Source of the DNA: Ectocarpus siliculosus
Lineage: Eukaryota; Sar; Phaeophyceae; Ectocarpales; Ectocarpaceae
Assembly: GCA_000310025.1 (NCBI GenBank)
Contig: FN647857.1
Coordinates: 184,161 to 248,160, forward strand
Direction of reading: 5' to 3'
Length of the DNA: 64,000 nt
The notes under the pieces were generated by a model. The model ran no database searches and was not told where the DNA came from. It saw only the letters and a program-made list of their open reading frames with translations. How positions within the stretch are numbered: the first letter of the stretch is position 1; every line of letters starts with the position of its first letter. The translations under genes and the position numbers were made by a program. Shown here in pieces: positions 1-64,000 of the stretch.

Positions 1-23
1 TTGCCAATGAATCGGAGTAACAG

Positions 24-322
24 GCCGGTGCACGACCATCGTCTGGGCCTCCGTAGCCGCCGCATTCGCGGCCGTCGCCGCCATCGTCTACGGCTTTCTC
101 GAGCGCACCGGGCGGCTCAACAGCATCCACCACCGGGCGGGCGGGGCTCCTCCCCCCTACTTCGCGGCGCGCGCGGGCACGAGTGAGGAGGCGTCGCCTT
201 GGAGGATGACGGGGGCCGTTGGCAGCGGCGGCGTGATCGGGACGGGCCGTGACCGCGGGCGGAGGACGAGCGGCGGCTCGCAGTACGAGAGCATCTCGGA
301 CGTGTCTTCGTCAAGGGCGTGA
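24..322 (+). CDS. 3' terminal exon of a membrane protein gene (partial)
   Basis: This is the last exon of a plus-strand gene whose other exons lie to the left of the window. A splice acceptor (CAG at 21-23) precedes an open frame that ends at TGA 320-322. The frame upstream is closed by a TGA at 8-10, so the exon must be spliced in. The exon encodes about 99 residues. It opens with a hydrophobic, Ala- and Val-rich stretch (TIVWASVAAAFAAVAAIVYG at 35-94) typical of a single membrane helix. A polar Gly-, Arg- and Ser-rich tail follows, ending in ESISDVSSSRA. The third codon positions are strongly G/C, as expected for coding DNA here. The tail is likely cytoplasmic, but topology is inference. 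The family cannot be named from this fragment. Confidence 0.6.
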
Positions 323-2963
323 AGACTACTGAATGTAGAACTATTTACGTACTGCCGGAGTCAATAGGACTTTTTGTTTTTGTTAGGGTCCGGGTCCGGG
401 TGTGGTTGGTTGTGTCGTCTTTGTTGAGTCGTCACCCGAACGGCTTTTGTTCGTTTCCGGTGGTTGTCGTGGAGGAGTTTTGTTTTCTGCCAATCGATAG
501 CATGCTGTTGCGTGATCGGCCACGTACAGCGAACATACATCTGGTCGTCGACCAATTTGGCTGCAAGGTCCTGCAGTTTTAAGGGTCTGGCTTCTTCGGA
601 ACTGGACTTTAGAAAAGTGCGACATGAGGTTTGGCACCGCGAACGTTCGGTGCGGGACGTCCATGTACTGTAGAAGGCGAGCAAATGCTTTCTGTGGGCA
701 CTCGAAATCATGTGATCGTGCACCAGGCAGCTGTTGTACAGTAGAATATACAATGTGAAAAAGTTGTTGGGGGGCATCCCATGCCGAGCGGGAACATCAT
801 ACAATCTTTTTGTTTATTTGCCCGATATTATTATGTCGCCAGCGATGTCCGACTGCTGGCTGGCTGGGGGCGTTTTTAGTTGCGCTGTGTTTTTTTTTTT
901 TTTTTCTGTCGTCGCGTGTGTATGAGGTGCTGGCGTTTCTGGGGTGGTCCCTATTTTGTTATTAATTTATATTCGAAGTGTGTATGTACCCTTTTCGGGT
1001 AAATAGTAGTCTTTCTAGGAGTTGGCCCGTGCTTCAAAAAATGGACAAGGAAGGTGTCCGCGTCAGTTGGACCGGTGTGGGAGCTAGAAGGTGCTGATCA
1101 GAGACCGGTGACCGTCTGTATATATATAATTTATGTGAAAAACCGTCGGACTGTTGCCGTTTGTTTTTTGCTTCGTTCGCAAGAAGAGCTGCGCGCGACA
1201 GGCGATCTCTGCTCTTTCAAGAGTATTGGTACAGGACATGAAGCCATTGATTGACATTCTAGAAGAAAGAGCTGTAGGAAACTCTTTGTAATGAATCGTT
1301 GTCGCCAGGTAGTAGGAGAATCAAAATCTCTTGGCTTCAACAAACAAACATGATCGATCATAATAGACGCTCGTTGTGCTGCGTTGTGGTGGTGGGGTGC
1401 TTGTTTGTTCGATTTTGCACTTGGCTGTGTTGTTGTGGTCTACGCCAAGAAGAAGAGTATTTGAGCATGCTATGTATGTGTACAGTACAAACTAGTAGTC
1501 CGATTCGACTTGATAGAGGCATACATACGTCTAAAAGGTGGGCGTGTTGGCGCGCGACTGAAGACTTCAGGGAATGAGGCAATAATGATACAAACTGTAG
1601 CAGCGGAGGTTTTCGTGTCGCTAACGACATACAAGTATGTGTGCTGTTTGTCGACGATTTGTCGGCTTTTTTTTCGACGTGAAGCGCTGGCCCGCAATAC
1701 AGATACATTGGTTAGAGACAATCGTTCGTGTTGCCACTCACTGTTGTTATTCGAGGTATCTCCCGAGCAAGCACCCTTTCAGGGCAGGGGCGGATAGGGC
1801 TCCGCCTACTCGTGAAATCGCACCAGAGCCCACGGCAGTTACTACGTAGTTCTGTATTCACTGGAAGCATTGCGTGACCGTGAGTGAGTGATGTGCGATA
1901 CGTCAGTTTCCCTTTCGGGTAAGGAGGCACACTCTGCGATCTCTTTATTTATTCTGCCCCTAGCGAGTGTACTGATTCGTACGTACCTGGGAGGCAAGGT
2001 GGAGTTTGACAAGCCCTTCCTTATGGCCGCACCACCACCAGCGTCCATGATTTCACCCCAACTAACTGCTGTGTGTGGCCAACATTATTCCGTAGCATCA
2101 CTCTAACATATATGAAACTTGGTGCTGCATTTACATTTATTTTCTGAAGCGGGTATCACCCGTGAGCGTTGACGATCATCACCTCGATGGCAGTGTAGGA
2201 AGTCAGTCGTAAACCGCAGCCAGTCATCTCCACTCATCATGTACGTGCATCAGGTTAAAGGTCATTTTTCCCTGTACCGCGCGTGGAAGGCTGTTCGAAT
2301 TTAGGCCTGTCACACGAGCGATTACTCTCTCCTCCAAATGAATATTGTTGCCAAACAATAGTGATGTGGACAATATTACTATATTATTGTTTGTTGTGAT
2401 CGATCGATATCTTCCTGTACATACTGTGCAAGAGCGCAGCTACCTGTCTGTTCGAATATATATATATTGTGAAGGCAATTGCTTAACGCGGCTGGCTGGG
2501 CACAATTAGTATTTCGGCTATTATTATTGTAGAACCGTCGGCGCAGTAAAGACGGGCAGAAAGAGTCATATACTGGGACTCACTCACTCCCGTGTGACCG
2601 ATCCTGATCCGTTCAGAAACATCCGAACTGCTTACTGTTGGTGGCAATGAATACCACCACAAACGTCGCTGTCTGCCATCGATGAACAGATTTCGATAGC
2701 TAGCTATGAAATATTTATACTGTAGATAGTAGATAGTTGCCAAAGAACAGCTCGTTGTACATACAATAGACTAGTGACCTCATTTTTCCCTCTGTTTGAG
2801 AGGCACAAAGTATTCAAAACAATCACCATGCATGCATGGTGAATGTATGTAATCTATGTTATACCTACCTATGTAAATGTGAATACCATTCAATATTCCG
2901 TCTGGGTTAATTGGTTGTTGTCTTGTCTGGATAAATGATATGCAGATATATTGTACATATAAT
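323..2963. other. Intergenic region, no gene seen
   Basis: This stretch follows the stop codon of the partial gene at the left edge and probably begins with its 3' UTR. It is richer in A/T than the coding exons and holds only short open frames without the G/C-rich third positions of the real exons. Simple features are a T run near 890-905 and a TA run near 2455-2468. I see no RNA gene or recognisable repeat. Confidence 0.5.
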
Positions 2964-3882
2964 ACAAGGTCTCCCTTCGGGACGTGGGTGTCTACCCTCC
3001 CTCAGGTGACGCAAGACCACATGCGCATTGCCAGAAGAGGGACTGTGTGTCTTACAACGCTTGTATTTCCGCACAAAACATCGCGCACGCACGTTATTTT
3101 TCTACATTGGAGCCAGCTCGAGCGGACAATATCTTGGCAGCGAAAACTCAGAATTCCATGACTTCTTTGATTGATGATGGCAGATTTCCGATGAGACCCA
3201 AATTTGAAGCCGAAACAACACCACAAATGGGAAATGTTCAACACTGCGGCTGGATGCATGCCCTCAGACTTGTCTACACTTGGCCCGCTGCGAAGTGCCG
3301 TAAACGGAGGTACTGCTGTTGTTGCACAACGCGATGACACGAAGAGTCACCGCCAGCCATGAATCATCGAATGAATGAATGGAAGAACGAAATGAACGTG
3401 GAGAGGCAAATATTTTGTAGTAGTATGTATGTGCCTCTTGCTTCTCCACTTTCATTCATTCATTCATCCATTCGATTATTCATGGCTATGACTCTTCGTG
3501 TCATCGCATTGATTGTCCATCAGCGGGTACCTACGTTTACTACACTTCGCAGCGGGCCAAGTGTAGACAAGTCTGAGAACATGCATCCAGCCGCAGTGAT
3601 GAACATGTCCCATTGTGGTGTTGTTCGGCTTCAAATAAATTCGGATCTCATCGGAAATCTGCCATCATCAATCATAGACGTCATGGAAGTCTTGCGCTGC
3701 CAAAAATATTGTCCGCTCGAGCTGGCTCCATTCAATGTAGAATAACAACGTGCACGCTGTTTTGTGCGGAAATGCAAGCGTTGTAAGACACACAGTCCCT
3801 CTTCGGGCAATGCACATACATACATGTGGTCTTGCGTCACCTGAAGAAGGGTAGACACCCACGTCCCGAAGGGAGACCTTGT
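2964..3882. mobile_element. Foldback (palindromic) transposon-like element, about 0.92 kb
   Basis: The segment is a nearly complete inverted repeat. It opens with acaaggtctcccttcggg (2964) and closes with the reverse complement (to 3882). The arms match, with substitutions and small indels, almost to the centre near 3400, where gatgacacgaagagtca (from 3331) mirrors tgactcttcgtgtcatc (to 3505). No coding frame for a transposase is present, so this is a non-autonomous foldback or long-TIR element. The flanks (acatataat on the left, aaatacata on the right) do not give a clear target-site duplication. The superfamily is therefore open. Confidence 0.7.
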
Positions 3883-6800
3883 AAATACATAAGAAATGCT
3901 GGAATATTCTAATAACGTCTTCGTTGCACTGACTTAGCTTTTATTATGCGGAAGAGAGCATGAAACGAAGGAGAAATGAAAAAAAAGAATGAATTGGTGG
4001 CTCTCCAATCCGCAACCGCTCTGGGTCTGAACACCTTGCTTGAAAAAGGTGCGGTGGCGAAGACAAACATAGGGTTGCACAACAAGTGAACAACTTGTCG
4101 GTCCGAACCAAAAGACTCGCCAGATGGCCTGTTTTTTAGGCATGGGATTGATAGCGAGCCCCCACTAGTTTCATGTTGTGAGAGGGCTGCTTCCCAGCCG
4201 GGGTAGTGAGTGACCACGAGTTTCTTGTCAAATCGGATCAAGGGACAACTGCTGCTGCTGTGGGACACAAACGCAATATAAAATGCCAGACACGGCACAG
4301 ACAGCGACGTGTGTGTTCATTCACTTTTTTTTCATTATTCAGAATAATAATGAGTCGCCGGGGGAACGAGCGGAAGATGAGATGTCGTTCTTCGTGAGAC
4401 ACATGCTGCACGCCCCTTTGGTGCACCGCGATTTGAGATCCCTTCTCTTCCTCACTTGTTGAAAGAAATCTTGGTATACCACGAGTATAATCACGTTAGT
4501 ATATATATACTCACAGGATGGTCGTCGTGACGTAATACATTTCTTGTTATTTATATGGAAAAAAAATAAAAAGATGGCTCGATTTTAGTATTTCTACAGC
4601 AGTATGGACCAGACGCCGACTGTACATGGAAGTCGTACGAGTGTCGACTTAGTTGTCTTGTGCTGTCACAGCATCTTCCACGCACTTCTTCCAGTGCTGG
4701 TTTGTTGATTGGAGTCTTGTAGGTCGAGATACAGCAGTGGGATTCTCGGGTTGTGGAGGCAAAAAAGTGAACCAGAGCAAAAAATTTCTAGAGTATCCCG
4801 CTCAACTTTTTTTTTCTTTGCGACATGTGGTTGCATATTTCTTTCCCACTGCCGAAAAAGACCGCTGGATCTTTACGCAGTCCACCTTTCGCATTTATCA
4901 TTTTACACCGAACGACGCAGGACGGGTCGACCTTCATCATTCATTGTTGTTGTTGTTGTCTGTCGTCTTCACATGAAAAACCGATCTCTCTCTACCCAGT
5001 AACTTCATATGTCCGTACTAATTTGTGGATTGCCGGTTGGAAATTGTGGGAATCCCTCCATTCCGAGAGAGCCACAGGTCGGCATCCGGCCTTTTCTTTT
5101 TTTGTATGCACTTTTCTTCCTGTGAAGTTTTGACGTTGCGCTTGCCATCGTCGCTGAAGTGTTTGTGGGTATTTTACCTCTCTCTTTGTTTGCACTGGTG
5201 AGTACCTGCGTTATACGGAAGGATGGTTCCACGACGCAAACGTCGACGTCTCCGTTTTTTTTTTGTTCCCTCCGCACTCCTTCCTTGCGGCGGTTTTCAC
5301 ACCGAACTCGAACGTGGGGTGCAATTTCCTCTCCTCGTACCTTCCTCGTCGGCCTTCTCCGTTATGTACATATTGTATACCTCGATTTTTCGGCTTTTCG
5401 ATTCCGATAGAGACAAGACTACGGGCTGACATTTCCCTTTCACCCCCGACGGGACCGCGCGCTCGTCGAGTGCCGAAATTCTTCACCACTTCCTTGCCTC
5501 TCCCAACACCGTCCCTTCTTCCCGCCCCAACAACTCTTCTCCCCTTCTTCTTTCCTTCCTCCCGGACACTCACCACCATCCGTCCTGGATGTTGGACCCC
5601 AGCCCCATTGCGGGGCGGGGGGCCATTCCTTAACCCTAGTTTATTTTATCATTCTTCTTGCGATGACTGACTGACGCATACTACACGCTCCTTGGTGCAT
5701 TGCGACTAGTATTGCTCTCTCACTCGCATTTGAAAGCAGTTTCTCGTTCATGTTCAATTGAGTTCGTTTGAATGTTCACATTAGACTGATGCCTACGCCG
5801 TTTGGGTTCTCTCTCGAAATACATACATCCACGCACACTCTATCCAGCCCCAAAACTATTATTGTCGTGTGTCCTTGGCTCAGCCCCCTCATTGCTTCTG
5901 TGCCAAGCTCGGCGAATCACACGAGGTTTTTCTGTCCTATAATAGGCCTGCCACTTGTTGTCCTGCCCAGAACCCACTCACATACGGCGAATAAATTTCG
6001 GTGTGCGACCAAACAATGCGGGTCGGGACACACGGAAATAAGTACCCGAGAGCGGCTTGGGAGCGGTTCGGGGTATTCTAAAAAAAATTGCAAAAAAATT
6101 AACGGATGCCGGTGATCATTTCAACCTCAACAAAACACTTTGAAACGCAGACACGAAACACTAGTCCAAAGACATGGAAAAACAGGTAGCATTCCTCCTG
6201 CCATCACAGGCTTGGGGCAAAAGTTGCAAGTGCGCACTTTCTACGGGAAAACATGAGCTCACGACCTCAGCACAACACTTTTTCACAACTAGTGATACAC
6301 AACCTGTCAAAACAAAATTTACACAGAAAAACGAGCTGTGACTTCCGCAGAAAAAACACACAAAATATCGGCGTGTTCCGTGGAAAAGGAACCAACACTA
6401 CACAGTGGTGCTGCCTACGGCAAACGACTGCAATACAAGTATGTATCTTCAGTTGTTGTCCCTACTTCCGCGCACATCCATGACTATTAACTTTCCTATG
6501 ACTTCCGACAGACACGCAACGTCCTCTCACGAATCAACGCACGCACAAGTCAACCAGCAACAAAAAACACACACCGGCAGGTTGCCCGGTCGGGCACGAA
6601 TAGAAAAACGAAATGGGATACAAATCTACCCCCCCTTTAACCTGACGATCTTCCATGACGGATCGCTCAAGAATCCCGACGGCAGCGTTCAACACTATCG
6701 CCGGGCGGGAGAAGGAACCATGCAAGGCGTGGTCAAGGCGTGGTACAGTAGTGCCGCGTGCTCGCTACTATTCAAAACGTCGCACACTATAGTACAGCAG

Positions 6801-7124
6801 TTGTTCCGAAAAGAACTAGGCGCCCAAAAAAAAAACGAGACGGGGACCTTCCCATGAAACACACGCACGCTAGCCAAGGTGGCGCTGGTGTAAAATAACC
6901 TAAATTCAAAGTGACCCTGACAACTTTGACGGTAAAAAGTACAACCCTACCAAAGTCGAAGATACCGTACAAGCAGGTCGGCGTGACATTTCCATCAAAC
7001 CTAGAGCGAGTAAGGGTCGGCTACCATATACGTACACGCGCGCGCAGGATATAACGCACACCATGAATTGGGTCACCAAAAACGCGCCAAAGCTAAACTT
7101 GGCTGCCGGGCGTACGTTTCCGGC
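3883..7124. other. Intergenic region, no gene seen
   Basis: This spacer lies between the 0.9-kb palindrome and the 3' end of gene A. The segment at about 4945-5030 (Gtt repeats, then gatctctctctacccagta and atgtccgtact) is a diverged copy of an arm of the foldback at 33209-33539, so it is a dispersed-repeat fragment. At 5430-5640 the plus strand is strongly C/T-rich. The remainder shows only short, unsupported open frames. The last few hundred bases probably include the 3' UTR of gene A. Confidence 0.45.
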
Positions 7125-8640
7125 CTACGGCGCGGCTGCGATCAGGCCGTTGGCGCACTTCCCGCCATTCGCAAAAAAGTCCACGCTGCTTTGCAACGTT
7201 TCGGCAGTCTTGGGGCTTGCGGAGTCCAGCTTGTCCGCGGCGATGGTGCAGGTAAAGCGGGGCTTGACTAGGGGGATGTCCCAGATGGACGCCTCCTTGA
7301 AGAGGTTCTGGCCCACCCAACCACGGGGGTCAATGAACCACACTCCGGGCGTTTCGCGGGAGTAGGCGACCGCGGCCAGCACCTGATACGTGCGAAATGA
7401 GGGGTTTCGCAACAAAACCGGCGTCACTGTCGGCGACGACGTTCGGATTGGTAGCAGTACAACACATGCCCAAAGGCTGTACGTGCAACAGATTCGCAAA
7501 AAGACGGAAGACAAAAAACAAAAACACGCCATGTTGATGACGCGACAACTTTCACGCACCACCCGAAGACACACGCCGTACATACCTGAGGGACGGCGGA
7601 GACCTGGTCGAAGTCAACGAACTTCTGAAGCGCGATCACGGCATCCCCGTCTCCGTCTCCCTGCAGGCCGTCGGAACCAATCTTCAACCCGAGCGCCTCC
7701 CTTAGGTAGTAGTTCGCATCTCCCGGCAGCATCAGGTCGGTACCCTGCGTGAAGGACGGCGCCTCGAACCCGAGCACCGACGCCGAGCGGCGGCTCAGCT
7801 CCGTGTCGTGGTAGCTCCCCTGAGAGCCCGCGTGCACGACCAGGAGGTCGCCCCGCGGGGAGTGGGTGTCCTTGGAGGTGAAGGACCGGGAGAGAACGGA
7901 CCCCGGCTTGACGTACAGGATAAGCTCGCTGAAGGAGCAGTACTTGTCCGCGTACAAGGTCGCCGTGGCGGGGTTCTGGGTGCCGGAAACCGTGACGCCG
8001 GGAAGACGGCCCATGGACCTAGAATTTCCAGCGAGCGAGGGAGCAGCAGAAAGTGGACGACATTTTTCATTTTTTAAACACGGAAGGCGGCGAGTTCTAC
8101 TACACAACACTCTCATGCCTCGAGCGCTGGATACCAAAGAGGAACATGGTGTAAATCTCGAGACTCTCTCGTGATTCCAACCAAGTACACGCACGCACAC
8201 ACGAGCAAACATGGTGTAAGGGAGGTATTGTACACGTACCCTACATAGCTGTATCACACTACCAACACCAGTAGTACCTCTCGTATGCGTCGAGTCCCTC
8301 CGCCTCAGCAGCGACAGCCACCTTCATGCCCGGCATGAACTGCAGGATGCTCTTCACGGTCACCTCCCACATGGCCTCCTCGCCCGCCCAACCGCTGACG
8401 AAGGCGCACAGGTTGCCGCGCTCCACTTCGCCGAGGTACGTCCGCTCTGCCGCCGCCTCGAAGAAGCGGACCGCCTTCTCCCTACCGCCAACCTCGACGT
8501 CCACGCGAGGCTCAAAGCCGTCCTCCGAGTCCTCGTCCTCGCTGTTCTCGGCTTCCGTTAGCCGTGCGAGCTCAAGAGAGAAGTCCTGGTGGCCAGACAG
8601 GCGGCGGCCGTAGACGTCGACCGGCTCTCTGGTCGAGCAC
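7125..8640 (-). CDS. Gene A exons 27-29: C-terminal glycosyltransferase-like half
   Basis: The exons are 8278-8640 (363 bp), 7586-8018 (433 bp) and 7125-7382 (258 bp, ending in TAG). The first starts as a CST exon (CSTREPVDVYGRRL) but, instead of the KW segment, runs into AMWEVTVKSILQFMPGMKVA. The second holds LPGVTVSGTQNPATATLYAD, LILYVKPGSVLSRSFTSKD and HSPRGDLLVVHAG. The last holds TPGVWFIDPRGWVGQNLFKE. Alternating hydrophobic strands and the ADKYC and SKD segments suggest a second GT-A-like fold, which is inference. This block is conserved at the same place in genes B and C, so it fixes the 3' end of the family. Confidence 0.75.
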
Positions 8641-11600
8641 CTGTCCCGATCAGGAAAAAGCGAATCGGGCGACAGGAGGCGCAGGCGAAGAGATTGATGC
8701 CCATGGTTAAGGGAGAAAAGGGGGGGCGAGGGCCAAACGAGAAGTGTAATGGCTGCCCATCAACGTTCGACGTTGTCTGCCCGCCTCGGCACAACCGTCC
8801 GCAGAAGGGTATCCCAACGCCTAGCCATGCACATCATCATGCGTCTCACATGATCGCGCGGTTCCCGGGCGTGTCCTGCTTGCGGGCCTTCTCGTCGTCG
8901 TTGTAGCAAGCGCGGCAGTCCGCACCGTACTTTCCGTTCTTGGCGCCGCATCCGAGAGTACCGTACACATTCGGGCTGGAGCAATTCGAGTCGCACACGC
9001 GTCCCCTGGTGCCGTCCTTGCTCGTGTACTCGCACCCGTCCATGCACCTGTCGTGGGTGAAAAACAGAAAACTTGAGCAATCTAGATTCTGTACGAGCCA
9101 AGGACATCGGCGGAACATGGTCATCTTCCGAACGCAACGCGTAACAACTCCAGTATTAAGATTGCAAGGGAATAATATCACAGGAGACTATTGCTTTGGC
9201 CACCACTGCAACGAAACCTGTTGCCGGATGTTCACAAAATATTTCCATCTATGCTCTCGGTTCAACAAGCGCATAGACGAGATGCCAAGATCACTCACCC
9301 TTCCTCATCCGAAGAGTCCTCGTACTGCTTCTTCCACTTCTGGTTGCGCTTCCACCTGCGACGATGCGACAGCACATAACAAAAAAGAGCAAGAAGGTCA
9401 AGAACGCTCGACAGCATGCTGAAAAACCAATGGGTCGCGTTGTGCCGAAGCGATCGACGCACAACCAATATTCGCCGATCGAACAATATCAAGCTGCGTT
9501 CTTTATCAACAGCGATCGCTAACGTATAAACAAGCTTCGACAAAAAATTATTAACTGGTCCACTAAACAACCTCACGTCTTCCGAAGGAAATACGCACTT
9601 GGGGACCGTGTTGTTCTTCCACTTCTCCTGTGCCCTCCACTTCGGCACATCCTCCGAAAGCTGGCGGTGCTCCTCGTCCTTCTGGAGGGCCTCCAGATCA
9701 CGGGCGACGAGGAGAGGGTTGCTCTCGTCGGCGGGAGTCAGGCGGCGGCCGTACACGTCCACGGGCATCTTGGTCGAGCACCTGCAAGTGCATCAAGTAG
9801 AAATTCCGACGAGCTCGTCAGCAACTCATTCGAAGTGGAAAACATTCAAGTATATTGGCTGCTTATAGCAGCGGTCGACAGTGCCTGTTGGCCTAGGCAC
9901 ATCCATCCGCAACAGGGTATCCCAACGCCTAGCCATGCACATCACCATGCGTCTCACATGATCGCGCGGTTCCCGGGCGTGTCCTGCTTGCGGGCCTTCT
10001 CGTCGTCGTTGTAGCAAGCGCGGCAGTCCGCACCGTACTTTCCGTTCTTGGCGCCGCATCCGAGAGTACCGTACACGTTCGAGCTGGAGCAGTTCGAGTC
10101 GCACACGCGTCCCCTGGTGCCGTCCTTGCTCGTGTACTCGCACCCGTCCATGCACCTGTCGTGAGTGAAAAACAGAAAACTTGAGCAATCTAGATTCTGT
10201 ACGAGCCAGGGACATCGGCGGAACATGGTCATCTTCCGAACGCAACGCGTAAACAACCCCAGTATTAAGATTGCAAGGAATTTAAAAGACGGACGCCAAC
10301 ATCACTCACCCTTCCTCATCCGAAGAGTCCTCGTACTGCTTCTTCCACTTCTGGTTGCGCTTCCACCTGCGGCGATGCGGCAGCACATAACAAAACAGAG
10401 CAAGAAGGTCAATAACCTCCCGACAGCCTGCAGGCACACCAATGGGTCGCTTTGTGCAGAAGCGATCGACGCACAGCCAACAGTCGCCGATCGAACAATA
10501 TCAACATTTTCGATAAAGAGTCAATAGTGTTCAGGTCTTCCTTTATCAACGAGCTTCGACAAACCATTATGAACTCGTCTGCTCAACAACCTCATGTGTT
10601 CCGAAGGAAATACGCACTTGGGGACCGTGTTGTTCTTCCACTTCTCCTGTGCCCTCCACTTCGGCACATCCTCCGAAAGCTGGCGGTGCACCTCGTCCTT
10701 CTGGAGGGCCTCCAGATCACGGGCGACGAGGAGAGGGTTGCTCTCGTCGGCGGGAGTCAGGCGGCGGCCGTACACGTCCACGGGCATCTTGGTCGAGCAC
10801 CTGCCCATCAAGATCAACGGGTAAAAGAAGCATGGAGGCGAGAAACGCCAATCGTAAACGGAAAACAGGCAAGGGTCGAGTGACGGATGACAGCGGAGTC
10901 ACGAGCGCACTCTGCTTCAGCTTCGTCGTGCAAGGCCACTGCGTGTTGGGGTATCGGGTAAGGCTGCAACGGCAGCGGATGGAAGTGCATCAAGTACTTA
11001 GTTCCGACAAGCTTGTCAGCGAGCCACTCAAGATGAAAAACATTCAAGTATACTGGCTGCGTATAGCAGCGGTCGACAGTGCCTGTTGGCCTAGGCACAT
11101 CCATCCGCAACAGGGTATCCCAACGCCTAGCCATGCACATCACCATGCGTCTCACATGATCGCGCGGTTCCCGGGCGTGTCCTGCTTGCGGGCCTTCTCG
11201 TCGTCGTTGTAGCAAGCGCGGCAGTCCGCACCGTACTTTCCGTTCTTGGCGCCGCATCCAAGAGTACCGTACACATTCGGGCTGGAGCAGTTTGAGTCGC
11301 ACACGCGTCCCCTGGTGCCGTCCTTGCTCGTGTACTCGCACCCGTCCATGCACCTGTCGTGGGTGAAAAACAGAAAACTTGAGCAATCTAGATTCTGTAC
11401 GCGCCAGGGACATCGGCGGAACATGGTCATCTTCCGAACGCAACGCGTAAACAACCCCAGTATTAAGATTGCAAGGAATTTATAAGACGAGACGCCAAGG
11501 TCACTCACCCTTCCTCATCCGAAGAGTCCTCGTACTGCTTCTTCCACTTCTGGTTGCGCTTCCACCTGCGGCGATGCGACAGCACACAACAAAACAGAGC

Positions 11601-14600
11601 AAGAAGGTCAATAGCCGCTCGAACGCCTGCTGGACACCAATGGGTCGCATTGTCCCGAGGCGATCGACGCACAGCCAATAGTAGCCGATCGAACAATATC
11701 AAAATGCGTTATATATCAACAGCGATCGCTAAAATATTCAACAAAGAGTCAATAGTGTTCAGGTCTTCCTTTGTCAACAAGCTTCGACAAACCATTGTGA
11801 ACTCGTCTGCTCAACAACCTCACGTGTCCTTACGTGTTCCGAAGGAAATACGCACTTGGGGACCGTGTTGTTCTTCCACTTCTCCTGTGCCCTCCACTTC
11901 GGCACATCCTCCGAAAGCTGGCGGTGCACCTCGTCCTTCTGGAGGGCCTCCAGATCACGGGCGACGAGGAGAGGGTTGCTCTCGTCGGCGGGAGTCAGGC
12001 GGCGGCCGTACACGTCCACGGGCATCTTGGTCGAGCACCTGCCCATCAAGATCAATCGGGTAAAAGAAGCGCGTGGAGGCGAGAAACGCCAATCGTTCAC
12101 GGAGAAACAGGCAAGGATCGAGTGACGAGACGGCGGAGTCACGAGCGCATTCTGCTTCAGCTTCGTCGTGCAAGGCCACTGCGTGTTGGGGTGTCGGGTA
12201 AGGCTGCAACGGCAGCGGATGGAAGTGCATCAACTACTTAGTTCCGACAAGCTTGTCAGCAAGCCATTCAAGACGAAAAACATTCAAGTATATTGGCTGC
12301 TTATAGCAGCGGTCGACAGTGCCTGCTGGCCTAGGCACATCGATCCGCAACAGGGTATCCCAACGCCTAGCCATGCACATCATCATGCGTCTCACATGAT
12401 CGCGCGGTTCCCGGGCGTGTCCTGCTTGCGGGCCTTCTCGTCGTCGTTGTAGCAAGCGCGGCAGTCCGCACCGTACTTTCCGTTCTTGGCGCCGCATCCG
12501 AGAGTACCGTACACATTCGGGCTGGAGCAGTTCGAGTCGCACACGCGTCCCCTGGTGCCGTCCTTGCTCGTGTACTCGCACCCGTCCATGCACCTGTCGT
12601 GGGTGAAAAACAGAAAACTTGAGCAATCTGATTCTGTACGCGCCAGGGACATCGGCGGAACATGGTCATCTTCCGAACGCAACGCGTAAACAACTCCAGT
12701 ATTAAGATTGCAAGGGAATAATATCAGAGACTATTGCTTTGGCCACCACTGCAACGGAACCTGTTGCCGGATGTTCACAAAATATTTCCATCTATGCTCT
12801 CGGTTCAACAAGCCGCATAGACGAGACGCCAAGATCACTCACCCTTCCTCATCCGAAGAGTCCTCGTACTGCTTCTTCCACTTCTGGTTGCGCTTCCACC
12901 TGCGACGATGCGACAGCACATAACAAAAAAGAGCAAGAAGGTCAAGAACGCTCGACAGCATGCTGAAACACCAATGGGTCGCGTTGTGCCGAAGCGATCG
13001 ACGCACAACCAATATTCGCCGATCGAACAATATCAAGCTGCGTTCTTTATCAACAGCGATCGCTAACGTATAAACAAGCTTCGACAAAAAATTATTAACT
13101 GGTCCACTAAACAACCTCACGTCTTCCGAAGGAAATACGCACTTGGGGACCGTGTTGTTCTTCCACTTCTCCTGTGCCCTCCACTTCGGCACATCCTCCG
13201 AAAGCTGGCGGTGCACCTCGTCCTTCTGGAGGGCCTCCAGATCACGGGCGACGAGGAGAGGGTTGCTCTCGTCGGCGGGAGTCAGGCGGCGGCCGTACAC
13301 GTCCACGGGCATCTTGGTCGAGCACCTGCAAGTGCATCAAGTAGAAATTCCGACGAGCTCGTCAGCAACTCATTCGAAGTGGAAAACATTCAAGTATATT
13401 GGCTGCTTATAGCAGCGGTCGACAGTGCCTGTTGGCCTCGGCACATCCATCCGCAACAGGGTATCCCAACGCCTAGCCATGCACATCACCATGCGTCTCA
13501 CATGATCGCGCGGTTCCCGGGCGTGTCCTGCTTGCGGGCCTTCTCGTCGTCGTTGTAGCAAGCGCGGCAGTCCGCACCGTACTTTCCGCTCTTGGCGCCG
13601 CATCCGAGAGTACCGTACACGTTCGAGCTGGAGCAGTTCGAGTCGCACACGCGTCCCCTGGTGCCGTCCTTGCTCGTGTACTCGCACCCGTCCATGCACC
13701 TGTCGTGGGTGAAAAACAGAAAACTTGAGCAATCTAGATTCTGTACGCGCCAGGGACATCGGCGGAACATGGTCATCTTCCGAACAAAACGCGTAAACAA
13801 CTCCAGTATTGAGATTGCAAGGAATTTAAAACACGAGACGCCAAGATCACTCACCCTTCCTCATCCGAAGAGTCCTCGTACTGCTTCTTCCACTTCTGGT
13901 TGCGCTTCCACCTGCGGCGATGCGACAGCACATAACGAAACAGAGCAAGAAGGTCAATAACCTCTCGACAGCCTGCAGGCACACCAACCGGTCGCATTGT
14001 CCCGAAGCGATTGACGCACAGCCAACAGTCGCCGATCGAACAAATATCAACCATTTTCAATAAAGAGTCAATAGTGTTCAGGTCTTCCTTTATCAACGAG
14101 CTTCGACAAACCATTATTAACTCGTCTGCTCAACAACCTCACGTCATTCGAAAGAAATACGCACTTGGGGACCGTGTTGTTTTTCCACTTCTCCTGTGCC
14201 CTCCACTTCGGCACATCCTCCGAAAGCTGGCGGTGCACCTCGTCCTTCTGGAGGGCCTCCAGATCACGGGCGACGAGGAGAGGGTTGCTCTCGTCGGCGG
14301 GAGTCAGGCGGCGGCCGTACACGTCCACGGGCATCTTGGTCGAGCACCTGCCCATCAAGATCAATCGGGTAAAAGAAGCGTGGAGGCGAGAAACGCCAAT
14401 CGTTCACGAAGACAGAGGATCGAGTGACGGATGACGGCGGAGTCACGAGCGCACTCTGCTTCAGCTTCGTCGTGCAAGGCCACTGCGTGTTGGGGTATCG
14501 GGTAAGGCTGCAACGGCAGCGGATGGAAGTCCATCAACTACTTAGTTCCGACAAGCTCGTCAGCAACTCATTCGAAGTGGAAAACATTCAAGTATATTGG

Positions 14601-17600
14601 CTGCTTATAGCAGCGGTCGACAGTGCCTGCTGGCCTAGGCACATCCATCCGCAACAGGGTATCCCAACGCCTAGCCATGCACATCACCATGCGTCTCACA
14701 TGATCGCGCGGTTCCCGGGCGTGTCCTGCTTGCGGGCCTTCTCGTCGTCGTTGTAGCAAGCGCGGCAGTCCGCACCGTACTTTCCGTTCTTGGCGCCGCA
14801 TCCAAGAGTACCGTACACGTTCGAGCTGGAGCAGTTCGAGTCGCACACGCGTCCCCTGGTGCCGTCCTTGCTCGTGTACTCGCACCCGTCCATGCACCTG
14901 TCGTGGGTGAAAAACAGAAAACTTGAGCAATCTAGATTCTGTACGCGCCAGGGACATCGGCGGAACATGGTCATCTTCCGAACGCAACGCGTAAACAACT
15001 CCAGTATTAAGATTGCAAGGGAATAATATCACGAAGACTATTGCTTTGGTCACCACTGCAACGGAACCTGTTGCCGGATGTTCACAAAATATTTCCATCT
15101 ATGCTCTCGGTTCAACAAGCGCAGAGACGAGATGCCAAGATCACTCACCCTTCCTCATCCGAAGAGTCCTCGTACTGCTTCCTTCCACTTCTGGTTGCGC
15201 TTCCACCTGCGACGATGCGACAGCACATAACAAAAAAGAGCAAGAAGGTCAAGAACGCTCGACAGCATGCTGAAACACCAATGGGTCGCGTTGTGCCGAA
15301 GCGATCGACGCACAACCAATATTCGCCGATCGAACAATATCAAGCTGCGTTCTTTATCAACAGCGATCGCTAACGTATAAACAAGCTTCGACAAAAAATT
15401 ATTAACTGGTCCACTAAACAACCTCACGTCTTCCGAAGGAAATACGCACTTGGGGACCGTGTTGTTCTTCCACTTCTCCTGTGCCCTCCACTTCGGCACA
15501 TCCTCCGAAAGCTGGCGGTGCTCCTCGTCCTTCTGGAGGGCCTCCAGATCACGGGCGACGAGGAGAGGATTCACCTCGTCGGCGGTAGTCAGGCGGCGGC
15601 CGTACACGTCCACGGGCATCTTGGTCGAGCACCTGCAAGTGCATCAAGTACAAATTCCGACGAGCTCGTCAGCAAGCCATTCAAGATGAAAAACATTCAA
15701 GTATACTGGCTGCTTATAGCAGCGGTCGACAGTGCCTGCTGGCCTAGGCACATCCATCCGCAACAGGGTATCCCAACGCCTAGCCATGCACATCACCATG
15801 CGTCTCACATGATCGCGCGGTTCCCGGGCGTGTCCTGCTTGCGGGCCTTCTCGTCGTCGTTGTAGCAAGCGCGGCAGTCCGCACCGTACTTTCCGTTCTT
15901 GGCGCCGCATCCGAGAGTACCGTACACGTTCGAGCTGGAGCAGTTCGAGTCGCACACGCGTCCCCTGGTGCCGTCCTTGCTCGTGTACTCGCACCCGTCC
16001 ATGCACCTGTCGTGGGTGAGAAACAGAAAACTTGAGCAATCTAGATTCTGTACGCGCCAGGGACATCGGCGGAACATGGTCATCTTCCGAACGCAACGCG
16101 TAAACAACCCCAGTATTGAGATTGCAAGGAATTTAAAACACGAGACGCCAAGGTCACTCACCCTTCCTCATCCGAAGAGTCCTCGTACTGCTTCTTCCAC
16201 TTCTGGTTGCGCTTCCACCTGCGGCGATGCGACAGCACACAACAAAACAGAGCAAGAAGGTCAATAGCCGCTCGAAAGCCTGCTGGACACGAACGGGTCG
16301 CATTGTCCCGAAGCGATCGACGCACAGCCAATAGTCGCCGATCGAACAATATCAAACTGCGTTATATATCAACAGCGATCGCTAAAATATCCAATCAAGA
16401 GTCAATAGTGTTCAGGTCTTCCTTTGTCAACAAGCTTCGACAAACCATTATGAACTCGTCCGCTCAACAACCTCATGTGTGCCGAAGGAAATACGCACTT
16501 GGGGACCGTGTTGTTCTTCCACTTCTCCTGTGCCCTCCACTTCGGCACATCCTCCGAAAGCTGGCGGTGCACCTCGTCCTTCTGGAGGGCCTCCAGATCA
16601 CGGGCGACAAGGAGAGGGTTGCTCTCGTCGGCGGGAGTCAGGCGGCGGCCGTACACGTCCACGGGCATCTTGGTCGAGCACCTGCCCATCAAGATCAATC
16701 GGGTAAAAGAAGCGCGTGGAGGCGAGAAACGCCAATCGTTCACGGAGAAACAGGCAAGGATCGAGTGACGAGACGGCGGAGTCACGAGCGCACTCTGCTT
16801 CAGCTTCGTCGTGCAAGGCCGCTTGTTCGGGTGTCGGGTAAGGCTGCAACGGCAGCGGATGGAAGTGCATCAACTACTTAGTTCCGACAAGCTTGTCCGC
16901 AAGCCATTCAAGATGAAAAACATTCAAGTATACTGGCTGCTTATAGCAGCGGTCGACCGTGCCTGCTGGCCTAGGCACATCCATCCGCAACAGGGTATCC
17001 CAACGCCTAGCCATGCACATCACCATGCGTCTCACATGATCGCGCGGTTCCCGGGCGTGTCCTGCTTGCGGGCCTTCTCGTCGTCGTTGTAGCAAGCGCG
17101 GCAGTCCGCACCGTACTTTCCGTTCTTGGCGCCGCATCCGAGAGTACCGTACACATTCGGGCTGGAGCAGTTCGAGTCGCACACGCGTCCCCTGGTGCCG
17201 TCCTTGCTCGTGTACTCGCACCCGTCCATGCACCTGTCGAGCATGTCCGCGCACGGGGGTAGTATAAAGGGTGGATCACGTACGATTCAGCAGGTACATC
17301 ACGTTCGGTTCTACATTGTGCAACGTTCGCCTCAAGAATGGGGCAAATGATAAAATACGTGACGAAAGGTCACCGGCTTCGAATGGACGCGTAGGCCACA
17401 AACCCAAAGTCAATTACGTTTTTTGGCTCAAAGCTCCATTTTTCTCCTTCGCAGGACCGCTTGTTGATGCGTACGTTCGAGTAGCCAATAGTTTGCGCGG
17501 ACGAGCCTAATGATAACCGTCGGTCTTCAGAGCGCAAAACCATTTTACCGGATCCTTTTTCAAACCGTGCGATGTCAACGTGTTGAGGACATTGTTTACA

Positions 17601-20600
17601 CGACGCGCGTCCCAAGGCACGCAACACTAGTCAACCCCAATTATGCTTCACACTGCGGATGGATGCCGAAGGCAGCGGCTTTCACGACACGGTTCCCTGA
17701 ACGTTTCGAATCACCGACGACGATAGCATGACAAGCCACACGCACTCACCCTTCCTCATCCGAAGAGTCCTCGTACTGCTTCTTCCACTTCTGGTTGCGC
17801 TTCCACCTAGTGCGATGCGCGGGCGGGAGTCCGAGTACACACGGCGGAGTTATTTCACGGCACCAACACCAGCCAAAAAGTTCGACGGCACAGACAATAC
17901 TCAATATTATGTGTTGACCAAAAGCGAACAGTTTCGCACGCATTCGTTATATCGAGTCGTGCAGTACAACGCGTGCCACGACAATCTTTTTACCGCATCC
18001 CTAAAAAGGGTGAAAACAATGGTACGCTTTGCACATAACGCACAACCGGAGAGAACTTTGTACGCTGAAAACAATCAATCGCAGTTGGCCACAATACCCG
18101 CTAGTCACATGTCTTTTGGCCGTGCTATGTGTTGGTATAAATATCGTTCGCGTCCAACGCCGTCAATGGGTGGCTGTGCGTCACTACGCTAAACGAATGC
18201 TCCACGAACCGTGCGGCACCCATGAGTTTGTTGGCCTACATGAAAACCGGACTGGTGTCCCTCACGGGTTCACAACGATCTTGTATGTATGACCAGCAAC
18301 ACCTACCCATCAAAATTCGATACCGACAAACGCACTTGGGGACGCTGGTGTTCCTCCACTTCTCCTGTGCCTGCCACTTGGGTACATCCTCCGTAAGCTG
18401 GCGCTGGGAAGTTGCGACGTCGACAGCGGCGTCGCCCTCGGTGGCCTCGTAGGACGCGACGTTGCCCTCGTCCACGCTGCTGCCGTGGATGAACAGAGTC
18501 TTGCCCGCGACGGCGTCGGAGACCGTGTCGTGGTTGACGTGCTCGTACCCGACGGACGAGATCTGGAAGATTCATGCCATGGCATATAAGTGCAGCGTTC
18601 CGGTGTGAGTTATACTCCCGATCCACATCGCAATACTCTAGCTACATAGATGAGGATACTCGTCGATTGCTTGCGCCGTGTGCCATGGCTCTCATTGCGT
18701 TTTCGTCACCCTTGAATGCCAATTGAACCGCCCACTAACGTTGCCCTTTTTACCCACCAGGTTGGTGACGACGAACTTGCTCGAGTACCGCTGGTAGAGA
18801 GGCCAGCTGTACGGGAAGTCCGAGATGGTCATCCACAGCGCCACGTCGTACGGGTGCTCGTATCCCCAGCGGGCCCGGGTGTACTCCACATACTCGACGA
18901 ACGCGGGGTCGTCGTTGTTGTAGATGGCGTTGCCGTTGATGTGGCCTAGCACATGCCACATCTCGATGGCATCAGCGTTCGAGTGGAACGAGGTGCCCTC
19001 GAGGTTGCTGCCCTTCACCCAGAACTCCTCATTCACGCGGAACGCGGCGTGGTAGAGCTCCTCGAAGGAGTTGTCACTAGCGACGAGCACGTCCCACTCG
19101 ATGATGGAGAGCGCGTCGTACCCGGAGAGGCTGGAGCGAACGCTCTCGTCGAGGAACATGTTGTAGAACATGACGGAGGGGCCTTGGGGGTAGATGTCAT
19201 CCTGCGCGATGGAGAGAGGGAGGTCGGTTTTGGTTATAGTGCACACGCGTCCTGAAGAGCACAAGACGATGAGCTAGGTAGCAGGCTCGTGGGAGAGGTG
19301 GATTGGCGGAATGAAGGTCAATGAAAACCGAATAGTAATGATGACGTCGACAAACAGAAACTGCCGGCAATATATCATCCTCTGAACGGTACTGCTGTTT
19401 GAGGACATGTGTTGTCGTCCTATTTATTGTGGCGACAGTCCCCCCAGTGTATATGGTGAGACGTGTAGTACGGTTTTCCAGTACAACCGAGTAAATACTG
19501 CCATGCCACCTCTTTTTATCCCTGGTACACCTGTAGGATCAATATGGGGCATGGCAATACGTTCGGATGTGTATGAACAGAGCCTGACAGACTGCAGAGC
19601 AGTCGCGGCGTACGGGAGTGAGAATCTTGATACGGAAACCCGATGACGGGTTAAAACGGTTCCACAAAATTACCGATTGCAAATGGGCACTTTTGGTGGC
19701 GAAGATATGATACACAATAAAACAAATGCTGCTTGGACGCACCGAACTCTTTTTCGAGAATCCATCGCAAAAAACGATCCATTTCATTTTTTCCCTTGGT
19801 TCGTCTGACGCACAACGCGCAACAGGTAGCAAGGTAGCAACGTTGCTGCAAGGGAATAAATGGAAGGCCCCAACTCGCATGCAAGCAACAAGATATACAC
19901 GCTGTACTTTGTAGACCTGTTTTTTGTGTAATGGTTCTAACGCCCCGGCCATCACGTCCTGGGAGCTCGTTGTAAGTCCGACGCAGACACTATTCCATTC
20001 TGCTGCGAAGCTGAACAAATGCATACTACACCAACGGGTTATTTTCGGCAGTGTTGGATTCTTGATTCACCACAGCAGCCGCGACGGGTAAGGGGTAATT
20101 TTTTCGCATTTCCCTTGCGATCGATACATTTTGTGCGACCAAGGTCCAAAATTGATTGACAGGCGTGCACACCGAATAGATTGATGTAGCAGGTTTGCGC
20201 ATCTTTACGTTTCGCGAAGAGAGCACAGGTACTGAAGACCATGCCGCCTGCGTTTCAGTAAACGAGCGTATATGAAGGTGCGCAACATGTGGCCCTGTGC
20301 CCACAACATGCAAGCACGCGAATTCTCCTCTCACGTCTCTCCACGACAATAAAGAAGCTTGTGATGAACTTCTGTTCTTCTGCGAAAAAAGAATCTTCGA
20401 ACAAAAATCACTTCCTCTTCAGAATTCTGTGCCGGTGATGCCCAGACGCCGCTCAAGCATCAACATAACGTCGAGGTTTGAATTGGGGAACACTATTACC
20501 CAACCCTCCAACCATGGATGGGAACGAGAAGGAGACCGTCTGCAGGAATGCCAGCTCAGCGTTTGGCACATCGCGAAGGGTTTATTCCGGCATTGTATGT

Positions 20601-21814
20601 AGCTATATGGATCTTGCCAATTGTAGATAGTGCTGTAGATGCGTTCACGTGTAGAAATGTGAAAGAACAATCGGAGAAACGAGCCATCCGTATGGAAAAA
20701 GAGTAAAGGCGGAAATAATAGCGAAATACCCAGTCACAGCAGCAGTCTTCGGCCAACTGCAAACCAGGTTGTTCCGCTCCCTCCCGTACTCTCACACATG
20801 GCAGGCAGCCTCTCTCTTTGTTGGTCATGCGTGACACAACGAGGGGGGAGTGTCTCTCTGCCATGTCATCGTTTCTCGATTGCACAGAGAAAATCGGAAT
20901 CGGTGTCCTCGTGGTGACTGGAACGAAAAGTTCCAACGCTTCGGAAATCAATCCAAATCTGCCTTCCAGTTACCAGCTGATCACCGTCTGATAATTTTTC
21001 CTCCAATCGAGAAAACAACAACCCGGATCGTGAATTGAATGCCGCTGCAAAGCTACCATTGAGAAGGCTGAGACATGACGGGATCTATCGTGCAGTGCGC
21101 CAAATCCGTTTTACGAGCGAGTAGCGCAATCCATTCTGCAGCCTTTGGCGTCTATTGTAGACTACCGCTGTATGTTGGTGTCACGCATGCGCAGCATGCG
21201 TGAGAGGCTGGTTCACTCAAGTCTTCCAGGCTCGATGAGAAGAAGTAAGTGCTCCGGGAGGAACTGAACAAGAAAACGAGAGGCACTTTGAAAAAAACTA
21301 CCGATCTACAAGCAGTCGTACGACTGACAAGCAGGATCAATGAAGGGTTGCCCCGTGATGTGCTGGCGCATGTTGTACCGAGAACGTCATGCGAGAGGGA
21401 GAAAGCAGGTCTACCACGGAAAACGTAGTCACGCTCATGCGTCACCACGTCGTGGTCAACAATCACAAGAGATGATTCTCGTCCCCAACCCACCTCTTCC
21501 GCAAGGTTGGCGTACACGATCCGCGTTCTCGAGAAGCAGCGGCCGGCGGTGCTGGAGATGCTCTCGAGGGCGGAGGCCGTCGCGCTGCTCTCTTCCTCCG
21601 CGTAGTACAGCACGAGGTCGGCATTCTCGAGGGTCAGGGGCGAGCACTTGGCGGGCCATCGCTCGAGCGACGACACAGCCCTGGCGAGGTCGCCATCGTA
21701 GGCCGGGACGACAACACCTAGCCGTTGTTGCTGGGGATCTTTAAGGTCATGATCTTGCGCAAACGTGAACGCGGCGGGTAAGACCGCGGCCACGCGCACG
21801 ATACGGCGCAGCAT
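7125..21814 (-). CDS. Gene A: secreted bipartite glycosyltransferase-like protein with eight Cys-rich cassettes
   Basis: Gene A is a 29-exon model of about 1788 residues, the longest of three tandem paralogs. Its ATG at 21814 aligns with the MLRR start of gene C and begins a signal peptide (residues 1 to about 20), so the protein should enter the secretory pathway. The order is: N-terminal glycosyltransferase-like half (exons 18336-21814), 22 cassette exons (8850-17806), then a C-terminal half (7125-8640). All splice sites are GT-AG and all phases agree, except that one KW exon (15149-15206) carries a 1-bp insertion. The half-domains keep VVVPAYDGDL, EWD (about residues 142-144), FWVKGS and HINGNAIYN (195-203). 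These resemble GT-A-fold sugar transferase families of algae and oomycetes; this is inferred from motifs, with no search run. Catalysis, substrate and expression are unknown. An alternative is a non-enzymatic cell-surface protein. Confidence 0.75.
8850..17806 (-). repeat. Gene A cassette array: 8 KW, 8 Cys and 7 CST exons
   Basis: Three exon types repeat in fixed order, all flanked by phase-2 introns. KW exons (57 bp): 17750-17806, 16162-16218, 15149-15206 (58 bp), 13855-13911, 12843-12899, 11509-11565, 10310-10366, 9299-9355. Cys exons (198 bp): 17036-17233, 15809-16006, 14700-14897, 13502-13699, 12396-12593, 11156-11353, 9958-10155, 8850-9047. CST exons (183 bp): 16499-16681, 15450-15632, 14165-14347, 13143-13325, 11856-12038, 10618-10800, 9599-9781. 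The CST exon encodes CSTKMPVDVYGRRL and ends VPKWRAQEKWKNNTVPK. The KW exon encodes WKRNQKWKKQYEDSSDEEG. The Cys exon supplies seven of eight cysteines and the next exon the eighth. Copies are nearly identical, introns included. The cassettes probably form a disulfide-rich stalk; that role is inference. Confidence 0.85.
15149..15206 (-). pseudogene. Frameshifted KW exon in gene A
   Basis: This copy of the KW exon has one extra C near 15180-15183 (tgcttccttcc where all seven sister copies read tgcttcttcc). It is 58 bp, so the phase is lost and the downstream reading would fail. Either the exon is dead and skipped, which is harmless because its neighbours are phase-compatible, or the base is a sequencing or assembly error in a nearly identical repeat array. 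Confidence 0.7.
18336..21814 (-). CDS. Gene A exons 1-3: signal peptide and N-terminal glycosyltransferase-like half
   Basis: The exons are 21494-21814 (107 codons), 18758-19201 (148 codons) and 18336-18562 (227 bp). The first two introns are phase 0; the third exon ends in phase 2, the phase of the whole cassette region. Exon 1 holds the signal peptide, then QQQRLGVVVPAYDGDL, which looks like the first beta strand of a nucleotide-sugar-binding fold. Exon 2 holds DALSIIEWDVLVASDNSF, EEFWVKGSNLEG and HINGNAIYNNDDPAF. In related families the E-x-D segment lies where a metal-binding acidic motif is expected; I infer that role here. Exon 3 ends in the first VPKW...KW unit. Intron 1 (19202-21493) is 2.3 kb and contains no other gene that I can support. 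Confidence 0.75.
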
Positions 21815-24800
21815 TAGACAACGCCGTGCCACAGCAGTCGTGAGACCGTGTGCTAGAGAACACTGGGGGGGATGGTGTGGTGGATAGAATTGGTTGGTGA
21901 GGGTGATGCGTGTGTTGTGTTGTGAGAGAGACGGGGCAAGGATGGGGAGAGGAACGGAACACGGAAAATATTCAGCAACGAGAAACGTTGATTATTTACT
22001 TGTGTGTTCACCTGCCTGGTGCACGCTGCCCTGTGCGGACCGAGAGGGTTTGATGAATTCATCTTCTGCCTCATGCTCAACAGATACTAATACTACTGCT
22101 GTAGAGTGTGTGTGCCAAAAAAAACGGTTTTGAGATTCCGAGAGATACGAGAACGCTGCGCACATCATCACAATGTTGGTTTGTTTACGTCGTCCGTCCC
22201 CATCTACATCAATATCCATTCATTGTACTACAGTATGCTAAAAGTTGTAAATATTATTCTTCTGCTGGGCGCCGCCATGTCCACGTTTGTTTGATTTCGG
22301 TAATTATTACAGCAGTTTTCATGCGCCAGGCCGGGTCACACAGCGGCAAGCTCTCTGCTGGAGGATTAAACACAGCAAATATTTTTTATGTGGATTTGGA
22401 ACAGCGGAGAGTAGATACATTATGCATACCTGCTGATGAAAGACAAACCGATCCCAGATTATCGCATGTCCCAATCAATCCAGTACATACACACTTCGTA
22501 TTATTCTTTGTCGTAATACTCTCGAAGCGATATTTCACATAATGTTGTAGGAATATTAACAACATTCCCTTCTCTCTCACTGTGCCGCCGTTGCTTGTTG
22601 CCTTCAAAAGTTTGACGTGCGAGAGGGGTGTACGTCCCTCAGTTATCACACTCACTCGTGGGTATTCACGTCAATTTGTCCACGAGTGAAACGGGAATTT
22701 CTAAATTTCCTTCACTTTTTTGCTGGAGAGAGCGGAGAGCTTCGCCCGGGAATGAATGAATCTATCCATTGTGTATTGTATGTTGTTGTAGCACAGCAGT
22801 AGTAGTAGAGTGTCGGGAGAATGGACATGTTTGCGCGTGTCGGTATAGCTACAGTATCATCAATGGTTACCGGTTCTGCACCACAAGATGAATTAAGCAG
22901 CAGCAGCAGCCGGTGGGGACCGGCATGACTGTTGTACAGAGGATAATAATCAGTAGAGGGGGCATCCCCCCGTGATTACTGTACTTACCTTGAGTAACCA
23001 TTCTCCGACGTCGGATACACGTCGGATACAATAATACGTCGTTCTCGAAAATGCACAACAACAATGTGGTGAGTGCCCTCTTTGGGCCGTTTTTGCGCTC
23101 TCGCAGCATGCATGCATGTATTTGTAGGCAGTTGGGGGGGCTTAATAACGCCGGTATGTGCCCGGCGCATCGACGGGCGCTTTGAAGAGGGACTGGCGCT
23201 ACAGTATTCCATGTACAAATTGACTTGGTGATTCAGTCAGGTGCCCAGCAGACTCACCAGCGCTATTCAGGGCCACCGGTGCCGGCCGCGCTTTTCAGCC
23301 GGCGAGAATTGACGCCTCCCACTACTGCTGCTGTATACTCCAATTTGTGAACGCAAACAAAAGTCATCGGGACTGATGAGCGATAATTACAGCAGTGTGT
23401 AAGGATGAGCATAGCGGGGCTTGTACTCAAGCCCGCCCCCTGGACTATATTAGCCAGCTCGTGGTCGTGTGTGGTACGCTCGCTGTTGGTTGACCCACGA
23501 GACGCGAGATGCCCACCACGAGTTTCCTGTGAGTTTTCAGCGTGAAAAAATCCCGGAGGGACAGATGGTGGAAACCACACCACCACCATGCACCAGAGCC
23601 ACGCAGCCCTCGTGAACGAGCGATCCTGAATAAATGCTGTTGTTCGGAAGCAGACCAATACGCAAGCGTATGTATGTATGCATAATTTATTCCATTGATT
23701 CGTCTGGGGGACAATTCGCATTCAATCGGAGCCTAATACAAGCGGCTGTCGACGTAACGCCCATCCATCCATGTGCTGCGACCAAAAAAACGAAAAAGGA
23801 CGCCGACGCGTCGTCAACGGTCGACTGACGCTATTTTTCCCACCCACCTTCTCCTTCCCATACCCAATACCGACACTTCTCCCCCTCGCGTCGTTCGAAA
23901 ACTGCCGGAAGTTGACAGAGCACGTCGTGTGCTAGGCTTACGCTACCTGCTCCGATCGATCGCAACATTGAATAGCGTCACATAACAACGGTTCTTCCCT
24001 CCTGAAAAAAAGGGGCACCCTTTGACCCAAAACGCAAAACGTGACATGAAACAACGGGTAGTTGAATGAATGCTCTCTTGAAAAAAATAAGCGCCCCTGC
24101 ACATCATCACCGATGCTTGGCAATTCAGAGACACAACACAAAATGAACAGTTTGGATTCGGGGCTAGAAAATATACTACTGCGGTCGCTGCGACCACAGT
24201 GATAACACGTGCGGCATGTCTACAGCTAGCTAGCACCGCGGTGAACAAAATATATCACTCCTCGGGATGGACGGCAACAAATCGCCATTGTACACACACC
24301 AACAATCAGAAGGCCGCGACGATACCTGTTGAAAGCTCTTCGGGGGCACCTGCTGGCCGGCCATGCCTACAAAGAGCAGCGGCACAATACTATACAGGCA
24401 TTTTCGTGGTATCAGGCAGAACGACTACCACACCGGCAAAAACAACCGAGTTCACCAACAATCAACGTCCAACAATTACAAAAGTATGTTGTATGCCAGC
24501 CAGAACACACGTATTTACTTGGCCTTCTATTTACATGGAACGGAAGCGAAGTTTCAAGTCCCAAGTAGTACATACTCTACACGCGCTTCACGGCGGAGGA
24601 TCATTCCCCCTCGGGGGGCTGTCAGCGCCGGTGCCAGACGAAAGCGTCGAAGACGTCATGTCGCATATCGCGATGTTACAAGTCTGGGCCCCAACTTGAA
24701 TGACAGCGTACCTCCCGGAAACCTCGCATGCGCGTGCGACCCAGCGTTCACCAGCCGCACACCAAACTACACGCCACGCCACAAGTCCGAAAACAGAGCG

Positions 24801-24816
24801 ACGGACAGGTTCAAAG
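21815..24816. other. Spacer between genes A and B
   Basis: This 3.0-kb spacer holds the presumed promoter and 5' UTR of gene A (left side, since A reads leftward) and the 3' UTR of gene B (right side). No exon with the coding bias of its neighbours is seen on either strand. The 9-mer tactgctgt or its complement occurs at 22094-22102 and 22793-22801. I find no convincing TATA box. Confidence 0.4.
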
Positions 24817-27800
24817 CTACCTCAAGTATTCGATCAAGCCATCCTCGCATTTCCCCCCTCTGGAGAAGAAGTCAAGGTTGTTTTGCAAAGTTGTGGCAGC
24901 GCGTAGGATATCGGGCTCCAGGGCAAGGGCGATGGCACAGGTGAAGCGGGGCTTGACCAGGGGAATATCCCAGATGGACGCCTCCTGAAAGAGGTGTTGA
25001 CCCACCCAGACCTTGGGGTCGCCAAACCACACTCCCGGCGTGTTGCGGGCATAGGCGAGCGCGGCCAACATCTGCAACAAAGAAAACAAGAGCACAGCAG
25101 AAGGATTTTCAAAACACCGCGTGTTCGGGGTAAGCAACGTTCAGATGTTTTTGCGCCGCCGCCCTAAAGCTAGAACAGTTCACGGTATATCATCTACCCC
25201 GCCTCGCGTCAAAGCACCCCGCCCACGACAACAAAGCAAACAAACATCCCTGCGCACGCACGCACACGGTTTCTTGCCTGAGGGACGGCGGAGACTTCCT
25301 CGAAGTCCGCCGGTTCGGTCAGGGCCATCACCGCAGCCCCGACGCCGTCGCGCCGTACGCTGTCTGCGTGCATTTCCATTCCCAGCGACCCCCGGAGGTC
25401 CTTGTTTGCGCCGACCGGCAGCACCAGGTCGGTGCCGCGCGTGAAGGACGGCGCCTCCAATCCGAGGACCAACCCCGAGCGGCGGCTCCGCTCGTCGTCG
25501 CGGTAGCTCCCCTGACCGCCCCGGTGCACGACCAGGAGGTCGCCCCGCGGGGAGTGGGTGTCCTTGGAGGTGAAGGGCCGGGAGAGAACGGACCCCAGCT
25601 CGACGTACAAGATGAGAGCGGTGCCGGCCCCGCAGAACCGATCGGCGAACAGGCTCGCCGTGGCGGGGTTGTGGGTGCTGGAAATGGTGACACCGGGGAG
25701 ACCGCCCATGGACCTAGAATTGTCCGGGGTCGAGTAGGAGGGAAACGAACACGACGAAAGAACACACGGTCTGTATAGGGACACCTATGCTCGAGTACGG
25801 TAAACGGACGGAGAGTTTCATTAAAACCCGATTGTCCTTCTACACACGGGAAACCTCAACGTGGACGACCGACGCAGCACACACCGGAAGGCCAGCACAA
25901 AGTGTTCCTACAACACCCCGACACACACACCTTTCGTATGCGTCGAGTCCCTTCGCCCCAGCCGCGATGGCCACCCTCATGCCCGGCATGAACTGCAGGA
26001 TGCTCTTCACGGTCACCTCCCACATGGCCTCCTCGTCTACCCGACCACTGACGAAGGCGCACAGGTTGCCGCGCTTCAGGTCCTGGAAAAACGGTCGTTC
26101 GGCTTCCTCCTCGAAAAAGGAGATCACGCCCTCCCTGATACCATCGACGTCTACACGCTCGAAGCTGCCCTCCGCTTCCTCCTCGCGATCCTCTGCTTCC
26201 ATCGCGTGCGCGATTTGAAGAGAATGGTCCTCGCTGTCCGTAGATAGCCAAAGGTCGCGAACGTCCACTGGCATCGCGGTCGAGCACCTGTCGAGATCAA
26301 TCGGGCGGGAGAGGAAGGCAGGAGAACGGGGTGCGTCAGGCGAGGCGTCGAGCGACAAGCGAAAAGCGTCCAACAAAGCTTGGTCGACAGCGTCTAACAA
26401 AAGTCGCCAGCCGCCGTCGTCATCCCGCAACCGCTACAGCACTGCGCTGGACACATGTTTGGCAGCACAGGTCTCATCAGGCGAGCTGTATCCCACATAC
26501 ATACATCGTTCAGGGGAGGATGTCACCATATGCAAGCCTGAGTTTGAAACTGTTGCTCATGATTCAGGCAATCTTGATTATCTCCATTTCATCAGGCGCA
26601 GCCGCTAGCAAGAGGTCGCCCAAGGCCACGCCGTGCGCATCACGCGTCTCACATGATCACCCGGTTCTCCGGTGTATCTTGCTTGTGTGCCTTGCCGCCG
26701 TCGTTGTAGCAAGCGCGGCATTCCGTCCCGTACGCTCCGTCCTTGGTGCCGCATCCGAGGGTACCGTACACGTCACGCCTCGAGCAGTTCGCGTCACACA
26801 CGCGTCCCCTGGTCCCATCCTTGCTCGTGTACTCGCACCCGTCCAAGCACCTGTTAGGAGCGCCAGGAGACGGGGAGCGGCGGCGGGACGTTAGCTGTTG
26901 TACGAGGCAATGCGATGCAGGTGGAACATGGCCAACTGCTCCGTTCGTTGTGGCCGGAAGATAATAACAAATCATCAAGTCAACAGCAAGAATCAATACC
27001 AGCTGCTGCGGCCTACGCACTTGGGGGTTTCATCGCCGGCATGCCCCCTCCTCCAATTCTCCCGCGTCTTCCGCTTCTGGAGTTTTCGGCGACGCTGGCT
27101 CCTTCGCGCAGTTTCTTGGACGGCAACGGGGGCGGGGGGGGCGGAGGCGGTTTTGACGTCCGCTACGCCACCGCCGTGGACGAAAAGAGTCTTGCCGGCA
27201 ACGGCGTCGGAGACTGTGTCCTGGGTCACGTGCTCGTCTCCGACGTACGAGATCTTGAAGACGATTCACGCGGTAGCGGACGTGCAAAGGAGCGGGCATG
27301 GAGAAGTCAACGGGTGGGACGGGTGTTATTGCTGACCCAGCAGAAGGGCGGGGGATTGGGTCTCATGCGTTACGCCAGGTTGCGGGCGAATAATCGTTGT
27401 GTACCTGCTGTAGTTGTCTACGTAGGAGTGACTGGTGCACTCTCATCACGATTTTCGAGACAACCAGGCGGCTACATTCTTCCTGATTTCTTTGCCCTAC
27501 TCAGATCTCCTCAAGGCGACAAATTAACTTCGTACCATTGTTTATCGTAACTGGAGCTTCATCGACGCCACCGTGTGCACAGACAACCGCTGGAACGCAA
27601 AGTACAGCGCGATCTTCTTCAAACACGAACGGTGCTGGTCGCCGTGCTTCAAACGCGAAGCTACTCGAAATCACAACAAGGTTTCGTCGATGTCATCCTA
27701 CCACCCCGCCCCCGTTACCCACCAGGTTGGTGACGACGAACTTGCTCGAGTACCGCTGGTAGAGAGGCCAGCTGTACGGGAAGTCCGAGATGGTCATCCC

Positions 27801-30213
27801 CAGCGCCACGTCGTACGGGTGCTCGTATCCCCAGTGGGCCCGGGTGTACTCCACGTACTCGACGAACGCGGGGTCGTCGTTGTTGTAGATGGCGTTGCCG
27901 TTGATGTGGCCTAGCACCTGCCACATCCCCGACGCCTCAGCGCTTGAGGGGAACGAGGTGCCCTCGAGGTTGCTGCCCTTCACCCAGAACTCCTCATTCA
28001 CGCGGAACGCGGCGTGGTAGAGCTCCTCGAAGGAGTTGTCGCTGGCGACGAGCACGACCGGCTCGATGATGGAGAGCGCGTCGTACTCGGAGAGGCTGGA
28101 GCGAACACTCTCGTCGAGGAACATGTTGTAGAACATGATGGAGGGGGCTTTCGGGTAGACGTCATCCTGTAAGCACGAAATGGGAATACAAATCGACCTT
28201 TCTTTTAAGACCTCCGAGCTGCTCCTAGGGGTTTCAACGACGCAAGCAAACCTTCATTTTCTTTAAGACCTCCGAGCTGCTCCTAGGGGTTTTAACGACG
28301 CAAGCATATCTGTTAGGGTAATGCCCCCTCAGAGGGCGCAGACCTCTTCCGGCTGCTCCAGTACAAGTACACAACACGCCGTCGAACCGTGGTAAACAAG
28401 GACACACATGGTTTCCGGAAACTATAAGAGTTGTCCCTAACAGAGCAGGCATCCGTAAGATTCAGGGGAGGACAACCCGCTACAGAGTACGTATGTCCCC
28501 AGGGACGGCGGAGGCGTTTCGTGCCTCATGTTAGCAAGGCTCCTCTCAGCAGCGCGAGGCAGGACCACCATGAACGGGCAGGATAGTCTACACAAGATAC
28601 AGCTAGACTAGGGCGTGATGAGCAACCCGTGGTCTCGTCGAACATTGTAAGGTTGTCGTTCGTTGGTCAACATTAGACTGTTATCAACTCTATCAATTGG
28701 TAAATGAATGCATGTGAAACAAAGTGGTGACGATGCTTACAGCGGATTATACAGTGCCTTCTGTGTAGAACAGGCGGGTCCAACATGCAAATGTGCCCAC
28801 GCCAGGGGTACACCGCATGATCTACACTACATGTACACAGACCGTTGGCAAGCTGCAGCCACTGTTTTGGACACAACCAACCCCCGCTTCGGATACACTC
28901 GTCGAATATATACATATGCATAAGAAGAATAAAAAGGACCTTGCCCCTCAGTGTGTATCGATCGGAAATCAGTGGAGGGCATAACGGAGCAGCGACGCGC
29001 ACGTCCGCACGCCGACAGATCTGATGATGTTGGGGGCGCGCCCTGTGGAGAGCCTTACGTGCGGTCCAACTTTTGTCCGCGAATTATTGTCTGGGTCGTA
29101 TGATATGCCACATGCATACCATTCACGATCCACTGCTGTACGCGCCATCACAGATCCAGTGCCCAAAACTCCCGGCCGCCCAAGGAATTGTGGTGTGGGC
29201 TATACTGCTGGTCACCCGCAGGGGAGTGGGTGCGCATGGCGGTGCGTGCAGCAGTGGATTGTGAACGGTATGTAAATCAGATCATTTTCGGGTGGCATTT
29301 TTTTCGCCGCGGCTGCAGCCTGCACAGCCACAGCAAAAGATCTCCGGCGTGCCGACAACGCGAAAGTCGATCATCTTGTCGAACCCCCACCACTGCTGTG
29401 CAACGCAGAGAGAACTATTGTTGTAAGGACACACATCCTTCCCGAAGTATTTACTACTACTGACTACAGTTGTACCACGATCGAGAGAAAATACGCACGA
29501 CCAGCAAGCACGCCGAGCAAGCACGCACGCACGACATCATCTCCTCTCCGATTCTGTCTTTGTGGTTCGTTTGTTCTTGGCGAGGGCGAGGGCCAGCCAG
29601 CTCGAGCGCGAAGAGTATGCAGTTAGGTGGATGATGGTGACAACCTTCTCTTTACTAGAATGCAGTCTACGTGTTTTGCGGTGTAGAGGTAGATGTGGTT
29701 TCAGGAGTATCCATCACGCCGTGTTGCTCGTCTTTCTTTGTCAACGAACAAAACACCCCACAAAGCCGTTTGTTACTGCGGCGGAATTGTGCTTGTTGCC
29801 GTCACATACGCATGCGCGGATGCATGCCAGTAGCACACACACCATGCGCGAGGAGAAAGCAGCGAACCTGCCTGGCTTGCTTCTCACGTGTGTGGCCTTC
29901 GCGCCTGATGCGACAACCAACAACGCGGCGTGGTGTGCCCAACAACCCAAAAATCAACGCTTTTGTGTGTCTCCTCACCTCTTCCTGAGAAAGGTTGGCG
30001 TACACGATCCGGGTTCCTGAGAAGCAACGTCCCGCGGTGTTGGAGATGCTGTCGAGGGTGGAGAGAGCGGCGGGGCCGTTCGGTTCTTCCGCGGTGTAAA
30101 GCACCAGGCCGACATTCTGGAGGGTCAGGGGCGAGCACCTGGTGGGCCATCGGTCCAGGGACCGCACAGCATTGGCGAGGTCTCCATCGTAGATCGGAAC
30201 GACAACACCTAGA

Positions 30214-30249
<36 letters not shown>

Positions 30250-30377
30250 TGCTGCTGCGACTGCTCGTGGCGAAGATTTTGACCCTCATCATGCTGCTTC
30301 GCGTATGCGTACGAGACGGCGGGTAGGACCGCTGCTGCTGCCGCCAAATAGCATTCTATCCAACGACAACAACGCAT
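24817..30377 (-). CDS. Gene B: minimal paralog with a single Cys cassette
   Basis: Gene B is a 7-exon model of 773 residues: 29979-30377, 27723-28166, 27021-27253, 26653-26850, 25931-26287, 25278-25713 and 24817-25071 (stop TAG 24817-24819). All phases agree. It keeps both glycosyltransferase-like halves of genes A and C but has one Cys exon and no KW or internal CST exon; exon 3 splices directly to the Cys exon. The ATG at 30377 begins a signal peptide (MRCCRWIECYLAAAAAVLPA). A run of 14 Gln follows at about residue 40-54. The motif that reads EWDV in A and C reads EPVV here (about residues 168-171), so a putative metal-binding Asp is missing and the enzyme may be inactive. HINGNAIYN is intact (221-229). 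Intron 6 starts with GC rather than GT. It lies between A and C on the same strand. Confidence 0.75.
25276..25277 (-). other. GC splice donor of gene B intron 6
   Basis: The exon ends CCTCAG and the intron begins GCAAGA, a good match to the rare GC-AG intron consensus. The same junction has GTATGT in gene A and GTGTTA in gene C, with the same phase 0 and the same encoded AVPQ ending. Confidence 0.65.
28202..28306. repeat. Direct duplication of about 47 bp in gene B intron 2 region
   Basis: Two copies of a segment containing aagacctccgagctgctcc (28202-28248 and 28261-28306) lie head to tail with a 12-bp spacer. They sit in intron 1 of gene B (28167-29978). Nothing suggests coding potential. 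Confidence 0.75.
30216..30257 (-). repeat. CAG/CAA microsatellite encoding 14 glutamines in gene B exon 1
   Basis: Fourteen Gln codons (thirteen CAG and one CAA) lie just before RLGVVVP. At the same place gene A has QQQ and gene C has QQ, so a short Gln seed has expanded in gene B. The nearly pure repeat should be length-variable. Confidence 0.9.
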
Positions 30378-30924
30378 GTTTTCGAAAAGCCGCCGCCGGC
30401 GGACTGTTGCTGTGCGGTGCCGCAGAACACGAGGGCAGGTGTAGCTTGTCGTGACGAGGAGGTACAGAGGTACTACTACTGCTGTAGGGGCAGCAGACCG
30501 AGAGCGAGAGGTAGCTGGAAAGAGAACAAGAGAAAATAATTTCTTCAATCCACCTCTGTCTGATTTTGACAGATGAAAGATCAGATCTCGTCGAGAACCA
30601 AAATGAACGTATAGTATTAAGGAATAATAAAAACACACACAGAAAGACTACCCATTCGAGTAGTGGGCCCTCTATAGTGCCGGGTAGTGTCCAGAGATAA
30701 AAGCGGCACTATACCGGGCACCGGCAGAATTCAGAATAGTGCCTCAGTAGTGCCGGTACGGCACTATTGAGGCTTCGAATATCCCCATAGGTGTTGAGTT
30801 CATGGTGCAGCGCTCAAGCTTTGCGGGGCCAACAGAGTACGATGTGGATCGTGGATCGAATATGTATGTGTATTATTAGTGGACGTCTAAGTCCTCGTTG
30901 CCCTCCTTCGATGTTGCCAGATAA

Positions 30925-31345
30925 AAAAAGACAACAGAGAACCTTGACAGGGAGCGCACCGCACGAAAAATAAACGACCATTATTAAACACTCTACCACA
31001 CACAGCTGCTGTTCTCCCCGCCCTCGCAACGTAGCAGCAACTAACTTTTTCATGCCTGCCTGGCGCACCCCCTTGGATGTCGCAAGAAAGAATCAAAACA
31101 ACCCCAAGAACACAACAAGCACGACAGGAAGCGCACCGCACGGAAAATAAATGGATGGCCATTACATACTCTACCACCACACACAGCTGTTCTCCCCGCC
31201 CTCGCGACGTAGCAGCAACTCTTGGATGTGAAGAAGAAAAAAAAAAAAAAAAGAAAAGCACGACAGACAGGAAGCGCACCGGAAGAAAAGCAAACAACCA
31301 TTGCTACAACAGCTGTACCCCAACCTTACTCCGTAGGAGCAACAA
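30925..31345. repeat. Three degenerate tandem copies of a roughly 150-bp unit
   Basis: Units containing gaagcgcaccg, tctaccac-cacacagctgttc and ccgccctcgcgacgtagcag recur about every 130-150 bp. The third copy has a long A run (31228-31252). Small open frames here on the minus strand only reflect the repeat. Confidence 0.6.
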
Positions 31346-31793
31346 ATTCTCTCATCATGTCTGCATGCCGCAATTGCCGTGGAGCCGCCCGCCACATCCT
31401 CCCTGGCAGACGTGGCCATGAGGGTCTTGCGGCGTTCTGTCCTGTTGAAGGCACAGTTCACCTTCCGCACAAGGCATGGTGCGCCTCTCTCTGCGTAGAG
31501 CTCTTATGGTCTGCAGCAGCTGGTGTACACTCTTTTCGGTGTGGCGTCTGTCCTCTCTGGTGTGTCGTGGTGTGTGTGTGTTTTTACTAATAGCATCGAC
31601 CGCGCTAACCGGCTGACCAATGAAAATACGTCAGTGCCAGCGGGTACAAATCAAGGTCCCTGGAAGGGGGCCAAAATTCGAAAAATGCGCAATGCGCTAA
31701 ATAAATGCGAATGCTAAATATATAATACGACTCTCTCTACATATATATATATATATATTTCATGTAGACATACATCTCAGCTACACAACAACA

Positions 31794-32250
31794 AGTGCCC
31801 TCGCCCGAACCTAGGAAGCCACTCACTGATGCAAAGAGCGGAGGACAGCAAAAAAAGGGTTCATTCATGCCCAGCCGAAGCCAGGATATTATATCGTGGT
31901 AAGCTTCATCTCCCAATCAATTTGATAATGATTGATTATCGTCACTCCCAAGATCCAACAGTCATCGTGTCAGCAGCTAGATGACCGAACAAAATAGCAA
32001 CACATACATACACCTGCCGCCATAGCTCCCATACATGCCCTTGCTCGAACCTAGGAAGCCACTGATGATGCAAAGAGCGCGGAGGACAGCAAAAAAAGGG
32101 TTAATTCAAGCCCAGCCGAAACCAGGATATCGTGGTATGTATGCTGCATCTCCCAGTTTGATAATCGTACACTCCCAAGATCCAACAGTCAGTCATCATC
32201 GTGTCAGCAGCTAGCTAGATGACTCAAACAACATACATAGCAACACAAAC
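31794..32250. repeat. Tandem duplication of about 240 bp
   Basis: The block from 31794 (cctcgcccgaacctaggaag) is repeated from about 32039 (ccttgctcgaacctaggaag) with small indels. Both share gacagcaaaaaaagggtt, gccagcc-like and cccaagatccaacagtca segments. No coding potential is evident. Confidence 0.75.
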
Positions 32251-32915
32251 ATAGCTCCACACATACATAGCTCCACACATACATGTATACATAGCTCCAC
32301 ACATACATGTATGTGTGTGTTTGTTTTGTTCTCCCATTCATTATTATTATTGTTTCTGTCGTCTGCCCCACTGTGTAGTGGTATGAGTCCTGCCGACGAC
32401 GCCAAGTGTAGTGGTATGCACGCGTGATGAAGTCTGGTTGACCCGTGAAGAAGAACTCACTTGTTGTTACTCTTGTAGAACAGCAGCAGCAGTAGCTGTT
32501 GCCTTGGGTATCGGTAGGAATGACACCAAGGGGCACAGGATCCTCTGCACAAGCAGGGGCTACTAGATCCTGTCCCCTGCTTTTTATCCTTCCGCGGAGA
32601 GTTACATCTCTCCGCGCCTTCTAGAAGGAACCAAGCTCTTCTATGTTCCGTCTACACATCTGAATCCTATAACAACTGGCCCACATCCTCCACTACGACT
32701 AGCTAGACGACCCAACCGGGGTCACACAGGAGGGGGGGGCTGGACCCCCTTCTGCGGTACATGCCTATGATTGTTTTTATCGCGAAAGGGTTCAGTACTC
32801 CCACCCTCGTCAACAGTGAAGTTGATGCACCAAGGCACCATTTACTAACGAATTCTTCAGGAGAAATTGCTTCCAACTCTTTCAGGAACGAAAGTAAGTA
32901 AGAAAAAAAAAAAAA

Positions 32916-32996
32916 ATCGCCGGGGCTCGGACCCATGACCTGAAACTTAGAAGGTTAACGTGGATACTACCAACTAGACCACCGGGCGGGGCGACC
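32916..32996 (-). tRNA. tRNA-like sequence, probable pseudo-tRNA or SINE head
   Basis: On the minus strand the segment has an A-box-like tggtctagttggtag and a B-box-like gggtccgagcccc. A possible acceptor stem pairs ggtcgcc with ggcgatt, and a T run follows at once, as in a Pol III terminator. The anticodon arm folds poorly; a TCT anticodon is only one possible reading. It lies inside the 2.5-kb TIR element. I call it tRNA-derived rather than a working tRNA gene. Confidence 0.3.
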
Positions 32997-33208
32997 GGTA
33001 GTAGTGTGTGTGTGTGTGTGTCTACAGCAGGTAGTGAACCGGCACTATTGGGGGGCACAGCGGCGCCCAACCGGCACTATGACGGGCCATCCCTCAATAG
33101 TGCCGGTCCGCCACTATTGAGGGCGCTGTCGGTGTCCAGAAATTTAACCGGCACTATACCGGGCACCGGCACTATTCAACCGGCGCTATAGAGGGCCCAC
33201 TACTGTCT

Positions 33209-33539
33209 TGTTGTTGTTGTCTTCACATTATAAACCGTTCCGATCTCTCTCTACCCAGTACCTTCGTATGTCCGTACTGATCCAACACTCGACGCGGTCG
33301 ATTCCCGTGGTCACAGGTTAACTTACCCTAAAAAGGTACACTCAAATAAACTGGCCCCGAGGGGTCCGCAAGTCAATAGAAATCAACGACAGATAGATTC
33401 TGGAATCCAAATTCGAGATAATATACCTGTGACCACGGGAATCGACCGCGTCGAGTGTTGGATCAGTACGGACATACGAAGGTACTGGGTAGAGAGAGAT
33501 CGGAACGGTTTTTAATGTGAAGACAACAACAACAACAAC
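33209..33539. mobile_element. Small foldback element, about 330 bp
   Basis: The arms 33209-33318 and 33425-33539 are inverse copies: for example gatccaacactcgacgcgg and its complement, and gttgttgttgtcttcacat and its complement. A 106-bp spacer separates them. A diverged copy of one arm lies at about 4945-5030, which supports a mobile repeat. It abuts the right end of the 2.5-kb TIR element. Confidence 0.65.
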
Positions 33540-33630
33540 CCACAGCAGTAAGTAGTCGAACGGGATGTATACCCCGGGGTCCGCAGACTGCCGTGCGGCC
33601 TCACGTGAACGGGATACGTTTATTTAGTGA

Positions 33631-33851
33631 TACCGTATATGACACAAGATAACACACCCCCTGGACCGATTTTCAAAGCTCGATTACTCCACGACGAAGA
33701 GGATGCATAAATGAAACAATACGTTTTCGAACAGCTCTCGATGAGACGGTTCCAACGCCGCCGTTTTCGGCGCTGTGACTCTTCCTGCTGTTGAGAAATC
33801 GAGCTTTGAAAATCGGCCAAGGGGGTGTGTTATCTTGTGTCATATACGGTA
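33631..33851 (+). mobile_element. 221-bp MITE, TA-flanked (copy 1)
   Basis: The element starts taccgtatatgacacaagat and ends with the inverted repeat of the same 30-bp sequence. It begins and ends with TA, as for Tc1/mariner-type Stowaway MITEs, which insert at TA. It has no coding capacity. Copy 2 at 46283-46503 has the same length in opposite orientation. Confidence 0.85.
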
Positions 33852-36800
33852 ATCACGGACGAGGGGATCCATCCACCCTCCTCATCCATCCATGATGATT
33901 GCTCATCGAGCTCTGTGATGAATTCAGATGGGGGCTTGCCACAACCACAGCAGGTTGCCACGCTCTTCCTACTATACTACTCTATGCATATTTCATTCAG
34001 ACAGCAGAATGAATGTCCACCCCAGACAGCAGTATTAGTACAACGGCGTAGTAATATAGTCAGTCGTGTAGAAGATTGTGACGTCCGATGACTGTCGGAG
34101 ATCTATCTTCCGGGCGGCGTGTTGCGTGTTTCAGTTATTATTTATGATTGGACAGTACTACATACAGTGGACGAAGCCGTGCTGCTCCAAATGTAATTAA
34201 TGTAGTCTGTTGTTGTAGTAGTACCTTACAGCAGGCCTCGGATCCCTGTCTCACATTCAGTAAATTTTGAGACACGTAGAAATTGATTGGTAGAAATAAA
34301 TCCATGAGAGCGTAGTGCGTCTGCCCCTCTCTCACCTTCCTTTCTCTATCCGAAGCGATTTTTTTCTGGACGCACAAAGGCCTGTATTATTGCGACGAGG
34401 ATTATTATTAGCCATTCACCCGTGTCACACGGGAGGTAGTAGGTGCCTTCATCATGAAATTGATAAAAACGCCCGACTACCCAACCAACAGTACCCAACA
34501 CCCTTCCTTCCTTCTGCTGCACCTTCCCAACATAATAACATATTAATATATATATATATATGAGACACACAAGACAGCTGCCAAACTGTTTTGTTGAGCC
34601 TGTTNNNNNNNNNNNNNNNNNNNNNNNNNNNNNNNNNNNNNNNNNNNNNNNNNNNNNNNNNNNNNNNNNNNNNNNNNNNNNNNNNNNNNNNNNNNNNNNN
34701 NNNNCGGTTTACGGGCTCAACAAAATACATAGTAGGGACATCTCCCCCGGGTAACAGGCTCAACAAAACAGTTTGGTAGCTGTCTTGTGTGTCCCATATA
34801 TATGGCTGTCTGGGAAATCCTAGACATACAGGTAGCTTTTTCTGACGCTATGAATTCATTGCTAATAATCTGTCTCTGACTCTTTTATATGATAGAGAGA
34901 GATGGATTCGTTGTGTCATGTTAAGAAAAGAAAAAAAAAAAACGTGGAACGGGGCTGACTTATTTTTTGTTGCGAGAAAGGGTTCACCTGTGTTTCTCGT
35001 CAACTTGCAGTACATGTAGACTGTATCATCACACGAGACAAACTTGCCGCTTTTTCTCATGCTTCGTTCCCCCTTTCGTTGTGTCTCTTTCTGTCTGTTC
35101 TGTGTGGTGAAAGTCGTGGGAAAAAATAAGACAGACAGACAGGTAGAATCGTTCTTGATCTCCAAATAAAGGTAGAATGTATGGAGTATATGTTTGCCTC
35201 GAGAGGGCCGGGATTTCTGCTACAAACAATGCATCCATTCGTATATTCAGCTTGTTTTCGACCACGATCCTCGCCAGATAGATTACTTCAGTGGTTTGTT
35301 TCGTGTAACCCGAGAGGTCTCACCCTAGGGGTGACCACGAGGATCAACATATTATCCTCCGGATGTACCGACACGCAATCGATGAAGTCTCGCTCCTGTC
35401 GCATCACGGACGTTCCAAGAATCCCAGCTACGAGTAAAGAGAAGCAAACAAGCAAACGGGAAAATAGGGATAGGGTACACAAAATATTTTCTTTTCTTTT
35501 TGCCTGCCAACCCAAATTTCGATATTATACCCGGTATGACTTACCATACCCCACCCTCACAAGCGGCGCCACCCTGACAGACGCATCAGCAAACGAGAAG
35601 TATAACCCCAAAACCACCCTCACATCCATACACGCGTCGTCATAACGACAGACCCGCAAGATACGGTGAAATGAAACCGAACAAAAAAACGTTGTGATTG
35701 CTAGACATACCGCACAACAACGACCGCACACGAAATAAATACTCTCGAGCAAGGGAACCTCCCGTCACACTTTCCTCGCACCGCCTCCCTGTAAAACAAA
35801 TAAAAAACAACCACCTCCCTGGCGATCCCAATAAACTTCTGACAGGCAACAAATCGTTGTCGAGGCCCTCATGGGATCGACCGCATTGTGTCCTTTCAAC
35901 AAGGTCGTACCCGACCTGTCCTCTAATCGCACGCCGGCGGGGGCTGTCCCCAGCGTATTAGTCTACGTGTCACCGACTCAAAATGACGCGGCAGGACGGT
36001 AAAACCACTGTAATCAACTCCGCGGCACTTCGCGAACAAGCGGCCGTTATCCCCATCGTTACAAGAAAGACAACTGTTGGTACACGATTAGTGGCACAAG
36101 AAGGATGCTCGGTATAACACCAGATTCAACATGATTAAGATAACAACAGAGACCCTGTCGGGAGAGACGGCAACAAACGAAACGCGGCACAATACGAAGA
36201 AGACTTAAGCCCAGTGAATTTTTTCGGAGTAACCTTCAAAGGCCTCTCCTGCCTAAGGCAAACAGCATGCGCGACATACGGTGCATATACGTCACCATGG
36301 TCCAAACACAAACACCAAGTGGGGTAGCACCGTACAACCTTACGACGCTATCAGCTCAGAAACACAAAACGGAAACAACCATCCTGGAGCAGACCCACCC
36401 CGTAGACGGATCTGCACAACCGTGTTGCACAAATGACAGCAACAAGAGCTTCGAAAACAGCGGTATTTATGTACAACCTGCTTTCTGTGACGACCTTCCG
36501 TGACGGATCGTTCGTCTCTTCGGCCATGGCTTCCAACGCAAGTGCTAGGTGCCGGAACGGCAGATGCCATCCTGCCGTACACCCGTGAAAAATTGAACGG
36601 CCAACACGAAGTAGCGTTCGTGCTGGCGGAAACGACGGAGGGTTGTTCCGACTCCAGCAACAGACAGCTGTTCCCACTCGAGCAACCGATACCTCCAACG
36701 CCCACGCGCCCCGAAAGCTAAAATGTTGCTCCATATAATACAACAAGACCGTTCCTGCCACCAACACACATGCGTCAACTTAGCATCTGTCATTCAAAAT

Positions 36801-36957
36801 CGGAAATAGTACAGCACTACACTATAGTGACGGGAGCAGGTATTGGCCCCAGCAACAACAACAAGCTCGGGCAAGCCATGGTGCGCCAACCCGCAGTAAA
36901 ACAACAAACGTATCACACGGAGAGAACTAAACCAAGAAGCGAAAACGTTGATGAAAG
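33852..36957. other. Spacer to the 3' end of gene C, with assembly gap
   Basis: Apart from the inverted repeat around the gap (34560-34799), no gene or RNA is recognised. Open frames here are short and without coding bias. The right end probably contains the 3' UTR of gene C. Confidence 0.4.
34560..34799. repeat. Inverted repeat enclosing a 100-N assembly gap
   Basis: The left arm 34560-34604 (gagacacacaagacagct, ending at the Ns) is mirrored by the right arm 34753-34799 with three or so mismatches. N runs from 34605 to 34704, exactly 100, so the true gap size is unknown. A second partial copy of the gctcaacaaaa unit follows the gap. The palindromic structure probably caused the gap. Confidence 0.8.
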
Positions 36958-39900
36958 CTAAGGCATGAAATCAATCAGGCCGTTGGCGCATTTTCCTCCC
37001 TTCGAGAAGAAGTCGAGGTTGCTTTGCAAAACCTCGGCAGTGTTGGGGCTGCCAGGCTCCAGCTGGACGGGAGCGATGGCGCACGTGTAGCGGGGCTTGA
37101 CCAGAGGGACGTCCCAGATGGACGCCTCCTTGAACAGGTTTTGACCGACCCAAGCCTGGGGGTCGACAAACCACACTCCGGGCGTTTCGCGGGAGTAGGC
37201 GAGCGCGGCAAGTACCTGCAACGTGGATACATAAGTATAAGACGACGGAGGGCTGAACGGTGAGCGATTGCAAAGAGCGTGCACCCTATTCCTCGCGTAT
37301 GTGCATAATATAATGAAAACCGACACCAGGACCCAAACGCGAATTAACACAACTAGACAACCGAACGCAATTTTGTGACCGTTAACGCCACACGCCAAGA
37401 GCTATAATTAGCCTCCAATACACCAACGCTACACTCAACATCCACACACGAAAGACATAACACCTGGGGAACAGCGGAGACTTGGTCGAAGCCCACCAAC
37501 TCCTGAAGGGCGATCAACGAGGCCCCGTCGCCGTCGTGCTGCAGGCTGGCACCATGCCTTAGCCCGAGCGACTCCCGGAGGGCTTCGTTAGTGCCGACCG
37601 GGAGCATCAGGTCGGTGCCGTGCGTGAAGGACGGTGCATCGAACCCGAGCACCGAAGCCGAGCGGCTCCTCAGCTGGGCGTCGTGGTAGCTCCCCTGAGA
37701 GCCCGTGTAAACGACCAGGAGGTCGCTCCGCGGGGAGTGGGTGTCCTTGGAGGTGAAGGGCCGGGAGAGAACGGACCCCGGCTCGACGTACAAGATGAGA
37801 GCGGTGCCAGGCCCGCAGTACTGGTCTGCGAACAGGGCCGCCGTGGCGGGGTTCTGGGTGCTGGAAATGGTGACACCGGGGAGACCGCCCATGGACCTAG
37901 GATTGTCGGCATCGGAAGGAATAGCAGAGATAGCGTCAAGAGGCCTGATACTGGAGCACGGGAGGCGGCGAGTTTCTCGAGCGCTGTTTGACAATCAGGA
38001 GGCACGGAGAGTGCAAAAGAGAAAGACGTCCCAAGTGTCAATTACCAACGCACACCCACGCACCTCTCGTACGCGTCAAGCCCCTCCGCCTCAGCCGCGA
38101 TGGCCACCCTAATGCCCGGCATGAACTGCAGGATGCTGTTCACCGTCACCTCCCACATGGCCTCCTCGCCCGCCCGACCACCGACAAAGGCGCAAAGGTT
38201 GTGGCGCTTCAGGTCCTGGGAGTACGATCGTTCGGCCGCCTCCTCGAAGAAACGGATCGCCTGCTCTCTGTCGACGTCGACGCTCAACTCCTCCCCGACA
38301 TCCTCCGCTTCGATCATCTTGGCAACGCGAAGAGGGTCGCTCTCGTCGCTGGCAGACAAGCGGCGGCCGTAGACGTCCACTGGCATCACGGTCGAGCACC
38401 TGTCGAGATAAATCAGGCGAGTCAAGTAGGTGCGCGAAACGGGATGTGACGGACAAGGGTTCAAGCGGACTGGAGACAAAGCAGAGCAAAAGCCCATCAA
38501 GCCGTAAAGGCAAAGCACACGACATGAACATGTATGGAAAGAAAAGCAGCACCGGTAGGATACCTGCGTTGTAAGTAAAGTATAGACCGGGTTCTGTTCT
38601 CGTGTCCCTTTCACAGCCGGCAAAACACTTCATCATCCCATCGATTGGCGTTACCACAAAAGACAGATTTTTTTCAACGCATGATGGTGACCACGCGCCG
38701 CTTGTTCGCTTACATGATGGCACGGTTGTCCGGCGAGTCCTGCTTGAGGGCCCTGTCCACGTTGTTGTAGCAAACACGGCAGTCGGCGCCGTAGATTCCC
38801 TGCTTGGCGCCGCATCCCTTGGTGCCGTACACGTTCGGGCTGGAGCAGTTCGAGTCGCACACGCGTCCCTTGGTGCCGTCCTTGCTCGTGTACGTGCAGC
38901 GGGACGAGCACCTGCATCGAGAATTAATCCACCACGGGGGAGACCGAGAGCTGGTGAGCACGACAACGTTTGACTGAAAAAGACCCTCTAGACATCAAGG
39001 TCGCTTCGATGGGTGCACCAAGGGTATGAACAAACGGGCAAGGTCCGTTGAAGCTCGGATTGGTCAACATTCCAAAAAAGATTGTTGCAGACGTACATTA
39101 CCAACGATTCGACATTGCCCAAGCTGCTTCCAGGCCCTTGCAGTTGGACACGAACAGCGCTACCAAGTTTTCAAACCAATCGTGTTTGACGCAAAACTTG
39201 AACCATTTTTCAAGTGTATTTCAAACTTACGCTGCGTCGGAAGACGAGGAGTCATCGGAAGAATCGTTCCTGTTCTTCCACTTCTGGTTGGTTCGCCACT
39301 TGGGCTCGCTGCCGTCGTCCTTGTTCGTCTTCCACTTCTGGTTGCGCTGCCACCTGGCGTGTGGTTTGAAGGTGAAACGTGGGTTACGACGGCGTGAACC
39401 ACAAGGGAACGGTCAGCTACGTCACCCCAGGATACCGTCGGGCAGAGTTACCCCTAGGCCCCAACAGGTGCCGGATGCTCCAAACGCACGCTCGAGAAAC
39501 CCCAACTGAAGCATCTGTCATGGCAAAACCATTTCTAAGACTTCAGAAACACAACCAAATGCCACCGCAAAATACTTACTTGGGGACGCCGTCATCGTTC
39601 GCGGTCCTCCACTTCTCATTCGCCTTCCACTTCGGCACACTCGTCAGCTTCCGGTACTGGTTGACCTTCACCGCTGACTCCACCTCCTCCGACGGCGACG
39701 ATGCTTCCTCCTTCAACGCCTCCAGGCTACGGGCCACGCGGGAAGCCTCGCTCTCGTCCGCAGCCGACATACGACGGCGGTAGACGTCTACCGGCTTCAC
39801 GGTTGAGCACCTGTCGTTATTTTTCGTACCGAGGAACCAATCCGAACGGGGCACGTCAGCAAAATGACTCAATACAATCGCCCCAGAGGCCATTGGGGGG

Positions 39901-42900
39901 GAAACACATGGCCAACCCCAAGAATGAACTAGGGGTCGGGCCCCACTATCAACATTATGCTGACTTGGTCGTACATGATGGCACGGTTGTCCGGGGAGTC
40001 TTGCTTGAGGGCCCTGTCCACGTTGTTGTAGCAGACACGGCAGTCGGCGCCGTAGATTCCCTGCTTGGCGCCGCATCCCTTGGTGCCGTACACGTTCGGG
40101 CTGGAGCAGTTCGAGTCGCACACACGTCCCTTGGTCCCGTCCTTGCTCGTGTACGTGCAGCGGGACAAGCACCTGCATCGAGAATTAATTCACCACGGGG
40201 GAGACCGAGAGCTGGTGAGCAAGATGTACAATATTCGACAGTAAAAATGTTTTAAGATGAAGAGGTCAATTCGATGGGTGAACCAAAACTATGAACAAGC
40301 AGAGCTTGTTGCAGACGTACGCTACCAACGAGTTCGATATTGCTCAGCCTGCTTTCAGGCCCTCGTAGCTACACACCCAAACAGTCATAAGAGATGTTGC
40401 ATGCAGTCGTGCTTGACCCTGAACTAGTTAAATATCCAAGACCATTTTACACTCACCCTGCGTCCGAAGACGAGTCGTCGTCGGAAGAGTCGTTCCTGTT
40501 CTTCCACTTCTGGTTGGTCCGCCACTTGGGCTCGCTGCCGTCGTCCTTCGTCTTCCACTTCTGGTTGCGTTGCCACCTGAAATGCCGAGGCCATGCAGAC
40601 ACGTCCAATCCGAATAGGGCAATTCGTAAGCCTTTGCACGAGAAAAAAAGACGTGCGAAGATTGCTCGAAGAAAAAGCCCAGAAGGGCGGAGCTCAAAAT
40701 TTTGTGTGCCAGCTTCGAAACGAAAAGGCCTGTTACAGACAACGGCAGTTTCGAAGTTCGCGGTTCACCCCGCACCCACTGCGTCATAGCGACTGAAAAC
40801 AGACACAAAGAGCTACCAGAGCTCAGCTACTATAATAGCGACATTGTTTCCACGACTCCTACCAACAACGTCGAACACGCCAGAACCAGACTTCAGCAAG
40901 TGATACACTGTGTATGATGGGCAAACCTCGACATAACTCACAACAGCCAACGGCAGCACAAACACTCCTCCAACCGTTGCGAAGTACGCACTTCGGGATG
41001 CCGTCATCGTTCGCGGTCCTCCACTTCTCCTCTGCCTTCCACTTTGGCACGCTCGTAAGCTTGCGGTCCAGGCTGGCCTTCCACGACAGCGACGATGCAT
41101 CCTCCTTCAACGCCTCCAGGCTACGCGCAACGAAGGAGGGCAGGCCCTCCTCCGCGGCCGACATACGACGGCCGTAGGCATCCACCGGCATAACGGTCGA
41201 GCACCTGTTAGAGAAACAAAGGTGTCCTTGTTAGCAGACGGACCAACACAACCGCCCAAGACAAAAGGGAGCCAAAAAATACCCGCTGCTAGGCCCTCGC
41301 ATGCAACTCAAGGCAAGCTCTACTCTTGTCAGCGGTGTGTGTCGTACATGATGGCACGGTTGTCCGGTGAGTCTTGCTTGAGGGCCCTATCCAGGTCGTT
41401 GTAGCAGACACGGCAGTCGGCGCCGTAGATTCCCTGCTTGGCGTTGCATCCCTTGGTGCCGTACACGGTTGGCCTCGAGCAGTTCGAGTCACACACGCGC
41501 CCCTTGGTGCCGTCCTTGCTCGTGTACGTGCAGCGGGACGAGCATCTGCTCCCCCGGTTGAAGCAGGCAGCAGTGAACCGAAGGGGAAGCCGAATCAGAA
41601 AAATGTTACGCGTGCCGATGGCCGACGAGTTCCGCGAGAGGGGGGCAAAATTCGTTCATGGTCGAATATCGATGAAGACCTTTCGATAGGGATGAGATCT
41701 CCAGCACAGCACATTACCACCACTTCCGGGCTGATCACCACGGCCCCACCTACAAAGTATAGATTCGTCACGCATCAACGATGTCAAACTCTCACCCGGC
41801 GTCCGAAGACGAGTCGTCGTCGGAAGAGTCGTTCCTGTTCTTCCACTTCTGGTTGGTCCGCCACTTGGGCTCGCTGCCGTCGTCCTTGTTCGTCTTCCAC
41901 TTCTGGTTGCGCTGCCACCTGGCGTGTGATGCGAGGGTATAGTGTGGGCGGCGACGGCGTGAACCAAAAGGGAAGCGTCAGAAACGCAGCGCCAGGATAC
42001 CGAGTTACGCCTACACCGAACAGATGTCGGGAGCTCCTAATGCACGCTCGGAAAACTCAAACTACACCGTGTACAATGGCACAACCACTTCCACGACTTC
42101 AGACAGAAACTGACAGAAACACGAACAGAGGCCAACGGAAACACTAGGGTACGTAGTAAGTCTTACTTTCGAAATACTTACTTGGGGACGCCGTCATCGT
42201 TCGCGGTCCTCCACTTCTCATTCGCCTTCCACTTCGGCACACTCGTCAGCTTTCGGTCCCGGGTGACCTTCACCGCCGACTCCACCTCCTCCGACGGCGA
42301 CGATGCTTCCTCCTTCAACACCTCCAGGCTACGGGCCACGCGGGAAGCCTCGCTCTCGTCCACGGCCGACATACGACGGCGGTAGACGTCCACCGGCTTC
42401 ACGGTTGAGCACCTGTCGTTAATTTTCGTACCGAGGAACCAAAGCAAAACGGGACATGTCAAAAACTAACCGACAACAATCGCCCAACAGAGGGGGCGAG
42501 GAGGATGGACACATGTAAGGCGGAAAACCCACATGCAACTCGAAGCTCTACTGTACTCAATTCTGCAGACTTGGTCGTACATGATGGCACGGTTGTCCGG
42601 GGAGTCTTGCTTGAGGGCCCTGTCCACGTTGTTGTAGCAGACACGGCAGTCGGCGCCGTAGATTCCCTGCTTGGCGTTGCATCCCTTGGTGCCGTACACG
42701 TTCGGGCTGGAGCAGTTCGAGTCGCACACGCGTCCCTTGGTGCCGTCCTTGCTCGTGTACGTGCAGCGGGACGAGCACCTGCCTCGGTTCACAACAAGCA
42801 GGTGATGCGGACGGAAAATCAGGGAGTCGATACAAAGAACCCCCGACAAAATATTTGAGCCGAAGCTGTTAAGAACGCTGTCGTTAGTCATGGCGAGGAG

Positions 42901-45900
42901 GGAAAGTAGGCAAAAGGAAGGGAAATACCAAGGAATGTTTAAGGGCATAAGCCCACGTCTGGTCGGCAATTCATTCACAGAGCTTGGTGTTGAAAACAGC
43001 GACAGGCGGTTCAGCAACACCCAGTTCGTTCTTCGACTGTCGTCCGCCTTTCGTGACAAAAAACAGGTCACGCCGCGCACCCTGGGTCGGAAGACGAGGA
43101 GTCGTCGGAAGAGTCGTTCCTGTTCTTCCACTTCTGGTTGGTCCGCCACTTGGGCTCGCTGCCGTCGTTTTTGTTCGTCTTCCACTTCTGGTTGCGCTGC
43201 CACCTGGGGTGTTGCGGGGGAGTGCGCAGAAGGTCTTGACATCGGCGTTGGGCGAATCCCCAGTGGAAACACATCATTTTCATCTACATTGCACTGCCAC
43301 AGGCGATACTGCTCACCGAAAGAAAAAAAAATAGACATGGAAGCAATATGTATCAACAGAAACCACTTCCAAGGCATTGGGCGAGTATTAAACAATCATC
43401 GTCGAATCCTTCACGAAGTGCGCAGCCGACAACACGACCAATGGTCGATCCCGTTGCACACAATCTTGTGTCACTCGTCGTAAAACGCACTTAGGGACGC
43501 CGTCATCGTTCGCGGTCCTCCACTTCTCATTTGCCTTCCACTTCGGCACACTCGTCAGCTTCCGGTCCTGGTTGACCTTCACCGCCGACTGCACCTCCTC
43601 CGACGGCGACGATGCCTCCTCATTCAACGCCTCCAGGCTACGTGCAACTCGGGAGGGCTCGCTCTCGTCCGCGGCAGACATACGGCGGCGGTAGACGTCC
43701 ACCGGCTTCACGGTCGAGCACCTGTATTCAGCCGTCACAACGGACCACCAAATAGTTGAAATATCGAGTGAAAGCGCAAAAGGCCTGGCCAAGATGTACA
43801 CGGAGACCGTCATTCGCTTATAGCGTCCAACATTCAGGCTCGGTGGGTGCCATGCATACAGCAACAAACTCGCACCAAGTACACATCAACTGCGTCGTAC
43901 ATGATGGCACGGTTGTCCGGAGAGTCCTGCTTGAGGGCCCTGTCCACGTTGTTGTAGCAGACACGGCAGTCGGCGCCGTAGATTCCCTGCTTGGCGTTGC
44001 ATCCCTTGGTGCCGTACACGTTCGGGCTGGAGCAGTTCGAGTCGCACACGCGTCCCTTGGTGCCGTCCTTGCTCGTGTACGCGCAGCGGGACGAGCACCT
44101 GCTCCGGTCGGGATAACACAACGGTCACGGAGCCGACGGAAAAGAGGGCGGACAAGAAACACGTTCCATCACACTCTGGGTTGGGTGAAACAACGGATCC
44201 ATATGCCCCCGGCTCGCCGACCGCGATCGGTTGCCACTCGTCAAATGGACACCAACGATAGATTTTCACTGCCACGATAAACACCAAACAGTCTTGTGAA
44301 CATTGGCTAGGAAGTACGACCGGGTTCTCCAACAAGACGTATAAAACAAGAACACACAACGGATCCATCCAACTCACCCTGCATCCGAAGACGAGTCGTC
44401 GTCGGAAGAGTCGTTCCTGTTCTTCCACTTCTGGTTGGTCCGCCACTTGGGCTCGCTACCGTCGTCCTTGGTCTTCCACTTCTGGTTCCGTTTCCACCTG
44501 TGTGGCGCGATCAGGCCAAGCATCGACCGACGAGGGAAAGGTTAGGACAGCGACGCCGCAACGCTATCGTCCACAAAACACGATCCTGTTTCGCAAGCCT
44601 CGGACGTACAGCGTTTGTCGAAGTCGCCAACAAGCGAGAGAAATGAACGACAACAAAAGACGAAAAAACCTTGCATGGTGAAAACAATTCGCCTCAAATG
44701 GCATCAACTCAAAAAGAATTTTCGGCACAGAAAAACTTGACGTCGTCCGGTACGTCACCAGCCCTCAAGAAGCGCATGATCGGGACAAGAAGTGCAACCG
44801 GGTTTCGTCGGTCACCGAAATCGCGCCAACCAACCAACCATCCACAAACAAAATAAAAACACCGGTAAAAAAACATAAAAAACTCACTTGGGGGTGCCGT
44901 CGCCGTTGCTGTTCCTCCACTTCTCTGCCGTCTTCCACTTCGGCACGCTTGTTAGCTTCCGGCTGCGCTGCTGGGCTGGCTGGGGTTCCTCGACGGCGAC
45001 GGCAGCGGCGGCGGCGGCCCTGAAGGAGGCGACGTTGCCTTCTTCAACGCTGCTGCCGTGGATGAAAAGGGTCTGCCCCGCAACCGCGTCAGAGACCATG
45101 TCGTGGCCCACGTGCTCGAAGCCGACGGAGGAGATCTTGGAAAACGGTGCACGGGGAAGCGGGCAGGGAAAAAAAAGGACAAGGAAAGGAAGAGTTGGGT
45201 CGACGACGATGGACAACGAGGTCGGGGAATGTGGGCCGGCTTGAATCCAACGATACTACGTACTCAACGGCACATTTCATGCATACGTTCGGCGGACATT
45301 GGGATGATACTGCTGTAGGTGAAGCCGTTCATTCGAGCGCGCTCCCAACGGTTCATCGCGCACGACCCTCCTGAGAAGATGATGCTGCAAGTACTTGGTA
45401 CACAGATGAACCTGGACTGGGGTAGGGTTACCGCGAAAGGATACACCACTTCGGCCCGTACAGCGTTTGTACCGATTTCTCCGACCTGTGATCTCACCCA
45501 ACGGTTCCTCTACCTTAGCCCGCAACTTACCCTGTGCCCACGACCGAGCACTTTCCTTCCATGTACAAATACAGGTAGCATTGCCCTAAAAGAGCTTGAC
45601 AGTAAAAAAGGCGTGTGCATTCCGGACACGTATTATTGTACAGAACGAATGAAAGACAAAATGCGACCCTCCCCCGTTACCCACCAGGTTGGTCACGACG
45701 AACTTGCTCGAGTACCGCTGGTAGAGAGGCCAGCTGTACGGGAAGTCCGAGATGGTCATCCACAGCGCCACGTCGTACGGGTGCTCGTATCCCCAGCGGG
45801 ACCGGGTGTACTCCACATACTCGACGAACGCGGGGTCGTCGTTGTTGTAGATGGCGTTGCCGTTGATGTGGCCGAGCACCTGCCACATCTCCGATGCCTC

Positions 45901-48900
45901 AGCGGTCGAGTGGAACGAGGTGCCCTCGAGGTTGCTGCCCTTCACCCAGAACTCCTCGTTCACGCGGAACGCGGCGTGGTAGAGCTCCTCGAAGGAGTTG
46001 TCACTAGCGACGAGCACGTCCCACTCGATGATGGAGAGCGCGTCGTACTCGGAGAGGCTGGAGCGAACACTCTCGTCGAGGAACATGTTGTAGAACATGA
46101 CGGAGGGGCCTCGGGGATATATGTCATCCTTGAAAAGTACACGTAGACACAGCGGGGCAAAAAAAAGATGGCGTAAGTTATCGTGTGCTTCGACGATTAA
46201 GACAAGAACAGCAGCTAGCGAGAAGCCAGGCAATCATCAGTGACACAAACGCAGACGAGGGACTTCGCCGTTTTGAGAAGCATACCGTATATGACACAAG
46301 ATAACACACCCCCTTGGCCGATTTTGAAAGCTCGATTTCTCAACAGCAGGAAGAGTCACAGCGCCGAAAACGGCGGCGTTGGAACCGTCTCGTCGAGAGC
46401 TGTTCGAAAACGTATTGTTTCATTTATGCATCCTCTTCGTCGTGGAGTAATCGAGCTTTGAAAATCGGTCCAGGGGGTGTGTTATCTTGTGTCATATACG
46501 GTAGACACTGAAGGAGAGGTTTATCCGTTGCCGCAATGAATACAATTCCGTTCGTCACGTCACCCTGTACTTGCGCAGAGAGTGGAGAGAGATAGAATTT
46601 TGTGACTGCTTGCTTGTTTGTTTTCTAGTGTAAGGCATAGAATGAGATCGATGTTTTTGGAGTATGTGGTTGAATTCTCTCTTCGGGGTAATTCTTGCCC
46701 AAGGAATGAACGAAAATTAACACATTCACGAACACGCGCCCGCAAGAGCAGTTGGTTGTGGTTGGTGGTGATGGTGATGGTCGTGTTGTCTTGACTTCAA
46801 ACCCTCCGGCCTCCGCTTTAAAGCGTTCAGGATCGGCCTCCCGTCGAACTGACGAGGACTTTGTTCAACTAAATACCCACACAGCACAGGAATCGCGACA
46901 CAGATGTCCTTGCGGCGCTTTTAACCACCCATAGAGAAGTAACGCGATATTTTACGCGATACTTTCGTCGTAGTTTACACGCGGCGACGAGGGCGCTCCC
47001 TCGTGCGTCATCGGCGGTGCACGGCAGCTTGCCTCAGAAACCAACGTGTGTCAGAGACCACAGACGGGCTCAAGATTGGCGAACACAAACAATATACAGG
47101 TAGATATCCCTGCATACAAAGACAAGAATCGTGCTTGCTTCATTTACAGTTTCGGGTCGTGCATCCTGTACCAGTTGGATAAAACTTCACAGTATTTTGT
47201 CGGTCTTTCGTTCGGACCCTTCTACTCTTTTAGGCAAATCTCTCACTTCTTCCTTCAACACTGAACGGCACTGGTCTAGAACAAGCCAAGTTTGCGCTTG
47301 GTTCGCCGACCAACGATACACAACATCGCGAGAACGATAATTTTTGCGTGAAGAAGACTCTGTCGCATGTCTTCACACGGCTGCGTGGCTGCTGCTGTGT
47401 CTCACAGGTTCACAAACGCCGCGGCCCGCCCCCTCTTAATGGGTGACGAAATGGGTGACGAGCCACCCATCCTGTGGTGTACGTCTCCACAACACGGATG
47501 ATCATTCCAAGCCAAGAAAATGAATCATATGGCGCGACAATGCAGTTTTGTTTCGGATCCCCGTTCGGATTCCCCGTCGGTTTTGTTCGTGCACAGCGTA
47601 GTGAGAAAATGATTTTTGAGAAGAGAATGTGTGGATGAGCGCTGCGACACAGGGGATGGTCGAAAGGCAGCAATCCCTACTAATGTAGTGCCAACAACGA
47701 ACGTCAGGGAGTTGTATTCCCGTTGATCTCTGCCTGCTCTTTCCGACTCCGGATTCGGCAACGGCTATAAGTTGCCGCTCGTGCCTCTCGACATCACAAA
47801 TGATCACACATATCGAGAGAGCTCTCCGCTTCCGCATTGTTGGGCCGCTGGGCCCCTTGCCGATGCTTTAAAAACAACGTGTCGGAGCACCTGCGTCCAC
47901 CAAACTCTCCGGGCAATCTTGTTGCCCCGCCGTGCACCGATCAGCGCAGGGTCTGCACATCAGAGCCACTCCTTGGGTAACCCACAAGCAAGTAAGCATG
48001 GTCCCCTTGTCGACTCCTCAACAACGATCGACCATGTGGATTGACTCTTGTATATGTAGCAAGACAAAAAATTCTTGTTTCTTGTTTCGGAGCTCTTTAA
48101 CCGCCGCTCTCCTCTCACAAATATCCCCTAACTTTTGCGTGAATTGCCGCACCGAACGTTCAACGTCTCAGCGAGACATCGAAGAAAACACGAGGCCGAA
48201 GAGGTGGGATGCAACGCTCGCCGCCGAGTGACGGGCACCAACCCTCAGACTGCTTGAGACTACCACAAGTATGCAAAACGGTAAATTAGCCGGTCCTGGT
48301 GTGCGGGAACACTTTGACGTCAGCGACACACAGTTCCAACAAGGAAGAGATCGAAATACGTATTGCATGCCCCAAGTGAATTTTGTCACATCACGCACCA
48401 CAACAGACAGATTCTGACGCCTCAGGTATACGTTGGTCTCACGCTCTTGCTGTTGGCAGGTGCGGGCGCTTGAGAGGGAGGTAGCTGCGGGGCGGTTGCG
48501 GTGACGGGCATATGGTCCTTTCGAACTCTTGACTTGAACAGATGTCGTTGGGGTGAGACGTTTTTGAGAGATTTTCGGTGGTCCCCCGACGGAGCTTCCC
48601 GCGTGTGTGTCCCAAATATGTGCGAACCCAAGGTTTGGTGGGGTTTGGTCGACACGTTGTATCGGCTTTCTGTCATTACTGCTGTCGGCAAGACACACGA
48701 GTGATCAAATTCAACAGCAGTATGCGGAAGCGGTAACACGAGAGAGAGGACGCTGCTGTACGAGTCGCCGCCTCTACCAACTCGACACGCGCGCAAGAGG
48801 GCAGATCGCAATCGCGACACACCTCTCTTTCCAAGAAAAGCTTAAAAAACAACAATCGATCATTCTCACCTCTTGCGCAAGGTTGGCGTACACGATCCGC

Positions 48901-49196
48901 GTTCTCGAGAAGCAGCGGCCGGCCGTGGTGGAGATGCTCTCAAGGGCGGAGGCCGTGGCGCTGCTCTCTTCCTCCGCGTAGTACAGCACGAGGTCGGCAT
49001 TCTCGAGGGTCAGGGGCGAGCACTTGGCGGGCCATCGCTCGAGCGACGATACGGCCCTGGCGAGGTCGCCCTTGTAGGCCGGAACGACAACACCTAGCCG
49101 TTGTTGCCGTGGGGCAACTTCGTGATGATCTTGCTGCGCGAGCGCTAGGGCGGCGGGCAGGACCGCCGCGGCAGAGCGCAGCACCCGGCGAAGCAT
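36958..49196 (-). CDS. Gene C: secreted bipartite glycosyltransferase-like protein with five Cys cassettes
   Basis: Gene C is a 20-exon model of 1516 residues with consistent phases and GT-AG introns throughout. The ATG at 49196 starts a signal peptide (MLRRVLRSAAAVLPAALALA). N-terminal exons: 48870-49196, 45685-46128 and 44888-45135. C-terminal exons: 38064-38399, 37464-37896 and 36958-37215 (TAG 36958-36960). Between them are 14 cassette exons. The motifs VVVPAYKGDL, EWDV (about 144-147), FWVKGS and HINGNAIYN (about 197-205) are kept, so it is as complete as gene A. The third exon has an Ala-rich insert. Unlike gene A, its introns are diverged and its KW exons are twice as long, so its array is older. 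It is the first gene of the A-B-C array in the direction of transcription. Function as in gene A: probably secretory-pathway, sugar-related, unproven. Confidence 0.75.
38714..44497 (-). repeat. Gene C cassette array: 5 KW, 5 Cys and 4 CST exons
   Basis: KW exons: 44378-44497, 43081-43203, 41796-41918, 40457-40576, 39231-39353 (120 or 123 bp). Cys exons (198 bp): 43901-44098, 42581-42778, 41348-41545, 39975-40172, 38714-38911. CST exons: 43491-43721, 42182-42412, 40992-41204, 39580-39810 (231 bp, one of 213 bp). All junctions are phase 2. The KW exon carries two KW units (QRNQKWKTNKNDGSEPKW and RTNQKWKNRNDSS) where gene A has one. The Cys exon of 41348-41545 begins with A instead of G yet still completes a Gly codon. 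CST copies here read CSTVKPVDVYRRRM and include a SSPSEEV segment absent from gene A. Copies differ by several residues, unlike those of gene A. Confidence 0.85.
46283..46503 (-). mobile_element. 221-bp MITE, TA-flanked (copy 2), in gene C intron 1
   Basis: This is a closely similar copy, in inverse orientation, of the element at 33631-33851, with the same terminal taccgtatatgacacaagat repeat and terminal TA. It sits in the 2.7-kb first intron of gene C (46129-48869). High similarity and equal length suggest a recent family. Confidence 0.85.
46504..48869. other. Remainder of gene C intron 1
   Basis: This 2.4-kb intronic stretch has no exon with a conserved family motif and no repeat I can define. 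The 9-mer tactgctgt or its complement occurs twice (48677-48685 and 48714-48722). Confidence 0.4.
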
Positions 49197-51080
49197 TGCT
49201 CAACGCCGGACCACACACTGAGCGAGGGTCGTGTGGGAAAACACTCGAAGGCTTGGTGTGGGGGGGGCTGCCGTGTTGTGTGATGGTGTGGGAAGCTTTC
49301 TTTGGTTGGGATGATGAGTTAGTTGTGAGATTGGGGGTTGTGAGAGGCGAGAAGAGAAGATTCTACCGGTATATTTTAGAGATTTTTCTGGGAAAGATCC
49401 AACCTGGAAATTCCCGATCTGTCCGGTGGATGGATCCGTGTATACACGGAGGGTGCTGGTTAGAACACGAATACCTGTACACATGGCGTTGATTGGTAGA
49501 TATATTTATTGAGAGACCACAGCAGCAGAAGCTGCGCGTTACGTAAAGAACAATATAATGGTAAGCATGGATACGTAAGTCTCGCACACTCCAGAGGTGC
49601 GTAAACGGTGGTATCCTTTTTTTGGTTCCCGTTCTCACATTGTTGTTTGTGTCCGCAGTCCGACCGCTGGGGTCCAACGAACAACGCAGCAAGCTGTGTG
49701 TAGCTCCAGGTGTCTGTATTGTTTACCAGTAATAGTTTTCGAACGGTTGTTCGCAAACGGTCCACACAATATTGCATTCATGGCATCCGATTTTGATCTA
49801 ACCGCAACAGATGGCGCTGTGTGTGTCCCCCTACAGCAGTGGTACCTCTCAGTCTCCTCTTATGTACATGTAATGTTCAGCTCCAATGGAAAGAACTCTC
49901 GATCGGTGCACAACGGTTCAGATGTATCTGCAGCAATCAGCAGATCCAACAAAGATCTAGACCACGTACGTACACTTCTGCTTGTGCGTTGGGTGATACA
50001 TAGGTTCATATGCTTACGCACCACGAAATACTTACGTTTGGCCAGGTGTTTTGATCAAATAAACGTCTTGACAGACAGGCCCCGTGACTTCCGACACACG
50101 ACGCACACGCTCGAAATCATGTCAGGCCAGGTCAGGTACGGAAGTTTGAAGCATTGACAAGTCACCAAAGGTCATCATGATGACCTGGTGTTGCATGGAA
50201 TATATGACGGGACGGGTCGGCTCAGGGCGGACGGTGGAGCACGGAAAATACTTCAGCACACCCCTTTCGACTGGGGTCATACACCCGTGGCCATTCGGCT
50301 CAGCCACAAGGTTGGGGGGGGGGTCGACCCTGTAGCTACGCCCCCAAAGATGAAAGGTCCCCCCCCCACCCAACCTTGCACAAGGTCGGGACATGGACAG
50401 GGTGCGCATGAAAGCCACCTTGCCCTTGCACAAGACCCTGCCAACGTGCATCATTGGTAGCCTGCACAAGGTCGGTACCGGGGCAAGGTTCGGCTTGAAA
50501 GCCACCTTGTTTAAGGTCAAGACCCTGCCAAGGTACCCACATCGACCTTGGCCACGCATGTCGACGTTGTGCAAGGAAGGATGTTTGAACGCCAGCGGCA
50601 GGGTTAATAGGCCTGGCAAGGTCGTAGCCATTTATTTGGGAAGGTTGCGACCTTGGGCTAGGTTTGGGTACGGGCCGTTGATAGGCCGACGACAGTTTTG
50701 AGAAGTGTTGCTTGCTTGTGTTTCACATATATATTCCAATCTTTACGCCCTAAGACTACATGTTCGTTGCAGCCGTCCGCTAACCTTGTGCAGAGACTTG
50801 CACACATACACGCGTCAGCCCTTTTATTCTCCGAGCGTCCATCCTACAACAAGCACGCCATCAAGTGCCAAGCGCAAAAAATTGTCTCACGCCCTCGCGT
50901 CTACATAGAGCTATAATGCTAGTCTTCGAGCATAGCAAAACACCCAACTAAAGGCCTACATGACCTTCTACCTACTAATAGATCTCGGACAAGAGTGGGC
51001 TCCAAATTACCTCCACAAAAGTCATAGGTTCCACATCCAGTCCATTATGGGCACCATCAAACTGTTGTGGCACATCAGAA
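49197..51080. other. Spacer upstream of gene C, with a CAAGGT-rich block
   Basis: This region should contain the promoter of gene C. An A/T-rich box (taaaatata on the minus strand, near 49370) is about 175 bp upstream of the ATG and is only a weak TATA candidate. From about 50290 to 50670 the sequence is dense in caaggt/accttg words and G/C runs and looks like a degenerate short-period repeat. No gene is supported. Confidence 0.35.
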
Positions 51081-51838
51081 CCGCGACGACGCACGTTGCT
51101 TAACAGGGTGCACATAAACAAACATCCGACCATGATCCAACTAACAAAAGCGTGGACGTATTGTGCAAAGGTGTTCATCTACAGGACACCTCCGTGGGCT
51201 ATGGAGGTGACGTATGCACCACATATAATTCACCCAAGATTAAGATTAAATGGTGGCGCTAGGGAGATAAGGTCCTAGTACCATCAGGACGCACCGGGTC
51301 TCAAGGCTGCTAATCTGGCGTGTGTTGTGTCGTTCAAGACACCCCTCGAAAATTACACACCAGAGATAACACTACATGTACTACGCTGTGTGCCTGATTT
51401 AACTCATCATCACGATCGGAATACCTACATACAATACAACCGCGACGACGCACGCCTGAATTTAAACAGGGTGCACGTAAACAAACATATAGCCATGATC
51501 CAACTAGTAAGCGTGGACGTATTCTGCAAAGGTGTTTTCTACAGGACACCTCCGTGGGCTATGGAGGTGACGTATGCACTATTATATAAATCACCCAAGA
51601 CTAAGATTAAATGGTGGCGCTACAGAGATCAACTACTAGTACCATCAGGACGCACCGGGTCTCTAGACCACATTGCTGCAAATCTGGCGTGTGTTGTGTC
51701 GTTCAAGACACACCTCGGAAAATACACACCAGAGAGAACACTACAACCTTGTGCCTGATTTAACTCGCCAGGGCGGTCAGAATACCTACATACAATACAA
51801 CCGCGGCGACGCACGCCTGAATTTAAACACACATGTCA
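51081..51838. repeat. Tandem repeat, period about 360 bp, a little over two copies
   Basis: The unit starts at ccgcgacgac near 51081, again near 51440, and a partial third near 51801 (ccgcggcgac). Both full units share gacacctccgtgggctatgg, gattaaatggtggcgct and gtgttgtgtcgttcaagaca. Identity is high with small indels. The frames are not consistently open between copies, so I treat it as satellite-like DNA. Confidence 0.8.
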
Positions 51839-51905
51839 GGCATCATGAAGGAGCTACATGAAATCGACACCCGCGCCTGACAGAACGCCGGCAAAAAAGA
51901 GAAGA

Positions 51906-54900
51906 TCAGGTCGAAACCTCCTCCATGGCCACACCCTCGGCGTCGCCGTCCGAGCCGTCGTCACCACCAGAGAGCATGGAGTTGGCGGGGGCGAGGGTCT
52001 CGGGCACCTCGTCACAGGAGTCAACATCGGGGCCCTTGCGTGCACCTGCCACATGTTTAAGTTTGAGGACACCGCAAGGAGAAAAATCGGAAGGTGAAGG
52101 ACGGAGTATAATCGCGTGTACAAAATTGTATTCACGATTGGAAAGGGTTAGGGGAGCTGACCAATGTGCCTGTCGCTGTTTGCGTCCGTTACCATGTGAA
52201 CAAGCATCAAGGCACCACAAAAGCCCTATACACAAGAGGTGAAATTCTTCGTCACATGCACGCAGGGGTACAAAAGCGAACGCGACCAAAGTAGCAGATG
52301 CGTCCTTTTGTTGTGAATGGGTTACTAAAACAATAGATCAGGTATGCACAGCAATCCCACGCAGACGAACCAACCCACCCCACCACCCCTCCCAAGATCC
52401 ATATTTCGCCCAGCATTAAAAAGAGTCTGAATGAAATAACACTGTGCTACAGCAAAACTTGAAAAGCGTACCCGGCTTCAAGTACGGGCAAGCTAGTGCC
52501 TCGTAATCGGTGCAGCCGATCGTCTCCATCGTGATGTCGAGGCAGCCCTCCAGGTTCTGGCCACCTCCATGCGCCCAAAGGAACACGCGCCGAAAGAACC
52601 TGCAGGATAGTTGGCAAGACGGAGGGCAAAGTAGACAAGAAGAGGGAGGTGTCACGACATGCAACACCGGTGGAATGCACGGGTTTGTAGGACGACAGAG
52701 TAATGTTGATCACACAAACACATTTTGCTGCTGGGAAGGACCGGTGTGGACCAAATTGGCTCCCACATGTCAAGGGCGTGATGGAACACAAGCTTGGTCC
52801 AACGGACGCACGCACACACACACACTAAACAAAATACCATGTTGTATCTGGGTGGTCTCAACGTTGCCTACACGCCGGACCTACGTTGCACTCACTCTTT
52901 CTGGAACACGGTATTGGACGACCCGCCCTTCTCGAGCACGGCCCAGCGTCTGACCCGCTTGATGGCCATGGCCATGTTGTCCAACTCCTCGTCGTCGATG
53001 ATCACCTTCATCAGCCCAATGGCCACCTCCACCATTGGCAGGGCTACCTGTGCGTGTGTTGCCATGACAACAAGGAAGCCAAACGACCCCACAACAGGTA
53101 CGAGAGGTGTAGGGAGTGAGTGAGTAGAATAATAGAATGCATCACACGCGGCGACCGAACGGAGTACGCGGCATCGAGGACATAATAAACACCGGTCTTC
53201 AAGTCATGAGACAAAGAAAAATCAAGACGTGGCTGCACCGGCTACACGCTAGGCTGTCCAAACTTGCACGGTCTTCAAGTCATGACCAAACTAATTTTCA
53301 TACATGGCTGGAAGGGCTACACGCTAGGCTGTCCAAATTTGTGCTCACCTTGTCAACGAACAGGACAGTCCCCCCCCCCCATACGTCGTCAGGCTCCAAG
53401 GAATCCCACCCTCCCGTCCTGTGGGCCTGTAGGGGCAAGTCGAGGATGGCTCCGACTAAGATGCGCATGTCCTGCGTGGGTTAGGGAGAAATAGACACGA
53501 AGAGGGGTCGAAGGAAGTAAAGAGGGTATTAGCCATCGTTTGTATATAATCGAGGATCGTCGATTCCGGGCACGCTTTGAAACTTGCCGCGAAACTACTG
53601 CACACATATGCCACGCAACAACAATAACATGACCGACCGATTGGGTTGGTACGTTTAGACGCGAAGCGGGGGTCGGCAGGTTGCCGTTTTCTGCTGGTGG
53701 CGCAAGAGATAATGTGTTTCTACGACCCACCACGCGCGACATGACACATCTGTACGTACTCACGTCGGTCTTTGCCACGACCGCAGGGTCAAATGCAATG
53801 ACGGCCCGGGACGCTGCCCTCAGGATCTCGTCCGTGCTCTGGTCGCTGTCTTCGTCCGACTAACTCTCCAGCACTGAGAGGATGTAGATCATGACGGCCA
53901 GCCTCACGGCCTTGTGCCACGTGCGGACTGGAGCGCGGGCCGAAAGGTCTCTGTGTTTGGAGGGCGTTAAGACATAAATGACAGACGGTTTTGAACGGAC
54001 TTCGTCAGGCACGCAGGGACAAAGAGGGCAAAACTGTTAAGAACCTTTTGCCGACCCGGGGGACAACAAACAGAATGTAGCTGCCACCTGGGAACACCCC
54101 CCCTCCCCCTCCCATGGGAGGTTTATGGTCTTAACGACTACGGCATGCATGATACCTAGTACCCCCCCCCCCCCCGAAAATGCAGACGGCGCAACGCATC
54201 ACGTTACGTTCCACGGCGGTGAATCGCGGGTGTAGCGCTGCAGCGAGACATCTGTAATGAGTCACCCGACAGTATTGATACTCGCTCGTGTACTAGTCGC
54301 CACAATAAACAGCCCGCCACAAGCAAGGTAAGTCTATTTCCGGACGCATGTGCGATTAGAGCAGGTCGTTTGTCCGACTCCTACGAAAGTGGTAGGCTTG
54401 TTGCGTGGCGTGAACGTCCATGTTCGACATCGAGGCGAAATGTAGTGTGTTTCACGTCAGTCTTAGTACGGGAGAAATAGTATATATTACGATCACAGCA
54501 CAGCCGATATACGTCATGGCCTAGCCATAATCCTTGTGCCATTGCAAGTCGTCAACAAGACCACCAAAATATCTAAACAGAGACACAGCACTCACTCATG
54601 AACGCCGCGCACTTCATCCCACCGGGCTCCCAGAACCCGTAGGACATCCGGCACCACGGATTCGTGGCAGGGTCCGCCCTCCCCATCCCAAACGAGAAGT
54701 TCAGCTGTTGGTCGCCGATGATGGCGTGACTCCAGACAACGGAGATGCCGGCGGTAAAACCTCGGTTTGCGCCTCCGGACTGCCTGCCGCTGTGAACTGC
54801 AGGAGTCGCCGCGGTCTCCGCGCTGCCGCCGAACATGGGAGAGAAAACCAGCTGCACCTGCGAGATGCATATCGTCCGTATAGCACAAGATCGGGGGCGG

Positions 54901-57900
54901 AAAATCCAGCGACGCGTGAGAGAGAAGTCGTGGGTTCTATGCTATTTAGTCTGCGACGATGGGAATGCTGAAACCACGCTTGTCGGTGCAAACACAACCA
55001 TCAATCATCCTCGGGCTGAACGGCGAGCACAAGACATCAATGTACACAATACTCCTACTCGTGTCACCAGTCGGCATGTACGACGATCCTGGGTTACCAA
55101 GGATACATATAAGTTAGTAGTTGTGGTTCCACCTCCACACGACGCCAAGCCCCTTATGTACCGCCGTAGGTGACACAAGATACCGCACCCCCTGCTGCTG
55201 TGAACAATATCGATATTTGCCACACAGTAACTGGCCCAACCAAAACGGCGGCATGAACCATCTCGTCGAGAGCTCTCCGAAAACGTGGCGTTTCATTTCT
55301 GCATGTTCATGGTCCTGGACTGAGGTTAGCTTTTTATAATCGGCCCAGGGGTTGTGGCATATTGTGCCACCTACGGAAGGTGGTGCGTCTATATTATTGA
55401 CCGACCGGATGGTGGGAAACTCACGATTCGAGGACTTCGGCGGCAAAATTTCAGTCAACACCACAAAAAAATGCACCCGCATCTACGCAAGAAACACAAA
55501 AGCACAAGCTTAAATTATAACGAGACGTGCGTATGTATGTGTTTTGCAACACTCTCTCTGACAGGGACACAAAGATTCAACTCACATGTTCCGCCATGTG
55601 CTCTTGCAGGAGGTATATGAAGACGCGTGGGGCCGCGTCTGGGCCCAAAACACCCATGACGCTAGCCATGGCGTTTTCAGGCTTCATGGATGACGACACC
55701 GTGAAAGCTGTGCCGTCGCCGTGGCTGACACCTCCAAAGCTGGAGGCAGCGGCAGGGCGCGCGGACGAAGAAATGTCGCCGAACTCCGCCGACACCCTTC
55801 GAGTGGAGGAGGCACGCGGCGCCGTCACGCCAGGCGACGCCGTGGCCGCGGCACCGCTGGCGGCGCCGCCACCGTCGTCCATACTGGAAAATCCTGGCAG
55901 TGATGGCCGGCGGCTCGACGGCTGCGAAGATGCCGACCCAGGAGCCGTTTCGGCAGCCTTAGCGCTCCTGACGGACGAGAGATCCGCCTCTTGCTCTTCC
56001 TCCTCGGGCTCCTCCTCCTGCAAAGGACGACGGACAAGGGACCACGACGCAAAGAGAGCAAGATGAATAAAATATTGGGAAAACGACACAACAGGGTATA
56101 CCCTGGTCGAAAAGCGACACACCTGGGTACACAGTCATTAACAGCAGTAAATGCATTCATATGATTGGTCAGCGCCCAATTTCACCCCGGTACGTCCGAA
56201 AAGGCGCAGGGTATACCCTGCCGTGTCTACTTTTCTCACCAACTGTACCCTGTTTTCGGAAGTATACCCTGACCTGACGGGAAATGAGACCCATTCATCA
56301 ATCCATTTCCCCCGCAGGGAATTTTCCCAACTCCTTTTCCCCTCCAACCATGGGGTACCAAACGGCGAATCTTCCCACCCAATAACAACCATGGCAACGC
56401 GGCAGGAATCCGTTTCCGCCCCTGCCAAACAACACCAACCATCAACTCTTCCGCTCTAAATCAACAATGGCCGGGCACTACCCCAGCACAGCAGTTGTTC
56501 CGTTTGGAAACATGCACCCGCGTACAATACCCCGTGCACCACTGCTTGCTGCAGTCTATATGCGACATGCACGGGTCACGCTACGAAAGCGAGACCGATC
56601 CAGCATGGTTGACATGCATATATATATATGCATGTATGTGCCCATGATGTGTGGCGCTGCGCTGAGTGGGCGGAGGAGAGAGGCAGCAACACCACACACA
56701 GACACGCCCTTGACATCAATCATGGAAGAAGGAGCGAGCGCTAACAACTCTAGCAGCAGGACTGTGTCGTCCAACTCAATCACCCTCCCTGTGCTCGCGG
56801 TGTATTTCATCGGCTCATCCCGCTGAAGCCTGACGTCTTCTTACTACATACATTGATTGGTTGGTCGGCTTGGTCGGCTGGTAAGCGCGACCGCTGCTGT
56901 TACAGCAGTAGTAGTAGTAGTTCAAGCAACAAACACATCGCAATTGAGACACAACAGACAACACACCCACGCACACACGGCACAGGCAGGAGGGAGTGGC
57001 AGCGCCCAACGTTACCCGTGTAGTGCTGTGTCCATACATGCATATATATATATGCATGTCAACCATGCTGGATCGGTCTCGCTTTCGTAGCGTGACCCGT
57101 GCATGTCGCATATAGACTGCAGCAAGCAGTGGTGCACGGGGTATTGTACGCGGGTGCATGTTTCCAAACGGAACAACTGCTGTGCTGGGGTAGTGCCCGG
57201 CCATTGTTGATTTAGAGCGGAAGAGTTGATGGTTGGTGTTGTTTGGCAGGGGCGGAAACGGATTCCTGCCGCGTTGCCATGGTTGTTATTGGGTGGGAAG
57301 ATTCGCCGTTTGGTACCCCATGGTTGGAGGGGAAAAGGAGTTGGGAAAATTCCTGCGGGGGAAATGATTGATGAATGGGTCTCATTTCCCGTTAGGTCAG
57401 GGTATACTTCCGAAAACAGGGTACAGTTGGTGAGAAAAGTAGACACAGCAGCGTATACCCTGCGCCTTTTCGGACGTACCGGGGTGAAATTGGGCGCTGA
57501 CCAATCATATGAATGCATTTACTGCTGTTAATGACTGTGTACCCAGGTGTGTCGCTTTTCGACCAGGGTATACCCTGTTGTGTCGTTTTCCCTAAAATAT
57601 TTGTTGTTGAGCCCCCCGCGATGTAGGGGTCACGGTATCTCGTGCCACCCACTACGGTACTGGTCACGGTATTGGTAGTGTAATGCATACGAGTAAAGTA
57701 TGTAGCGCACACACACCGACGACCCTCCGTGTACACGATCGAAACACAGCGCAGATACATGACGCTACACAGGTGGAGTTCGACTCCCCTTCCCCAAAAT
57801 GTCGGATGCCCGCGCCCCCTTGTGGAGACCTTTGTCAACTGAATTTCTGCCCTTTTTGAGGTTCGGGTTGGGTTCAAGTGTCCGACCTCGACAAAAGTCT

Positions 57901-58736
57901 TCACAAGGAGGCGCGGATATTGTCTACATATATGGGGGGAAGGGGGTCGACCTCCACCAACGTACCGCAGGGAATTTAGTCGGCTACACCGCGCGGCACG
58001 CTACCTCGCCCTATGTGGTAATTGGGCCAAGTTGGTCAGGGCTAGGTTGCGTACGGTCGAGGGGCCAACGGTCAAGACGGTTATGTGCGCATTTAAAAAC
58101 CGAAAAAAACAAAACTTGCCGTTGGTTTTTTGTAAGTACCTAAACAAGTTTCCCAATCATCCAGTAGACGTGTCCGGCACATGTACCCCTATAGACAATA
58201 AATTCGTCCCGAGATCTACGCATGAAGCATCCATCGAGGCAAGAACCGTACAAAACACGAAGAGGTGGGCGTGCGGGCCAAGGAGATAGCCCTCCAAAAC
58301 AACCCCCTTTAAAACAACCCTCGATTTGATCAAATTTACATGAAAAACGCACGTGGAATATTTTGCTGTCGGCAGCCGCCTTCCCGACAGCGGGCTTTCG
58401 GCGCAGGCGACGACGGCGGCGTTCACTGCGATGACCCAGGATGTCATCGTCGAACTCGTCCAAAGGACCAAGGTAACGCTCAGCCTCCCTGAGAGCCGCT
58501 GCAGAGTATGTTTGGCCGTTGTCAGTCGAACTCACATTCATCTCATCACGCTGCTGCTGATCATGGCGTTGAGGCGTCGACGCTTTCTTCTTTCCTTTGC
58601 CCTTTTTTCCCTTCTGCTTCGACCTGGAGAAGGCCGATGCAGACAGGACGCCTCCACCCGTACGCGCGATCCAATCCTCCTGGATGCTGTAGTCCCTCAA
58701 GGGAGGCGCCCCGGCGCTGCTCGCACGCCGTGCCAT
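51906..58736 (-). CDS. Gene D: uncharacterised acidic protein, in-frame TAG in exon 4
   Basis: Eight exons join with matching phases: 58353-58736, 55586-56017, 54596-54857, 53764-53927, 53349-53471, 52896-53047, 52472-52599 and 51906-52045 (TGA). The model gives 594 codons, but exon 4 contains TAG at 53860-53862. Removing a 48-nt GT-AG segment (53860-53907) would restore the frame. I do not recognise the family. Visible features: MARRASSAGAPPLRDYSIQE start, a Lys-rich stretch (KQKGKKGKGKKK), an acidic block (EEEPEEEEQEAD), a Gly-, Trp- and Phe-rich block (SYGFWEPGGMKCAAFM), a helical, hydrophobic block (LPMVEVAIGLMKVIIDDEEL) and an acidic tail. There is no signal peptide, so a nuclear or cytosolic place is possible. 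Intron 1 (56018-58352) houses a transposon. The link of exon 1 to exon 2 rests only on phase and splice sites. Confidence 0.5.
53860..53907 (-). other. In-frame TAG and candidate 48-nt intron in gene D exon 4
   Basis: The segment reads GTGAGG at its 5' end and TTAG at its 3' end and is 16 codons long with the stop as its last codon. Spliced out, the frame continues from WHKA to SDEDSDQS. Retained, translation ends at the TAG. Its coding look (VRLAVMIYILSVLES) argues that it may once have been exon. Confidence 0.4.
55159..55378. mobile_element. Decayed copy of the 221-bp MITE, in gene D intron 2
   Basis: The ends (ccgtaggtgacacaaga and its diverged complement), the internal ctcgtcgagagctctccgaaaacg and the size match the MITEs at 33631 and 46283. 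Many substitutions show an older insertion. Confidence 0.6.
56077..57592. mobile_element. Foldback, MULE-like element with 9-bp target duplication, in gene D intron 1
   Basis: Long inverted repeats (56077-56638 and 57033-57592, about 560 bp each, nearly identical) flank a 394-bp centre. The outer ends read gggaaaacgacacaacaggg. The element is bordered on both sides by taaaatatt (56068-56076 and 57593-57601), a perfect 9-bp duplication. Nine bases and long TIRs are typical of Mutator-like elements. The frames inside are mirror images of each other and encode no transposase, so it depends on an enzyme from elsewhere. Confidence 0.85.
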
Positions 58737-58983
58737 GATCTCTCGTGCGTAGGGAGTGTGTGACGGCAGGCTAACAGCAAATCTATGTTCAAGATCAGAG
58801 CTTTAACCATCGGAGGGTTTCAATGACAAAAGGCGTTATGTTGCGGTTTCGGAGCCTATTGCGCCGCAGTTATATATCAAATTCGACGCGCTGTGCGCAC
58901 GTGTATGGTATGTTCTGTGTCGCATACCCGGTGTATGACCCCCAAAGCATGGAGGAGAGGGGGTCTATTGTGTCACATAAACG

Positions 58984-61900
58984 ATGTACAATCGCGACCC
59001 AAGGCGTGCACGTCCCCACCCTTCAGAGGGACGGTGGACTTGTTTCTGCGGACACGAGGCGCGCGACGCGAGGTCGTTAAGGCAACATCAGAATGCGAGA
59101 CACGACGGCAGGCGTAGCGCTACGGGGGCGGCGGGGGGCACAGCAGGACCGCAGCATGTGCGGCACGACCACGCATCGACTGGTCGGGGCACGAGTAGAT
59201 GTGGTCTATTCCTAGTGAAGGTGTGTTATATGTATTGAGAGTTTTACATTGACAAAATTAAAATTATAAGAGCCATAATTATGCCGCACGAGAGACACAC
59301 ACACACTTCCCTCTAGCTGACGCTGTCCCGACGATTAAAGCTCGATTCACCTGCAGCAGAGAACGGATTGAGCATTTGATAGAGTACAATAGTAGGTTGA
59401 TGCATTTCGCGCAAACGTAAAAACGCTCTCCCACCTCTAAAAACTCTTTGTACCAAGTATTGCCGAAACCAAGTCCAACAGAAGGAACAATCTACAACTA
59501 ACTCGCGACGCACAGGTTTGGCGGGTGGTTCATCCGATGTACGTCGTAGCGTGGTATCGTCCGGCACCAACTTGGACGAAGTTGTCCGAAACGCAGAGCT
59601 TGCAAGGCGAGGTCCGAACGACGAGGACGAAGACACTTTGCGGGATCGGTTTATGATGAACTGCGAATTTGTTGTAGACGATAGAAACTACCCCAGCAGC
59701 AGCGAAGGGTCTACTGGGAGTGGTGACATAGGCTGGGCAAATGCCGACAACGTAGACCATGGCCATGTCGACGACGATTCTGACGCTAAGTTGGATTCGC
59801 CTGGTGCTGAGATAGGAGAAGCGAAACCGACTGATGACGCTGGTATAGGCGGTGCGGCGGGTGCACCGATCTCAGAACCAAGTGACAGCCACATGCCGCG
59901 CCTAGGAACTTACCACAAGCCTATTTGCGCAGCGCTCGGTGCAGTCCTCATGGAAGGAGGGGCCCAAAACCTTAGGTACAACACAAAGGCGGAAAAGTCA
60001 CCGTGGTATCCCTTCAAGACCCAATCCCATTTGTTGTTGATGCAGTTAGTCACAAAGGAGCAGATGTCACGGGCGACGTTGGCCGGGTTATTGTTTATGC
60101 TTCGGTTCAAAGATTCTGAAACAGGGGGTGGATTTGACATCAAAGACCTAGACGGCGTACAAGCCGAGCACTTCTTTGCAAGGACGCGCGACTGTATGAA
60201 CTTGTACGAAGTGTACAAGCGAGACGTGCGGTGCTCGCCCCCCGCCATCGCTGCCGGGGGCAAAGATAGCACTTCGATTGTGTACGATGTCCCGGCGAAC
60301 TTGATACTCAAACGCCAGCTGGAAGCTTCGTCGTCGATGAAGACGTTCTTACGCAACCCGGGAGGAAAGCAACTTTCTAGAAACGAGGCAGTTGGGTCCA
60401 ATCTGGCCTCTGAGCACATTTTTTGTGGCCCCGAGAGACCTGTGGGCAACCGGAGACGTGCAAACATGCACGGTGTCCTAGCTAGATCAAACCCTCACTA
60501 CGGCTACGACGGTATTAGGCCGCCTGGATCGAAGGGGAGGACAGTTCACGTAAACGACGTCGCAATAGTCGCACTACAAGAGGGTGGTACTGGTGCGACC
60601 AACAATAATAGCGTTTGCCGAGTCTTGGAGGTTTTTTGGGATGCTGAGAAGAAAAAAATGGTAGCGTCAGTACGCCCGTTCAAACCGGCGATCGATGTCG
60701 CCCAGGATGAAACTGATGGTGGGGGTGCGATTTTGACAGCCTACGGTGTGCAATTCATGAGCGTATGGGAGCCACAAGGCACAGACAAGTCCATCACGGA
60801 GGAGGTGGGGACCGCTGACATCAAGGACTTGTGCGAAATCTACCCGGAAGCCGACGTCAAAGCTCGCCAAGACAGAATCCCGGACTGGAAAGAAGGGGAA
60901 CGTGTGTGCGACATACAACCGTTAGCTTGTGTCGGTGTGGCGTTTGTTACTCCTGCCAAAAAACGAGGCGGAAACCGGAAGCGAAACGCACCCGGTGGCG
61001 CAGCATCATCCACATCGCCGCCATACCAACGGTCCGAGCCGTGGACGCTGGAGGGCACTCTGGATGAACCGCTTTATACCATCCGCGGGGATGGATACTT
61101 TCACAACGTCTCGAACAGGCCGTTTGTGAGCGTGCCAGTCAACTACCACATCGATGGATTTAATGCCCACGGTCTCGGAAACAAGAAATCGGTGGGAGGG
61201 ACGTACCTGAGCTGGGCGTGGAATAGCTTAGCTCTGCAGAGAAGGAAATTAGAGATACACGTTGCCACAGTCTCTTCTCCGGGGGCGTCGTGCGAGGGGG
61301 AAATGCTTCTGCAATGCAAGATTCTGCATGAACTTGAAAAGGGGTGCATCGCCAGAGCTTTTGTGCAAGATCGGAATGGGAGGTGGAAGGAAGTCGAGGT
61401 GCGTCAACCCCATACCTTCGGGGCATGTCGCTTGTGGTGCTTATATATATATCGTTTTCCTCTCAGTATGTATTCTCATGTCCACAAGCACAACAAATGT
61501 ATCAACTAAGAATAGCGTCGTGCTGTGTTGGGCGCTGCCTAAAAAAACAGTCGGTACTTCATTACACATGCCCAAATCACGCGCGTTTGCATTTGCTCTG
61601 GCCAACCGAATAACATCCTCTTCGTGCGTTCGGCTTCAGCAGGTGTTTGTCCGAGGCGGGGTGTTGCTGATCGTGGCAGGCTCGCCACAACGAGCGCTCA
61701 TTCTATACTGCAAGCATCCCAACGCTTCCACCTTGCATCCGTGCCCTTACTGCCTCGTGGGGCAATTTGGAGACGACGGTGGAGAGTTGGGGTCACCAAA
61801 GTATGACATAGAATCGAATCGGAGAACGAGAGGACAGATTTTGAGGGGGAGACGTACTCTTGCTGAGTTGGCCCCCACGCCACTCGGTGTGGCGGTTCCA

Positions 61901-64000
61901 GTACCGGAACAACCAATATGGCCATTGCACGACATCGTCAAGATCGATGCGCTCAAGGCAACCCCAGTCGAAAGCCTGCATGCGGATGCCTTGGTAAGTT
62001 CGGGTAATTGAGAGTGTATATACAAATATTATTGTATCATCGGGCGACATCACACCTGGGCTAAAAACCCTCATGAGAACAAAATGACGTCGCCGCGTGG
62101 AGAAAAAAGGCATTCGGGAGTCGCGTTCGCGCGATGTCGCCGTGGAGGAAGCGAGTGCATGGAAAGGGTGATGAGGGCCGTGGCTTAACGTACCTACGTG
62201 TTTATGTTCGTGCGAGAGATTATTATGTATTTTTTTGTCTGATGTCTACTTGTGCTCCGTCGTAATAATATTTGGCATGCACATTCCTCCTCTGTTTTCT
62301 TTAACGTGTGTGTCATCGTTTTGCGCGACGTAGAACGTCCAGTCCCTCGTTCAGAGTTTCATCCTGACGAGATTGAATCCGGCGGGCCGGAAACTCGTGT
62401 CCGCCATCATCAGGGAGCACGGTCACGCTTTGTATCCACCACGCGAGGCACCACTAAAGGATATCGTCACCAACTACTCTTCCCTGACGGGCAGCAATAA
62501 GTGGCTGTTGTCCTCCATCATGCTGCTTGTCTTTCGACCGGTTCTTCAAAGCTCGTGGTCCATGGTGAGACCGCGTGTGTGCTCAGAAGACCTGATTAGG
62601 TTATTAAGGTCGTCGCCCTTCCATGAGAAATAGAATATATATAATAGTCTGCTACGCCACCACTTCATCCGCTTCTTTTACGTTCCGCGTGCAAATTGAA
62701 ATTCTTCTTTGTCTCGGCTCTCTTTCTCTCTCTAACTACCCCTTCTATCTCTCTGCCCACCCACAACAGGCGAAACACTTTAAACAGGACTTCATGAAGA
62801 CTCTGGTCTCAGAGTGGAGAGGGCAAAACGCCGCGTGGGAGGGAATGCTGACGCTCGTGCAATCCGCATCTGCGTTGTCGTTTGCAGTTCGAGCGCCTTC
62901 CCACAACGATGAGGAACTAAAACAGCTACACACGCATGCGCTAGATATGGTGAGATAAGACGAGACGTGGCTTCATGTATTAACGAATGGTCTGTGAGTG
63001 TGGGCATATTACCCACATATCCCCTCTTCGACGTATGATTACTCCGTTATTTTTTTCGTAAACTAACCTCACATGCTCAAATATTGCTTGTGGGACATAA
63101 ATTTTCTTGACGGGTGTAGTCTGCACAACGCCAAGACCCTTGAAGCCTCATCGTGGCCTCCCTCGTTTGGGATGCCGTTCAGGTGTGGTACCTTTACACT
63201 GCCCCCGACGCCCCCTCTCTTTTGATGTCTTGTAATTTAATTTTCTTGCGCATCTATAGGTACACACGGCGAAGCAAGTTATCGGGAGGGACGGCGTGAG
63301 GCCTTCAATGCACAGCATCCTCCACTACTCGGATGCTGTGAATAACCACGGTGAGTTTGTGGTATTTTTACTTCTACATGGAGGCGTCACCGTAACGTCT
63401 GCATGTACGGGCGAACGTCCCTCCAAATAAGTACGTCGTGTAGCACTGTACATCTTTTGTGCCAACACCATGAAAAAGGTCTCATTATATTTTCCATACC
63501 CAATTGCCTCCTTCTTTTCTGCCGACGCGTCAGGACATATGCCCAACGCCTCTAGCGGGGAATTCGCCCACCAGAAACACAAGAGGGGAAACAAATCTAG
63601 CAGCGGGAGAGACGTCCCAGCGCACTATATGCGTCACATGAATACCATGTGCGCATGGCATGCCATGGCGAACGGCCTACCATACTCTGTGATGAAGTAC
63701 AACCGCTCGACAAAAAATCGAGAGGAGGTCACCGTTCGCCCCGGAGTTGGCTGTATCCGAGTCGTACAACAGTTGATGAAAGAGCTTCCGGGAGGACTGC
63801 CGGGAGGACTAGGGGACCCAAGCGACCTTTCGGCTGCATCGGAGCCAACTACATCAATGTTAGCAGGCTCCCATCAGGGTTCGGCACTTTGGGGGGCAAC
63901 TCTTCTTGCTGAGGCCGGACAACCAACGAATTGCGCAGGGTCTTGGCAGGAGGTCGTATCTACGGGACGCTTTCGTCCAGGCCGTGCAGAGGTGGTCACG
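58984..64000 (+). CDS. Gene E: zinc-finger TNP2/Plavaka-like transposase (3' end outside window)
   Basis: Seven exons: 58984-59220, 59482-61398, 61643-61993, 62334-62564, 62770-62949, 63260-63350 and 63534 to the window end. Phases agree (all 0 except phase 1 before the last) and give 1158 residues so far. Residues about 24-44 form a C2H2-like finger (CFCGHEARD...RQHQNARH). Then follow an acidic Ser/Asp linker, SPWYPFKTQSHLL (about 253), VNYHIDGFNAHG (about 633-644, where DDE families have their first Asp), CPYC (752-755), ESLHADAL and PSMHSILHYSDAV. This order matches TNP2/Plavaka (CACTA-related) transposases; the match is from memory of motifs. The first junction is the least certain; exon 2 could instead begin at 59516. 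The intact frame suggests a young or domesticated element. It lies head to head with gene D, 247 bp between the ATGs. Confidence 0.6.

Follow-up and report, generated by a model that had tools for sequence, protein, structure and literature searches.

Genes A, B and C and their cassettes

Three related genes, A, B and C, lie in tandem in the 64-kb window, the whole stretch of Ectocarpus siliculosus DNA that was analysed, and a fourth, gene D, with five Cys exons, lies about 255 kb away on the same contig. The gene models of A-D are splice models from the genomic sequence alone, in which the A stop codon ends at position 7125 and the C start codon begins at 49196 (Table 1). There are 53 modelled introns in the window (28 in A, 6 in B and 19 in C), of which 52 have GT-AG splice sites and one, between exons G2b and G2c of gene B, is GC-AG.

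Table 1. Positions of genes A, B and C and of their exons and cassettes in the window
Feature	Position	Strand	Description
Gene A	7125..21814	-	29 exons, of which 8 Cys-rich; 1769 aa with exon C3 left out (splice models)
A exon N1	21494..21814	-	opening part of end domain 1, after a signal-peptide-like start
A exon N2	18758..19201	-	end domain 1 (EWD, HINGNA)
A exon LK	18336..18562	-	linker
A cassette 1	16499..17806	-	C1 17806-17750, B1 17233-17036, A1 16681-16499
A cassette 2	15450..16218	-	C2 16218-16162, B2 16006-15809, A2 15632-15450
A cassette 3	14165..15206	-	C3 15206-15149 (frame broken), B3 14897-14700, A3 14347-14165
A cassette 4	13143..13911	-	C4 13911-13855, B4 13699-13502, A4 13325-13143
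A cassette 5	11856..12899	-	C5 12899-12843, B5 12593-12396, A5 12038-11856
A cassette 6	10618..11565	-	C6 11565-11509, B6 11353-11156, A6 10800-10618; hybrid of the two cassette types in intron lengths
A cassette 7	9599..10366	-	C7 10366-10310, B7 10155-9958, A7 9781-9599
A cassette 8	8850..9355	-	C8 9355-9299, B8 9047-8850; exon A fused into G2a
A exon G2a	8278..8640	-	fusion of the last exon A with end domain 2
A exon G2b	7586..8018	-	end domain 2
A exon G2c	7125..7382	-	end domain 2 and stop
Gene B	24817..30377	-	7 exons (one Cys-rich), 773 aa (splice model)
B exon N1	29979..30377	-	with Gln run
B exon N2	27723..28166	-	EPV in place of conserved EWD
B exon LK	27021..27253	-	
B Cys-rich exon	26653..26850	-	
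B exon G2a	25931..26287	-	without RR site of other genes
B exon G2b	25278..25713	-	GC donor
B exon G2c	24817..25071	-	with stop
Gene C	36958..49196	-	20 exons, 1516 aa, 5 cassettes (splice model)
C exon N1	48870..49196	-	signal-peptide-like start
C exon N2	45685..46128	-	end domain 1
C exon LK	44888..45135	-	linker
C cassette 1	43491..44497	-	C1 44497-44378, B1 44098-43901, A1 43721-43491
C cassette 2	42182..43203	-	C2 43203-43081, B2 42778-42581, A2 42412-42182
C cassette 3	40992..41918	-	C3 41918-41796, B3 41545-41348, A3 41204-40992
C cassette 4	39580..40576	-	C4 40576-40457, B4 40172-39975, A4 39810-39580
C cassette 5	38714..39353	-	C5 39353-39231, B5 38911-38714; its exon A forms part of G2a by fusion
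C exon G2a	38064..38399	-	
C exon G2b	37464..37896	-	end domain 2
C exon G2c	36958..37215	-	with stop

Each protein opens with a signal-peptide-like stretch, followed by end domain 1, near-identical cassettes and end domain 2. The common signal peptide claimed in the first-pass annotation is probable from these starts, which were called by eye. A mean Kyte-Doolittle value of 1.6 is not reached in any 19-residue window of A-D (maximum 1.51). By hydropathy, an internal membrane span is absent, and sequons occur in each cassette.

The repeat unit is a cassette of three exons in the order C, B, A. Exon C measures 57 nt in gene A, 96 in D and 120-123 in gene C; exon B, the Cys exon, measures 198 nt and encodes seven Cys; exon A measures 183, 213 or 231 nt and carries the eighth Cys of the module at its start, which makes the number of Cys per module even. 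The encoded unit, about 146-184 aa with linkers, consists of a basic KW-rich linker, the 8-Cys module, the motif VDVYxRR[LM] or a close variant of it, and a second linker. By whole-genome search, the Cys exon has 24 copies, 14 of them in A, B and C (eight, one and five, respectively). The models thus bear out the claim of tandem paralogs counting 8, 1 and 5, and support that of a gene family with like ends and a middle differing in number. The cassette is also a countable Cys-rich unit as claimed, except that gene B has one Cys exon and not a full cassette: no exon C was found in it, and its sole exon A is a part fused to the C-terminal domain. All cassette junctions are in phase 2, save for the shift caused by an insertion in exon C3 of gene A, which has one extra base compared with the other seven, identical exon C copies. 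Because the three exons are symmetric and of phase 2, gain or loss of whole cassettes leaves the frame intact. The Cys exons of one gene are 91.9-100% identical to each other, which excludes chance. From the sequence, we consider this cassette anatomy and its expansion by exon duplication very probable.

Multiplication and probable levelling of the cassettes

In a tree of the 24 Cys exons, the cassettes of A, C and D form one group each, with six rows outside any group, and cassettes are closer to those of their own gene than to those of other genes. Cassettes 2, 4 and 7 of gene A share 97.8-98.8% identity across some 1012 nt, introns included, and the intron lengths of this gene recur in the pairs (2,3), (4,5) and (7,8), with cassette 6 as a hybrid. 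Gene A probably grew in two-cassette steps. Since identity is high across cassette types, too (3 vs 6 95.8%, 5 vs 6 96.2%, 2 vs 5 94.4%), the two-cassette step rests mostly on the intron lengths.

Compared across cassettes, the introns of gene C are near random on average (mean identity 48-50% vs 43-45% shuffled). By comparing synonymous differences, as far as short exons with high third-position GC (0.69-0.93) allow, dS is 0.12 in exon B and 0.25 in exon A of the C cassettes, and in exon N2 it is 0.08-0.13 among A, B and C vs 0.62-0.79 in G2c; exon N2 against loci C6 and C20 gives 0.59-0.82. The intron sequence 150 nt on each side of exon N2 has identity at the shuffled level. Exon-limited gene conversion is the likely cause. 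Some intron pairs of C retain identities of up to 64-76%, and D introns average 67-73%, so the levelling would not be purely exonic. Moreover, end domain 1 pairs A with C (88/84) and end domain 2 pairs C with D (90/89), a sister-group conflict of moderate support that we read as exchange between paralogs.

Within one gene, omega, as an exon average, is 0.07-0.20 in exon B and 0.16-0.43 in exon A of the cassettes, which indicates purifying selection; the pairs of A exon B sum to 42 synonymous vs 23 non-synonymous differences. The C-terminal part has a dN of 0.07-0.24 among A-D, so that the flanking domains, said earlier to be held constant, are so only relatively. It is highly improbable that the array is decaying or artefactual, with repeats made by assembly error or neutral slippage in non-functional genes. 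The frameshifted exon of gene A would suit decay, as would gene B, which is without some conserved residues and has a higher dN/dS in end domain 1 (A-B 0.43, B-C 0.40 and B-D 0.32, vs A-C 0.29, C-D 0.19 and A-D 0.15), but the frame is kept in 75 of 76 modelled exons of A-D and the cassettes are under purifying selection. The longest exact repeats, 340 bp in the A array and 154 bp in the C array, make an assembly artefact, a concern raised in the first-pass annotation, unlikely.

The same purifying selection argues against an immune repertoire. A receptor for immunity or recognition whose exons are shuffled for diversity, as in the LRR arrays of ROCO genes in brown algae, would share the exon logic of tandem phase-2 exons described for brown algae (PMC11378527), as well as the variation in number among paralogs. 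However, the cassettes within a gene are homogenised and not diversified, no signalling domain or membrane span was seen, and Pfam gave no ROC/COR or NB-ARC match for B over its full length or for either end region of C; we judge this reading very unlikely.

End domains and the wider family

Both ends had been described as glycosyltransferase-like halves. Pfam gave chance-level matches only (best E 0.071, below the cut-off) for the whole of B, both ends of C and seven pieces of divergent members, NCBIfam and PHROGs gave no match for the two ends of C, and among PDB sequences the best match of exon N2 had an E of 0.78, with none for exon G2b and one divergent end domain 1. The halves do not match each other either (hhalign probability 0.2%, from rough alignments), and AlphaFold2, run on single exons, returned a pLDDT of 36.5 for exon N2 and 41.3 for the Cys exon, too low for a usable fold. 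The glycosyltransferase label is thus not supported for either end. PF04488 gave no match in this genome, nor in the control genomes, so its outcome is weakly informative.

The EWD found in 9 of 10 rows of end domain 1 is a putative GT-A-like ExD pattern, and ESD or EAD stands at this place in C112 and C87. It would suit a Golgi enzyme whose ends are both divergent GT-A glycosyltransferase domains, with the cassettes as a lumenal spacer or substrate-binding stalk. Such an enzyme is quite unlikely, given the chance-level matches, the N-terminal hydrophobic stretch that is weak as a membrane anchor, and the EPV of B and EWN of C109 at the ExD place.

Both end domains occur together at 13 loci of the genome, A-D and nine further ones, with 8, 1, 5 and 5 Cys modules in A-D, two in one further locus, none in another and two in each of the other seven (weakly so in two of them). 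The cassette expansion looks derived in A-D. On C7, a WSC (carbohydrate-binding) match (E 4.3e-7) has a related module pair about 1.7 kb upstream, the two being neighbours by position. The 12 members of the Cys module scanned had no Pfam match to WSC (PF01822) or to the EsV-1-7 repeat (PF19114). The EsV-1-7 family is expanded in brown algae, and at least 150 EsV-1-7 matches occur in this genome, in keeping with a brown alga. Two short exon N2 peptide patterns hit 20 stretches in viral contigs and 62 in bacterial and archaeal genomes, none of which was confirmed as a relative.

Cassette number and comparison with known systems

A dibasic RR site, which the first-pass annotation does not mention, is present in all 18 cassettes of A, C and D (eight, five and five). 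Single-copy B lacks it at the corresponding position, and a Y-x-R-R form is tandemly repeated in loci C6 and C20. These sites, together with the near-identity of cassettes within a gene, would fit a polyprotein precursor, cut by a secretory protease at VDVYxRR|[LM] in each cassette to free many copies of one 8-Cys peptide with its linker, with cassette number as dose, on the model of pheromone and neuropeptide precursors that carry repeats. We consider it unlikely. In the stretch from the last module to end domain 2, readable in four divergent genes, a basic pair is lacking in C26, C42a and C42b, and KRK is present in C56. Three candidates in the genome gave no match to the proprotein-convertase P domain PF01483, which introns can hide and which was found in one of 14 control genomes. 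Other basic pairs also occur in the linkers (KR in WKRNQKW), so RR may be a binding patch.

We tentatively hypothesize, at a little under an even chance for the whole chain including function, that A-D are secreted modular wall-matrix proteins in which cassette number means length or valency. The sequons, the eight Cys per module, the lack of an internal membrane span and the WSC match near a related module pair speak in its favour. They would be secreted, or lumenal in the secretory pathway, and form a family without an entry in the libraries searched. Their cassette number would change by unequal exchange between introns, in gene A by two-cassette steps, and their exons would be levelled by gene conversion. 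More weakly, the protein may sit in the wall or extracellular matrix, and each cassette would be a disulfide knot whose basic-aromatic linker might attach to acidic polysaccharide of the wall. The overall charge is not basic (248 K+R vs 278 D+E in A), so this binding would rest on local KW patches. The end domains might do glycan-related or anchoring work; as they have no known relative, the glycan role is a guess. The notion that the system is 'built to vary' would rest on the difference in cassette number between paralogs. A stronger version, in which the number is a live heritable dial of length or valency, moved by two-cassette unequal exchange and exon-limited conversion, differing among individuals and setting wall adhesion, stiffness or the dose of 8-Cys peptide, is rather unlikely.

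Complex multicellularity arose in brown algae independently of plants and animals, and A-D belong to a brown-algal family, apparently secreted, that no library searched matches. They neatly illustrate how protein length evolves by whole-exon cassettes, with like ends, countable units and one junction phase, and carry traces of unequal exchange and exon levelling. If the number varies within the species, one countable genetic change could be linked to wall mechanics or adhesion, and the four genes offer biochemistry a natural series of 1, 5, 5 and 8 units. The literature search found no paper describing this family. As far as that search shows, the claim that no described system has this layout fits the family itself, but the general principle is already known: there are other proteins with homogenised repeat cores between constant ends, and other arrays of tandem phase-2 exons in brown algae.

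Spidroin repeats are low-complexity and Cys-poor, unlike the modules of A-D, which are Cys-rich and on separate exons. The likeness to spidroins (PMC3933166, PMC9779670) lies in a core of tandem repeats, homogenised within the gene, between short ends that are not repetitive. The WSC (PF01822) proteins also have a secreted 8-Cys module, which is present in brown-algal PR-1 proteins (PMC12879055). On C7, a WSC match has a related module pair nearby, but the cassette exon has no WSC match in Pfam. Signalling-peptide precursors likewise vary in the intragenic number of related units (PMC5850478), to which A, C and D add a dibasic site per unit; unlike repeat polyproteins, their units reach about 146-184 aa with linkers and the cleavage site is a candidate. 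Drosophila dumpy (PMC2930355), a large protein of the extracellular matrix, is modular as well, with numerous exons and Cys-rich modules, and is set apart by having EGF and DPY modules. In brown algae, the LRR arrays of ROCO (and NB-ARC-TPR) genes, in which each LRR of a GTPase comes from one 72-bp exon and diversifying selection is reported (PMC11378527, which cites Zambounis 2012), share with A-D tandem phase-2 exons of one length whose number varies among paralogs. Compared with the ROCO arrays, A-D differ in the three-exon 8-Cys cassette, purifying selection and apparent secretion.

Gene models and the cassette unit

The exon chains of the three window genes A, B and C were assembled by hand from reading frames, copy comparison and splice signals, and the three genes share one orientation. 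In these models, 52 of 53 introns have GT-AG ends, and the remaining one has a GC donor in gene B. The conceptual translations of gene B (773 aa) and gene C (1516 aa) contain no internal stop. Gene A was read with exon C3, in its third cassette, skipped (1769 aa), because this exon is one base longer than its seven sister copies, which are identical to each other. The extra base could stem from a misassembly, reflect a genuine defect or mark an exon that is skipped. Because every cassette exon is symmetric (phase 2), leaving one out preserves the frame.

Genes and other elements in the window
Feature	Position	Strand	Description
Gene A	21814-7125	minus	29 exons; hand splice model
Gene B	30377-24817	minus	7 exons; hand splice model
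Gene C	49196-36958	minus	20 exons; hand splice model
Fold-back element	33208-33535		111-nt arms, 99% complementary, 106-nt spacing
221-nt element, B-C intergenic copy	33631-33851		62-nt inverted end repeats (92-94%)
221-nt element, copy in first intron of gene C	46283-46503		62-nt inverted end repeats (92-94%)
Run of 100 N	34605-34704		between genes B and C; assembly gap or withheld stretch
Adjacent stretches with one peptide string	56386-57285	both	identical long peptide string
Open frame	59401-61509	plus	702 aa, stop to stop

According to the splice models, one cassette consists of three exons in the order C, B, A. Exon C encodes a KW-rich linker, which in genes A and C ends in a Ser/Asp stretch, exon B (198 nt) encodes seven Cys, and exon A opens with an eighth Cys, after which come VDVYxRR[LM], or a variant close to it, and a second KW linker. 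The last exon A of an array is joined to the C-terminal domain in a single exon. The first-pass annotation had given genes A, B and C eight, one and five cassettes; the Cys-exon counts agree with these numbers, but gene B, in which no exon C was found, has a single Cys exon rather than a full cassette.

The motif of exon A, including the near forms VDAYGRRM and VEGYGRRL, occurs once in each of the 18 cassettes of genes A, C and D, the last being a fourth gene on the same contig. Secretory proteases frequently cut behind dibasic pairs, and a polyprotein from which cleavage at the RR site would set single modules free is therefore conceivable, with a candidate site in every one of these cassettes. 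We nevertheless consider it unlikely: a search of the own genome, in which introns can hide such a domain, found no P-domain convertase, and three other family loci (C26, C42a, C42b) have no basic pair in the segment that separates the last module from end domain 2, the C-terminal one (exons G2a, G2b and G2c), where a fourth, C56, has KRK.

The 221-nt element, present in two opposite copies that are 99% alike, looks like a small inverted-repeat transposon. The stretch at 56386-57285 looks like a large inverted duplication, because both strands of adjacent stretches give the same peptide string. The 702-aa frame had no match in Pfam at E <=1 and may be part of a transposon.

Homogenization and selection within the arrays

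A tree built from the 24 Cys exons found in the genome groups the cassettes by gene in A (support 92/95), C (100/99) and D (98/98). The copies of exon B are 97.5-100% identical among the eight of gene A and 91.9-98.5% among the five of gene C. The intron lengths of gene A alternate in cassette pairs (2,3), (4,5) and (7,8), with cassette 6 as a hybrid. Cassettes 2, 4 and 7 are 97.8-98.8% identical across about 1012 nt including introns; the pairing rests mostly on intron lengths, because cassettes of unlike type among 2-7 are also close (92-96%). Unequal exchange by two-cassette steps would produce such a pattern. In gene C, the introns between cassettes have a mean identity of 48-50%, against 43-45% when shuffled, with single pairs up to 76%, and the cassette exons have dS of 0.12 and 0.25; the corresponding values in gene D are 67-73%, and 0.06 and 0.18. 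Exon N2 of end domain 1 (exons N1 and N2) has a dS of only 0.08-0.13 among A, B and C, exon G2c 0.62-0.79, and the 150 nt of intron on each side of N2 are at the shuffled level of identity in the among-gene comparison. Against the family loci C6 and C20, N2 reaches 0.59-0.82; thus, it is not inherently slow. The plain reading of low exon dS beside diverged introns would be gene conversion that levels the exons.

Among cassettes of the same gene, omega of exon B is 0.14 (A), 0.20 (C) and 0.07 (D), and that of exon A is 0.43, 0.34 and 0.16, respectively. These per-exon values point to purifying selection on average, the opposite of what would be expected if the cassettes formed a recognition repertoire. 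Gene B looks relaxed, because EPV replaces EWD in its exon N2, its RR site is lost, and end-domain-1 omega is higher in the three pairs with gene B (0.32-0.43) than in the three without it (0.15-0.29).

The wider family and its domains

The search of the own genome, which spans 189 Mb in 492 contigs, placed 14 Cys exons in the window, five in gene D, two at C6 and one plus two at two sites of contig C7. Gene D, encoded on the opposite strand at a distance of about 255 kb from gene C, has the complete layout in its splice model (20 exons, 1463 aa, no internal stop). Searches with end-domain parts, and inspection of the loci that they returned, identified 13 loci matching both end domains on one strand; full models exist for A-D, and the other nine are assumed to be one gene each. 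At C26 the end-domain matches are about 17 kb apart, and exon N1 was sought at C6, C20 and C87 and not found.

The Cys modules number eight in A, one in B, five each in C and D, two at C6 and none at C20. Seven further loci (C109, C26, C56, C42a, C42b, C112, C87) have two modules each, one of each of two unlike types; at C112 and C87 the first-type match is weak (E 1e-5 to 3e-3) and falls into pieces, one of which contains a stop. Of the C6 modules, one is A-D-like and the other resembles those at C7:2163936-2164802. At C20 a tandem Cys-free repeat of KW/DVYDRRRL units, with a frame change between them, takes the module place (L006, about 2460-3000), and at C6 a single open frame holds about six repeats of VDVYSRRL (L004, about 2850-3130). 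The region between the end domains thus looks repeat-prone in several members. Genes A-D form one group in both end-domain trees (93/92 and 100/99), in which the rows of divergent loci are rough; from this grouping and the module counts across the family, array expansion looks like a derived trait of A-D. An odd further member (L003:7599-9138) has two near-identical tandem copies of a distant end-domain-1 exon and then a single Cys module.

The end domains and the Cys module gave nothing above chance in profile and structure libraries, where end domain 2 was compared with solved structures through exon G2b alone, and structure prediction of single exons yielded no usable fold. For these reasons, the earlier label of two glycosyltransferase-like halves was not adopted. 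Hydropathy indicated no internal membrane span. On C7, a pair of related modules of a second type (L005:4936-5804), which group with the second module of C6 (100/99), precedes a WSC domain match (about 7467-7640) by about 1.7 kb. Their position fits a carbohydrate setting, without being proof of one, and they possibly belong to a different secreted gene that uses the same module. The EsV-1-7 motif, whose family is expanded in brown algae, has at least 150 matches in the own genome, which suggests that the DNA comes from a brown alga.

At the level of sequence, the gene family is real and well resolved, and its evolutionary pattern is strong. The layout had been thought to be without a described counterpart, and a literature search found no published description of this family; however, its kind, constant ends around a homogenized repeat core of symmetric exons, is already known from comparators that include the brown-algal ROCO genes.
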